Positions 1 to 64,000 of a stretch of 64,000 bases of DNA are shown piece by piece. This stretch comes from Ulota crispa. Lineage: Eukaryota > Streptophyta > Bryopsida > Orthotrichales > Orthotrichaceae. Location: assembly GCA_963920765.1 (NCBI GenBank), contig OY987245.1, forward strand, positions 10,928,727-10,992,726, given 5' to 3'. The notes under the pieces are model-generated. The model made no database searches. It worked only from the letters and a program-made list of their open reading frames with translations, and was not told the origin of the DNA. Made by a program: the position numbers and the translations under genes. Every line of letters begins with the position of its first letter. Position 1 is the first letter of the stretch.

Positions 1-899
1 CAACTATGAATGTTTGAGGTTCTTCACTGCAAGAAATCTTACAAGCCATAACACACTTGTAGGTTTTGGCAAGCAATTTTAGGTGAGGAACATTGCACAA
101 AAGAATTACTTCCTTGAAGCCAAGTGAACATGTTGTTTCATCACTTGATAAGTAGTAGGTCTTCCTTAAAAAAAACTTGTATGACTTACAATTTTTTAAT
201 CCAAATTTTGAAACTCGCTCTTAGCAAGTTTCAAGTTTAAGAAAAACATATATTTTTAAAGATGAATTTGCAAGAGAAAAAGAAAATTTCTTGCCCAATC
301 TCACTTTATTCTTTTGAGAAAACCAAACTAATTGCGCACCTAGTTAGGTCCAAAAAAGTGCAAGTATAGACTCTCTTACGTGAAAATAATAATAATAATA
401 ATCCTTGCAACCAATTTGAGAAAAATATATATTTTTCTTACAAAAAGGCCGAAAATTTGATTTTAACTGAGAAATGTAATAAGTTTTGCAACCCCTATTC
501 CCCTATTATTATTCATTTGACCTTGTAATGTTGCAAAAGCCAAAAGTAACTCGTGAAATGTTGATATTCAAGCATGAGCAAAGACCAATATCAACTTTGC
601 GTTTGCTTTTTTGAGAAACAACTCCATCCATGGTACACCTAAATCGTAGCGTCAGTTCTCAAATTTGTATTTGAAGTTTCATGATTAAGTCCAGAATATT
701 CAACCAACAATTAACATTTTTAAGTATTGTGCTTTTTCTTTTTTTCTTTTCCTTAAAGAGAAATTTTAGCTTTTAAACAGGTGGTTTTGAATTATAAATT
801 AACTTACAAAATGAAGCTTATCAAGGATGGTTTCTATATTCTTTAAAATCTTGAATTATTTGGATTGTATAATTTGAAGTAGGAAGAGTAGAGGCACTC

Positions 900-1344
900 C
901 ATTAGCAAAGTTTTGAGCCCTCCAAGAGCTCCCCAAGGTTTGATAAACCAAGTTATTAATTGGCTAGTGTATGTGAGTATAAGAAAAGGGCACTCATACC
1001 CATTGCTACCTTGTATGAAGGACCTAAGCCACATGCACAACCCAAAACAATAAAAAAGGGCATTGCACTCATAAACATGTAAGTGTACTCACTACTCACT
1101 ACCCAAGTACTTCACTCATCTATTCAAGTAGAGTAAAGTATAATTTATGGTCCTATTGTACATTTGTACCCATAGTTTTTGTTCAATAGGGATAACATAA
1201 TAGTATAATTTTCATGATTGCATTGCACTCAAAGGTGGGTGGAAATAGGGGATTTGTGATTTGTTTGTTGTAAGAAGTACATGCCTTGGGACCCATTTTG
1301 GTGTTTTGGAGGGGACTCTTGGAGGGCTCAAAACTTTACTAATG
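900..1344. repeat. Inverted-repeat element, about 445 bp
   Basis: The left end at 900-935 contains AAAGTTTTGAGCCCTCCAAG and its near-perfect reverse complement lies at 1310-1344. The inner sequence is non-coding. The structure fits a short non-autonomous transposon. No clear target duplication was found, so the superfamily is left open. Confidence 0.5.
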
Positions 1345-1471
1345 TTCTAATCATAATATACATCTATAATGCGTAGTGGCAAGATTGATTCTAAAAAGCA
1401 AAGGATTTCAAAACTTGGCAATATAGATATATGCTCCATCCTTACAAGAGTAACAATTTTACCTTTGCACA

Positions 1472-1623
1472 CACTAGAAGAAAAATGTGTTCTAAACAAC
1501 TAGTTCACAACAATTGCAAATATTCATGACTACAATTGAGTCATCTAATAGTCATTGTACAGTCATAGTGAACATTTGCAATTGTTGTGGACTTGTTGTT
1601 TAGGACAACATTTTCTTCTAATG
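1472..1623. mobile_element. CACTA-like MITE with foldback interior
   Basis: The left end reads CACTAGAAGAAAA and the right end TTTTCTTCTAATG, its near-complement. The arms fold further inward around a CACAACAATTGCAAAT motif. The same terminus occurs on the element at 43152-43345. CACTA transposons of plants are known for ends of the type CACTACAAGAAAA. No 3-base target duplication is clear. Confidence 0.55.
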
Positions 1624-3960
1624 ATATTGTTGGCATGTATTTTGTGATTTAGAGTATTCACCACCAATTTATAAGGGTGGAATTAAATGTCAAAGATATA
1701 GGTATGATGGTAAAAGCATATGGTGTAAACTTTAAATTAATGATGCCTATATTTTCAAAGTGCCACATGGCATATTGCTTACAACTATGAATGGCTTTAT
1801 ACAATACATGGCACCTTGAATTTTTAAATGTTTTGTCACTTAAATGTCCAAAAATGTTAATTACTCACTTAGGATACACCTCAATGCTTGACTTATTGAA
1901 CATGTTTGAATTGTATGAAAGATTTGTTAAGTATATTATAAGTTCATTTATTTTTAAGCAAAGAAAATCCATTGAGTTTTGTCTTGATTAATATTATTTT
2001 GTCACTTTCATTAGTATGACAAAAAGTGTGAAAGTTTTAACAAACTTGACAAGATTTTATTGAAAGCATTAGTTTGATAAGCACAAGATTCTTGGATATA
2101 ATTTATTGAGTTCTGTTTATGGGTGGGGTGAAATTTCACAAAATCAAAATCACCGACTATGACACATGAATTGTAAAATAACCAATTTAAGAAAAGTTAT
2201 CAAAGTTTGTTACATCTTAAGATAGTTTAATTTAATTTTTGAAATCAAATACTTTTATTACAACATTTAAATATCTTTTGAGCTCACTTTGACATATTAA
2301 TGATTTAGAAAATTTAAAGTTGTATTTTTATTGTAAGTGGTTATAATTACTATGTTCATATTTGGATGTACAAGTTTTTCTCATTCTTATAAAAATGCAA
2401 TTAATGCAATTTATAATCGAAGATGAACGTAAGTTTATATACAAAACAAAAAGAAAATCCATTTATTGACGTATTTCTTCTCAAGATGCTAGTAGCAATG
2501 AAGAATATTTAAAACAATCAATATAAACAAGACAAGTGTAGAAACCTACAATTATCACTTAGTCAGTTCACTATTAGTACACTTCATTTAGCATCATGAT
2601 CATAACTGAATAGCATGTGCATGGTTTTTGCATGAAAAGATAATACATGTATGTTTTGAAAAATCTTTGAAATCTATTTAATTGTAAATTATTTCAAAAA
2701 ATCTAACTCTGAGTAACTTTAGTACTATATACATTGCAACAATTTTTTTCAAGCCATTGTTGGGCTACAACATAACTAAATAACCACAATAAACAAAAAG
2801 AGTTTGGAAATCATTCAGAAACATCATAGTTATCTCCACTAGTTTACAATTAACTGATTATTTAATTTTCCTAAAAATCACAAAAATTCTGACTAGCTTG
2901 AACTTGCAACTTTCCTATTTAAGAAAATCATATGTCATTTGAAAAATGTAAAAAACATATCAAAATTTCCTTACCTAAAAAAAAGAAAAAATGTCTTCCC
3001 CATCAATAAGTGCTTCACTTTTATTTTTTTGTGCTTTATACCAATTTCAAACAATTAGAACTAATTTCATAGGATTACAAAAATCACAAATCAAAGTGGA
3101 TTGAAAAGCAACTTCCACTTTCTTTTCAATTAAAATTTATCTAACAAAATTTAAGTCAACAATCTTTGCTAAAAGACAAACCGGGCCATAAAAATACTCA
3201 TTTTAGTTTGACAATCTAATTAATAAAAAAGAGGAAAACGGCTTTTGCAATATTGAACTTCCAACCCTTAAATGCTTGGGCGGTCAATGTGACAAGCTCG
3301 GGTACAATTCTCTCTATAGTAGCAACAAGTGTCCATCCTATCAAATTGTTTCTTGAAATTGCAAAAGTTAACAATGCATGGTGCCCTCATAGAAAATTGC
3401 AAAAAGGACAACTTGGAACCTAACACCATGTCTTTGAATCTTCTCACAATTTGGATTACCTAAAAATATGAGTATATCTAATGAAATAATTCTTTACATT
3501 GCATGATGGATCATGAGTTTACAACCACTTCTGAAAAAAAGCAAATGAAAAACAACTTTTTCTTGTAGTACATAATCTTTTTCGGAGCTGGAGGACAAAA
3601 AACGACCTCCTTGGGCTAAACCAGTGTAGCACATCCTTGCTCAACATTGAAAAACTTTGAAAAAGTAAGGTTCCGCATTTAAAAAAGTACCTAAGTATTC
3701 TTGGACAGACTTGAGGTTTCATTTTTCCTCATAAGACGTATACATTTTAAAAATAAAACACTTCATCCAAAACCAACTGGCGTCTATCTTTTTAAAATTT
3801 TTTTTACTAATCCTACTCCTAGGGGGTACGGTAAGTGATGGGATTGTGCAGATCTGCTTATGAAAATCATACATAATAAATACTAGGAATTTTAAAATGT
3901 ACTCCCTTCCCTTATAAGGGGGATAAAAATATGTCCCAAAACCGGGGAACAACCTAGGGG

Positions 3961-4480
3961 GGCAGTTAGAAAACGGAGAAGAGGGGTCCCTTCAACAGGC
4001 CCCAAGATAGGGCGTCCGGCTGCCACATCACGGACGTGACGAGGGGGACGGGTCCACCTCCTCCGGGATGCCAACCCGGGGTGGCCACGTCAGCCAGCGT
4101 TGATTTTAATTCATATCCAGATGTGCCGGCGAACGTCGTAGATCCTCCCTTTTCTCGTAGATCCTCGCGCCCTTCATAGATCCCAGTGCAGTTCATAGAT
4201 TTACAATCTTCGCAACTCGACAGAAGGCAGCACCAGAATCCACCTCGGGCGTAGATTTTGATCTTCGCAACCCGACAGGAGGGAGGGCGGCACCAGAATC
4301 TACGCCTGCCAGGGCTCCAGGGGCAAGTGCTGCCATAGAAAACTTTGCTGGAGTTCTGTGGCGAACGAGACGCACTCCGAGCGAGCGAGCGAGCAGGCCA
4401 TAGCCGGAGCCCCCCGGGTCCTGGTTTCCCGAAGGACGGAGGCGGGCGCTGGCAGGCGCAACTCAATCTTAACAAATATA
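3961..4480 (+). promoter_or_regulatory. GC-rich upstream region of the WD40 gene
   Basis: Base composition changes abruptly from AT-rich to GC-rich at about 3955 and back at about 4470. The block holds imperfect direct repeats (4206-4258 against 4261-4310, each starting with ATCTTCGCAAC) and repeats of CGTAGATCC. It ends at ATAC|GTAAGT (4480), a good splice donor, so a 5' untranslated exon with an intron running towards the acceptor at 5864 is plausible. Promoter role is inferred from position and composition. Antisense open frames here are low-complexity and not supported. Confidence 0.4.
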
Positions 4481-4489
4481 CGTAAGTAA

Positions 4490-4570
4490 TCATTGAAAAT
4501 TTCAGCATTTTCGAGCATTTTCGAGCATTTTCGAGCATTTTCCAGTATTTTCCAGGATTTTCAAGGATTT
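4490..4570. repeat. Short tandem repeat of a CATTTTCGAG-type word
   Basis: Repeats of CATTTTCGAG and its drift forms (TATTTTCCAG, GATTTTCAAG) run through this stretch and recur at 4731-4800 between the two larger repeat units. It lies in the presumed leader intron of the WD40 gene. Confidence 0.7.
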
Positions 4571-4954
4571 TTAGGCAATTTTTGGCGGCTTTTTTGGTGT
4601 TTAATTCCGTGGAAGAGTGGCCGTTACGGATCGCCTTGTCTTTCCGAGGGTTTGTGAGTGAAATTCGGGGAGGTTTATGATGGAGACGGATGCTTAGGGT
4701 TAGGGACTGGCCTTTGCATTCGAGCGGTGCGTTTTCCAGTATTTTCTAGGATTTTCAAGGATTTTCCAGTATTTTCAAGGATTTTATAGGATTTTCAGGC
4801 AATTTTTAGGCAATTTTTTGGTGTTTAATTCCGTGGAAGCGTGGCCGTTACGGATCGCCTTGTCTTTCCGAGGGTTTGTGAGTGAAATTCGGGAAGGTTT
4901 ATGATGGAGATGGATGCTTAGGGTTAGGGACTCGCTTCGCATTCGAGCGGTGCG
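4571..4954. repeat. Two-unit direct repeat in the WD40 leader
   Basis: A block of about 150 bases (4571-4731) beginning TTAGGCAATTTTT and containing GTGTTTAATTCCGTGG and CTTGTCTTTCCGAGGG is repeated at 4807-4954 with few changes. The words between the units are the same TTTTCCAG/TTTTCAAG repeats as at 4490-4570, which suggests local slippage or unequal exchange. Confidence 0.85.
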
Positions 4955-5880
4955 TGTTTTGGAAGTGGTTTTGATGATATTTGTAGCTCTACTAGCAAAG
5001 AGCGGTGGAGGCGTAATTTTAGTAGCTGAGGCTGACGGAAGGGCGCTGTTGGCGCGTGAGGTGTAGTTGATTGTTGTTGTAGCTCTGATGTTTTTCCTCA
5101 CTTTCGATGAAGTCTGATTGATTTGTCGTTTTTTCTTTATATTTTATTTGACCTAATTTGTTTGTATTTTCAGACCCGGTGTATCATGTGTGATGTGCCG
5201 TGATTGGATAATTTAGGTTGAGTTTCATATTTATTTTGCAGTGGAGATTTTGTGACGAAGTCAGTGCACTTTTGTTTTATAGTTATAATTTTATGATGAT
5301 TAGAAGAAATGGCTCGTTTCGATCGTGCGTAATTGATCTTTGGCATGCGTATTGAGTGTGAGAATTTCAGTTCGATGAGGAGTGTTTTTTATTTTCTGTG
5401 CGCATCCTGAGTTACGCGCTTGGAAGTTCTTCTGTGCCAACCGTTTTCGAAGCCAAGGCTTATGCACTTGAATTTGGACCTCTGGATTACGGAATTTTTT
5501 TAGTTGTTGGCTTTTAGTCATTCCATGACGATTTCATCGAGTAGCAGAATCTCTGCATGCTATTTTCTTAGTCTTGGGAGCAATGAGTTTAGAAGCTCTC
5601 TGGAGTCAGTTTGAGTGCCGTTACTAGAAAATAAATATTTTATTGTCCTCCTCAATCATGTCTTCCTCACTTTCTTGCCGCTTTGTTTATATTTCTTGGT
5701 GGCTCTATCAGAATTTCAATGCGACATGAAGATGCACGTTTAAAGAGTTTACTTGGATGCAAAGAAGTTGCTCATTTTTTGAGTTGCTGCATATGCTTCT
5801 TGCCTCTGCTATTAGATATGCAAATTGTAGTAACTAACTTAAGCGCATCTCTTCCTGCTTGCAGTACATTAGTGGCCAGA

Positions 5881-8666
5881 ATGGCGCAGCTGCAAGATGA
5901 CGGGCAGTACGTGGGTGACGAGTACATGGTGGTGGACTTTGAGGATGATGCGGACGAGCAGCTGCAGGAAGCCAGGGATAGAAACTCGCTCGACTCAGAT
6001 TCAGATGATGAAATTGATGTGGTGAGTGGGCGTTACTTAGGGTTATCCTGATTCCCGGAACGTTTGTTTGGTTGCGTGTGAAGTGGTTTGCGTTAAATGT
6101 TTCTTTGATGCACCTGCAGATGAGTAAAGTATCTGATACTACTGCTGCGCAAGCCAGACGGGGAAAGGATATTCAAGGCATTCCATGGGACAGGCTGCAA
6201 TTTACAAGGGAGAAATACCGAGAAACGCGGCTACAGCAGTATAAGAATTACGTGAATTTGCATCAGCCGCATGATGAACTAGAGAAGGTGACTGATGATG
6301 TTTTCTTGCTGTTTTAATATCACGGTCATAATATGCACACTTACACTATTTTAAAGTTTTTAGCATTTTGGAGCTATATCAAGCTTCATTTGCGTTTGGA
6401 TTCGTGAAACTGACAATATATTTGGTTGAACATGAGAAGCTGTAATTTACATTGTCCGTTATCCATTATTCGTGTGTTGTCAACACACTTACTATTTTCA
6501 CATGCGCAGGAGTGCAAAATGGTACAGAAGGACAAAGAATTTTATCATTTCCGACACAACACTAGATCAGTTAAATCTACTATCGTCCATTTTCAGGTCA
6601 GCTACTTCCTGACTAGTACTGTCTTAATCTTTGCCTAGTGTTGCTTTCGTGCGAACGATTTTTAGGCATGATTTATAGGTGATCTAGGTTACACTTTGTT
6701 ACTGAGCGCTTAATATTAGACAGTTTCTATGCTGAGACCAAAAATATTCTCTTTCTCTTACTGGCTTGTGGTTTGTGGCTGAATGATGATCAGCTGCGAA
6801 ATCTAGTGTGGGCGACTTCCAAGCACGATGTGTACCTTATGCACAGCTATTCAGTGATGCACTGGTCGCCCTTGACTAGGAAAGGAACGGAAGTGCTCAA
6901 TGTTGCAGGCCCTGTTGTTCCAGCTTTGGAGGTAACTTGTCAGTTACTCCCTGAATTTGTAATTTTATATTCCATCCCATCAGCATTTTGAACCATTTTT
7001 TGAGTAATTGCGTCAGAATTTGTGGGGAGAGGTTTTGGTTTTGGAAGGTTTTACCCCTCTGCTTTTTGATTCAGCACGATATTAGTCGTAGTCATTGTTG
7101 CGGTTCTTGTCGGACACTAGTAGCAGTCAGCAGTTAATATTAGGAGATGAGAAGAGGTCAGTAAGTAGCGATGGAATTTGGTTCTTTTTGTCTTCGATTG
7201 AAAAAGCGCGGTATTGAAAAAAAATCTATTCATTAGCCCTACTATATATCTGCTCATCTTTATAAGCTATTATATTATGCGTAGGGTCAGAGAACCCCGT
7301 GGCCCTATCAACATGGGTTGGGACGTGTTCAGATCAGCACTATGTGTGTCAAACGCAACCTCCTTGTAGCAGGTGGATTTCAAGGCGAGATGGTTTGTAA
7401 GGTAAGCTGAGCTACCCTATCTGACGTGTGCTTAGATAATCTGCTGCACATATTTGGGCGTTGGCAATGCTTGTTGCTGGTATAATTTGTATTTGACAAC
7501 GAAAAATATGCGCTAATCATGTTCTGTCCTTTCTGAACAGAACCTAGATCGTCCTGGAGTGTCGTATTGTGCCAAGATTACCCATGATGACAATGCAATC
7601 ACCAATGCTATTGACATTTACGATAATTGCAGGTACCTTCAAGTGAAAAAGATCTCTTCACTGTCATTTTTTGGCTTTTGTGTAATACCATTATCATGAT
7701 TTCTGATTTTGAAGATGTGGTTGTTTGCTTTTGATGAGTGTGTTTGGTAAGCTCTGGTTTGTTTGGGAGCGTTTTGCAGTGGAGCAGTGCGATTGATGAG
7801 TTCCAATAATGACTCAGTTGTCCGCGTCTTTGATTGCAACAACTTCTCTGTATTGAGCCGATTCTATTTCCCTTGGGCTGTAAATGTAAGATTTCTTGTC
7901 CATGTTCGTCCTTATTTTTCTTTGTTTGTACATCCTGTCTGCTGGTTTTGCTCTGGAGTCGTATGCATTCAGTGGGCCTTCGCAAAATTCATATCTATGT
8001 TTGCATCGTAAATACCTCTAACTCTTCGTTGTTGTGGGTACAGCATACCTCTGTGAGTCCTGACAGCAAAACCGTGATAGTCGTGGGAGATAATGCCGAT
8101 GGAATTTTGGCTGATAGCCAAAGCGGCAAGGTGAAGTCCTCGTTATCAAACATTTGCTTTTGTTTGTTTGGTATGACTAAGGCATTAGTATAAATTTTTG
8201 GTAATGCACGTTTGGTCATCATTTAACACCATGTTACTCGCAACGACAACAGGTCATAGCAACTTTGAGAGGCCATCTGGACTACTCCTTTGCATCAGCT
8301 TGGCACCCAGATGGACGTGTCTTTGCGACTGGAAACCAAGACACAACCTGCCGCCTATGGGATAATCGCTATTTGGGATCCTCTTTGGCGGTTCTGAAAG
8401 GTCGCATTGGTGCGATACGCTCAATCAGATTCACAGCGGACGGGCGTTTCATGGTTATGGCAGAGCCTGCAGATTTTGTGCACGTATTTGATACTAAGCA
8501 GGACTACTCGCATTGCCAGGAGATCGATCTCTTTGGAGAAGTGGCAGGAGTCTCTTTCAGCCCTGATTCAGAGTCCCTTTTTGTTGGAGTGGCAGATCGA
8601 ACATATGGGAGCCTGCTTGAGTTCAACCGAGGTCACGCTAACGCTTATCTGGATTGCCTCATTTAG
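5881..8666 (+). CDS. Plant WD40-repeat protein, 449 aa, 9 coding exons
   Basis: Coding exons are 5881-6021, 6120-6287, 6510-6596, 6794-6931, 7285-7401, 7541-7632, 7780-7885, 8044-8130 and 8253-8666; all have GT..AG borders and joins keep frame. The product resembles the plant family annotated as 'WD repeat-containing protein C2A9.03-like', whose role is unknown. The N-terminus (residues 18-46) is very acidic. Conserved blocks include LVWATSKHDVYLM, VKRNLLVAGGFQGEMVCK and, in the last exon (from residue 313), a textbook repeat from GH (319-320) to RLWD (346-349), followed by two more repeats. The repeats probably form a propeller used for protein binding. The start was chosen as the first ATG after a leader acceptor at 5864; it gives normal family length. 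The last exon and 3' flank are duplicated at 20621. Confidence 0.93.
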
Positions 8667-9577
8667 ACATTGGCTGCAAGCTCTTATGGCGAGGCAAATA
8701 TTTTGTCAGCGTGAATTGGTTGCGAGGTATCGTGATCTATCAGTATTTATATTTCCGAGGAGCGTATGTGCGAATGGTGGGATATTATACGCGTATTATC
8801 AGCAAAACGGAGCTTTTGGATTACACGCTTAGTCGTGGATTCTTTTATCTGTGGGTGTGAGACATGGGACGCTGCTGCTAATGCCTACAGTTACAGGGTT
8901 GCAAATGGCAACTAGAAAAAGCTGCGCCCCCATTGTTTAAACAGAGGTCGTTTCTGTGAATAGATGGCAAAAATGATAAAAGGGCATGTATATTGACAGT
9001 GATCCTGAGTGGGAGGCTTTTATGGCGTCCGATGTTTAGCAGAGCCCGTGATTCGGAAAGGTAAAGAGAAGAAGACATGGTTTGACACTAGCCTTGCCAG
9101 TGCTCATCGCCAACTCTTAGAAAATAGAGAAATGGAAAGGAGTGGTTTCCTTTCAGAGGTGTGTAATTGTGTCCAGTTAAAAGACACCTGGCCTTTCAGG
9201 CCACAAAAGGTTAGCTTTTGTCAGTGAATCATCGACTGTTCGTCAAGAACTCATGGCTTTGAGTGATGATGATGCTTTAGCTGATTCCTTTGGAAGTACC
9301 CTTTTTGTAAATAACTGAGCGTAACCTACACTGTTCAGGTTGTTTTGGTGCTGGAGTGTACATTTTTTCTCGACTGGAACAGTTGGTGACAACACAATCT
9401 GCTGAGGAACTACCGGACTCACACAGTTATGTTTAGTTTGTCTAAGATTTGATTTCATAGGATGTGCTGATGTTTTTGTAAATTGTGTGTTTTGTCCAGT
9501 AGCAATGCTTTGTGTTCTAAGGTATGAGTGCTCACCATTGGCCCTGTCTTTAATTCTGACAACATAATCATGAATGG
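8667..9577 (+). other. 3' flank of the WD40 gene
   Basis: No coding potential is seen. The first 510 bases are repeated without visible change at 21035-21545, and from 9181 on the second copy differs at roughly one base in ten. The 3' untranslated region and poly(A) site of the WD40 gene must lie here, but no single signal is decisive. Confidence 0.5.
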
Positions 9578-9579
9578 TA

Positions 9580-10160
9580 CTCCCTCTGTCCCAATATAAA
9601 GCTCCAAATTAGGCATAGTTCTTGTCCCACTAAAGAGCTCCTTTTGCTAATTTCAATTGCTGAGAAAGCCTTTGTCATGTCCAATGATCTCATGGGGGCA
9701 ATGATCTCATGGGGGCAAGTCTCCTAACAAGTTTGGCCTTGCCCACATGAGGTACCATTGTTGCTACTAATCTTCAAATCATCAATAATGAGGAGCTAGC
9801 AACATGTACAAATATGGTACTTTTTTTTTCATGGAATTTGGGTGCCCAAATGGTAACATCAAAGTTAGAGTTTTGCACACATTTGATAGATGGCATATTG
9901 ATTCTAGAATGCATGTGTCATTAGTACAAAGACTAAAATAATGAGGAGTTGACATCATTCACAAACTATGCACAAATATGGTACTTTTTTCATGAGATTT
10001 GAGTATCTAAATGGCAACATAAAAACTAGAGATTTTGCAAACATTTGATAAATGATATATTGATTCTAGAATACATTTATCACTAGCATAATGACTAAAA
10101 ACAAATAGAGTTAATCCCCATGGAAAAGTTTTTTGGAGCTTTATAATGGGACAGAGGGAG
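9580..10160. mobile_element. Stowaway-like (Tc1/mariner) MITE, 581 bp, TA target
   Basis: The ends read CTCCCTCTGTCCCA at the left and its complement TGGGACAGAGGGAG at the right; the inverted repeat extends about 29 bases. The element is flanked by TA at 9578-9579 and 10161-10162. The paralogous sequence near 22020 reads through ATGGTAGTTCCC with a single TA, so the uninterrupted target site is visible. The ends match the well-known plant Stowaway terminus. Inside, a block of about 160 bases is repeated (9786-9945 and 9948-10115). No transposase is encoded. Confidence 0.93.
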
Positions 10161-10529
10161 TAGTTCCCATTTGCCTCGCTGTTGTGGATTGTTGAAAACA
10201 ACACATGTCACACTTACCAAATTTGAGTGATCATGTAATGGTTTTCATCCTAATTGACAATATTGAAAGAACTTACTTGCTTTTAGTGAATCAAATTGAA
10301 GTACGTACTGTGAAGCAGTCTTGATTTTCATGGCCCCAAAATAGGAAAATGCAAAACAAACACTTATTCCCTACAAACTTGTTTATCGTTTTCAGCATTT
10401 TCCAATCGAATTCCATCCCAGCATGGAAAATTCACCCCCGAAGTCCCTGATTTTTTAAGCAATGTTCTTGCAGTACAAGGGTATCAGCAAGCTCCATGTT
10501 TTTTGCAACTACTGAGGTGGACCTCATGG

Positions 10530-10628
10530 CCATCACATGGTCATCACATGGCCATCACATGGTCATCACATGGCCATCACATGGTCATCACATGGCCATC
10601 ACATGGTCATCACATGGCCATCATGTGG
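10530..10628 (+). repeat. Minisatellite, 11-bp unit, 8 perfect copies plus one variant
   Basis: The unit is YCATCACATGG, with C and T alternating at the first base; the last unit is changed to CCATCATGTGG. The paralogous locus at 27200-27232 has only two perfect units plus the same variant end unit. The array therefore differs in length between the two segmental copies. Confidence 0.95.
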
Positions 10629-11296
10629 AACTCACCAACAATTTTCAATGCCTTCTTTTCAAGAGCTCAGCTTTAACAGTGCACTTTTTTCTGGCAAAAA
10701 GAAGTCAGTTTTGCCAATTTTGACAAATTTAGATTAATGTGGGTTAATCACTCCATTTATTATCCAATGAAATGTGGATAGTAAAAAGATGGCAATTTGA
10801 AAATAAATGCTTTGAGCCTTACCATAGAATCCCTATATCTTTTTCTATGCATTGAGCTCCCTAAAATGTTTAAAATGTCTATCCTCGTACTTGATGTGAA
10901 ATCTTTATTATTGAGTGTCGAGTGTGTTATAAAGCATCAAGTGTATGTTTGTCATGGGAAATTTGAAATTCTTTATTAAAGAAGAGGGAGGAAGAGGGGA
11001 AGGGAAGGAAAGGGAGGGTGAAAAGTCACCGATATTTTGAGGATGGGAGGGCAAGGAAAATGTAATGGGAAAGAGGGTAAAGTCATTAGAAATTTGAGGG
11101 GGGAGGGAGATGAAAAGGGAGGGAAAAAGAGTATGAAAGTGAATCACCAAAAAGTTACCAAAAATTAAGAGAGAGATGACACAAAGCTCATGTAATACAT
11201 ACTTATATGCTTATAACATGTGGCACATTGTATTTCCATAAGCAAATTGTAGGATCTCACTAGCTTTAGTACAAATAAATCTTAAGGCATCATATT
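10629..11296. other. Spacer shared with the second segmental copy
   Basis: No gene is seen. The stretch aligns with 27233-28195, apart from an insertion there at 27354-27655. A purine-rich block of GGGAGG-type words at 10980-11130 is present in both copies (27890-28055), which explains the long antisense proline/serine-rich open frame as a composition effect. Confidence 0.6.
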
Positions 11297-11612
11297 GAAA
11301 TTTCATGGATACCCCTTAAGTTTGCAATATTTCCATAAATACCCTTGCTTTTTTATAAATTACACAAATAACCTTGGACCATAATTTTTAGGCATTTATT
11401 TGTTGTGATTATACTTCCTTCATGACCAATGTTGAAGAAGGGAATGCAATGAAACAAAAAAGAAGCAACGTGCACATAAAAAAAGAAGGGACTTGGCATG
11501 CACAACAAAACAAACACCTGGAAATTTTGGTCCAAGGGTGTTTGTGTGATTTCTATAAAAGCAAGGATATCTATGTAAATATTTCAAACTTCGAGGGTAT
11601 CCATGAAATTAT
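11297..11612. mobile_element. MITE with AATTTCATGGATA ends
   Basis: The left end contains AATTTCATGGATACC and the right end its complement; a second inner inverted motif is TTGGACCA/TTGGTCCAA. A homologous element of similar size lies at 60528-60837. It is absent from the second segmental copy, where the shared sequence stops at about 28195. Superfamily not assigned. Confidence 0.7.
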
Positions 11613-11650
11613 CACTTGATTTAAACTTAAAATATATATATATTGAAAAA

Positions 11651-12089
11651 GGAAATTGATATGTGCACACTTAGGGTTTGATATGTGCACACTTAGGGTT
11701 TGATATATGCACACCAAGGGGGGTAAATTTCAGATATTTACCATCAACAAGTTGAATTTGGAAAATTTCAACTCACATTTGGATTTAGAGACCTTGATTT
11801 AGTCTATAACCATGAAGGAGGTTACAATTGAACAACTCCTACTGGAAAAGCTTAGCTAGGGAGCAAATTATTATTTTTACCCTTGTCTATAAAGCTAAAA
11901 AGCTAAGCTTTTTGACTAGGTGTTGTTTGATTGTAACCTCTTCCATAGTTCTAGACTAAATCAAGGCCTCTAAATCCAAATGTGAATTCAAATTTTTTCA
12001 AATTCAACTTATTAATGGTAAATATCTAAAATTTACCACCCTGATGTCCATATAACAAACCCCAAGTGTGTCTACAATATATGAATTCC
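11651..12089. mobile_element. Foldback element, family FB copy 1
   Basis: The two halves are near inverted copies: GGTAAATATCTAAAATTTACC-type words lie on both sides, and the ends carry GTGCACACTTAGGG and its complement. The family has further copies at 23403-23805 and 29788-30188, with ends that differ but centres that match (GAGGTTACAATTGAACAA and complement). The first end word is itself tandemly repeated here at 11661-11710. No coding capacity. Confidence 0.8.
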
Positions 12090-12202
12090 TTGGTTTAAAC
12101 CAAATACAAAAAGGTAGGCATTTTGAAAGCCATGATATGAGTTTGTTGTTTGGACATAGCAAAACTTTAGGGGTGAAGTAGTATTCATTAATTAAAAATT
12201 AA

Positions 12203-12511
12203 CCCTTAAAGAACAATTGGGTGGCTGTGGCCTACCCACACTATAACTTCAACAGTGTTTATAGTTTCAACACTGTTTTAGTTAATGGGCAACAATAGTA
12301 TTGCTTCTAAAAGTTTCAAAAGTCAATAGTGCATGCCAACCTCATGAAAATTACAATAAGAATAACTTGGGACCCAAGATTGTGATTTTAGGTTACCTAA
12401 AAAAATAAAAAAATATGAGTATATTTGATAAGATTGTTATTTACCTTCTATGATGGATCAGATGAAAAACGACTTTTTTCTGATGTACAGATCCTCATGA
12501 GCGTTTAGGGG
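12203..12511. mobile_element. TTAA-target MITE
   Basis: The element starts CCCTTAAAGAAC after TTAA (12199-12202) and ends GCGTTTAGGGG before TTAA (12512-12515). The ends agree with the TTAA family described at 21549. Its right edge lies 13 bases before the RecQ promoter-leader begins. Confidence 0.6.
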
Positions 12512-12524
12512 TTAAAACATGAAA

Positions 12525-13647
12525 TGGAATTGAAAGATTCCCCGGTATCAGACATGGTTGGCGGGTATCGGGGGGGGGGGGCAAGGGTGGTGGTAGGGGC
12601 CGGGTTGTCTGGAGGGGAACCCTCCGCTGCTGACACCCAAGGTCCTTCCACTCCAGTTCGTTTTCCACTGCAGCACCTCCTCCCTTTCTCTACCAAACCG
12701 CGCTGCTCCGCTCCGTCTCCCGCTCCATTTCTTTTGCAACCGCGCTGCTCTATCTCCCGCTCCGTCTCTCCCACCACGCTCGCTTCCTCGCTTCCTCACT
12801 CGCTCACTCGCTTCCTCTCTTCGACTTACCACGCCCCTGCTGCTCCTCCCTCCTCTCCTCTCCCTCGTCCCTCCCGTCCCCGGCCGTCATCGCTCCTCCT
12901 GCTGCTCCTGCTGCCCCTGCTGCTCCTCCCGCTGATCATTTAGTAAGTTATGTTGTGTTGTTGTGCTTGCCGTGGTTTCATTCCGATTCCGGTGCTTCTT
13001 CTTCCCTCACTCATACCTGCATCCTCCTCATCCTCATCGTCGTCGTGCCCGCCGTGCTCACCACATTGCTAGGACACACCTCGCCCTGGACCAAAAGCCA
13101 AAAAGACCAAAAAGAAAACAGAAAAGAGAAAACTGTGCACCGTATTCATCAAGGTTTGCAGATTCTTCTTCCTCAACACAGCCATCGACCGACGCCGCAG
13201 GTGCTGATCTTGTTGTTGCAATTATTAAAAACGTGCAAGGTGTGCATCGATGCTTGTTTTTTGTTTTGTTTTCCTTGTTTCTGGTTTGAAAACAATTTGA
13301 TACCTATAATTGTAGAGAGAAATTTGCTTTTGATGGAGATCAGGGACGATTGATTAGTCGCATTTCGTTGTCGCTGGTGATGGTTTAGTAAAAAGATTAG
13401 GTCAGTGATGTTATTTGTTGTTCCATGTCGGGAGTGTACACAACATTGTACTCGGTTGTTGTGAAAGTAAAGAAGCTTTTGTTTGATGGAATTCGGTTTA
13501 CTGTAGTTGACTGAATTTTGAGCATTTTGTAATGTAGGAATGGTAAAAGTAAAACCGTGGAACGAAGGGCTAATCATTAGCCTACATTAGGAGGCGGAGT
13601 TTTGTAGTGTGACTAGTTGTGTTAGATTGTTCTTAGGGTTGAAAAAC
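12525..13647 (+). promoter_or_regulatory. Promoter and 5' leader of RecQ, duplicated at the invertase gene
   Basis: This GC- and CT-rich block is repeated at 31700-32868 with about 90% identity judged by eye. It holds pyrimidine-rich tracts (12640-12930) and CTGCTC triplet runs, typical of plant core promoters and leaders. A donor GTAAGT at 12943 is kept in both copies, so the transcript probably has an untranslated first exon ending at 12942. A possible acceptor CCGCAG at about 13200 is also kept. The homology ends at 13647, 28 bases before the RecQ start codon. Open frames through it are low-complexity and differ between copies, so they are not called genes. Confidence 0.7.
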
Positions 13648-13675
13648 GTGCTTATGTTTTGGTTCAAGCTGTACT

Positions 13676-16600
13676 ATGGAGTCCGATCTGGAGCAGCAGC
13701 TGCGTTTGGTGGACCAGGAGCTTCAGCAAGTGCAAGGTGCATTCGTTCGTTCTATTGTGTATTTGCTCTGGCGATAATTTGAGGTTTTGCGATTCTTAAA
13801 TTGTGGAATTACTTAGAGATTAGTGTATAATGTAAGATAGACCGCACATAATAGTATTACAGGTGAATAGCCTTTGTTTTTAATCGTTAAACGGCAAGAG
13901 CTCTGTAATCTTGGAGACTTTTGTCGTTTTGGAACGTTCTGATTGTTCTCTGTTTTGCAGCGTCGTAATTAGTTTTGTAGTTGAGAATGTGATTTGATGC
14001 ATTGTTTTCTGGAAGCGTGTTTATGTCTTGTAATAACGTGATATGCAGATCAAATACAGTCGCTCATTCAGCATCAGGAGAGCCTGCTTGAACAGCAAGC
14101 TGAACTCCAGCAGCTACTCTCGTCTTGCAGGTAATATTTGTACTTTCGAGTCTGGAATTGGAGTGGTAGTCTTCTTTGTTTTCGTAATTTTATTTTTTTC
14201 AAGACTGCCTGGTACGGTTTAATTTGCAGCAAGATCATCTTCATCTGGTTCAACGTCTTGATAAGTCATCTAAAATGTATACACTTTAGAGATTGTAGAA
14301 ATCGCATTGGAAGTTATTGACTGTTTCTTCCTTTCGTTTGTATGCAGGGACGTTGCAGCTCATGATGCGAATGGTAGCAGTGCCGGAGCATCTAAAGCAG
14401 GAAAAGAGAACTGGTCGGGTACCTTTGAATGGGACCAACGAGCTGCTGATATTCGCCTGAATCTTTTTGGCATCAAATCGTATCGTCAAAATCAGCATGA
14501 GGTATGATTTCTTCAGTTTTGGTTCTCAAATTGTAATACTCTTTTCCTATCTGGCTGAATTATAAATTTGCATTGAATGGAGTTTGTGTGTCCTTTTTCG
14601 AGCTACATACATGGGAGTAGATGGCACTTCTCGGGTAATACGTTTTCTCTTTGACGGGTTGCGATGACCAGAGATTGTGTATTGCTCTTTAACTTGGGAA
14701 CTGATGTGTTATTTGTTTGTGACTTGGCCAGATCATTAATGCAATAATGAGTGGAAGGGATGTAATTGTAATAATGGCAGCGGGTGGTGGAAAAAGTCTT
14801 TGTTATCAGCTACCAGCTTTATTACGCTCTGGAACGGCCCTCGTGGTCAGCCCTCTATTATCCCTCATCCAAGATCAGGTACGAGTGTATAACACTTTAA
14901 ATTTAATTTCAATGCATGTCATTCAAATTGTTGAAATCCAACTTCATCTTTGCTAGGCATAAGAATTGCTGATTCTGTCAGCTTCTTAAGTGCTCTTTGC
15001 ATTTGTGTCTTTCAGAATTGCTTAGGTGGGCGCTCTTGGCATTGTATGTGCAGGTAATGGGCCTCACTGCCTTGGGTATTTCAGCTAGTATGCTCACGTC
15101 AACTACATCGAAAGAAGAAGAGAAGTCCATCTATAAATCCCTTGAAAAAGGGGAAGGTGATCTGAAGATCTTGTATGTGACGCCTGAGAAGGTCGCTAAA
15201 AGCAAACGCTTTGTATCTAAGCTGGAAAAATGCAATCACGGTGGCCGCCTCTCTCTAATTGCTATTGATGTGAGTTGAGTCTTATCTTTCCCAAGTGCAT
15301 TTTAGGGTTGTTCTTTTATGGACTTACGCTTATTTTTATATCAAGTCGATATTGAAAAGGTTTCTAATTTTGCAGGAAGCACATTGCTGCAGCCAGTGGG
15401 GTCATGACTTCCGTCCTGACTATAAGCAGTTGGGCATTTTAAAGAAGCAGTTCCCCAGAGTGCCTATCATAGCGTTAACCGTGAGTGTGGCCTTTCTGAC
15501 ACGATTTTGTCTACAACATTTGGTAATTTTGAATTTTACATCTCTCTGTCAAGCAAAAGCTGTAAGATACTTAGCTTCATTATTTGAGGCAGCTGTAGTT
15601 ATTACGCTTGCAATAGAATGGTTAGGTCCACTTTTTTTCATGTTTATTCTAATAACAAGGAATAGGATGATATACTATTTGGAGCTCAGTGTTAAGAGAA
15701 TGTTGTGTGCAAGGCTACGGCTACAGAGCGTGTTCAAACGGACCTGAGGGAAATGCTACAAATCACGCGTTGTGAGAAGTTTGTCAGCACAGTCAACCGT
15801 CCCAACCTTTTTTATGAGGTGCTTAGAATCTGAGGATATTAATTTTCTGCAATTTAATATACGCCAATGTGAAATGCTAGTTGTTCTGGTATCTTTTAAT
15901 TTTCTTATAGGCGGTCCAATAAATACTTTGTTGCGTCAATTTGTCAAAGATCTACTATAATATGTTACCGGTTGCTACGCTGCAGAGCTCAAATTTTGAG
16001 GCTTTAGGCCTTACGCGGTCTTCAACCACGTGACTTTGTTAGTGTTGGATTGGCGTTTGTTTAGGTGCGTGAGAAGAAGTCCAACGGAAGTGCAGCCATT
16101 GATGACATTGCATCATTCATCTTAGACAAGTATTCTGGGAAAGAATCAGGCATTGTGTATTGCTTTTCCCGGAAAGAGTGTGAGCAGGTATGACTAATTT
16201 CATACATTTTACATGTTGAGGCTACATTCAAAGACTTTCGTCTGGAGCTCGCTTCCGATAACTATTTTCCTCAGATGCCTTGTTGATGTATAGCAATTGA
16301 TTTTCCTTTGCATTTATTTTGTAATCTTTATAAATCCTTCCTTCAGGTATTCGCAACTTTGTGATATGTATACTCAGGTTGCAGAAGAGCTCCGGAAGCG
16401 GGGGATTTCAGCCGCTCATTACCATGCTGATATGAAGCCTGAAACAAGATCATCTGTTCATACACGGTGCAAAGTCTAGCACGTTTTATGATTATGTGAA
16501 GCTAAATTTGAACTCTGACCCGAATTGTGTCGAAGGAGAGTTTATTGTTTGTTCTCTTTAGATTTGGTGAAACTGTTCTTTGATCATAACCAGTCGTCCT

Positions 16601-19600
16601 ATCCTTGATATATGAAGAGTCTGTGATGGTCAAGGTAGTATTTTTCTTTCTGAGAGCTAAATGGGGTATTTCTTACATGGTTTTTGCAGATGGAGCACCA
16701 ACAAACTGCAAGTTATCGTTGGCACGGTATGTCTCCCTGTTTCTGGAATACTTCCAGATCCTTAGCAAGCCATATTTATTGATGATTACATAGTTCTGCA
16801 TGTTGCAACGTACTGATTTGTTTAATATATAAGAAGCACAATCTAGGTCATTGTGAAACGAACTATCCTAGCTATTTTGGGTGAGGATTCCTCCCTTCAC
16901 AAGGTTCTCGATCGCTTGATATTTGTCAAGCAGTTCCGTTTCACTAAATAAGCAAGCGGCATTATTTTTGTTCCATTTGTCACCTACGATGTTGTTTTTT
17001 TTCTATGTTCTGAATTTTTTGCCACGGGGTTTGATTTTTCCTATGTAGGTTGCTTTTGGAATGGGTATCAACAAACCTGACGGTGAGACCCTGGAGGATT
17101 TCCTGCATTGTTCTATGAGTCACACTTGTCTGATCAACTTTGATGTTTGGATTTTGTTCCTAGATATTTGGGGGCAGATCTGTTGATCTGTTCCATCTTG
17201 GCTGTGCTTCTCATTCATTTGGACCTTTACTATTTTGCAGTGCGGTTTGTTGTTCATCATAGTCTCAGCAAGTCGTTGGAGACCTATTACCAGGTAATCT
17301 CAAACCCATGATTCAGATCTTCTCTTGGAATGTATTATCTCGGTGAATGAAGAAGTCATTAACATCTCAAGGCTGGCACCGTGACAGGAAAGTGGTCGTG
17401 CAGGTCGAGATGGTCTTCCTGCTCATTGCCTCCTCTACTTCAGGCCTGCTGACCTTCCTCGGCAGGTGAGTTTCTGTTAGACGTGATGTGTTGTGTTTCA
17501 ATTTGTTTGGCTGACAAGCTATGAAAGTGCTTCATTGCGTCTTCAGGATTTCTTTTCCTTTCTTTCGAGTAGAATGTACTACGGCTGACCTCCCGTCGAG
17601 CACTTTTCTGGAGAATTTCTCCTGAAGGGACATGTACCAACCGGAGGTCAGCTCTATTATAGGTGCCTGCCATTTTGAGATCTATCGAGTCTGCTACTCG
17701 TTAATTGTTATTTTGCAATTATGCAGAGCTCCATGGTTTTTGCGGAGGTGGCCGGTCTACACAACCTGTACGCCATATGCCGCTTTTGTCAGGTAAACAC
17801 GAAGTATTCTGTGATTACTTCATCTGAAGAGCAGAACTTGTATCACTCCTGGCTTACTGACTTTAGAAACGAAAACTTCTTTAAAGAAGTAGGTGTTGTG
17901 ATGGTGTATTGTGTATTTAGGATATTTTGTTATTGAGTCTAAATTACTTCTTCGTGGAAAATTTCAGTCCAAGCGTGCATGCCGCCGTGCAGCCTTCTTT
18001 CGACATTTCGGGGAGAGGATTCAGGAGTGTAATGGTAATTAATCATCGATTTCATGAAATATGTTCTGTGACTTTTATGCACGTAGTACAAGCATGAGTC
18101 TTTAATTATTACTGCAATTAACTTTTTGTGAATGCAGACATTTGTGAGATTATATGCAGAATCGCTCAATTGGCTTTAAATTTTAGTTTGTTATCGTCTT
18201 GTAATGCTTGATTATCTAAATACATGCTGTGTTCAGTGGTTAGTTCTGGATGCACATTGCCTTAACTCATTTGCCTGGTCCCAGGTATGTGTGATAACTG
18301 CGCTTTTACCAAGGAGATTGTGGACAAGGATGTTACAGGTGTTTTGTCAACCCTTTATTCCTGAGTTGGCCTTTCAACGAGAAATTATATATTTTTATAG
18401 AATATATTTGCGTGTTCTTGGGACTTTAAGTGTGATTATTGGCAAACATATTTAACTGAGAATAGAGGCATTGTGCAGACCATGCTAGGTCATTGGTGGC
18501 GATGGTGAAGGAATCGAGTAGTGTTGATCAGAAGTCGACAATGCTGCAGCTTGTGGATTTATGGAGAAAATCTGGTATTTTTGGTAGAACCTCTCAAGTT
18601 TCATTGCATGTTTGAAAGTTCCCATAAGAACTGAATATTTCTCTTGTACACTGAAGTCAATCATTATGGAAAGAGTACTCTTTTGCTTCCCGTTTGAAAT
18701 CTCTAGCCTGCAGTGAAAGCTCACTTTGTGTGGTGTATGAACAGATGCTCAACTTGCAAAAGATTTAAGTAAAGATGATGTGGAGCGTGTGATTGTGCAG
18801 CTTATTTTGGACGGAATTTTGGTAGCTTGTCTTGACTTTTAGTTCACTCTTTTTGCATCCAAATGGTAGTGACCGTGACGATAATTTAAATGTGAAGGTC
18901 TTTTGACCTGATCTTTGGCAATTGCACGTTATATAAGAACTTCCGTTCTACAGCTCTCTTCTGTTGTTACATTGAAGCAGGCGACGATATGCTTTAGTTG
19001 ACAACTACACTGCTCTGTTGCAGAAAGAAGAATTTGCACATACAGCATATGCTACTAATGCTTACGTGGCGTTGGGAACTGGCTGGAGAGGTCTTCTGCA
19101 AGGTAATCCCAGTTAGTCTTTTTGTGGCGTGCTTATAACCTAAATATTCTTATGCAGAGTTTTTGTTGTATGCTTACGGGGGTAACGTAGAGTTTGCTCT
19201 TAGTACGACTTCTGGTCTGTACCGGGGATATGAGAATCCAGATAGGGTTGGTTTCAATCCAAGTGCAGGACAATGTCCAACCATTGTGGGGTTTCATGGA
19301 GGTGGAAGGTAGCAGATAGAATGATGGTTCTATTGTGCTAATCTAATTTCCTCAAATTTTCAGGGATAGGTCATAAAAAGGTAAAATTGGAGATAGTCCA
19401 AGGAGTTCAAAGTGCGAAAAAGAAAGTGAAGGCAGCCACTGCAGCAATCAAAGAGGATGAAATGGTGCATACTGGACTGGGATTGGTTTTGGATGAACTG
19501 CGGCATGATCTTGCAACTGTTCATGGAGGCATCTTCCCTCATTCAGTACTATCGTCTCAGCACATATCCTTGCTCGCGTCTCAGAAACCTCTTACGATGG

Positions 19601-20391
19601 ATGAGGTATTGCGAATCTTCTTTATGCCATTTAGTGACGTTTTTCTTCAGAGGACTTGTAGAAAGCTGTTTTTAAAATGTTGTACCACGTCCTTTTGCTG
19701 AACTCTGGCGGTGGCATTAATTTTGCAGCTGGAGGGGGTTCTTGGAAGAAGGATAGCTGAGCAGTACGGAAGTGAGATACTAGTTGCAATTACAGATTAT
19801 TTAGAGAAACATCCTGAGGATGCTGCAGATACTGGAGGCCCTTGGATGGCTCCAAGAGCTAAAAAGGTTGCTGAAGGTCCTGTAATTGGTATTACTAATG
19901 TTTCAGCAACGAAACAAGGTAAACGAGTTACAAAAGGTTCTACTTCACACCCAGTTACCAAAGCTCCAATGACTAGGCAAGGTAAGCGCACTGCTGAAGA
20001 TCCTGATCGCACTGCTACCAAATCCGCATCTATTAAAGATTACCTAGTCAAGACTAATGTCGAATCTGGCTCAAGAAAAACCTCAAAAGTTCCACCGGTT
20101 GCTGATGGTTCTGGGCCTAGTACCACCAAAACCCCAACCAAAAGACTTACTCTACGAAGACCCTTTTTTGTAGCAGGTAAGGGCGTACTACTAGCTGGTG
20201 AAGAGTCGACCAAGCCCCCTCAGAAGAGTGAATGCATAGATCTTGATAGTGATAGTGATCACGAAGAGGGTCAACCTCCAGCGAATGGCAAGCAACTTAA
20301 GAGGGAGAATGAATCGGACGACGTGATTGAAGAAACTACTTCTGAAGAGGAGGATGAGTTTTCTTTGTTCAAGCGAGTACGGAGACATTAA
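13676..20391 (+). CDS. RECQL2: RecQ DNA helicase, RECQL2 type, 875 aa, 21 coding exons
   Basis: Exons: 13676-13736, 14049-14130, 14348-14501, 14732-14878, 15054-15269, 15376-15480, 15714-15818, 16065-16187, 16378-16466, 16690-16726, 17049-17082, 17241-17293, 17388-17465, 17727-17792, 17968-18034, 18285-18338, 18479-18574, 18745-18821, 19024-19102, 19364-19605, 19729-20391; every join keeps frame. A 3'-5' helicase that unwinds branched DNA in repair. After a glutamine-rich coiled N-terminus come motif 0 (about 88-99), Walker A MAAGGGKS (114-121), DEAH (220-223, split by an intron), ALTATAT (253-259), motif V (368-384), motif [12 protein letters not shown] (402-411), zinc cysteines C455, C471, C475, C478, a winged-helix region (about 491-600) and an HRDC-like domain (613-680). 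The tail (681-875) is basic then acidic with CIDLDSDSD (824-832), a possible SUMO-binding motif. An out-of-frame ATG at 13654 starts a short reading frame overlapping the start. RECQL2 is the closest plant type by N-terminus and helicase core. Confidence 0.95.
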
Positions 20392-20620
20392 ATTTTGCAA
20401 TCCACACCTTGGTGACGTTGCTAAGAATATCTCGTCTTGCCGTCTCCCTCCTAAGGAGCTGCTGAGGGGAGTACTTGAAGGCCTTGTTGCGACCATGGTT
20501 GACAGCCTATCTTGTGAGTTATTTGGAACTCTTGGACCTTTTATTTCATTTTGAGATGAAAGGATTATGTACTGCATATCAAATGCCAGAGTTGTGATCC
20601 GTGTCCTTTTTCTCTGACAG
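20392..20620 (+). other. RecQ 3' untranslated region or intron
   Basis: This is the only sequence between the RecQ stop codon and the duplicated WD40 exon. It holds a donor-like CTT|GTGAGT at 20512 and ends in a pyrimidine-rich acceptor TTTTTCTCTGACAG (20607-20620). The RecQ transcript could therefore splice into the orphan WD40 exon as a 3' untranslated exon. The +1 frame stays open from 20327 to 20554 but matches nothing recognised. Confidence 0.4.
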
Positions 20621-21034
20621 GTCATAGCAACTTTGAGAGGCCATCTGGACTACTCCTTTGCATCAGCTTGGCACCCAGATGGACGTGTCTTTGCGACTGG
20701 AAACCAAGACACAACCTGCCGCCTATGGGATAATCGCTATTTGGGATCCTCTTTGGCGGTTCTGAAAAGTCGCATTGGTGCGATACGCTCAATCAGATTC
20801 ACAGCGGACGGGCGTTTCATGGTTATGGCAGAGCCTGCAGATTTTGTGCACGTATTTGATACTAAGCAGGACTACTCGCATTGCCAGGAGATCGATCTCT
20901 TTGGAGAAGTGGCAGGAGTCTCTTTCAGCCCTGATTCAGAGTCCCTTTTTGTTGGAGTGGCAGATCGAACATATGGGAGCCTGCTTGAGTTCAACCGAGG
21001 TCACGCTAACGCTTATCTGGATTGCCTCATTTAG
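20621..21034 (+). pseudogene. Orphan duplicate of the last WD40 exon
   Basis: The 414 bases match the last exon of the WD40 gene (8253-8666) with one visible change, which turns glycine in VLKGRIG into serine. It encodes the last 137 residues and the stop, but no other WD40 exon or promoter precedes it; the RecQ gene does. It keeps a good acceptor, so it may be transcribed as the tail of RecQ mRNA. As a protein-coding gene it is a fragment. The near identity, coding and non-coding alike, points to recent origin or gene conversion and not to selection on the protein. Confidence 0.9.
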
Positions 21035-21548
21035 ACATTGGCTGCAAGCTCTTATGGCGAGGCAAATATTTTGTCAGCGTGAATTGGTTGCGAGGTATCG
21101 TGATCTATCAGTATTTATATTTCCGAGGAGCGTATGTGCGAATGGTGGGATATTATACGCGTATTATCAGCAAAACGGAGCTTTTGGATTACACGCTTAG
21201 TCGTGGATTCTTTTATCTGTGGGTGTGAGACATGGGACGCTGCTGCTAATGCCTACAGTTACAGGGTTGCAAATGGCAACTAGAAAAAGCTGCGCCCCCA
21301 TTGTTTAAACAGAGGTCGTTTCTGTGAATAGATGGCAAAAATGATAAAAGGGCATGTATATTGACAGTGATCCTGAGTGGGAGGCTTTTATGGCGTCCGA
21401 TGTTTAGCAGAGCCCGTGATTCGGAAAGGTAAAGAGAAGAAGACATGGTTTGACACTAGCCTTGCCAGTGCTCATCGCCAACTCTTAGAAAATAGAGAAA
21501 TGGAAAGGAGTGGTTTCCTTTCAGAGGTGTGTAATTGTGTCCAGTTAA

Positions 21549-21619
21549 CCCCTAAATGCCCACGGTGCCAGATTTCAGTGTTAGAAACACCACATTTTGG
21601 TGTTGTGGGCATTTAGGGG
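21549..21619. mobile_element. 71-bp MITE with TTAA target duplication
   Basis: The element starts CCCCTAAATGCCCAC and ends with the exact complement GTGGGCATTTAGGGG. It is flanked by TTAA at 21545-21548 and 21620-21623. The paralogous site in copy 1 (9177-9180) has a single TTAA in the same context, CCAGTTAAAAGACACC. Such exact TTAA targets are known for piggyBac-type transposons. Longer elements with the same ends are spread through the window. Confidence 0.93.
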
Positions 21620-22199
21620 TTAAAAGACACCTGGCCTTTCAGGCCACAGAAGGTTAGCTTTTATTAGTGAATCATCGACTGTTCGTCAAGACTCATGGTT
21701 TTGAGTGATGATGATGCTTTAGCTGATTCCTTTGGAAGTACCCTTTTTGTAAACAATTGAGTGTAACCTACACTGTTCAGGCTGTTTTGGTGCTGGAGTG
21801 TACATTACTGGAATAGTTGATGACAACATAATCTGCTGAGGAACTACCGTACTCACACAGTTATGTTTAGTTTGTCTGAGATTTGATTTCATAGGATATA
21901 CTGACGTTTTTGTAAATTGTGTGTTTTGTCCAGTAGCAATGCTTTGTGTTCTAAAGGTATGAGCACCTACCATTAACCCTGTCTTTAATTCTAACACCTC
22001 CAACATAAATCATGAATGGTAGTTCCCATTTGCCTCGCTGTTGTGGTTTTTTATAAACAACACATTTTACACTTCCCAAATTTGGTAATGATGAGTGATC
22101 ATGTAACGATTTTCATCCAAACTGGCAATATTGAAAGAATTTACTTGCTTTTAGTGGATCAATTGAAGTACTGCATTTGCAGTCCTGAACCCCTAAACG

Positions 22200-22592
22200 A
22201 CCCAGCGTGCCGCTGCGGCCAAAATAGGGTATTTTTCCCGTATTTAGAGGTGTTGTTGTTTTGGATTTTGCTTGGATTTTTGAGGGTTGTGTATTGCTGT
22301 TTGTCTCCACCTTTTGCGATGTTCGGCATGTTTTTGCAATTGTTTTTCCGATTTTGCAAAGCGTTTGTATTGGAGGTGGGTTACAAATACGTAGCTGGAA
22401 CGTATCTGCGACTTATGGATCCTTGCGGTGGATCCTTGAAATGAACACGCTGCTAGAGTGCCAAGAGCAAGCGCTCTCGTCTAGCTGCTCAGATTCACAA
22501 TCCGCATCAAGAAAAGAACAAAAATCAGATTTGTGTCACCTTAGAATTATGATACAGCCAGGATTTTATGGTTCCCTATGGTCATTTAAGGG
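22200..22592. mobile_element. TTAA-family element
   Basis: It starts CCCCTAAACGACC and ends GGTCATTTAAGGG, inverted copies of each other. The right flank is TTAA (22593-22596); the left flank is TGAA, a one-base change. Its interior is GC-richer than the surroundings but shows no recognised protein. Confidence 0.7.
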
Positions 22593-22596
22593 TTAA

Positions 22597-23382
22597 CCCC
22601 TAAGTGCTCAGGGTTGAATCGGGAAAATGAGGCATGGTCCAAAAGGGGGCCATGTTTGAAAACATTGTGTGCCCCAATTGGAAAATTAGATCGGGGAGGA
22701 TTCACTGTTGAAACAACAAAAGGGTGCTTGATGCACCAGTCCAAAAATTTGCAAAACTTTTGACTGCCCCATTTTGGAGATTATAATAGTCAAAGTATAG
22801 TTGACTATGTGGCAATCGGTCAATTTTAGGGGGGTTTGTGGATGTGGACGCAGAAATTCATGCCTCAAGGGAGGCTCTTTTTGATGAAATTTAAGCAGGG
22901 GGTGCAATTTACAAGTATCTTACTTGTTGCTAAATTTGGTGATGTTTTGACATCCACAAGGTGCTTTCTGAGAGGCTTGAAGTTGCAAGGCGTACACGGC
23001 ATGGTGGACAATAGACAAGGGAAAGGTATGGTTTTGACCTCCACAAGGGCACGGCTCCCTATGGTACATTTGCAAAACACTTCTCTAGTTTGAGGCATGC
23101 GTGCCAAAACACCCCTAACGGTATGGAACTGGCCATATCCAGTGGTCTCTATCCTCGTGCCCTAAACCGCACAAAATGAGATTATAGCGCACCATTGTCA
23201 TACTAGACTTACAAGATCCACCCTTGTACAAGTGGTGAAACCCCATTGCCCACTATGTAGCATGAGAGTAGTACCGTAGCCTAAAGCAGGTACAATTTTC
23301 ATAGCAGTACAATTTTGATTTGGACCTTATTTTCAAGAAAGTCTGATGTTGGGAGGTTGCATTTTGGCATGTGGGGTGAGGG
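22597..23382. mobile_element. Probable TTAA-family element adjoining the previous one
   Basis: It begins CCCCTAAGTGCTCAGG straight after the TTAA that closes the preceding element and may end at GTGAGGG before TTAA (23383-23386). The left end is a clear family match; the right end is weaker. An open frame at 22865-23107 on the - strand is not conserved with anything recognised. Confidence 0.4.
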
Positions 23383-23402
23383 TTAAAGTAATTTATTTAA
23401 GG

Positions 23403-23805
23403 GGAATTGATATATGCACACTTGGGGTTTGTTATATGGAGGTGGGGGGTAAATTTTAGATGTTTATCATCAACAAGTTGAATTTGGAAAATTTGAATTC
23501 ACATTTGGATTTAGAGACCTTGATTTTGTCTAGAATCATAAAAGAGGATACAATTGAACAACGCCTAATGGAAAAGCTTAGTTTTTTTAACAAAGAAGGG
23601 TAAAAAAAAATATTTGCTCCCTATCTAAACTTTTTCATTGGGCGTTGTTCAATTGTATCCTCTTTTGTGGTTTTAGACTAAATCAAAGTCTCTAAATATG
23701 TGAATTCAAATTCTCCAAATTTAACACGTTGATGATTATAAATATCTAAAATTTACCCTCACAAATGTCCATATAACAAACCCCGGGTGTGCATATGTCA
23801 ATTCC
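23403..23805. mobile_element. Foldback element, family FB copy 2
   Basis: The ends are long inverted repeats: GGAATTGATATATGCACAC at the left and its near complement at the right, continuing through GGGGTTTGTTATATGGA. The inside folds back with GAGGATACAATTGAACAA and complement. It shares the centre with the elements at 11651 and 29788. Confidence 0.82.
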
Positions 23806-24382
23806 CTATTTAAAAGCATCTCATATTTTAGCTGGTTGTGTTGGATATAAGTATGGATTTATAAATCACATTATGCCCTAAGTTAATGTTTACTTAGAAT
23901 TGCATACAAGACATCACTTTTTGATAAACTTTAGAACCAAGAACATGAGATTTCCAAAATCTTGGTAAGGCAAAATGAAAATTCAACGGGACTACCAAAT
24001 CCCAACAATTTTTATTTTTCTTGAGCCTATTACAAATTACAATGCAATGCAGTTGGATTATGGCATTAAATTAATTTCATAGAAATAGTTGGGATATGGA
24101 ACATTGTGCTGAAAACTTGTTTAAGAAATAACTCCCAAGAGGGTCTCCATTTTTTCTGCACCTAAATCTTGACCAAAATTTCATTTTACTAACAACAAGA
24201 TCTTTAAAAAGTGCTGCCATGCAAGCATTTCTAAGGGCCGCTTTACATATGGGGGCCGGGCCAATTTGGCTTGGGGCCAATTGCCTCAAATTTCAACCCA
24301 CATTTTGCTTAAAGCTGGCCTCTACTACTAATTAAAATAAGATTATTGTGAGGGCCAATTGTCTCATATGTAAAGGTCTTAA

Positions 24383-25438
24383 CCCCTAAATCCCTAAACC
24401 CTTTTTCTTGTCAAAATCACTAAAAACTGCCATTTCTGAGGTAATAAGTAGAAAAGTAGGATTTTTTTTTTTTTTGGAACTTCAACCATAGGATCTTGCC
24501 CTAGACTATGGGAAGTACTTGTGGAAAAAAAATCAGCTCATTCTAAATGTAGATTAGTGAGATATTGACATTTGAAGTGACAAAAAAAAATTCCCTACTG
24601 CCCAAAAATTTCAGAAGCCTTTGACCACTCATATAGCAAAAAAATTGCATTGCACAAAGTTGAGGTTTATATTTTTCATGTAGAAGACCAAGTCAGGTAT
24701 ATGTGGGAGAATTTTCAGATCAATTGAAGGTGTACAACATACTTTGTAAAATCCTGCAATGTTGGAAGGTCATGAAATTTGTAAATACACTAGACAAAAT
24801 TGAAAGATTTATGCAAAATTTAGATTAATGAATCACTCTAATCCCAATGGTGAAAACCTATAACTCATATTGTAGTACAACTTGACAAAATCAAAACTTT
24901 AAAAAAACTTATATAGATTGCTCAAAAACAGATAATTAAAAAAAATTAGGGGGGGCAGTGGAGAAAACAAGTTTGAAGGGTGTGCATCTCAGGTCCCATT
25001 TGACCCCATCACCCACCCTCTTGCACTTTTGTCCCACAAGACTTGCAGCTGCCACGCAGCATGTTTAGAAAAAGAAGAGTAAGCTTAACCCTTACCAATT
25101 TTGTAATATCGGGTGCAACCAGCGACTCCACTGATTCCAAGATTTCCATCTGCCCATCCAAGTTGCAATCCTGCCCTATTTATGTTGCCCCACATTTGAG
25201 TCAAACCCACATACAAAGAGGGTTAGCTGCCCAAATTGCCCCATCTCCATTTTTTTCCAAAAAAACATGCATAACTTTTCTGTCAAATGTCGGAATGGGG
25301 AAAAAATTAGATTCCCATGTAGGTCATTAAATTCCCCACCTACAATAAAAGTTTCAAAAAATCTCACAAAGTAGTTTAGCCATAGGCACATGCCCAAAAT
25401 CCCATTTGTCCCCCGAGGGGACAATAGGGATTTAAGGG
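24383..25438. mobile_element. TTAA-family element nested in a Harbinger-like element
   Basis: It starts CCCCTAAATCCCTA after TTAA (24379-24382) and ends TAGGGATTTAAGGG before TTAA (25439-25442). The right subterminal block TGCCCAAAATCCCATTTGTC recurs near 46560 and 49150, showing further relatives. Confidence 0.8.
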
Positions 25439-26112
25439 TTAAGGCCAAGGAGTCAGGCCAATTCAATAAAGTAAAGCCATCTTTACACTAGAGGTGAGAA
25501 GTTGTGACAAATCTCTTATGGGTCATGGCTTGTTTTCAAAAAGCTAGCCTTTGGAGATAGTGGCTTCTTGTTGCAATGTAAAGTGAGAATATGCCACAAT
25601 ATTTTTTTAAATGAATTAGTTTCTTTACTTTTTACATTTTACTTTTTATTTTTTAAATTGAAACAATGACATGATGATAGACACCAAAAAAAATAGAGTT
25701 GGATAGAGGGGGACGTTGCCAAAATACGCATGAACCCTAAACATGAAGTTTGAAACAAACTCTTAAGTTTTTTGTTTACATTATCAAGGAATATTATACC
25801 AATTGCCTTCATTTATTTTCTTTTTATCAACCACAAAACAATTATATTATTTTTGGTTATGAATAAGTTCTTCCCAAAATCAAGTTTTATGCAAGTAGTA
25901 TCTAGCATAATAAAGACTATGAGTTATAGATCATCAAGAGTATCTTGCATAAAAGATGATAGAAAACAAATTAACACATCAACATATGCAAAGTTTACAT
26001 AAAGACTTCTTGAGAAGCATAGAAGGAAAAAATAATTTGCAAAATAGAGACAAAATATACAAGCCTAATGTTTTTTATACACATAAGAACTAGTTTAGCA
26101 AGCTAAATACCC

Positions 26113-26272
26113 CATGCCCTCATGCCCCCCATCCCCCATCCCCCCATCTTCCCATGGCTCCCATCCCGCCCATCCTCCCCATCCTCCCCATCCCCCCATC
26201 CTCCCCATCCCCCCATCCTCCCATCCCTCCCATCCCTCCCATCCCTCCCATCCTCCCCATCCCCCCATCCTT
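26113..26272 (+). repeat. CCCATCC-type minisatellite
   Basis: Units of CCCATCC, CCCCATCCTC and CCATCCCTC are repeated over about 160 bases. The array produces long proline- or glycine/tryptophan-rich open frames on both strands, which are composition artefacts. Confidence 0.9.
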
Positions 26273-26598
26273 TGGCTTCTCTCGTGACCCTGGCTCCAAG
26301 AATGGATTTGATTGGAGAAAGAATAATATTTTTTGAAAAAATATATATTTTTAATGAAACTTGACATAGGCCCCAAGGTTAAGAATTGGCCTCCCACTTT
26401 GGGTGCACCCAATTCAGTGAGTTCGAGCCATGTCAGATCTTGTTTTTGTTGAATAAAATATTCATTTCACCAAATTGGCTCTTTCTCTAGGTGTAAAGGG
26501 GTTGGGGCTGATTTCAACCTTTTGTCCAATCACAAGTGAGGATTCTTGACCTTTGACATAGTGAATTGGCCTTGCCCCCATATGTAAAGTGGCCCTAA

Positions 26599-26974
26599 GT
26601 AAGCCAAGACTTAAGACATAGCAAGGGAATTCAATCCTTAGAAAAAATTAGTTTGCTTGGGAATTTCTCCAAAACAAATTTTTCTTGCGGCATTAATTAC
26701 AAAAAGAAGAGATCTCTTATGCAAAATCAAGTTTCTTTTTAGGAAACCAATAAATTTTGCACACTTACCAAGTATTGCAAAATTGCAAGCATGGGCTTGC
26801 TTGCATGAGAGAATTAGAAGCATAGGCCCTCTTGTATGAGGGAGGATAAAGACAAAAAAAAAAAAAAAAAAAAAAACCTCAAAACCACCGTGGGAAAAAA
26901 AAAATGTTTTGAAAAATGGAGCTCAAAACTAATTATCAAATATACCCAACTTTGAAATCACTACTGTGAACCTA
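26599..26974. other. Remainder of the insertion block, with a poly(A) run
   Basis: No gene is seen. A run of about 23 adenines lies at about 26855-26877. Homology to segmental copy 1 resumes near 26975 with GTCGATTTTCATGACCCC against TTGATTTTCATGGCCCC at 10321. Confidence 0.5.
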
Positions 26975-27353
26975 TAAGTCGATTTTCATGACCCCAAAGT
27001 AGGAAAATGTATAACAAACACTTATTCACTACAAATTTGTTTATCGTTTTCAGCATTTTCCAATCCAATTCCAACCCAGCATGGGAAATTCACCTCCAAG
27101 TCCCTAATTTTTTAAGCATTGTTCTTGCAGCACATGCCTTCCATACAAGGGCATCAGCAAGCTCCATGTTTTTTGCATCCACTGGGGTGGACCTCATGGC
27201 CATCACATGGCCATCACATGGCCATCATGTGGAACTCACCAACAATTTCCGATGCCTTCTTTTCAAGAGCTCGGCTTTACCAGTGCATTTTGAAAGAAGC
27301 CAGTTTTTGCCAATTTTGACAAATTTAGGGTGCTGTAAGTTAGTACCTCCATT

Positions 27354-27655
27354 TAAGGTAGGAACACCCATAAGCGTCAGTGATTTTGGAAAATCTGCGG
27401 AAGTGAATAGTGAATAGATGTAATTACAAGGATGTACAACATGTGAACATGACTTCTTAAAAGTGATTATGGGTGCAATGGCAATTTGCTCTTTAAAAAT
27501 TTACAACTTATTCTCACAGTATCCAAATAATACATTTGAAAATGTAAACTTATTTTTCTTTTGTTCCTAGTAGGATCCTATAATTTGCTAGATGTTTATT
27601 GATACTCATCATGATCAAAACCCTTAGTTTGATGCTTATGGGTGCTTCTACCTTA
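27354..27655. mobile_element. MITE with TAAGGTAG ends, about 300 bp
   Basis: The ends read TAAGGTAGGAACACCCATAA and the near complement at 27634-27655. The paralogous sequence near 10755 lacks it. A similar right end, ATGCTTATGGGGGCGGCTAC, occurs near 61840-61870. The superfamily is not assigned; TTA-type ends would suit PIF/Harbinger. Confidence 0.7.
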
Positions 27656-28195
27656 CTACCTAGTGGAATTTGGACAGTAAAAAGATGGTAATTTGAAAAC
27701 AAATGTCTTTGAGCCTTACAATGGAATCTTTAACTCTATATTCTTTGCACCTAGCTCCCTAAAATGTTTAAAGATGTCTAACTCAGCACTTGATGTGAAA
27801 TCCCTAGCTATTACGGAGTATAAAGTATCAATTGTGTTAAAAAGCGTCAAATGTATTTTTGTCATGGGAAATTTGAAATTCTTTATTAAAGAGGGAGAGG
27901 GGGAGGGCAAGGCAAGGAAAGGGAGGGTGAAAAGTCACCAAAATTTTGAGGAGGGGAGGGTAGGTAAAAGGCAAGGGAAAAGAGGGTAAAAGTCACCGGA
28001 AATATGATGGGGGAGAGATGTAAAGGGAGGGAAAGGGAGGGTGAAAAGTCACCAAAAAATTACCAAAAACTGAGAGAGATGGTGCAGCGCATGCAAGACA
28101 TACTTGTATGCTTATAACATGTGACACATTGTATTTCCATAATCAAATTGTAGGATCTCACTAGCTTTAGTACGATTAAATCTTGGGTGTTGTAT

Positions 28196-29514
28196 TCAAT
28201 TAAATTTGAACTATTCATGTTTTTAAGAACTATGCAAAACATCAAGAGATATCTCGATTGATTTGTAATTTCTTTCAAGCTGCAAATAAAAGTAAAGTGT
28301 AACTTTGTTTTTTTTAGTGTTTTAATTGCTTAACACCTCTAGCTACAAATTTTAAGTCAAATAACCACTATGATCAAACAATAAGCATTTAACATGTTGA
28401 AAATGCTACTACCGTGAATTTTTACTTTTTCACATTTTTGGCTGGAAAAATGTTTTATAGTAATTCTTTATTGTGCAATGTGTGAAGAAAGGATTACAAT
28501 GACTGTTATACATATAAATAACTCAAAACTTCTCAAAAAATGAAGACCAACCAACCATTAATAGCAACAAATAAATTCTAAAGGTGTTTGGAATATAGAA
28601 TATATAAATGAGAAACACACACCATTGCGTACTTTGGATTTCAATACGTTAAACTTGTAATTAGAATAATTTAATGATATCATTAAAATATTGACTGAAT
28701 AGAGATACTATATTTAGCTGAATCTTGACTATTCATGCAATTTTGAACTAATTTTGCAAAACACTAAGAGAGATTTTGATGTTGGTGGACACGTATCTTT
28801 CAATGTTTTGCAATAATTTTTGAATGTTTTGGTTATAATATATGCAAAATATATAAAGATCTCCCAAAGTCTTTCATATATCTCATTTCTTTTTGGATTA
28901 TTATTTCTAAACTTTGAACTAGCATTTGGGGAGAAACTTTGACCTCACTAGCTAGAATCATTTTCAACCAATATTTCATAGGCATGCACAGCATATTTTT
29001 CTATATATATATTTTGCAGATTATAATTTTTTCATAGAAGTTTTTTTACGCAGTAGTTTCAAACTTTAATTGTTGCTTTTGGCATTTCAACCAAATGACT
29101 TTGCATTGATAGCCAATTCTCCCCAAATATTGCATTGAGCAATACATATTTACTTAATTATGACAAAGAGACCTACTCAAATTGACAACTATTTCCATTT
29201 TTGGTCAAAAATTTGTTGATTTGTGGTGTATTGCACTATACACTAAATAGTGCATTTAGGTTGCTTCACACTACTTTCTTTACATTCTACATTATATAAA
29301 TACTTTTTGGTACTACAATAATTTTCATTAATAATTGGGCTTGACAACAATAATAAAATTGCAAGAAATCAAACTCATGGTGTCCATGTTGTAAACCGTA
29401 CAAAATATTATCATCTAAAAAGCTATACGTGCCTCCAAGTGACCAAATGATGAGGCCTAAGATAACTTTCCAAGGAAAGACAACCTAATTGTTGAGGCAA
29501 CCTAAATGCACAAT
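28196..29514. other. AT-rich spacer, no gene seen
   Basis: All frames are short. This stretch has no counterpart in segmental copy 1 and is either inserted here or lost there. No inverted-repeat ends were identified, so it could not be assigned to an element. Confidence 0.4.
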
Positions 29515-29594
29515 TTTGTGTGGTTTAAACCAAATACAAAAAAAGGTAGACATTTTAAAAGCCATGATTGAGTTTGTTGTTTGGACGTAGCAAA

Positions 29595-29737
29595 ACTACA
29601 AGGAAAACTGTCCAAAATGACAAAAATATGTCCAATCAACATGGCTAAATCTACAGAAATTGTCCAATTTGACAGCTTTTTTGTCATTTTGGACACATTT
29701 GGTCAATTTGGACATGTCAATTCAATTTCTTGTAGTG
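29595..29737. mobile_element. CACTA-like MITE
   Basis: The left end reads ACTACAAGGAAAACTGTCC and the right end TTTCTTGTAGTG, matching plant CACTA termini. The interior repeats words such as CAATTTGGACA and TTTTTGTCATTTTGGACA. Copy 1 at about 12165-12180 (GCAAAACTTTAGGGG) lacks the insertion. Relatives lie at 38699 (inverted) and 42767. Confidence 0.7.
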
Positions 29738-29787
29738 AATTCAAAGTAGTCATTGATTAAAACATATACTTTAAAAAAATGGGGTGT

Positions 29788-30188
29788 GACTAGGGAGATA
29801 TCCCCTAGTTGCTAGGGAGACACCCCATGCACACCGAGGGGTAAATTTTAGATATTTACCATCAAATTTGTAAAGTTTGAATTCAAATTTGGATTTAGAT
29901 ACCTTGCTTTAGTCTAGAACTACAAAGGAGGTTACAATTGAACAATGCCCAATAGAAAAGCTTAACTTTTTTTATAAACAAGGGTAAAAATACCAATTCA
30001 TCCCCTTACTAAGCTTTTTCTATTTGGACCCTGTTCAATTGTAACCTCCTTTTTGTAGTTCTAGACCAAATCAAGGTCTTTAAATCCAAATTTAAATTCA
30101 AACTTTCCAAATTTGATGGTAAATATCTAAAATTTACCCCCCATGTGCATGTGGGCGTCTCCCTAGCGACTAGGAGGTGTCTCTAGCC
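29788..30188. mobile_element. Foldback element, family FB copy 3
   Basis: The ends carry CTAGTTGCTAGGGAGACACC and the near complement, and the arms share GGTAAATTTTAGATATTTAC with the other FB copies. A further outer copy of the end word GTGACTAGGGAGACACCC occurs inverted near 30452-30476, so a larger element of about 29772-30480 is possible. Confidence 0.75.
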
Positions 30189-30499
30189 TTAAAAATGTGT
30201 GCAACCTTGATTTGCAGCTAGCTACCATAACATTGGAAAACCCGGGTGAAAAATTGGATGAAATCGTCAAAGTCCTCTCCAAGTGGGTACCACGTTCGCC
30301 AATTTTTGGATGAAGACGACTAATATTAGTAGATTTGATCAATGCACGTGCACACTTTCATGACTCTATCCATTTCTATCCAATATTTCCTTACCTGCTT
30401 GCATTGATGGATGCTTGTTGTGCAACCAATGAAAAAACCAATTTAAACCGTGGGTGTCTCCCTAGTCACTCCCAAAAAATGTATAGGGTCAAGCTCCAA

Positions 30500-30660
30500 C
30501 CCTAGTGTGATAGGCGCAATTAAGCGCAAGAGGGCGGAGCTAGAGGGCGTTTAATTGTGCGTATTGCACGAGGGCCGTGGCTTAACCCTGCGTTAAGCAT
30601 GGCCGGGCTCCACTCCGTGTGAGTTCGATCCCCGCTTGCAATTTGCATACCTGCAAGTCG
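30500..30660 (+). repeat. tRNA-like sequence, possible SINE fragment
   Basis: The stretch is GC-richer than its surroundings and contains GAGTTCGATCCCC (about 30611-30623), which matches the RNA polymerase III box B of tRNA genes. About 40 bases upstream GTGGCTTAACCCTGCG could be a decayed box A. No full cloverleaf could be drawn. A second box-B-like word, GTGAGTTCGAGCC, lies near 26420. Confidence 0.35.
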
Positions 30661-30774
30661 ATCCCCTTCTACTCACATTTAACAATGCAATGCACCATCA
30701 AAAATTTAAAGATACAGTGCACTATTAAACATATTTGTTGGTCTATTAAACGTGTGGATTTGTTAAGGCACTAA

Positions 30775-31290
30775 GGGCATCATCAATGCAGCACACGCAC
30801 TTGGGCAAGGCCTGGGACGGCAAAAACACTACTATTTTGACTAGTGTATAATTAGAAAATGAGGATACTATCTTTGGAAGCATATACAAAAACTCGTCTA
30901 ACAAATAAAATGACATATGGTATTGGAAATTGGACAATCAAACTAATGTCCATTGAAAAAATAGCTAAGGGACAAACAACACGGCAAACCATGCCTAATA
31001 AAGAATAATTAGATAATGGCACTCTAAATTCTGAATTTGGAGTGCCATTATCTAATTATTCTTTATTAGGCATGGTTTGCCGTGTTGTTTGTCCTTTAGC
31101 TATTTTTTCAATGGACATTAGTTTGATTGTCCAATTTCCAATACCATATGTCATTTTATTTGTTTGACGAGTTTTTGTATATGCTTCCAAAGATAGTATC
31201 CTCATTTTCTAATTATACACTAGTCAAAATAGTAGTGTTTTTGCCGTCCCAAGCCTTGCCCCATTCCGAGTGAATGCATTGAAGATGCCC
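30775..31290. mobile_element. Long near-perfect hairpin with Harbinger-like ends
   Basis: Two arms of about 250 bases are near-perfect inverted copies around a loop at about 31027-31035. Ends are GGGCATCATCAATGCA and the near complement TGCATTGAAGATGCCC. TAA flanks both sides (30772-30774, 31291-31293), the target size of PIF/Harbinger elements. The length and pairing of the arms would give a double-stranded RNA if transcribed. Confidence 0.88.
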
Positions 31291-31293
31291 TAA

Positions 31294-31679
31294 GAGCAAC
31301 TCCACCTGGCTTTCAAAAACAAGCCGGCAGCGGCTTAGTGCCGGTTCCGTGAGCATCGGGGCTCTTTTCTGTGCCCACTCGCGCGGGGTCTGGCCCGTGA
31401 GTTTGTTGATCCCGTGTTCCCAAACTTCACGCCCGCTGAATTTCGACAATTTGCCGATCAGCTCTTCTGCCAGGCATCGGGCTATCGATTCCGACTTCCG
31501 GTTTTATCGTTTGTTGCTTCCGGATTCCTCATTTCTCGCTTCGTAGTACTTGCTAGTTTACAGGGCTGGCTACGACCGAGCGAGTGTGGAGTTTCACTCC
31601 GATTGCGATATCTGGCATTCCCGGCCACAGCAAATCTTAATTTCACAGGCTTTGAAGTGCAGGACAGGTGGAGTTGCTC
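31294..31679. mobile_element. Harbinger-like MITE, TAA target, GC-rich interior
   Basis: It starts GAGCAACTCCACCTG and ends with the exact complement CAGGTGGAGTTGCTC. TAA flanks it at 31291-31293 and 31680-31682, the left one shared with the preceding element. The interior (31320-31640) is much richer in GC than the spacer and may be a captured fragment; no protein was recognised. It ends 20 bases before the invertase promoter-leader. Confidence 0.85.
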
Positions 31680-31699
31680 TAAGTCCGGCAGGGCTTAAC

Positions 31700-32868
31700 G
31701 GAATGTAAAGATTCCCCGGTATCAGACATGGTTGACGGGTATGCGGGGGCCAGGGTGGTGGTGGGGACTGGGTTGTCTGGAGGGGAACCCTCCGCTGCTG
31801 ACACCCAAGGTCCTTCCACTCCAGTTCGTTTTCCACTGCAGCACCTCCTCCCTTTCTCTTGCCAAACCGCGCTGCTCTGCTCCGTCTCCCGCTCCGTCTC
31901 TCCGTCTCTCCCCCCCCCCCCCCCCACGCTCACTTCCTCGCTCACTCGCTCTCTTCCTCTCTTCGACGTACCACGCCCCTGCTGCTCCTCCCTCCTCTCC
32001 TCTCCCTCGTCCCTCCCGTCCCCGGCCGTCATCGCTCCTCCTGCTCCTGCTCCTGCTGCTCCTGCTGCTCCTCCCGCTGATCGTTTTGTAAGTTATGTTG
32101 TGTTGTTGTGCTTGCCGTGGTTTCATTCCGATTCCGGTGCTTCTTCTTCTTCCCTCACTCATACCTGCATCCTCATCCTCCACATCCTCCTCATCATCCT
32201 CCTCCTCCTCATCGTCGTACCCGCCGTGCTCACCACATCGCTAAGACACACTTCGCCCTGGACCAAAAGCCAAAAAGACCAAATCAGAAAACAGAAAAAG
32301 AGAAAACTGTGCACCGTATTCCATCAAGGTTTGCAGAACTATATTATTCTATTCTTCTTCCTCAACACAGCCTCTCGACCGCCGTCGGTGTGCGCCGCAG
32401 GTGCTGATCTTGTTGTTTGCAATTATTACAAACGTGCAAAGGTGTGCATCGATGCGTGTTTGTTTGTTTTATTTTTGGCTTTCTTTTTGTTTCTGGTTTG
32501 AAAACAATTTCATACGAGAGAAATTTGCTTTTGATGGAGATCAGGGACGATTGATTATACGCATTTTGTTGTTGCTGGTGGATGGCTTAGTAAAAAGATT
32601 AGGTCAGTGATGTTATATGTTGTTGTTCCATGTCGGGAGTGTACGCAGTGTGTTGATTGTTGTACATTGTACTCGGTTGTTGTGAAAGTAAAGAAGCTTT
32701 TGTTTGATGGAATTCGGTTTACTGTAGTTGACTGAATTTTGAGTATTTTGTAATGTAGGAATGGTAAAAGTAAAACCGTGGAACGAAAGGCTAATCATTA
32801 GACTATATCGGGAGGCGGAATTTTGTAGTGTGAGTAGTTGTGTCAGGTTGTGCTTAGGGTTGAAAAAC
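31700..32868 (+). promoter_or_regulatory. Promoter and 5' leader of the invertase gene, duplicate of the RecQ one
   Basis: It matches 12525-13647 from GATTCCCCGGTATCAGAC to CTTAGGGTTGAAAAAC with scattered changes and small indels. It holds a run of 17 or so cytosines (31910-31927), CT-rich tracts, CTGCTC triplets and a conserved donor GTAAGT at 32088. The start codon of the invertase lies 1.08 kb further on, so the leader continues through additional untranslated exons. Confidence 0.7.
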
Positions 32869-33945
32869 AGAGAAAGAAACTGACTATAGGTTGTACCGGT
32901 AGACAGCTGCTGTGTACTTAACGAGCCTGGACGATAAGTTTCACTTCAGATGAAATGTTTGGAGTTTTTACAATCTGTAAGCATCGGTTCACACGAGAGC
33001 GCATTTCGTAGGGCTAGCTAATGTGAAAACAGACGAGAATGGAAAAATCGATCAAGTCTTGCCAGTACTCTGTTTTAGGGTTTTAGGATCTGACGTACAC
33101 ATTGTTGTTGGTGTTTGCAGGATGGCGCAAGTGGCAATGCGAGAAATGCGTTGGCAGTGAGAGACTGTCCGTTGTGCCGGTCGTGGTCTCTCCTTCCTCC
33201 TCTTGTTGCATTTGATCTGTTTGAGAGAAGGTACGTTCTACTGTTGGTCACCTTTGATTATTTTACTACCAGTGTTGCAGTCGCAAGATGTCATTTTCTG
33301 TCAACATTTGTGATTCCTTCTTCCTTTTCAATCTGTATATTTTGAAGTTCGTATTTCTCAAGGTATTCAAATTTGCACAATGTAAAAGTATTCAAAACTG
33401 CCTGTTTTTCATGCAAGTCCTATTATACTTTACAATGCTAAGCGTATAATATGTTATATCATACTTCCAAGATCAGTCTTGAGTCGTCTTCTCAGGGCTG
33501 ATGACTCCTGTGCATATAATACAGGACCTGCCACCCCGGACTCCGAAAATCCGAGTCTGGTGTTATTTCCGTGGGGCGCAGAGAATTGGCGACAACTTTC
33601 TGGATCCTGAAGCTTATCAACAAGGATATGCTAGACAGGGGGCTAGGAACATCATTGAGTGAGTAAAGCTTGCTTGCATGCATCGTGTGAAGTGGAATGC
33701 AGCAAGCCAGGAAACGGCTTGGAAGTAGCTAGCACAAGAAAGACCTAGCAATTGTGGATCAGGCCCTTAGCAAGATAGCCAGAAAAGAGATCTGAATCCA
33801 CCGTGGTAAGCTTTGCCTTGAAAAATACTTCGTTCCTTATTTAAAGCACTTAAGGTAACCAGTTCAGGACTCTACTATAGTTTTACGTCTACATTGCTAC
33901 GGGATCTTCTCTTCCCTTTTAATACTAAGGCTAAGGAGGCAATCA
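32869..33945 (+). other. Rest of the invertase leader, with candidate untranslated exons
   Basis: Candidate exons by splice signals are 33121-33230 (TTTGCAG before, GTACGT after), 33535-33658 (ATACAG before, GTGAGT after), 33763-33805 (GATCAG before, GTAAGC after) and 33930 onward. Joined, the first two keep one frame open for about 75 codons, which then stops in the third. No protein family was recognised, so they are most simply untranslated exons with upstream reading frames; a small separate gene is the alternative. Confidence 0.4.
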
Positions 33946-36900
33946 ATGCCATTCGATATGTATAGCTTTCCAAGATCTCTCACTCTGGAGACATCCTCGG
34001 AGGCACTAAAGAAGACCCACGACTCCGTCGTTACATCGGGTGACAACGGTAGCATTGATTACGAGAGGCTGATGGAAGCCAGGCCGCGTCAAATTGAGAC
34101 TCATCGCTCCCTTGATGAGATGTCTCTCAACGATATCATTTCGTCGGGTCTTTCGTCACCTCGTCCTCCTCGGCAGTTGGAGACGGTCAAGAGCTCCGAG
34201 TGCTTGGAGGCGCTGTTGTCTCCCAGCATTCGATCCTCGGCCGGAACTCCTCGTGAACATCATGCTTTTGAGCCTCATCCCATGATCGGGGACGCATGGG
34301 AAGCGTTAAGAAGGTCGGTCGTGTTCTTTAGGAACAAGCCAGTGGGAACTATTGCGGCTTTGGATCCCACCGAAGATTCTCTCAATTACAATCAGGTTTG
34401 CTTGTCGTTAACCCTTATTCTTTCATGTTCTCTCTAAAGGTGTTGATTGGATTCGGTAGGAGTACACACGATGAACTGATGAATAATGCGATCTGGTCAT
34501 TAACTTCTTAATTATGCAGAGCTATCACGCAAGGCCGTGTTTTTTGGTGTGCTACACGTGCATTATTTTAAGGTTTTTTTCTGTGACTTGTGAAAATAAT
34601 CTACAAAAGAGATTTGATATAGTGCGTTTGACGGTGAGGCAAGTACGCCCTTCGGTTATTTAGAATCTATTGTATGTGGAACTTGAGAGTTCCTAATAAT
34701 TATTTTACCTATCGAACCGAATAAAACTGTTCAGTCCTTCACGTCACAAGTTGCTCAAGGTGGATAACTTGTGTTACTCGGGTCTATCATGTAAATGATA
34801 TAAGGATTGGCGACCATGTACTTGCTTATTTTTTTTTTACTGTGACGTATTAAATTCTAGTAAAGCAGCTCGACTTGGTTTAGAACTGTTTCTGTATTAT
34901 CTACATGCCCATTCAACAACTTCTTGGGGGATGTTGTGTTGGTAATTTAACAGTAGTTATGATGAAGAGAGTGTAACGCAGTGAGTGCGTTCTTGATGGA
35001 TTTTTGACTGGCGAAGATTCTGCTGGAACGTGGTATCGTATCTTTGTGTTGGGTTTGTTTCAAATCCCAGGATCTGACATAATCTGTTTTCAGGTGTTTG
35101 TGAGAGACTTTGTACCCAGTGCCTTGGCGTTTCTCATGAATGGCGAGCCGGAAATAGTAAAAAACTTCTTGTTGAAGACTTTGCGTCTTCAGTCCATAGA
35201 GAAGCGTATCGACTGTTTTACTTTGGGTGAAGGTGTTATGCCTGCAAGTTTCAAGGTAACTATTGTTTCTGGCAATCCGTTTTTATCACTTTCACGCTAA
35301 ACTTCGTATATCACTTTAGGAGAGCGTTTTGTCCTGAAGGATTTCTTAGAGACTGTTTGCTGTCTGTTGCTTACCGATGAAGTTGTTCATGCAGGTTCTT
35401 CACGATCCTTCTCGTAAAACAGATACAATGATTGCTGATTTTGGCGAGAGTGCAATTGGAAGGGTTGCTCCTGTAGATTCTGGTTTTTGGTGGATCATTC
35501 TTCTTCGTGCTTACACAAAATCCACAGGGGACCACACGCTAGCAGACATGGTGGACTGTCAAAGAGGAATGAGGCTAATTTTGACCTTGTGTCTTGCGGA
35601 TGGATTTGATACTTTCCCAACCCTTTTATGCGCTGATGGCTGCTGTATGGTGGATCGTCGGATGGTAAGTGTATCTGAAGCTCTTGTGAGTGTATTGCTG
35701 TGGATGCCAGCTGAATCCGAGATAAATATACTTCACTGCTTGTGACCAGTTTATTGAGGGAATGCCTATGAGTAGTCTAGCCCTTTATAGTATTTTCCCA
35801 CTGTAAAACGTGTATACTTACCTACAGAGCTTTTCTTACACCTCTGGAGCATGCGCATGTGCGCGCATGCACACATATACAGCCGTAATTATTTTCAGTT
35901 GATGTCCCAACGAGGTTTTTGAATGATTCTTTTTACAGGGTATTTATGGTTATCCAATTGAAATTCAAAGCATGTTTTTTATGGCTCTGCGATCTGCTAA
36001 GAGTCTTATCAAGGCCGAAGGGGAAGGTAAAGAGTTTCTGGAAAGGATTGACAAGCGACTTCACGCCCTAAGCTTTCACATGCGCGAGTACTTTTGGTTG
36101 GACCATCTACAGCTTAATAATATTTACCGATTCAAAACAGAGGAGTACTCACATACAGCGGTCAATAAGTTCAATGTCCTCCCGGATTCTATTCCAGACT
36201 GGATTTTTGACTTCCTGCCTTTGAAAGGCGGTTTCTTTATTGGAAACGTCAGTCCTGCTCGAATGGACTTCCGTTGGTTTGCCATCGGCAATTTTATGGC
36301 TATCCTATCATCTCTTGCAACTTCTGAGCAGGCGTCCGCCGTCATGGATTTACTCGAAGCTAGATGGCCAGAGCTTGTAGGTGACATGCCTCTTAAGGTT
36401 TCCTACCCTGCCATGGAGGGGCATGAGTGGCGCATTGTCACGGGATGTGACCCGAAGAACACTAGATGGAGCTATCACAACGCTGGATCTTGGCCAGGTA
36501 TAGTCTTCTCTTTCATTTTTTGCTATGATTATATTTTTTTAGTTCTCTGCTTGCGCCTTGTTTCATCCTGTTCGTTGTGTCCGAAATACATCGTACTTTG
36601 TTATCATTTAGATTATCCTCGAAGCTCTCAAATGGTCAATAGTGGCCGCTTTTATAACTATAGGAGTGTATTGATAATTAGAAGTCATCAAAGAAGAAAA
36701 ACTAATGCATGAATAGAAAGAAGAATATATATCCTACATTCTTAAACAGTAAGGATATATCTGAAGCTTCTATAATTAATGTATAGCTCCCAAAGTGAAC
36801 TCTCTATTTGTTTCTCGGGCACTTGGGAGTTAAGAACACGAGTCTTTTTGCTACTTCTGAGCGGTGGTGAGATAGTTCCCATTGTAGCAGTAGTTAGTTT

Positions 36901-37349
36901 GGGCAGCGTCGCAATTGGCGGTTTGAAACTTGATATTCATTACTGCGAACTAAGATTACGTAGTTGCTTCCGTGAATTCTGGAGTCAAACTGCACCTTTG
37001 GGGGTCCTGATTTGCGTTAAAGTCTTATGTTTATTTGATCATGTTGTGCGCAGTTATTCTTTGGATGCTGACTGCAGCCTGCATCAAGGCGGGCAGGCCT
37101 CAAATTGCAAGACGGGCTATTGAGCAGGTTGAGACCAGACTATCCAAGGATGGATGGCCAGAGTATTACGATGGCAAGTTGGGCCGATACATTGGAAAGC
37201 AGGCTCGCAAATTCCAAACCTGGAGTATTGCTGGGTATCTTGTTGCTAAGATGATGTTAGAGGATCCTTCGCACTTGGGAATGATAGGACTCGAAGAGGA
37301 TAAAAAGATGAAGCCCTCTCTCACTAGGTCCGCATCATGGACAGCTTAA
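33946..37349 (+). CDS. CINV: Alkaline/neutral invertase, cytosolic type (GH100), 578 aa, 5 coding exons
   Basis: Exons: 33946-34395, 35094-35255, 35395-35664, 35939-36497, 37054-37349; all joins keep frame. The enzyme splits sucrose into glucose and fructose at neutral pH in the cytosol. The GH100 region runs from about residue 115 ([20 protein letters not shown]) to the end, with [80 protein letters not shown] and [20 protein letters not shown]. The catalytic acids are expected at D232 and E457. There is no transit peptide, so the cytosolic class fits. RSLDEMS (54-60) and the C-terminal RSASWTA (572-578) resemble 14-3-3-related phosphosites known in Arabidopsis CINV1. An unusual point is HNAGSWP (474-480) where HNGGSWP is usual. 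Its promoter-leader is shared with RecQ. Confidence 0.95.
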
Positions 37350-38698
37350 CAAAAATCAGAAGCCTCATAGCTGTATTAGTATCCTATCATAAAAACCCTT
37401 TTTAGTTCAAGACTTTTAAAACTGCGGGTGGCAGTTTGCACAATCAGAAGAAGCTGAGCCAGGGGTGGGAGGGGGGTGGTCATCTTCCTCTATTATTATT
37501 GTCTTCTTGAACGAAGAGAAAGTTAGAGAGCTCTCTCCGACGGAAGTTCTCGATGATACCTGAACTTGTGACGGAGAATTATTTATGAGAGAAGGGCAAA
37601 TGCTTGTACAACAATCCATTCATGAACAAAGTCGTGATAGACAAGGAGAAGAATAACGACCGAAGATTTTCTTCATTCGGGAAAGAGTACAAGAAGGGGG
37701 TATTGAGGAATGGAAAATATAAAGAGCAAGAGGAGGAAAGTGGCGCAAGGATGGGACAAGTGTATGGAAAGCTTTGGGTCATCCTGGCCTCCCTGTGAGG
37801 TAAGGAAATTTTAACGTTTCCTAGGGAGGTAAGACTGCTGACTCAACAACCGTGGCTCCATTTTGTTACGAGGGAAGGGCAGCTAGAAAGATGACATGAG
37901 GATGTATGCAATGCAATGCCGAATGACTAATTATGGGACGGCTTTAGCAGAGATAGTTAGAATGCCGGAGCAGGTTGTCATGAAGAAACTGGGCCATACT
38001 AGGACCTCCTAGACTCTGGTTACATGCTCTCCTTGCCCTTTGAGCATATTCAAAAATTTTAAACGTGTCATGGGAAGCCTGCTTTTAACGTTGTTGCTGC
38101 ATGTATTCATTGCTGGTTGCACGCACCCTGATAGTGCTCGGGATACTGATCATTACAGTTTGTGAAATTGGGGTGTGCAATTTCAATTCCTTTTCAAACA
38201 AGGATAATAATGATAAGAATAATAATAATAATAATAGTGAGCCCCTATTTTATAGTTGGCTAATCAACATCTTCAAATTTGGTCTTCTAGGAGTAAATCA
38301 TAAATTCTTCGACTCCAATATGTGTTGAAGATTTTGAGTCCAACGAATTCGGTAATCGGCCTACTGTGGCTGGAATTTGCTTGATTTTTTTACATACTCA
38401 TTTCTTTGTGCTTCTGAAGGAGTGGCATGGTCTGTGTTTTATTTGGATTTGTGCTCGCAAGGTGCGGTTTGTGGAGGTGGGAACTTCACGTATGAAGGTT
38501 TTGTAAGTGCATTGCATTTAGGGGATGCAAAGAAGACTGAAAGTTATTCGTAGGAAGTTGGGTTAATCAACTCATGGGCATAACCTTTTTGCAACATATG
38601 AAGTTCTTCATATCTATGTAGAATAGATTGTGTTCCAACTGTAACACAAGCATTACAAATAGGTTGAATAGGCATGTATGCAATTTATACCAACAAGA
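37350..38698 (+). other. Invertase 3' flank and spacer, no gene seen
   Basis: The 3' untranslated region must lie at the start of this stretch. Further on there are only short frames, an ATA/AAT-rich run at 38205-38236 and no inverted-repeat ends. The frames at 37579-37798 on both strands have no recognisable product. Confidence 0.5.
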
Positions 38699-38856
38699 CA
38701 CTACAAAAGAAATTGTGTCCTAATTGACATGTTCAAATTGACTAAATGTGTAAAAAATGACAAAAAAATTGTCGAATTGGACAATTTCTGTAAATTTTGC
38801 CATGTTGATTTGGACATGTTTTTGTCATTTTGGACAGTTTTCCTTTAAATTCTAGT
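38699..38856. mobile_element. CACTA-like MITE, inverted relative of 29595-29737
   Basis: It begins CACTACAAAAGAAATTG and holds the words AATTGACATGTTCAAATTGA and TTTGTCATTTTGGACAGTT in the order expected for the reverse orientation. The right end is degraded (TTCCTTTAAATTCTAG). Confidence 0.6.
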
Positions 38857-38892
38857 ATATAGAAGTCACATTTACAAAGGTGTTCAATGTGG

Positions 38893-39034
38893 ATTACTAG
38901 AAAATGGAACCCTAGTCAACATTTTTTTGTTGATTGGGATGATTTGATTTAGACATTTTGAATAGAGTTGTGTTGATTAGGATGTGCTTGTGTTGATTAG
39001 AATCGCTTGATTGGGGCCTTGTTTTCTACTAGTG
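38893..39034. mobile_element. MITE with ACTAGAAAA-type ends
   Basis: The left end ACTAGAAAATGGAACCC is loosely complementary to the right end GGCCTTGTTTTCTACTAGT. The interior repeats GTTGATTRGGATG three times. The ends resemble those of the CACTA-like elements here. Confidence 0.4.
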
Positions 39035-39221
39035 GGAGGACAAAGAATTGATGGATTTCAAGGTCATTGTACATGATGAGAGGTTTAGAGAGAACATAAA
39101 ATGAGAGAGGAATTGGCAAGTAATTGTTGGTAAGGTATTAGAGGTGACATCACAAATGCAAACCTATCACTAGTAACAAGAACCCTTATAAAAAGGAAAA
39201 GAAGTGAAGTAGGACATACAA

Positions 39222-39642
39222 TAGGGGTAGTCACACCTTCACCCCATTCTCAATCTTCATAGAATGAGGATGTGGCACTCTCTCCTTGATTTGCAAAAGC
39301 CTAATTTGTCAAAGATTGAGAAGTCTTTTTTCTTTTCCTTCAGAGAAGAAGAATGGTCATGAAAAAGATTTTGCACATGAAATTTTTACCAATATGTCTC
39401 TTTTTCATCTCACTTTTCCTACTTTAACCCTCTTGTAGCTGGAGATCTCAATTGAGTGTCTGAATGTAACTTGCTTTCTTACAAGATCACCATTTTCTAG
39501 ATAAACTCATTCTCTTCACCATCCCCAAAAGGGGAGTTACACTTTCTTTGTTTAGAAGTGCTCCCATTAACTCCTATTTCCACTCCAAAACTTCTCAATC
39601 TTTAAAAAGTTTCATTCTCGAAGGTGTGACTACCCCTGGTGA
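39222..39642. repeat. Inverted-repeat element, about 420 bp
   Basis: AGGGGTAGTCACACCTTC at 39225-39242 is repeated as its complement at 39621-39640. The interior carries no recognised coding sequence. No target duplication is clear. Confidence 0.5.
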
Positions 39643-39871
39643 CAATAGTTGCTTTTGAGGCAGCTTTTGCCTACATCCAATTCGGAGTGCATCCCATAGA
39701 TTGACCAGTTTATAGGTCGCTCTATATCTCACAATTGAAGTATAGACCTGTAATTGTTGTTGTATGTGCAAAAGGGGATGGAGTTTGAGCAATGTTATTA
39801 GAGAATGAAGATGAAAAACATGTGATGTTAACCTTTTATGGGGGTGGGATAAAAGATGAACCCAGCTTTAT

Positions 39872-40758
39872 CCCCTAAATGCCTGAGGGTACATTTCTCG
39901 GTTCAAGATGGTATTTTTGAGGTTTTAGAACTGTCTCTGTTAAACAAACGTTGAAACAAAGTTGTAACTGTAGGATCTTGAACTTCAAGACATTTAGATG
40001 GTGTTGCCAAAAAAAATCTAAAAAAATCACACACATGTTAAGATGTTTGTGATTGAGTGTGGATGAGTATGGAATTTTTTGGTTTTTTTTGGAGTTGCTT
40101 GCAACTTCTAATACAAAATGACAGTTCTTGTGTACAAAATTGGGAAACAAATACTTGTGAAGATTTAGTATTTGATATTGTTACTTCAAAACTAATGACT
40201 CCTCTTCCAAACCCATTACCACAATTTCACAAATGAGCTTGCAATGCAATTGTCAAAGAGCTACCACCTAATCCAAAGAAAATGTTTAACTCCAATTACT
40301 GACCAAAAATAATTAAGAATGAAATAGAATTCAACAATGAATGAATTCCAATTTATATAACAAAAACATTCCAAGTGAAATTAGTCCAAAAATACACTTA
40401 ACTTTTCTTAGATGATAAAATTTCAATAAAATGGCCCTCACAACCCAAGGGAGTGCCCAAGGGAAAGCTTGACTTCATTCTCAACTTGCTGCCCTCTTTC
40501 CAATGTCGCAACTTGTCATAGGCTTTTTAGTGACGCTATTTGTCACACCTTTTGGTGCGCAAGAGGTATGCTTGCAATTAAGGTTCCACCAAAAACATCT
40601 AGAATGTAGTACAAAGGACATTGAGATTGAACATTGAAGTTCACTTCAAACCAGAGCTTCTCCACAAAAAAACAAAAAACAAAAAATCAAATCTTTACTT
40701 TTGGCAAGGTCTCAAAGTTTCATCAACACCCCAATTTGGTGCGTCAAACATTTAGGGG
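39872..40758. mobile_element. TTAA-family element, 0.89 kb
   Basis: The ends are CCCCTAAATGCCTGAGG and CATTTAGGGG. The right flank is TTAA (40759-40762), the left flank TTAT, a one-base change. No coding sequence recognised. Confidence 0.65.
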
Positions 40759-40849
40759 TTAAAGCACAACTATACAGTATCATAAAGAAAGTATATGTGA
40801 GCCCTCTTATGGCATTCAAAGAAGTTTGTACAATTAAAAAAAATTAGGC

Positions 40850-41270
40850 ATTTTATTCTCCTATTGTTGATATCTGATTCTTGTGCAATCCTAATCAAGC
40901 ATACCAAACTTTAGTTACTAAAAACCAAAATATTAGTTTTGGCAAATTATTTTAAATGAAGTTCATGGTTTTACATGATAATTGATTAAAAAAATTGGTG
41001 ATGAACTTTTTGAGATTTGATAGCATGGATATGTAGAAAACATCCATACGCACATCTTTCCTTCTAACAAACATCTTCAAAAGGTTTCAAAATTCTTTCT
41101 ATAGAGATTTTAATGATGGGATGAACACACCAAATTTAGTAAGATAGATATTTCTTCATGGCAATTAAATTTTTCTATTTCACTCACACATTATGATTAA
41201 GTTTGGAATCACATGGGATGAATTTTTGGTTCAAATGGCCTTAACATGCTTCTGTTTTTTGGAAATGATA
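40850..41270 (+). repeat. Partial relative of the large foldback at 59457-60198
   Basis: The stretch shares long words with 59490-59860, for example CACATCTTTCCTTCTAACAA, with the intervening sequence also alignable. Only one arm was recognised here. Confidence 0.6.
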
Positions 41271-42766
41271 GTGCCAAATTTGTACCAATTATATATATTA
41301 TGGCCAAAAATAAGCATTATTTTGACAAATGTGCTAAACTCATAACCCCCTATTTTTGATAAAATTCTAGATGATACTTCCAAATTTAAGTTTAGATGAC
41401 AATAACATACTAAATATATTAAGAAATGATTTTTTGTCCAGAGTTGACATGAGTGTACCAAAATGTGGTCTCATCATAATATTTATTTGCAAAAAAAATC
41501 TAGCATTCTTTGAAATATATATATTAAAGTGGGCCTCAATATCAATGGCCTCAATTCCTTGCAATGTGAGGAGAAACCAAAAGAAAGCTTGATAGATAAC
41601 AAAACCAATCAAAAAAAGAATAAAGTAGCAAGCTTTTGATATTCATATAGGACAAACTTTTTGGCCTCATTATTGACAATTTCAACCAATGAAATGGTTC
41701 AGAGGTTTGCAAGTATCCATGGAATATATGAGGTTGAATTGGTAAGGAAGGGCAAGTATGGATTTAGAATATGATGGGAGTGCTAGAAAACATTGGTTGT
41801 TTGGATTTAGGAGGTTTTGCTGTTGCTCATGCACTTGCCTCTTGTGCGTGCCTCTCCAAATGAGTTCTTTTCAACCCTACTTTTAAGTTTATAAAATTTG
41901 ATGTTTGTGATTGAATGACAATGATTAAATGTTTAAGATTTTTGAAAGATAGCTAGTTTTAGAATTAGAACTTGTATGCCTAAATCTTTTTAATACAATT
42001 GAGTATATTTATTTTAATTTTAAATCTCAACTTAGTTTTGAGAAGTTAAGAAAAATCCTTGGCTTTTACATGGTGAAGAGCTATACTAAGCTCAATTCAT
42101 ACTAAGGATGCATAAATATATCATTATAGGTTCTAAAACAACAACTTTTATAGCAATAAAAAAATCTAAATGGTAAAAGATTTGGGTTCATAAATAATTA
42201 TTTAAGTGCAAAAATAATATTGTGGGAATAAAAACCACTCCACTTGTGTGAATGGAGGATAATTACCCAAATAGCTTCCAAAACTCCTTAATCTTTGTCT
42301 CTTAGTGTGAGTTGACCCTAAGTGCAAGAGTACATGTGCTCACATCTTAATGGCAGTTCACACTTCACACTACCGGTACCTCCCACGTCCAGTTTGTGCA
42401 AGTCCCACCTCAATGCAAGTCTTTGGCTTTTGTTGAATTACAAAGGGCACAAATTGTTAATAAAGAAGACTTTGAATATTTTGTGCAATAAAAAACTGAT
42501 ATGACTAAGGCTCAAAGTTTAATCAAGTAAAATGCTTGACCCCACTACTGAACAAAGTCCCACCTTTCTAGTGTCAGTATTTCCAAAATATGTTGCCACA
42601 TAAATATTTTTAAAGTGGATCAAGGTATAGAGCTTGGGACATAGTGTGAATTACCAAGTCCCAACTTTAGCTCTTCACTAATGAAGTTTTTAGATTTAAG
42701 TGATACTTGAGACACAAATCCAAGGGTCATTTTTTGACAATCTTTTACACAAAACCAGCATTAAAA
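41271..42766. other. AT-rich spacer, no gene or element resolved
   Basis: Only short frames are present, including the overlapping pair at 41371-41612, and none has a recognisable product. No inverted ends or tandem repeats stand out. Confidence 0.4.
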
Positions 42767-42893
42767 GGGAACAATGTCAATTTGGACATTCTTTGTCAAT
42801 TTGGACGGTTGATTTGGACATTTTTTTCTCATTGTGATCATTTTTTTGTCATTTTGGACACATTTAGTCAATTTGGTCACTACTAAAAAATAA
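42767..42893. mobile_element. CACTA-like MITE relative
   Basis: It shares the words GTCAATTTGGACA and TTTTTTGTCATTTTGGACAC with 29595-29737, and its right end reads GGTCACTACTAAAAAA, a decayed terminus. Confidence 0.5.
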
Positions 42894-43073
42894 ATAATCA
42901 ATTGAAGGATAAAATAGGCTACGTCTAAATAGCAAAAATGAAGAGATTGCGTGCAATACAATTTATTTGGGAGAATATTTGACACTATGCCTTTTCTTTG
43001 AAATAGATGAAATTGCCAAATTCCTCCACAATCTTTCATAATTTGCTTATGACATTTGTGTCCATGGATGTAA

Positions 43074-43566
43074 GAGCATCTCCACCCTTACTAGCTAAAT
43101 GCGCTAAAAGTTCACATCTATTTTTGAAGAACCCTCAAAATTCTTGTCTTCCACTAGAAGAAAAACAAGGATAAACAACTCCACAAATCACAACGACTAG
43201 GTCACCAAAACTACCTTGCAACTCCACAAACAACTGCACAACAACTGCATGACTAGATTGTAGTTGTGCAAATGTTGTGGAGATGTTGTGCAGTTGCAAG
43301 GCAATTTTGGTGACCTAGTCATTTATCCTTGTTTTTCTTCTAGTGCTCCACCCTTGCTCACCAAAAGTGTCCCATAAATAATCAATTGATCAATCACCTA
43401 ATGGGGTACAAGATAAAGTTCACTAAACTTAAGATGAATAATGTTTTCAAGGACCGTTATTTGACACTCTAGTATTGAGTACCATGAGATTATTGAGAGG
43501 CCCCAAACACTTATTATCCAAGTATGGTGAGTGTCAAACCCTTAGCTTGTAAGGGTGGAGATGCTC
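43074..43566. mobile_element. Harbinger-like MITE with a nested CACTA-like MITE
   Basis: It starts GAGCATCTCCACCCTTAC and ends with the complement GTAAGGGTGGAGATGCTC. TAA flanks both sides (43071-43073, 43567-43569). A second element is inserted at 43152-43345. Confidence 0.88.
43152..43345. mobile_element. CACTA-like MITE inside a Harbinger-like MITE
   Basis: The ends CACTAGAAGAAAAACAAGG and CCTTGTTTTTCTTCTAGTG are exact inverted repeats. The interior folds back through CTAGGTCACCAAAACTACCTT and complement and through CAACTGCACAAC words. Its ends match those at 1472. The 3-base flanks are TTC and CTC, so the target duplication is imperfect. Confidence 0.82.
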
Positions 43567-43582
43567 TAAATAACTCCATTAA

Positions 43583-44282
43583 CCCTTGAGTGCCCCAGTG
43601 CCTCAAATATGGCCTCACATGATTTCAAAGGCTTGCTTGAGGTAGTGGATCTAATTTTTTGATCTTGCTATAAACTACAATTATGAAGACATGCAAGTTG
43701 TTCATGCCAATGGAGTAATGGCAAGGAAAGCCAAATGTTGTATAAGTGATGCAAGAGATTTGATTGGGTGAAACATCATACGAGGCGTGGTGGCAAGCAA
43801 CCTTTTACAAGCTGCAACCAGTCAATATCCCTTGCAAGCTTCCTTGTGAGTGCTTTGTGGTAGCGGGAAATTTGTTGGCAAGGGTTCAAGCTTTTTCTAA
43901 ACCCTTATTATGGCAACCATCGCCAATTGTGCTGGTCATTGTTTTCCATGCAATAGCAATTTGAAGTCCTAAAACTTGACATAAAAAGAAATGTGCAATC
44001 TTCAATAATTTACAAGTGTGTGCATTCACATCTAATCTTGCTGCTCACAAAATTTGAGATGAATCATGGACTTATAGGATTTTGTAAAAATCACAAAGTA
44101 TCAACTACCTGCCAAAAAACAAGATTTTACCATCACATATTATCTAGTCAAATATTATAATCTCCCATTTTCCACAATAAATTACTTTTTGTGGATCATC
44201 CAAGCAATTGAGATACAATACATCAAAGTTACAGGTCTCCCAAAAACCTGATTTTGGTGAATATGGCCTGGGCGCTTAGGGG
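43583..44282. mobile_element. TTAA-family element, 0.7 kb
   Basis: It starts CCCTTGAGTGCCCCAGTGCC after TTAA (43579-43582) and ends GGCCTGGGCGCTTAGGGG before TTAA (44283-44286). The interior shows no recognised product. Confidence 0.82.
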
Positions 44283-44286
44283 TTAA

Positions 44287-45600
44287 TCTAGCAAAAGATC
44301 AATTTCTGCACTGCCTGGATTTTCTTTTAAACATCCGTCAACCTAATTGGGTCATAGTGTGCATTGACCCCCACTCCAAATCAATGATAACCCTAAAAAC
44401 ACGGGATTCTGCTGGCCACGTCAACAAACACAGCCTTGGTTGACTTGGGACCTGCTCCGTCCAGAAGGTGGCAACATTCGAAGAGGAATTCAAAGAGGAA
44501 TTTTGGGGCTCGGTATACTGCACATACGTGTTTGTAGGGCCAGGGTGGAAAAGCTCAATGTTTTTTCAAACAAAGTAAAAGTAACAATTTGTCCATATTA
44601 TTTAATCGGTCGGTTTAATTATCCTCTCATGTTTCCAAGCTCAAAGTAAAAGTCATGTTGGTCTTGAATTGGAAAACTCATTAATGATGAACAAATTTGC
44701 GATGTATAATTGTTTGTCTTTATTGAGATCTCTAATTTGAGGACCAGCATGGAAGTATGCTTCTTATGAGGCTTTCTCAATCCAAATATGTATATCAAAA
44801 TTTCAAATTCAAGACCAAACCACACCAAAAAAAAATGGTGTTTCAAAAACAATGTCTTATATATATATAAAAAAAGAGAGCTAGTGGCAGCATTTACTTT
44901 AAAATAAAAAGTAGATTCTTTGAATTTTTACACTCAACTATTTGAAGTGTTTCAAATTGACATTTTTTAGTTTTTCTAAATGATTTTACTCAACGTCTTA
45001 CCCTTGAATGATGAAGAGGTTGTTTTTAATAAAACAAGGCATGGAACGTTGAGCAAAGTAGTAGTCCCCCAATTTTCCAAAAGTTTACTAGTTCATCCGT
45101 TTCAAACCGGCTGTTTTGGTCCCAACATCAATCTCTCTCAATGACAATCTCTTAATTCTTACCATTTTCTGCCATTTCAAAAATGTGAGCTTTTCCACCA
45201 TTGCCCCACAAACACATTTTGACAACGCTCCCAATGCAAATTTTGGTGCAGAAAATCATGGTACATACAGTTGGCCTTTCCCTTTTGACAAATACGCCTT
45301 GGCAATGAAAGAAAACCTGCAGTTTGCTCTGGCCTGCTTTGAAAATGGCATCCCCCTTTTCAGAGCAGAAAACTGGGACGAAGGAAAATGGGGTAGCTGG
45401 GGTTGACGTAATCTTGAAATCTCGAAAAGAGCCGTTCAAAAGTGCAAGTTTGGTCCACCGCTACCGGACAGGTTTGACAAAATTGGAAATCCCCCCGTTG
45501 ACGCCCTTCGACCCTCACCCCCGAATTTCAAAACCCTCTCCGGCGGAGTTCTCCAAAAATGCGGCCATGTTTTAGCCCACCTGAATTTGAATTACTGACA
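44287..45600. other. Spacer, no gene seen
   Basis: Frames at 45116-45575 on both strands are somewhat longer than elsewhere, in a GC-richer patch, but match no family that could be recognised and show no splice-joinable continuation. Confidence 0.4.
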
Positions 45601-45727
45601 TAGGGTACATTCACACTTGGTGTTAGGAGGGGTATTAGCGGAGGAAAATTAGATGTATTTGGACGCACTTTTAAACTACATTTATACTGCTAATACTTCT
45701 CCTAACATCAAGTGTGAACATACTTTC
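45601..45727. mobile_element. MITE, about 127 bp, long inverted ends
   Basis: GTACATTCACACTTGGTGTT at 45605-45624 and the following GAGGGGTATTAGC have their near complement at 45689-45725. The loop is about 50 bases. No target duplication was resolved. Confidence 0.75.
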
Positions 45728-45729
45728 TA

Positions 45730-46614
45730 TGGCCTTTATTTTGTCAATAGACACTCAAAACTGTCAGTAAAAAAGTTTGAAAATTGGTCCTTTTTTATAT
45801 TTAGCCATAGGATCTTGTACTAGACTAGTATAAGAATGTGGAAAAAGTAATTCAAAACTTTGGACCACCCAAATTGCAAGATATTTGCATCTAAAGTGTA
45901 AAAAACAAACTTTTTTGCACCTTGCATGATTAGATTATTTAACTTTGAACTTTTTTGACTTAAAATCTTTGCACCACAAAGTTTTGGGGTTTATTTTATT
46001 ATGGTGGGAAATTGAGTTGAGAATCTTTGGAAAAATATCAAAACAAAAAATACTTAATTTTCATTCTTAAAAAAAATATTAGGTGGAAGAAGGTATGAAA
46101 TTGAACAAAAACTTAAATTGTTAATAACCTTGCAATGGAATTGAAATGCAATAATTCCAATGAGGGGATTGTTCTAAAAAGAAAACTTCACTCTTTCCAA
46201 CAATTTTTTTGAAAAAATGTTAAACTTGAATTCAAAAATGAACTTTATAAGATGCTTAAATTGCCCAAATAACAAGATTGTCCATAACTTTCTCATAACT
46301 AGTCCAAATGGAATGAATCAAAGCTTCAAATGTAGACAAAACTACAACCTATGAGAAGAAAATTTAAAAAGAAAAAGAAAATCAAAGTTTTTGTAAAATT
46401 TTATTTGCTGCCCGATCTCCATAATTTTTTGCTAATCTAAGCATGACTTTTGCTTTTGGGCATAGATTGGAATAAAAATTATATTCCCCAAAAGCTAGTG
46501 TGTTTTTCTATCTTCAAAAAAAGTTTCAAAAAATCAAGACAAAATTGAGGCTGTAGGTACCTGCCCAAAATCTCATTTGTCCCCCGAGGGGAAACTCAGG
46601 GACTTAGAGATTAA
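45730..46614. mobile_element. Decayed relative of the TTAA element at 24383-25438
   Basis: It shares CCATAGGATCTTG and the right subterminal CTGCCCAAAATCTCATTTGTC with the element at 24383, in the same order. The right end GACTTAGAGATTAAGC is a degraded form of the family terminus. The left end was not resolved. Confidence 0.5.
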
Positions 46615-46641
46615 GCAAAGTTCTTAGCAGACCATGCCTAA

Positions 46642-46990
46642 GAGCATCTCCACCACACATTGATAGTTTCTCTTCCTAGGGAAATGCTGTGAAATTCCTT
46701 TCCTTTGTTTTGTTAAACTGTAATTTTCCTCACCCATGCAATTAGGCAAAATAGTCCTCAACCAATAACAAAACTCCTTGTTTGAAAAAGTAGATAGAAT
46801 CTTCATCATTGCTTACTTAACCTATTAATTGACCAAGGAAAAGTAGTGTTTAGAGGAGTTGCCGTACACTAGGAAAATGCAAATTTTGCAATGCAAGAGA
46901 GAATATTTTGGAGGGTCAAAGCATTGATTGCTCTCTTTTCATCCAAAAGTGCCCCTAACATGGCATTTTGCAAGATGGGTGGAGATGCTC
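46642..46990. mobile_element. Harbinger-like MITE
   Basis: It starts GAGCATCTCCACCACA and ends GGGTGGAGATGCTC. The left flank is TAA (46639-46641) and the right flank TAC, so the target duplication has one change. Confidence 0.75.
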
Positions 46991-49193
46991 TACAGAAATT
47001 AGGAAAATCTTGATAGACATCCCTAAATCTTGGGATATTTTGATGAATATCCTTGAATTTTTGGAAATTGCAAGAGATATCCTTGTAGAAGTGTTAGAGA
47101 TGGTACAATCACCAATATTTATGGTTGTCACAAAACAAGTGGCTTGTGTGCCTACGCCATGGCAAGTACATGATTGTGTGTTTAATGTGGCTGCAAGAGT
47201 TACAGGTGATTGCAAGAATGACATGTCTTGCTTTCTGTCCCCTTCACCTCCTGCGAGTGGTTTTTGGGTCCTATCTTTTGCAGTTTTAATCATTTTGACT
47301 TAAAATTTCAGAGTAAGGTGAACATGAAAGTTATCAACATTCAATATTTTTTTGTTTTATTTTAATTATTTTACTATTTTTAAGTGGACCCCAATTGCAT
47401 GTCTACCTTGGTGGTTTTGGTGGTTTTTAGTACTATTTTGGATTGAAAAAAGCAATTCTCATGCCACAAATCAGGGAAGTTGTTCATTAGGAAGCATTAC
47501 ATAGATCTAAAGATTAGTTTTATGAAACTCAAAAAAATTTGCCCTGCACATTGTCTCAAAGTGGGCATCCTTTCTCCCTCCATTGGTGAAAGACAAAAAC
47601 CTTTCTCCAAAAAGCACTTGCATCATTTAAGCTAATGAGAAAGATAAAAAATGACTAGTTTTTTTTTTTTTTTTTTGATTTTTTTACTATTTTCTAAAAA
47701 GCAAAAAGGAAATTGTCTTTTTATTGGTAATTTTTGTCCCTCTATTTTTGTGCATAACTTTTAGAATAAAAAATTCCTAGTTTTGAATTTTCATAAGTTT
47801 GCTATTTTAAGTGCTTTGCAAATTTTCCATATTTTATTTTATTTTTTAAAAATTATTTCAAAAGCTCATAGTACTATCTAGTACTACCAGTTTTAAGGGT
47901 CTTTGAGACAAAACTAGCAAGTCATTCTTGCAACTACCCTTACCCATATTTTATTATTTGCCACATAACAAGCAATATTTCATGTTTTGTATGTGCAACA
48001 AACGCAACTTTGACATTGTGATGCTTGCATGCCAACACCATTTGATGTCATATAGAAAGAATTAAACAACAATATGGCTAAAGACGTGATTGCTAAAACT
48101 TGCAAGCTTGATATTTGCAAAGCTCTTTGCAACCTTTACACTCTCAAGGGTGTCCCCACAATTTCTAAAATATCATGGGTATTTGTCAAAATATTGAAAA
48201 ATACAAGAGTACTTTGTCAAAAATTTCCAAAAAGTTATTGTATGCTTGCAAACTACAAACCAATCATGAAATGGATGGAGTTGCTCGATCCCCAAAGGTC
48301 CAAGCCCATTTTTCCTCAAATAAATCATTCAAAACTACCGTTTCTAGTTATTTGGTCCCAAGAACATTATTTTCTATTCTATAAACCTAACCATGAGATC
48401 TTGCATTACATTTGTGCTAGAAGACATGGTGAAAGTTTTGTGAGGTTTGACTATATAAATTGAGGGATATGATCATTTGAAGTTAGTATAACAATTATTT
48501 TGACCTCTTCTCATAATTTCCTAGCCCCTTTGATTGCATGTTGTGGACATTTTATGCCCTATGGGTGCTAAAAAGATTTGTTTGACATGCTCTAAATTAT
48601 TTTAAGCACATCCCCATTAGTTTTCATGACTAATGGAGACATGTAACACACCCTAGATGGCCCAACATTGCAAACATGCGCTAGAAATTCACACCACATT
48701 GAGGTTTTTTGCAAACCAAATTTTTAAGAGATATTTTACAAAAAGAAATTCCAAATTGTGGATCAGGAGATTTTAGCTTTGTTGACAATTCCAAAAAAAA
48801 TCAAATCAAATTCAAATCACTATTAGCTATTGCAATTCAAAGGTTAACGTATTTATCTAATATAATAATTTATTTATCCAATATAATAACTTATTTATCT
48901 AATACAACATTGCTTTGGATATACTCCAACAAAGGGTCACGCTTTTGTTGGTTGCCCTTGAGAAAAGTGAAGGGAAATTGGCATGCTTGATTTGCCGCTT
49001 GATCAAAAAATCTCCAAATTTCCTCATAACTTTTGAACAATAAATCTAATTTCATTATAAACAAATTATGTCCATGCATAACCCTTGCAAAACTCTATCC
49101 ATTTCTTTTGAAAATATTGGTAAAAAAATCCTAGTAGCATAAGCTTGCCCAAAATCCATTTTGTTCCTTGTAGGAATTGTGGTCCTTTAGGGT
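46991..49193. other. AT-rich spacer, no gene seen
   Basis: A poly(T) run lies at 47660-47677 and a TTATTTATC(T/C)AATA repeat at 48850-48905. Two stretches, 46991-47100 and 48140-48240, carry words of the type GATATCCTTG and CTAAAATATCATGGGTATTTG that recall the AATTTCATGGATA MITEs. The end at 49141-49193 is the right terminus of another TTAA-family relative. Confidence 0.4.
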
Positions 49194-49197
49194 TTAA

Positions 49198-49427
49198 CCC
49201 TTGAGCGCCCAAAGTTATTTTAGGATTTAGGAGAAAATGGGGGGTTTAATGGCCACCACACCTTGGAAAATTACATTTAGAAAAAGTGACCATAGGATTT
49301 GAAAAAGGATTACCTTCTCTATTGATGGGGACTAGCCATGACTGTTTTCACCGTACAAATTAAGAGAAAAAGCAAGATAAAGTTGTGGGCCCCAACAACA
49401 AAATCCTATTGCTGGGGCGCTTAAGGG
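49198..49427. mobile_element. TTAA-family MITE, 230 bp
   Basis: It starts CCCTTGAGCGCCCAAAG after TTAA (49194-49197) and ends GCTGGGGCGCTTAAGGG before TTAA (49428-49431). Both target copies are exact. Confidence 0.85.
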
Positions 49428-49647
49428 TTAAGATCTATTGAAATCCCTTCTAATGGTAAGAGGTTAGCTTCCTTTTCTCACAAGATTTCACCTACAACAA
49501 ACGACAATCCAAAGCCTCGGGTCCAAAGCCTAGATTCCAAAGGGTTGCAACCTCAAAAAGCTTATTATATATCATAATTTCTTTAATGATTATGATTGGG
49601 CATTAGTGTATTGATTTCAAGCCGCGTGTAAACAAATTACTCCTTAA

Positions 49648-49893
49648 CTCTTAAATCCTAAAGGATGTTGCCTACCAAAAGTGTTGGCTGGATTCATATG
49701 AGGACCATTTAGTATTTGCAAAAATGGTTTTATGATAAATGTTAAAAATTTCTCAAAAAATCCTAGTTAATGGGTAGTATGTTTATGACATGGCTTTAAA
49801 TCTATAGCTCCAATGGAATTCATGTGCTACCCAAGTATCCCATCTGTATACAACATACAACAACGTATACAATACAACAACATCCTTTAGGGG
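49648..49893. mobile_element. Probable TTAA-family MITE, 246 bp
   Basis: Left flank TTAA (49644-49647) is followed by CTCTTAAATCCTAAAGGATG; the right end CATCCTTTAGGGG is followed by TTAA (49894-49897). The inner CCTAAAGGATG is complementary to the right end. Confidence 0.6.
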
Positions 49894-50570
49894 TTAATGT
49901 GAGCAAAGTTCAAAATGATGTTTTGATGTTGTAATCAATGATCATAAGGGACCCACCTCTAAGAGTGCAAGGAGGTTTGAAGCATGTTTGTTTTGAAGCT
50001 TTTCGGGGCAAAATAAAATCATGGCTTAGATCATTCTTAAAGGTGAGATCCTCATTTTCCAAGTCTTTATTATTTTCACCCCTACATGAATAAATTCAAA
50101 GCATTGCACAAAACTCATGAAGCATCCACTGACCAAACTTGTTACATGGTTGAAGAAGATACAAAATTTTCTTTTTAGACATTTTTGGATGTATTTTATA
50201 TGTTTCATACAATTGTTATGGTAAGGGCATCCTCAATGTACTTAATGAACTTGTTTAGCATACAAAATTTGATTTTTTAATACATTAGCTTCTCCAGCAT
50301 TGGGTGTCAATGGGTCTAACACTCCATACTTAGAAGATAATTGCTCTTGGCTCCTCAAAATATTTTCATGGCACTCCATCTTAGTGTGTTAATCAATGGT
50401 CCTTCAAAACATTATTTACCCAAAATTTAGTGAGCTTTAAACTACATTCCATTAGTGATTGATCATAGTATAGGACACATTTGGTGAGCAAGGATGGATA
50501 ACAAGAGTTTTATAGGCTATGCAAAGTTTTAGTGTGTCAAACATTGTTTGTGGAAGTGCTAATGGTCTTA

Positions 50571-50934
50571 GGGCGGCTTCAGACTATGACTGGCCAAGTC
50601 GAGAGGCTGTCAAATTGAGTGACCAAACTTTGCTGAGAGGCCAAGCAAATCTGCTGAAAATAAACAATAAATGTTGAAATTGATAACAATAAATGCTGAA
50701 ACTGATGGCCTCTCGCCCATAGTTTGGATCCAGCATTTTGCTGGACCCAAACTCTTGCCCAAAGGCCATCAATCTTGGATGATAAAGTGCTGCCATGTAG
50801 GCAAATGGTGGATGATGGCCTTTGGAGATTGGCCTCTAGTGTGAAAGCTTGAGCAATCGAACTCTCGATTTCGTGCAATATGATTGGTGCAAACCAACGG
50901 CCTCTTGACCTTTGGCCATAGTGTGAAGCCGCCT
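50571..50934. mobile_element. MITE with GGGCGGCTTCA ends
   Basis: It starts GGGCGGCTTCAGACTATG and ends CATAGTGTGAAGCCGCC. TTA lies at 50568-50570 and at 50935-50937, the 3-base target of PIF/Harbinger. Inside, GGCCTCTCG-type words are inverted around 50580-50710, and two near-identical 20-base words ending AATGTTGAAATTGATAAC lie in tandem. Confidence 0.75.
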
Positions 50935-51273
50935 TTAGCAGCTACAAGGGAACATCAAGGCCATGCACTTAGACGCAATGTAGAGGTGAGTATTTAAGCA
51001 AATGGTGGGTGCTTCCGTCTCTCTCCAAATCCCCTCATTTCTCTTTGTATGGACCCCATATTGAAAAAGCTCTACTACAAGTCAAATGGTAAAAACTTGT
51101 TTCTTTTTGCAATTGTTTATTTTTACCCAATTTATTCATGGTAGACTAATTGAAGGTCTTCAAAAGTCCAATTATGAATACCAAACTTGGTTCATCATGG
51201 TAACTTTCTAAATTTGAGTATTTTTTCCAAGGTAAAATTTTTGAAAATTTTTGCCCTTGATCCACATGAAGGG

Positions 51274-51544
51274 TGTTGTGATAGAGCTACAGACTCTAAA
51301 GAAAGTGTTGGGAATAGAAAACACAACGAGGACACAAAAAAGATATAACAAAGTATGCAAGGAGAAGAAGTAACAAGTGTTATCATCCAAGTAGGATTTC
51401 CCTACTATATACAAGGGAAGACCAAAGATAGAAAGTAAAAGTCCTTCTCTACTATTGGTCCATGAGATTCCTTTACTAAAGTAAACGCCAATGAACTCTA
51501 GTTAACTATGTGTAGAGCGTATTAATAGAATATTTATCTCAACA
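51274..51544 (-). repeat. LTR (3' LTR of the Copia element)
   Basis: On the + strand it reads TGTTGTGATAG... to ...TTATCTCAACA. A purine-rich tract lies just inside it on the - strand (AGCGAGGAGGAG, 51545-51556) and fits the polypurine primer site. Confidence 0.93.
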
Positions 51545-51793
51545 CTCCTCCTCGCTTGACACATAATTGCATGGAATCCTAAATAACAATGTTCTATATG
51601 ATTATTCCCATAATCATGTAAGATATACGGTTGTTGCCTCATTAAAATCTTATCCGGGAAAACCTTGTTAATAATCAAGGATAAAACCATAGATGAAAGA
51701 AAAAGAGTACAACACCTTCAACAATCCATTCACACGGTAAAACCCAATGGGAAAAATCCATGGAAGGATGGCAAAGGTTCCTATAATATAAGT

Positions 51794-52351
51794 CTATTGA
51801 ATCTTTTGCTTCAAAGTATTGAGTCGCCGCATTCCAATGTCATGAATAAATCGACGATGAGTATATGATAATAGGATTGAAACCAACATCAACGTACCCA
51901 GTGATTTTTGGGGTTCCACCATTGGTGTAGTGCAAGCCCAAGTCTTCTGTGTCTTTGAGGTATTGTAGTAGATGCTTAACTCCATTCTAATGACGCACTC
52001 CAGATTTTTGGATGTGCCTAGCAAGCACCCTTTGGCAAAAGAAATATCTAGGCATTTGTATGTAAACAAGTACAAAAGAGCTCCTACGGCTGCAAGGTAT
52101 CTGTTCATGTCATAGAACTCCTCCTCCTCCTCGCAAAGACGGTAGGGATCATCAAATGTTCTACTTTGTCCCATCATGGGGGCGGAAAGTGGACTAACTT
52201 GGTTCACATGGAACCTCTTCAACAAAGTTTGAATATAAGTGATTTGATGGAGAAAAATACTCTCATTAGGTAAATAAGCCACTTGAAGTCCTAGGCAGAA
52301 AGTAGTTTTGCCTAGCAATTTCACCTCAAATTGAGTGGTAAGTAAGCTCAT
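51794..52351 (-). pseudogene. Copia polymerase fragment: end of reverse transcriptase and connection
   Basis: The frame contains FEVKLLGKTTFCLGLQVAYL and YIQTLLKRFHVNQVSPLSAP, which are typical of the Copia reverse-transcriptase end. Downstream the match to RNase H is broken. Just upstream, at about 52390-52401, the place of the catalytic YVDD motif reads HVDS, so the active site is lost. Confidence 0.8.
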
Positions 52352-52547
52352 GGCATGTTTACAAGCGCTCGGGTGCCTACAAGGTTAAGACTATCCACAT
52401 GTACTGAAATAACAACAAAACCAATAGTCTCCTTCAAAATGAAGAGACATGGTAGAGTTTGATCATGTTGGAACTTGTGGTAAAGCAAGAAGTTACATAA
52501 GTGCTTATACTACATCTTACCGGCTTGTTTAGACCATAGAGGACTTT

Positions 52548-52844
52548 CTAGAGTTTGAGTCCAGAATAGAATCTCTGAGTATCCTTTGGAGGGATCTCCA
52601 AGAAGAAGTCAAGTGAGGGCCTAATATATATGTCAACATCTAAGGGACCAAAAAGATAGGTAGTTATGACATCAAGGAGTTGGGTGACTAAGGAGTACTG
52701 TACAGCCATACCTAACAAATAGTGGAAAGTGCCCAAGTCCATATGAGGAGAATATGTGAAGTTATAATCCACTCCAAGTCTTGAGTGAATTCTTGGGCAA
52801 CTAAATGGATTTTGTACTGAATGACATACCCTTGGGCATTTCAT
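52548..52844 (-). pseudogene. Copia polymerase fragment: start of reverse transcriptase
   Basis: The block DVITTYLFGPLDVDIYIRPS corresponds to the conserved Copia reverse-transcriptase block with the usual form DVKTAYLYG. It is separated from the later fragment by a frame break. Confidence 0.75.
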
Positions 52845-52960
52845 TTCTCGATAAAAATAAGTTTGAAATTGATAGGCTTACTAGGGAGGTTAGTGACTAA
52901 GGGACCAAAGACACCATGCTTCATAAGGGAAAAATTCTTAGTATTCAAGGCTTCTAACTA

Positions 52961-53272
52961 TTAGGGCCAGTCGAAACTTGCTTTGGCGTCATCTAGTGTA
53001 ACAGGATCAAAACCAAAGCTAGTAATCCGGGTGACAAAGGTGAGCACATAGTTAGTTTTGGCTGGGGTACAGATAAAGGATTGATCATAGTCAGAAGGGA
53101 ACAAGAGATTATTTTGAAGACTGAGAGGGTTGGTCCGGGGTACTTTGGAAGAAGGTAGGATTGAGTTTGGATCAAGGCTGTGCTTCTGAGGCAAAATAGT
53201 GACTAGTGAAGGACCAATACTGGGGAGTGGATTGCTAGTGACCCTAGTGGTATTACTGAAATCATCAGGCAA
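52961..53272 (-). pseudogene. Copia polyprotein linker between integrase and reverse transcriptase
   Basis: A proline/serine-rich stretch ends in LDDAKASFDWP, the kind of sequence that precedes the reverse transcriptase in Copia polyproteins. Recognition rests on position and composition. Confidence 0.5.
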
Positions 53273-53359
53273 ATTTTCAGCAAGGAACTTGAGCTGCAGA
53301 AGCTTAGAAACTTCTAAATGAGCAATGATAGTTCAAGGATTAGGGTTTAGAATGAAGGT

Positions 53360-54152
53360 CTATGGAGTCCAAAATCCCAAACTTGGACTAGGTTTGGGGG
53401 TTGCTATGGATGGAAACTGGGTTTCCTCAAATTGACAAATTTGGAATCTTGCTATTTGAAAAGTCCCAATTGAGGGAATGACATAGCAAATAATACAAGG
53501 GTATATATACTCTTGACGGTAAGTACCAACTGTCTTCTTATGAGGCTCTGCTACGGGGACCCAAACACGGCACCCAAAGGTTTTCAAATGAGCAATATTA
53601 GGAACTTGTCCTGTTGCTAGCTCCAAAGGAGAATGATCATTGAACAGAGTAGGACGGAACTTAAGTAGCATAACTAATAGTTTTGGAAAGATCATGTTCC
53701 TAGTACTCAACAGTGATACCTCAAAATGCGTTTCAAAAGCATCAACAAGGACAAAAAAATACCTGAAGGATTCTGATGGAAGGTTGATGGGTCCACAAAC
53801 ATCACCTTGCAATCTTTCAAGTCTTGGTGGCAACTTTGTTGTTAGTTTCCATCGCAATGGCCTTTGGATTAGCTTTCTTTGAGAGCAAGCAACACAGTCA
53901 CCCATATTAATATACATCACTGGGGCAAACTTTATGTCATGTGAGTATTGGTAGTATGTGCCAAAACATCATGGTTCCGGGATGTCCCAACTTGCCATGC
54001 CACATCCCAATCTTGGTTGGGGAAATCACAGAGAAAACAGATCCCCTGGGATATTTACTTGTGAGTTGACTGTCATCAATAGGGCTTGTAGCACTACTTG
54101 AAATCTTCAATCCATACAAGTCATTGGCTCCCGCAATCATGTGTGATGGCAA
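53360..54152 (-). pseudogene. Copia integrase fragments
   Basis: Two frames, 53937-54152 and 53360-53920, cover the integrase. The first holds HGKLGHPG, the histidine part of the pre-integrase zinc domain; the second holds CVACSQ and the core opening LQGDVCGPINLPS with FFVLVDAF. The later part of the catalytic core is missing: the frame passes directly to the NDHSPLELATG block, so the second and third acidic residues are not present. Confidence 0.8.
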
Positions 54153-54387
54153 GGAATTGCGGCCCTTACCTGAGCTCTAAGACTTCTTCATCATTCCTCA
54201 CCTTGGTGTGGACATGGATCCCATTAGCTCTAAGATCCCGGTAGTTGATCAGACTCCGGGGAGCTTTAGGAGAGTACGTTGCATGTGTACATTTGAGGGG
54301 GGTCCCCCCAGGCAATATTATAGTTGCTTGGCCCTCACAGAATTGGAAATTCCGTCTTCCAGCAATTGTGATAACATCATAGTTTTG

Positions 54388-54690
54388 CTAGGCTTCAGCT
54401 ACATGGCTGGAAAAGATAAAGTACTTTGGATCTCGCAAGATCGTATGGGTGGTGATGTTGTTCAACAAAGTAAAATCACATTGTACCTTGGACTTATCCA
54501 TGCTCACCATATAATTTTCGGGATCTACACTATCTAGTGATGGAGCATCTAGTGTATGACTTTCCCTATTCCTGAACTTAAGCTGCTGCAACTCCTCATA
54601 CATTTTTACAAAGTACTGTGGAATTCTACAATCCTTAGTTAAGTGTCCAAGCCTACTATAGGTATGACAAACACAAGTGTCACACTAAGA
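54388..54690 (-). pseudogene. Copia gag/protease region with degraded zinc knuckle
   Basis: At about 54629-54675 the - strand carries a zinc-knuckle relic CHTYSRLGHLTKDC in which the second cysteine of the CCHC pattern is a tyrosine. The frame at 54388-54603 follows it in the polyprotein order and would correspond to the start of the protease region, though no active-site motif is clear. Confidence 0.55.
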
Positions 54691-55277
54691 CTTAGAATTA
54701 TCACTCTTAGTATTTCCAAAGCTAGGTTTTTCAAATAATTTATCTTTGGATTTTGAGGAAGACTGTCAAGGTTGATTACACTTTAATTGTTGTTTCCTTG
54801 TGCCACGTGGTTTTTGTCTTGCCATTTCCAGAATATGTGATTCTTTCACAGGTTTGAACTCAGCATTCTTCAATAGAAGCAGTTGTTGCTTCTCTACAAG
54901 CAAGAGATGAGACATTAACTTGGAATGAGTTTTGAAATTCATATTGCGGTACAGTTAGGCTAAAAGAGCAGAAGCTGGAGGAAAGGTAGATAGAGTCTTA
55001 TCTATAAGTTCTTCCTCCTCAATCTTCTCTCCACAAAGTCGCAGTTGGGCTACAATGCAATGAAGCTCCACGTTGAAAGCCAAGGCACAGCCATGCTGAG
55101 AGATAAAGTAAAACAATGCAAGAGGGGGAGCAACAAAAACATTGAACTAATCTCCAAAAGTAGTAGTCACAGCAACACAGCTCCAATGCTGTATGTTGCT
55201 ACAGAAAGCACAAGTAAAAACTGCTATAACCAATCTATAACAAAAGAAAGATGCTATATAGAGAAATGTAGAGATTT

Positions 55278-55289
55278 GTGCTGATAACG
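55278..55289 (-). other. Primer-binding-site candidate of the Copia element
   Basis: Next to the 5' LTR the - strand reads GTTATCAGCAC, close to the initiator-tRNA primer site common in plant Copia elements (TGGTATCAGAGC). It departs from it at several bases. Confidence 0.6.
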
Positions 55290-55560
55290 TGTTGTGATAG
55301 AGCTACAAACTCTAAAGAAAGTGTTGGGAATAGAAAACACAACAAGGACAAAAAAGAGATATAACAAAGAATGCAAGGAGAAGAAGTAACAAGTGTTATC
55401 ATCCAAGTAGGGTTTCCCTACTATATACAAGGGAAGACCAAAGATAGAAAGTAAAAGTCCTTCTTTACTATTAGTCCATGGGATCCCCTTACTAAAGTAA
55501 ACGCCAGTGAACTCTAGTTAACTGTGTGTAGAGTGTATTAAGAAAATACTTATCTCAACA
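55290..55560 (-). repeat. LTR (5' LTR of the Copia element)
   Basis: It is the second copy of the 271-bp repeat, with the same TGTTGTGATAG and TCTCAACA ends and about 15-17 differences from the first copy. Confidence 0.93.
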
Positions 55561-55870
55561 AAGGGAGAGGAAGAATTTGGAAAAGATGGAGGCAAGCCCC
55601 CTATTCACTAAAAAAACTCAACTCCAAGATGCCTCTACTGCACTACTGTACTGAGCTGCCGAGCAGCACTCTTTATGCAATTTATTTTACCAAAGTCTTT
55701 TACAACTCAAAAAATGTGAATTTTAAGTGTTAAATTTAAGAATTTTAGCTTTTTAATAGTGTTCTATAGTCACTTGAGTTAAAAGTGAAAATCATACTTG
55801 GGATCACTATTGTTGCAGTACAAGGGAACATGAAGTTTGAGCACACTAAATCTTTGACTTGCTGGACTTA

Positions 55871-56288
55871 GAGCATCTCCAATGCAGTTGTAAAAGAGGC
55901 AGGCAAAAGCTTGTGCAGTGGTTTAAACAGGACTTGAGCAAAAACATGGGCTCCAATGCAGCAGGTAAACCATACTGCATTTTTTAGGACTCCCCACATA
56001 AGAACCCCTCCCTTGTAAATTTTCACTATTTGGAAAGTCCTGCATACCACTCCAGCTCTGCCACTCACGCAATTTCAAGGAATTTTAGATACTTTTGACA
56101 TGAATCAGTCACACATAAGCACTTAAAAAAACATAAACTATTAAAAACTCATGTTTAGTGAGTGTCAGAGCTTGTTTGCATTGGGGGCTGCTTGGCTTGG
56201 AAAAGCCCCTAGTCTGTAATTAGGCCGATGTCAGCCACGGTCTAACAGCTTATCGGGAGCCTATTTCCGACCAGGATTGGGGATGCCC
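55871..56288. mobile_element. Harbinger-like MITE, TTA target
   Basis: It starts GAGCATCTCCAATGCAG and ends GATTGGGGATGCCC, with TTA on both sides (55868-55870, 56289-56291). The interior is non-coding. Confidence 0.75.
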
Positions 56289-56939
56289 TTAGTAACTTTG
56301 ACCCCTTGATTTTGGGACCAAGTTGAAAAAGCAAAGTTTTTGACAAGCCAAAAATGTGAGAGGTTTGAAATTCACCATTAATCCCGAAAGGACCAAGTGG
56401 CTGTTCAATAACCAATTGAGAACTCAAGTAGGGTCATATGGAGTCAAATTTTATTAGATGTTCTCAAAATTGTAACATAAGGTACAAATATGCATCCCTC
56501 AAGTGGAAATGTAAATTTTTCCCCAATTGGATGCCCGATTCAAAAATTATGTTGCCCAAAAGAAATTGGGCAACTCGGGCAATTTGGGCATCTTTGCAAA
56601 ATCTTATGCTAAAATTCTCATCAACTTTTGAAATTTGGTATAAATGTAACTAATCAAATATGGTATAAAATTGTCAAAAAAATAATTGAGCTCTCAAATC
56701 ACATTTGAAGAGGAGTCAAATTTTGTTTGGGCTATTTCAAGAAAATTTATTTTCTTCTAACTTCAAGCTCTATTATCTTGTAATTTATAAGTTCAAAGCT
56801 CTTGAAACTTTTTTCACATATTTTGAACGTTTGTCTCTAACATTTCCCCATTCAAGTTTCAAAATAAGTGACTTCCTCATTGCTCAATAAATCATGAAAA
56901 AACGACTAGTGTCTTGTTAGTTCACTTAACCCTTAAACA

Positions 56940-57296
56940 CCAAGGAGGACATTTTTAATCTTTCGGCTCTAAAAAAAATGTATGATAGAAAAAAGCCATT
57001 TTTTATTTGACTTTTTCACAAGTGATCATAAACAAATGATCCATTAAGGAAGGCAAAATATTACTTCATTAGATGCACTCTTATTTTTAGATAGTCCAAA
57101 TTGTGAGAAGTTTTAGATACACAATGTTAAGTCCCAAACTGCCCTTCTTGCAATATTCATGAAAGCACCATTTACTCTTGACTTTTGCAACTATAGGAAA
57201 TAATATTATAATTGTTGGGCACTTATGAGAGTTCTACAAAATAGTGTAGACAATTGTAGCTAGGCTAGTAACAATGACCAATCCAGCATTTAAGGA
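56940..57296. mobile_element. TTAA-family MITE, 357 bp
   Basis: It starts CCCTTAAACACCAAGG after TTAA (56936-56939) and ends CCAGCATTTAAGGA before TTAA (57297-57300). From 57301 to about 57704 another family member may follow, ending CCTTTAGGGG before TTAA. Confidence 0.75.
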
Positions 57297-57894
57297 TTAA
57301 CCTCCTTGCATTACAGGGTGATTTAGAATAAGCTAGATTCCATATTTGGTAAGAAAATTTTCATGAGTGAACCTAACAGCAAATACTTATGAATAGTCAA
57401 AAACCTTATTTTTGTGTAGAGCAAAAAATCTACTCCAAGAGGGCTCAAAGTTTACTGACCTTGTTTTGCTAGAATGAAAAAAAGTTGTTTTCTCACTTCA
57501 AATGAAACAATCTTACAATCCACGCAGTCAACGGGCTGAATTTTTTGCACACATTAATTTATTTGCTTAGAACACTTTTTATACGGTTGAAATTCAGAAG
57601 AAAAAAAAATTCATTCTCAATGATGGGCAATGCACTTGTGAATGTACTAAAAGCTGACAATTTCTAAGACTTTTCTCAAAAAACACCCTTGGTCCTTTAG
57701 GGGTTTAAATGGTGTAAGAGAGAATTGTGCAAGGTTAGGGCTTCACACGAGTGCATTTTCACGTTTGTGCCATTGGTTACTTAGGCTTTGCCCTTGTTCC
57801 TAATTGCTCAAATGTGAGAATGCATTTGCGTGAGACCATCACTCTACGTAAACATTGCTCAAACAAAATCTTGACTCATGTTTTTTCTAATAAG

Positions 57895-58103
57895 GTAAGT
57901 ATACACAACACCGCTCGTCAACCTAATGCCAATTAAATGTAGGTCGTCAATTCATTTTAGAACTCAAATCTAGACCCTCTATAGATAGCTTATCTTCAGA
58001 AAGATAAGCTATCTATGGAGTGTCTAGATTTGAGTTCTAAAATGAATTGACAACCTACATTTAACTGGCATTAGGTTGACAAACGGTGTTGTGTATACCA
58101 ACC
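57895..58103. repeat. Near-perfect hairpin, about 100-base arms
   Basis: The left arm contains TATACACAACACCG and CAATTCATTTTAGAACTCAA; the right arm is its near-perfect complement. The centre lies in CTTATCTTCAGAAAGATAAG (about 57988-58007), leaving almost no loop. It could be a MITE without a resolved target site or a source of double-stranded RNA. Confidence 0.88.
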
Positions 58104-58240
58104 TTAGTAGGAGTGACGTTACACATTGTGACAACACTCACCAATTTGTTACATTACAATTGCACAGTGTAACACCACTTTGCACTTTTTGTCAATACAT
58201 TCAGAAGTATAAGGATAACTGAAGATACAAAAAAAATGGA

Positions 58241-58717
58241 TCAAGCAACATTCATGACCATGAAATATTGGAGGATTACAAATTTACAACTAAAACCGGC
58301 CAAAGTTTTGAAAATTTGGTTGAATCCACCAAGGCAGGGGAAATTAGCTGGCAAAGCAGAAAATTTCTGCCCGAACACTGCTGTGGATAATTTCCCTGAT
58401 CCAGGAGGTTTGTGGTAAAAAGGGGCTTGTACAGCTGTACGGACATCAACAGTGCGGGTTGGATGACCATGAGCCCGAGATTTGCGGAACTTTAGGGCGT
58501 CAGCGGGCTGCTCAAAATCCAGGATCGCACGTGTTTCCACGTGCCGACCTCTGTATCCCACATCCCGAAGCTCATTTATGACACGCTGGGTGCTGCCCAA
58601 TGGTAAAGGAACCGCCAGCTCCGGATTGCAGACATTTTCATCTCCTCCGCGGCAGTGTTCGGGGAATTTTTTTTGGCCTTCACCAGCTAAAAACCGGCAT
58701 TTCCTGTATTCAACCCG
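58241..58717 (-). pseudogene. Unidentified open frame of about 158 codons, possible gene fragment
   Basis: The - strand stays open from about 58717 down to a stop near 58241 in a patch clearly richer in GC than its surroundings. The product would run through GSTQRVINELRDVGYRGR, LDFEQPADALKFRKSR and VDVRTAVQAPFYHKPP. The first ATG in the frame is at 58600. No family was recognised. Sequences around 58370-58400 and 58645-58680 (CCGAACACTG and complement) are inverted copies, so the patch may be captured sequence inside a transposon. Confidence 0.35.
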
Positions 58718-58956
58718 TTTTCTTCTAGACTGTGTCGGATAGTTTTTTAAATTTATACAGTAATATGCTATATTTAAAGAATTTAGTAAAATCTAACTAG
58801 TATTTTTGTCAGCAATTTCAAAATGCAACTGGTTTTTTTCCCAATTTCATGTGCTAACAATGAACTAGTAGTCGGCCGGTTTTTCTTGCACACTACTTGG
58901 CGGAGCCAGCAGCCCCGGAACCAGAAAAACTTATAGACGGCAACTGGTTAGGATTA

Positions 58957-59323
58957 GGGCATCTCCACCCCATTTCCGCAACATCAAACGTGACCAGAGA
59001 ATTCACGAGCTACCACGTGGGCCACTTTACATACCGGCTCTGCCCTTTTGGGAAGGCTTCCACCGCGCACTCACGCTACTTTGTTGTTTCTTCTCTCCAG
59101 CACCAAGAAAGGAAACAAGCAGGAACAAGCCTCAACCTATTTGAGTCCTCCCGTGAGTTGTAACGTGAACTCAAAAGACCTTGAGAGTGGAGTGGACGGG
59201 AGCTTGTAGCATTGCTTAGAAACTCGGGAAAGGTTTTGGTGTGGATGCGGTGGAGCTCAGAAATTCTCCCTTTGCGTGACAATTGCGTTTGCGTTTGTTG
59301 TTGCGTTTGCAATAGAGATGCTC
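58957..59323. mobile_element. Harbinger-like MITE, TTA target, 367 bp
   Basis: It starts GGGCATCTCCACCCC and ends GAGATGCTC, with TTA at 58954-58956 and 59324-59326. GAGCATCTTCATTGC follows directly and may open another element. The interior is GC-richer and non-coding as far as can be seen. Confidence 0.7.
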
Positions 59324-59456
59324 TTAGAGCATCTTCATTGCTTTTACTGGAAGGAAAACATGAACGGAGAGTCAAGAAGCTGGTCACTTACATAGTATCC
59401 AACAAGCATGAATCATCCCATGTCTTGTTGTCATTCAAATAAATTTGCACAACCCA

Positions 59457-60198
59457 TGATAAAATTGGGGTTTTGTTGATTTGATTCATAGACATTGATT
59501 CTTATGCAATCCCAACCAAGCACACCAAATTTTGATTCCTAAATCAAAACCCTATTTTAGGTGAACTATTTTGTAATAAATTCACAGTTTTATTTGAAAT
59601 TTGATTGAAGAAAATGGGTAATGAGTTTTTGAGATTCACTTGCATAGATGTGTAAGGAAACATCCATACACACATCTTTCCTTCTAACAAGCATTTCCAA
59701 AAACAACTTCTAAATTCCTTTCCTAGTTATTTGAGTGTTATCATGAATATGTCTAAATTTTGTAAATTTGATATTTCTTTGCAATAATCAAATTTTGCTA
59801 TTTGACATACATTATGACTATGTTTGTACTATTGAACATGTAAATTACATTTACTTAGTCAAAAGCTAATTCATAAATAGAAATATCTATTTTACAAATT
59901 TTGGTCCTACCACACTTCACATTGAACTCTTCATCAATCATGAGTTTGTTGCTTAGGGGTATTTGTTTGAATACGAGAAAGGGGCATATAGATGTTTCCT
60001 ACACATCCATGCAAGTGAATCTAAAAATTTTGTCACCAATTTTCTTCAATCAAATTTCACTTAAAATCCTAAATTTAACACAAAATAATTCACCAAAAAT
60101 AGGGCTTTGGTTTTTTGGAATTAAAATTTGGTATGCCTCTTTGGGATTGCATAAGAATCAATGTCTATGATTCAAAACAACAAAACCCCAATTTTACT
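59457..60198. mobile_element. Large foldback element, arms about 220 bases
   Basis: The stretch 59457-59680 is repeated as a divergent complement at 59985-60198; paired words include AATTGGGGTTTTGTTG with CAACAAAACCCCAATT and GGGATTGCATAAGAATCAAT with its complement. The middle is unique and AT-rich. A related arm lies at 40850-41270. Confidence 0.82.
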
Positions 60199-60527
60199 AT
60201 GTATTATGCAAAGTTCTTTGAAAATAGTAAGGCACATGATGATTCATGCTTGTCAAATACTGTAGTAGTGGCTCCACCACTTCCAAAACACTCCCATTAC
60301 ACACAAGCTAACCTCTTGCCCTTGCTGTTGCCAACACCTTTCAACTTCTTCTCTTCAACACTTTTCAATTATAGTTAGAGGATTTGAGTCCTTACTTGAG
60401 CTTTAGCGTGGTCAAGAAAGACCTCCACAATGGTGTAAACAAAAGCTTGTACTGGCTCTGCCTATTCTTTGGAAGCCAGTCATTGCTATACATTGGAAGC
60501 TTGAACTGCAAGTTTAGAAAAATTTCA

Positions 60528-60837
60528 TGGATATCCCTAAAGTTTGCAATATTTTCATAGATACCCCTGCTTTTTCATAAATATCACAAGACACAAATAC
60601 CCTTGGACCAAAAAAATATGCATTTGTTTAGTTATGCATGTCACTTCCTTCTTCCTTTGTGCGCACACTACTTCTTTCTTGTTATGAGTGTGCACAAAGG
60701 GAAAAGGACGTGACATGCATAACAAAACAAATGCCTAATTTTTTTGGTCCAAGAGTACTTGTGTCTTGTGATATTTCTGAAAAAAACAATGGTATCTATG
60801 AAAATATTGCAAACTTTAGGAGTATCCATGAAATTTT
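60528..60837. mobile_element. MITE with AATTTCATGGATA ends, second copy
   Basis: The ends read AAAAATTTCATGGATATCCC and the near complement; an inner pair CCCTTGGACCA/TGGTCCAAG is shared with 11297-11612. The centre differs between copies but folds back in both. Confidence 0.75.
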
Positions 60838-62863
60838 CCCTATTTCAATGCCCTTCAAATCATAAATTTATACCGTTGTATTTCATTGTCTATTAAAAGT
60901 CCAAACGTAATATACCTGACCTGTTATAGGGTACACTACAAATGCCCTTGAGGACTTTACACACAAGAAATTTGATCCTTGTTATACTCATACACACATG
61001 TTATAATGGGCGCTGGAGGATGTTCTTGAAGCCATTTAGACTTAAATTTAGGTTATAGTGAGTAGTGACCCAATTTTTCATGACTTTTACTCCTAATGTA
61101 AAGCGGCCCTCAATCTATCGAGTCCTTCCTACCTTTTGGGAAGGTGAAAATGTCTACGATCCGGATCAGGTCCTTTTGATGTCCACCCACAAAAGGCAGT
61201 TTGCTTTACAACGCTGGCCTATTGTTTATTTATGGCAGTGTGAGTAAGTGCTGCCTTGTCGCCATAGCAGTAAACTTATAGCACACTCTCCACATCCTTG
61301 GCCTTCAATTTGGCCAATTTGCTGATGGGCTGATTTACACAAGCGGTGCAATCCAACATTGCCAGCAGATAAGGAAAACTTGGATAGAATTAGATAGAAT
61401 TCACTACAAGTGTATGTTCATCCATAAAATCTATTAATAAGAGTAATTATCCAAAATTTGGCGAACTTGGTGCTTATTGGGGGATTTGACAACTTCATCC
61501 CTTTTTTCACGGATTTTTTCTAGTGTTATGGTAGTTAGTCAAAAATGCTTATGAGTGAACTAAGTGCTGGTTATGGGTGACAAAGTGATGGTTGTGGGTG
61601 GCTGGTAAGACGATTTTGAGTACCCATCTCACTATTTAAGAACCAACAAACCTTGTTTTTAGCATCTCTTACACATGGTTCTTACAATTTCAGTGATCTA
61701 ACACTTTGAAAAATACCCACACACACAAGACTATGTGGATAACTTCCCAAACTAAACTAATGTTTTTTGTTCTCTGTTTCCAATATAATGATAAATTTTT
61801 TGCGCTTATCCAACTACCCTAACCATGCTGAAGTGCTTAAACTCATGCTTATGGGGGCGGCTACCTTATTTGTGAACCAAGGCCATGCAACCCTCAAATT
61901 TTTAACCTAGGAGTAAAACGTAAGAATTTAGTTTTAAACGTCACTAAAAAAATCACCTTGGACTTCATGACTCTCGCACCTTATTTTTGGGCCAGGGTAA
62001 AATGGATTCGGACTTTTACAAAAAAAAAAAAGAGATAGAAATAAGAACGTGCTTCTATTCTATAATTGGTCATTTTTATTCCCTTCTAGGGTTTCTGGAA
62101 AAGTTTAGGTTCTCTACGTTCAATTGTAATTTCAAAAATCCTAAGTTCACTCTTCTAATGATAAATTTTGAAACCTTTTCATTTTTTGGCAGGTGGAAAA
62201 CAATAGCGGTTTCACTTGGACTCCACAACCAAGGTGTCAAAGTCATTGGGTTCAGCGTGAGATTTAGTGTGCACCTTTAGGTTTTACCACTAGGAGATTT
62301 TAATTGGAAATATTACTGGATTTCAAATACATGTTTCCTCACTAATTTTTTTTTTTTAATTTTTTTTATTGACCAAGGTTTTCTCTGTCGCTTTTTGGCA
62401 GGAGAATAGTTGTCATTTCTAATTGGTGGTTTCAAACTTCAAAGCTACCCTTTTCCATCCACCCAAACTCATAGATTTTTGAATTGTGGTTTTTTCGTCT
62501 TTTATGTTGAATTCTCACAAGAGTTACCTCTCGGAGGAGAGGTTGAAGTTTTATGCACCTATCAGAGGTTTGCTGGAATTATTTTGGTTTCTTGTGGTAC
62601 AAGACAAATTTACATGAATATCATTTCCTAGAAAAAAATGCCAAGATTGGCAAAGAGGAAATTCTTTGAGAAAGCCTGGCTATTCTTGAACTTCGAAGCC
62701 ACTTATTGAATTCGTACTTAGATACAAAGAGCCTGATTTACCTGTCGACAATACAAATACAACATAAGGGCGTATTTTTTATTTTTTCCATTGGTCTGCA
62801 TCATATGTGGAAGTTGCACAGCCCGGGTTCACATACTGGTAAGATCAGTATCATGTGCCCTAA
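60838..62863. other. Spacer, no gene seen
   Basis: Frames are short and unrecognised. Near 61840-61875 the word ATGCTTATGGGGGCGGCTAC is the right end of the 27354-type MITE, and near 61085 TGTAAAGCGGCCCT resembles the end of the 24235-type element, so decayed copies of both families are present. Confidence 0.4.
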
Positions 62864-63345
62864 GAGCATCTCCACTCTTCCCTTCCAAACGGGAGAGTAT
62901 CGGGCCCGGGTTGGAATGGACTCTGAACTAGGGTCCACCGGGAGCTCTCCAAACTGTGAAATATGGCCAGCCTCGCTAAGCGTCCCCCAGGAGGCACCAA
63001 GCTCCAGGGCCATCTCTAAATTTTAAGGAGTTAAAATTTTGAATCTTCCTTTGGAAAAGTGATCTTCAATCTCCCAAATTATAGAAAAAAACAAGAATCT
63101 CTCCCATGTGTGTTCCATGAAGCAAGGAGATTGCTTTAACCAAGCTTGCTTTTATCTAGTCACACGTTTTGGGGCAAGGCTTTCATTTGTGCATGTCGCC
63201 CCACCAGCCCCACCAATTGCCCTTGGTCTGCCAATTTAAAGAGAAAGAGTGGACCTAAAAATTATAGCCGCTCCCTTCAAGCTAAATTGCACACTATAAG
63301 TGTTGCTTGGTGCCCTCCCTGTTGAGAGCAAGAGTGGAGATGCTC
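62864..63345. mobile_element. Harbinger-like MITE, TAA target, 482 bp
   Basis: It starts GAGCATCTCCACTCTT and ends with the exact complement AAGAGTGGAGATGCTC. TAA flanks both sides (62861-62863, 63346-63348). Confidence 0.85.
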
Positions 63346-63348
63346 TAA

Positions 63349-63772
63349 GGGCATCTTATACGGGTTTGGGACTGGGAACTGGCCGCTCATGCGCCGCTCA
63401 TGCGCCGCTCTATGTCATTGTAAATTTATAGTCCTTTTTATCATATGGATCCTCCCAATCCTGATGCAATTTTTATTGTAAATTTGGGCATTGGAGAAAA
63501 GACTTGTGAGTACTTGCAAGTTGTTGTCAAGAAGTTGCAAGCTATTGCAAGTAATGTGTCATTCCAGCAGCAAATGCAATGGAAGTCCCTTGGCATTGAG
63601 AAACAAATAAATTTGCCATTTGAGGATTTATTGCTTTGACACAGCCATCTCCAAGTTAAACATTGCCGTGGTTGCATTGGAGCCCTAAAGGTACCTCATT
63701 CTCCCTGACAACTGGCCCCACCAAGAGAAATGAAGTTACAATCTCATTCCCTATCTTGGGTTGATGATGCTC
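63349..63772. mobile_element. Probable Harbinger-like element adjoining the previous one
   Basis: It starts GGGCATCTTATACGGG and ends GATGATGCTC, with TAA on both sides, the left one shared with the preceding element. The inverted ends agree only over about 8-10 bases. Another start, GAGCACCTCCTTCAT, follows at 63776 and runs off the window. Confidence 0.55.
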
Positions 63773-64000
63773 TAAGAGCACCTCCTTCATATTTACTTCA
63801 AATAGGAGGCAAAAAAGTTTGTTAAAGAGTCTTGATGCAAGCCACGCGGTGTAGTGTCTCCCCTCCTTCCAAGGCACTTACATTGCACCTCCCTCTCACC
63901 TTACTTGTGACATCAACTATGTAACTCCCTCTCACCCATTTGTGACATTAGCAATGGGTTTGAGTAATTGCATGTGCTCTACCATGGTCTCAAAAGACCA

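Follow-up and report, generated by a model that had tools for sequence, protein, structure and literature searches.

In the window analyzed here (a single stretch of plant DNA, 64 kb in full), the gene of a RecQ helicase, a DNA-repair enzyme, lies between two direct copies of a multi-block segment. The arrangement is probably the product of an old local segmental duplication, in which the order WD40-RecQ-invertase would be ancestral, a segment would have been copied to a site before the invertase gene, and gene conversion would have followed later. Self-BLASTN detected seven colinear, same-strand blocks (E-values 0 to 1.6e-23) shared by copy A (8249..13647, + strand), which comprises the last WD40 exon, a spacer and a leader, and copy B (20617..32868, + strand), and these flank the RecQ gene. 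The gene order reads full WD40 gene, spacer, leader, RecQ, WD40 last exon, spacer, leader, invertase. The original prediction had placed a direct repeat around RecQ at almost exactly these positions, with the same order and orientation on both sides; it counted five shared blocks, and there are seven.

Block 1 (8249-9180/20617-21548) spans 932 bp at 99.9% identity. It is followed by block 2 (9176-9579/21619-22021, 90%), block 3 (10160-10304/22019-22171, 84%), block 4 (10306-10759/26962-27355, 72% with gaps counted), block 5 (10757-11283/27653-28184, 81%), block 6 (12091-12166/29521-29597, 92%) and block 7, the leader (12523-13647/31697-32868, 84%), all on the same strand. The left edge of the duplicated segment is the start of the last WD40 exon, and the right edge lies 28 bp before the RecQ ATG in copy A and 1,077 bp before the neutral invertase ATG in copy B. 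With copy number judged within the 64-kb window, these colinear, same-strand, low-copy blocks with defined edges constitute a segmental direct duplication. The copies differ in length, 5.4 kb for A and 12.25 kb for B, because some stretches are present in one copy only. No match to Rfam was found in the window at gathering thresholds.

The unshared stretches include at least two clean small transposon insertions, each with its empty site in the other copy. An A-only element at 9578..10162 has 31-bp terminal inverted repeats (9578-9608/10132-10162) at a TA site, with the empty site in B near 22020, and is presumably Stowaway/mariner-like. In B, a 75-bp inverted repeat is inserted at a TTAA site (21549..21623), and the corresponding site is empty in A (TTAA at 9177-9180). 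Self-BLASTN also delimited a B-only stretch of 4.8 kb (22172..26961) with a foldback element and TTAA-type end motifs. Foldback elements between the blocks, for example at 11299-11610, 11688-12070, 23402-23806 and 29795-30183, have relatives elsewhere in the window, and these stretches lie outside the duplication proper.

Such elements are what might be expected if the blocks themselves were dispersed repeats standing in the same order by chance, the finding that the original prediction had named as fatal to it. At E 0.001, we searched all seven A blocks and B blocks 2 to 7 against the window outside both copies. The A blocks gave no match, and one of the six B blocks did, over 63 bp (76%, E 8e-6) near 44657-44717. 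Dispersal of the blocks fails on this count within the 64-kb window; the blocks moreover include a coding exon and keep one order and strand, and we consider a chance arrangement highly improbable.

The WD40-repeat gene (5881..8666, + strand) was stitched as a nine-exon GT-AG model of 433 aa with no internal stop, its start codon being our choice. Its last exon (8253-8666; WD40 match E 5.4e-14) opens copy A. The acceptor of this exon scored -5.8 in A, where 79% of AG sites score as well, versus 3.2 in B; a poor acceptor in A and a normal one in B would be odd if the A junction were ancestral.

The RecQ gene (13676..20391, + strand; ATG at 13676, stop at 20391) reads as intact, with a 21-exon GT-AG model of 875 aa and no internal stop. 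A Pfam search with residues 1-686 of the 875 gave DEAD (104 bits), Helicase_C (81.5), RecQ_Zn_bind (38.9), RQC (28.6) and HRDC (25.3), all above their cut-offs, and the protein thus belongs to the RecQ helicase family by its helicase core, Zn-binding, RQC and HRDC domains. In a phmmer search of PDB, the best match was DNA helicase Q1 (4u7d, E 5.5e-164). Among 60 of the 145 matches, helicase Q1 scored up to 550 bits, BLM 414, Q5 310 and WRN 270; chains named only "ATP-dependent DNA helicase" scored 540 bits, and chains of 523-541 residues named RecQ or DNA helicase scored 325-347 bits. Ranked by phmmer score, the protein stands nearer RECQ1 than BLM, WRN or RECQ5 and is of the RECQ1/RecQ2 type.

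Copy A runs on from the WD40 gene, which reads as complete, and copy B begins at the last splice acceptor of that gene; the left edge of B is therefore the derived one. Because copy A is continuous with this apparently complete WD40 gene, the simplest history is a WD40-RecQ-invertase locus in which the segment was copied once. The original prediction had proposed that one gene was brought into the locus together with a duplication; the segmental duplication stands, and the arrival of a gene with it is less well supported, given the derived left edge of B. That prediction did allow an ancestral WD40-spacer-leader-RecQ arrangement.

The right edge bears on a different history, in which RecQ entered an ancestral WD40-spacer-leader-invertase locus, the segment was duplicated to either side of it, and RecQ adopted the leader of the invertase. 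The insert would then coincide almost exactly with the RecQ gene, from 28 bp before its ATG to 225 bp after its stop, and selection would favor a junction beside the ATG, since a promoterless gene survives only behind a promoter. Insertion of RecQ behind a leader already in place would predict an edge 28 bp before the ATG just as well, which counts against our preferred history. However, insertion requires a third locus as the source of RecQ together with a simultaneous duplication, and both edges of B are already explained by one copying event. We regard it as possible but rather unlikely.

Close direct repeats often arise by tandem duplication, which would start from the same ancestral gene order as a single copying event. 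Here the segment would have been duplicated together with RecQ, and loss of the second RecQ by deletion would have brought the second leader up to the invertase region. Two events are required, of which the second would have to cut 28 bp before an ATG, and no RecQ remnant was found: DNA at 32869-33950 compared with the RecQ body gave a best E of 3.2, and the RecQ protein had no match at E 1 in 1-13600 or 20700-64000. We judge this route unlikely.

At the junctions of copy B, we looked for a strict flanking direct repeat of 3-8 bp, of the target-site type, and found none. ACAG occurs at both edges only if shared bases are counted, a weak, post hoc observation. The bases just outside the copy are inverted complements forming a 7-bp stem, which is likewise weak and post hoc, as 226 of 200,000 random junctions equalled it. 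A possible 107-bp intron (20514..20620, + strand) would lead across the derived junction from the 3' flank of RecQ into the copied WD40 exon: the scores of its candidate donor and acceptor fall in the range spanned by the 20 RecQ introns, and across the window 8% of GT sites and 14% of AG sites reach these scores.

Divergence between the copies is uneven. Block 1 in A (8249..9180, + strand; the last WD40 exon and its 3' flank) and in B (20617..21548, + strand; the orphan last exon) differs at 1 site in 932 bp, a G at 8400 and an A at 20768. Past the WD40 stop, 0 of 514 sites differ, versus 30 of 388 in the adjoining block 2 (p = 5e-12). The other blocks of at least 140 aligned sites differ at 7-16% of sites (K2P 0.075-0.179), and a 75-site block at 4% (K2P 0.042). 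Purifying selection was rejected as the cause of the near-identity because no difference occurs in the 514 bases past the stop. A sharp drop in divergence between paralogous copies, with coding constraint set aside as its cause, points to a putative conversion tract at 20617..21548, and the uneven pattern fits an old duplication with a recent conversion tract within it. The TTAA insertion cannot be claimed as the stop of that tract, as the copies are identical for 25 bases further.

The near-identical block could also be an assembly fault, and the same question may be raised for the whole of copy B as a misjoin or gap fill. Identity of 99.9% over 932 bp beside blocks with 4-16% differing sites would suit such a fault. 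However, one locus read twice cannot give diverged blocks and independent insertions, and at most the first block is suspect; we hold an artefact to be quite unlikely.

The leader block stands upstream of both RecQ and invertase, as had been predicted. In A (12523..13647, + strand), it has a pyrimidine-rich core, GTAAGT after 12942 and an acceptor-like site before 13538, and it stops 28 bp short of the RecQ ATG; in B (31697..32868, + strand), it was delimited by self-BLASTN. The alkaline/neutral invertase gene (Glyco_hydro_100; 33946..37349, + strand) has its ATG at 33946 and its last coding exon in an open frame ending at 37349. It was read as separate frames: each of the four that were tested hits Glyco_hydro_100, with E-values as low as 1.2e-89, and the exon covering profile positions 37-91 was identified by eye at 35094-35255.

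The leader was rejected as a coding exon: frames 12634-13353 and 31683-32501 gave no Pfam match at E 0.01 and contain indels not divisible by three. With a repeat stretch included, the leader core differs at 26 of 294 sites versus 163 of 1417 (p = 0.22); it is low in differences only if that stretch is left out, and against the adjoining spacer block alone p is 0.012. Constraint on the leader is graded weak because it depends on this omission and on the block used as yardstick. Uneven conservation and splice-like sites of modest score hint weakly that both leaders may be in use.

Under the single-copying history, WD40 was most likely followed in the ancestor by a spacer, by RecQ with a promoter and 5'UTR leader of its own, and by the invertase. 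The source segment, bounded by the start of the last WD40 exon and a point shortly upstream of the RecQ ATG, would have spanned about 5.4 kb, or a smaller length if insertions that came later are discounted. A single copy of it would have been placed, in direct orientation, in the RecQ-invertase interval, and a second RecQ leader would thereby have come to stand upstream of the invertase. Transposons would then have inserted independently in both copies. Much later, gene conversion would have erased the differences in the first 0.93 kb, with the WD40 gene in A as the probable donor and the orphan exon in B as the recipient. We infer this order of events, the conversion and its direction, and the use of the B leader by the invertase from the sequence.

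Loss of RecQ by exchange between the direct copies is plausible, and more so because block 1 forms a 932-bp near-perfect direct repeat. If exchange occurs in populations, it would yield a defined deletion of a RecQ2-type helicase; if both leaders work, the locus would show cleanly how a promoter can be gained through local copying. It is a tentative idea, and a very unlikely one, that both leaders are live. The RecQ2-type helicase and the sucrose-cleaving invertase would then share a promoter and 5'UTR intron that exist in duplicate, repeated exchange would hold parts of copies A and B alike, and that exchange would also delete RecQ from some individuals, so that a helicase for genome stability would be present or absent by way of the repeats that flank it.

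Local segmental duplication can carry a gene start to a neighboring gene. Here, too, a copied gene-start region stands upstream of another gene, although the invertase only putatively uses this leader. The RecQ2 subfamily comprises human RECQ1 and the RECQ2 proteins of Arabidopsis and Physcomitrella, according to a table in the review PMC6947026. The protein in this window resembles that subfamily in its helicase, Zn-binding, RQC and HRDC domains and in having helicase Q1 as its best solved relative. It shows nothing unusual in itself; only its flanks are unusual. The same review states that an in vivo function of Arabidopsis RecQ2 could so far not be demonstrated. As in interlocus (non-allelic) gene conversion between duplicated segments (reviewed in PMC3924837), a tract is identical between close paralogous copies and its flanks have diverged. 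Unlike in that case, one partner here is an orphan last exon and not a second full gene, and direction and timing are read from one sequence. The locus is a new example of a known, ordinary kind of duplication event: a well-preserved duplication that placed a copied gene start before another gene, apparently with a recent conversion tract inside the older duplication.

Self-BLASTN of the window, together with a more sensitive comparison between the two regions, identified a direct duplication whose copies A (8249-13647) and B (20617-32868) flank the RecQ gene. The two copies share seven blocks in one order and on one strand, confirming the original prediction of direct copies on both sides of RecQ. 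The first shared block contains the last exon of the WD40 gene and its 3′ flank, and the last is a leader of approximately 1.1 kb (12523-13647 in copy A and 31697-32868 in copy B). When 13 of the 14 block copies (all except block 1 of copy B) were compared with the window outside both copies, no match was found at an E value of 0.001, except for 63 bp of one copy B block.

At the left edge, identity starts just 4 bases ahead of the last WD40 exon, whose first base is 8253 (A) or 20621 (B); thus, copy B has this exon without the remaining WD40 gene. At the right edge, identity stops at 13647 and 32868, leaving 28 bp to the ATG of RecQ in A and 1,077 bp to the ATG of the invertase gene in B. The sequence ahead of the copied WD40 last exon in B (the orphan exon) derives from the 3′ side of RecQ, and 20514-20620 could form a 107-bp intron from this side to the orphan exon. 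Its putative acceptor scored 3.2, inside the span of −3.2 to 12.6 that leave-one-out scoring gave for RecQ acceptors, and 14% of the window's AG sites do as well; its putative donor scored 4.6, which is reached by 8% of GT sites. An intron so far behind a stop codon would be expected to expose the transcript to nonsense-mediated decay. The WD40 last-exon acceptor looks weak in the intact gene in copy A (−5.8, under the RecQ range) and normal in the orphan copy (8233-8253 versus 20601-20621). The scores were trained on a small set of 20 introns, which is the sole explanation that we offer for the poor acceptor in A.

Stretches unshared between the blocks amount to about 585, 807, and 356 bp in A and to 75, 4790, 303, 1336, and 2099 bp in B, as calculated from the block limits. 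Two are clean insertions, each matched by an empty site in the opposite copy. In A, an element of 585 bp bounded by 31-bp terminal inverted repeats sits at TA; in B, a 75-bp inverted-repeat element sits at TTAA. Self-BLASTN revealed that some of the others contain foldback elements related to sequences in other parts of the window. The repeated end motif TTAACCCCTAAAYG, seen at 21545-21623, has 18 sites across the window when up to two mismatches are allowed (1.0 expected), for example at 12502, 22186, 22583, 24379, 40749, and 44273. For the clean TTAACCCCTAAAYG-type insertion in copy B, a TTAA and a TA target are indistinguishable; we take the former to indicate piggyBac-like and the latter mariner-like elements. 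Self-BLASTN also detected many long foldback elements that are nearly palindromic, with 73-95% self-complementarity (11688-12070, 23402-23806, 29795-30183, 30768-31297, 57887-58110, 59394-60261, and 60519-60837), and the one at 30768-31297 (95%) looks the youngest. Copies A and B each carry an 11/22-bp tandem repeat (CATGGCCATCA) that differs between them in copy number (10525-10623 and 27195-27239) and therefore probably predates the duplication. Another tandem repeat, with two copies of an approximately 224-bp unit about 90% alike, lies at 4505-4958. At 51273-55560, self-BLASTN found two 272-bp direct repeats, 94% alike, enclosing reverse-strand frames, one of which has a retroviral SH3-like match (21.2 bits, under the Pfam cut-off of 27); this is possibly a copia-type LTR element. 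Judged by its genes and mobile elements, the window would come from a land plant.

The leader has a K2P distance of 0.075 between the copies; the distance is 0.042 for a 75-site block, and four spacer blocks have 0.083, 0.108, 0.110, and 0.179. Across its 932 bases, the first block (8249-9180 and 20617-21548) differs at a single site, with G at 8400 in A versus A at 20768 in B: 1 of 415 sites differs up to the WD40 stop codon and 0 of 514 beyond it, versus 30 of 388 in the adjoining block (Fisher p = 5e-12 against 0/514). The simplest reading of this pattern is an old duplication whose left edge recently underwent gene conversion, although a gap fill in the assembly would be a rival explanation of the near-identical block. 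At the single difference, copy A encodes G and copy B encodes S; homologues carry G, which under conversion would make A the donor. Identity continues for 25 bases beyond the 75-bp insertion in B, so the putative conversion tract may end at the insertion or anywhere within those 25 bases. If neutral sites change at 7e-9 per year, a rate that may not hold for Ulota crispa, the duplication would date back roughly 5-13 million years and the tract less than 0.1 million years.

The near-identical 932-bp blocks are in direct orientation, 12,368 bp apart. A crossover between them would delete RecQ along with spacer A and leader A; the WD40 gene and the unit of leader B and invertase would stay whole. 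Recent conversion, if real, means that the two blocks do meet, and the predicted presence/absence variation of RecQ is reasonable.

Of the original prediction, the direct duplication around RecQ stands and the interpretation is supported in part; for its history several gene-order scenarios are possible. Since copy A adjoins an entire WD40 gene, its left junction is treated as the ancestral one. Should B have arisen as a single copied block, its right junction would also be derived, giving WD40-RecQ-invertase as the ancestral order. RecQ may instead have been inserted into a WD40-invertase locus. Tandem duplication followed by loss of a second RecQ is also possible; a search for RecQ remnants in the 1.08 kb preceding the invertase gene, in 1-13600, and in 20700-64000 found none. 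Once joined, the two flanks of B make up a 7-bp inverted repeat, noticed post hoc and equalled or bettered by 226 of 200,000 random junctions, which weakly favours a single insertion event.

The leader core is pyrimidine-rich (78-80% C + T). Both leaders contain GTAAGT, whose donor scores of −0.1 and 1.3 are exceeded by 19 of the 20 RecQ donors. They also share an acceptor-like site ahead of 13538/32759, which scores 3.4 and 4.5 (equalled by 13% and 8% of AG sites). Without an internal repeat stretch (12722-12821, 20 of 73 sites different), 6 of 221 core sites differ versus 163 of 1417 in the four spacer blocks (p = 1.3e-5), the core limits having been set after the alignment was seen. Comparison of the core with the remaining leader sites (71/860) gave p = 0.003, with the adjoining spacer block alone p = 0.012, and with the 75-site block p = 0.7; with the repeat stretch restored, the p value was 0.22 (26/294 versus 163/1417). 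As the p value depends on the repeat stretch and the comparison block, the evidence that both leaders are constrained is weak, and a second conversion would look alike.

The duplication is a clear but ordinary kind of event; the open helicase gene, the conversion-like tract, and a leader copy before a metabolic gene add some interest to the locus. This last gene, to the right of copy B (ATG at 33946), encodes a family 100 neutral invertase and is known from separate frames. The WD40 gene to the left of copy A was modelled with nine exons, joined by GT-AG introns, and 433 residues. RecQ, between the copies (ATG at 13676, stop at 20391), has a 21-exon model without an internal stop, with GT-AG borders in 20 of 20 introns (875 residues). 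Residues 1-686 contain DEAD, Helicase_C, RecQ zinc-binding, RQC, and HRDC domains, all above the Pfam cut-offs. Its best solved relative is DNA helicase Q1 (RECQ1; E = 5.5e-164), and one account of plant naming groups human RECQ1 with the plant RECQ2 proteins (PMC6947026).
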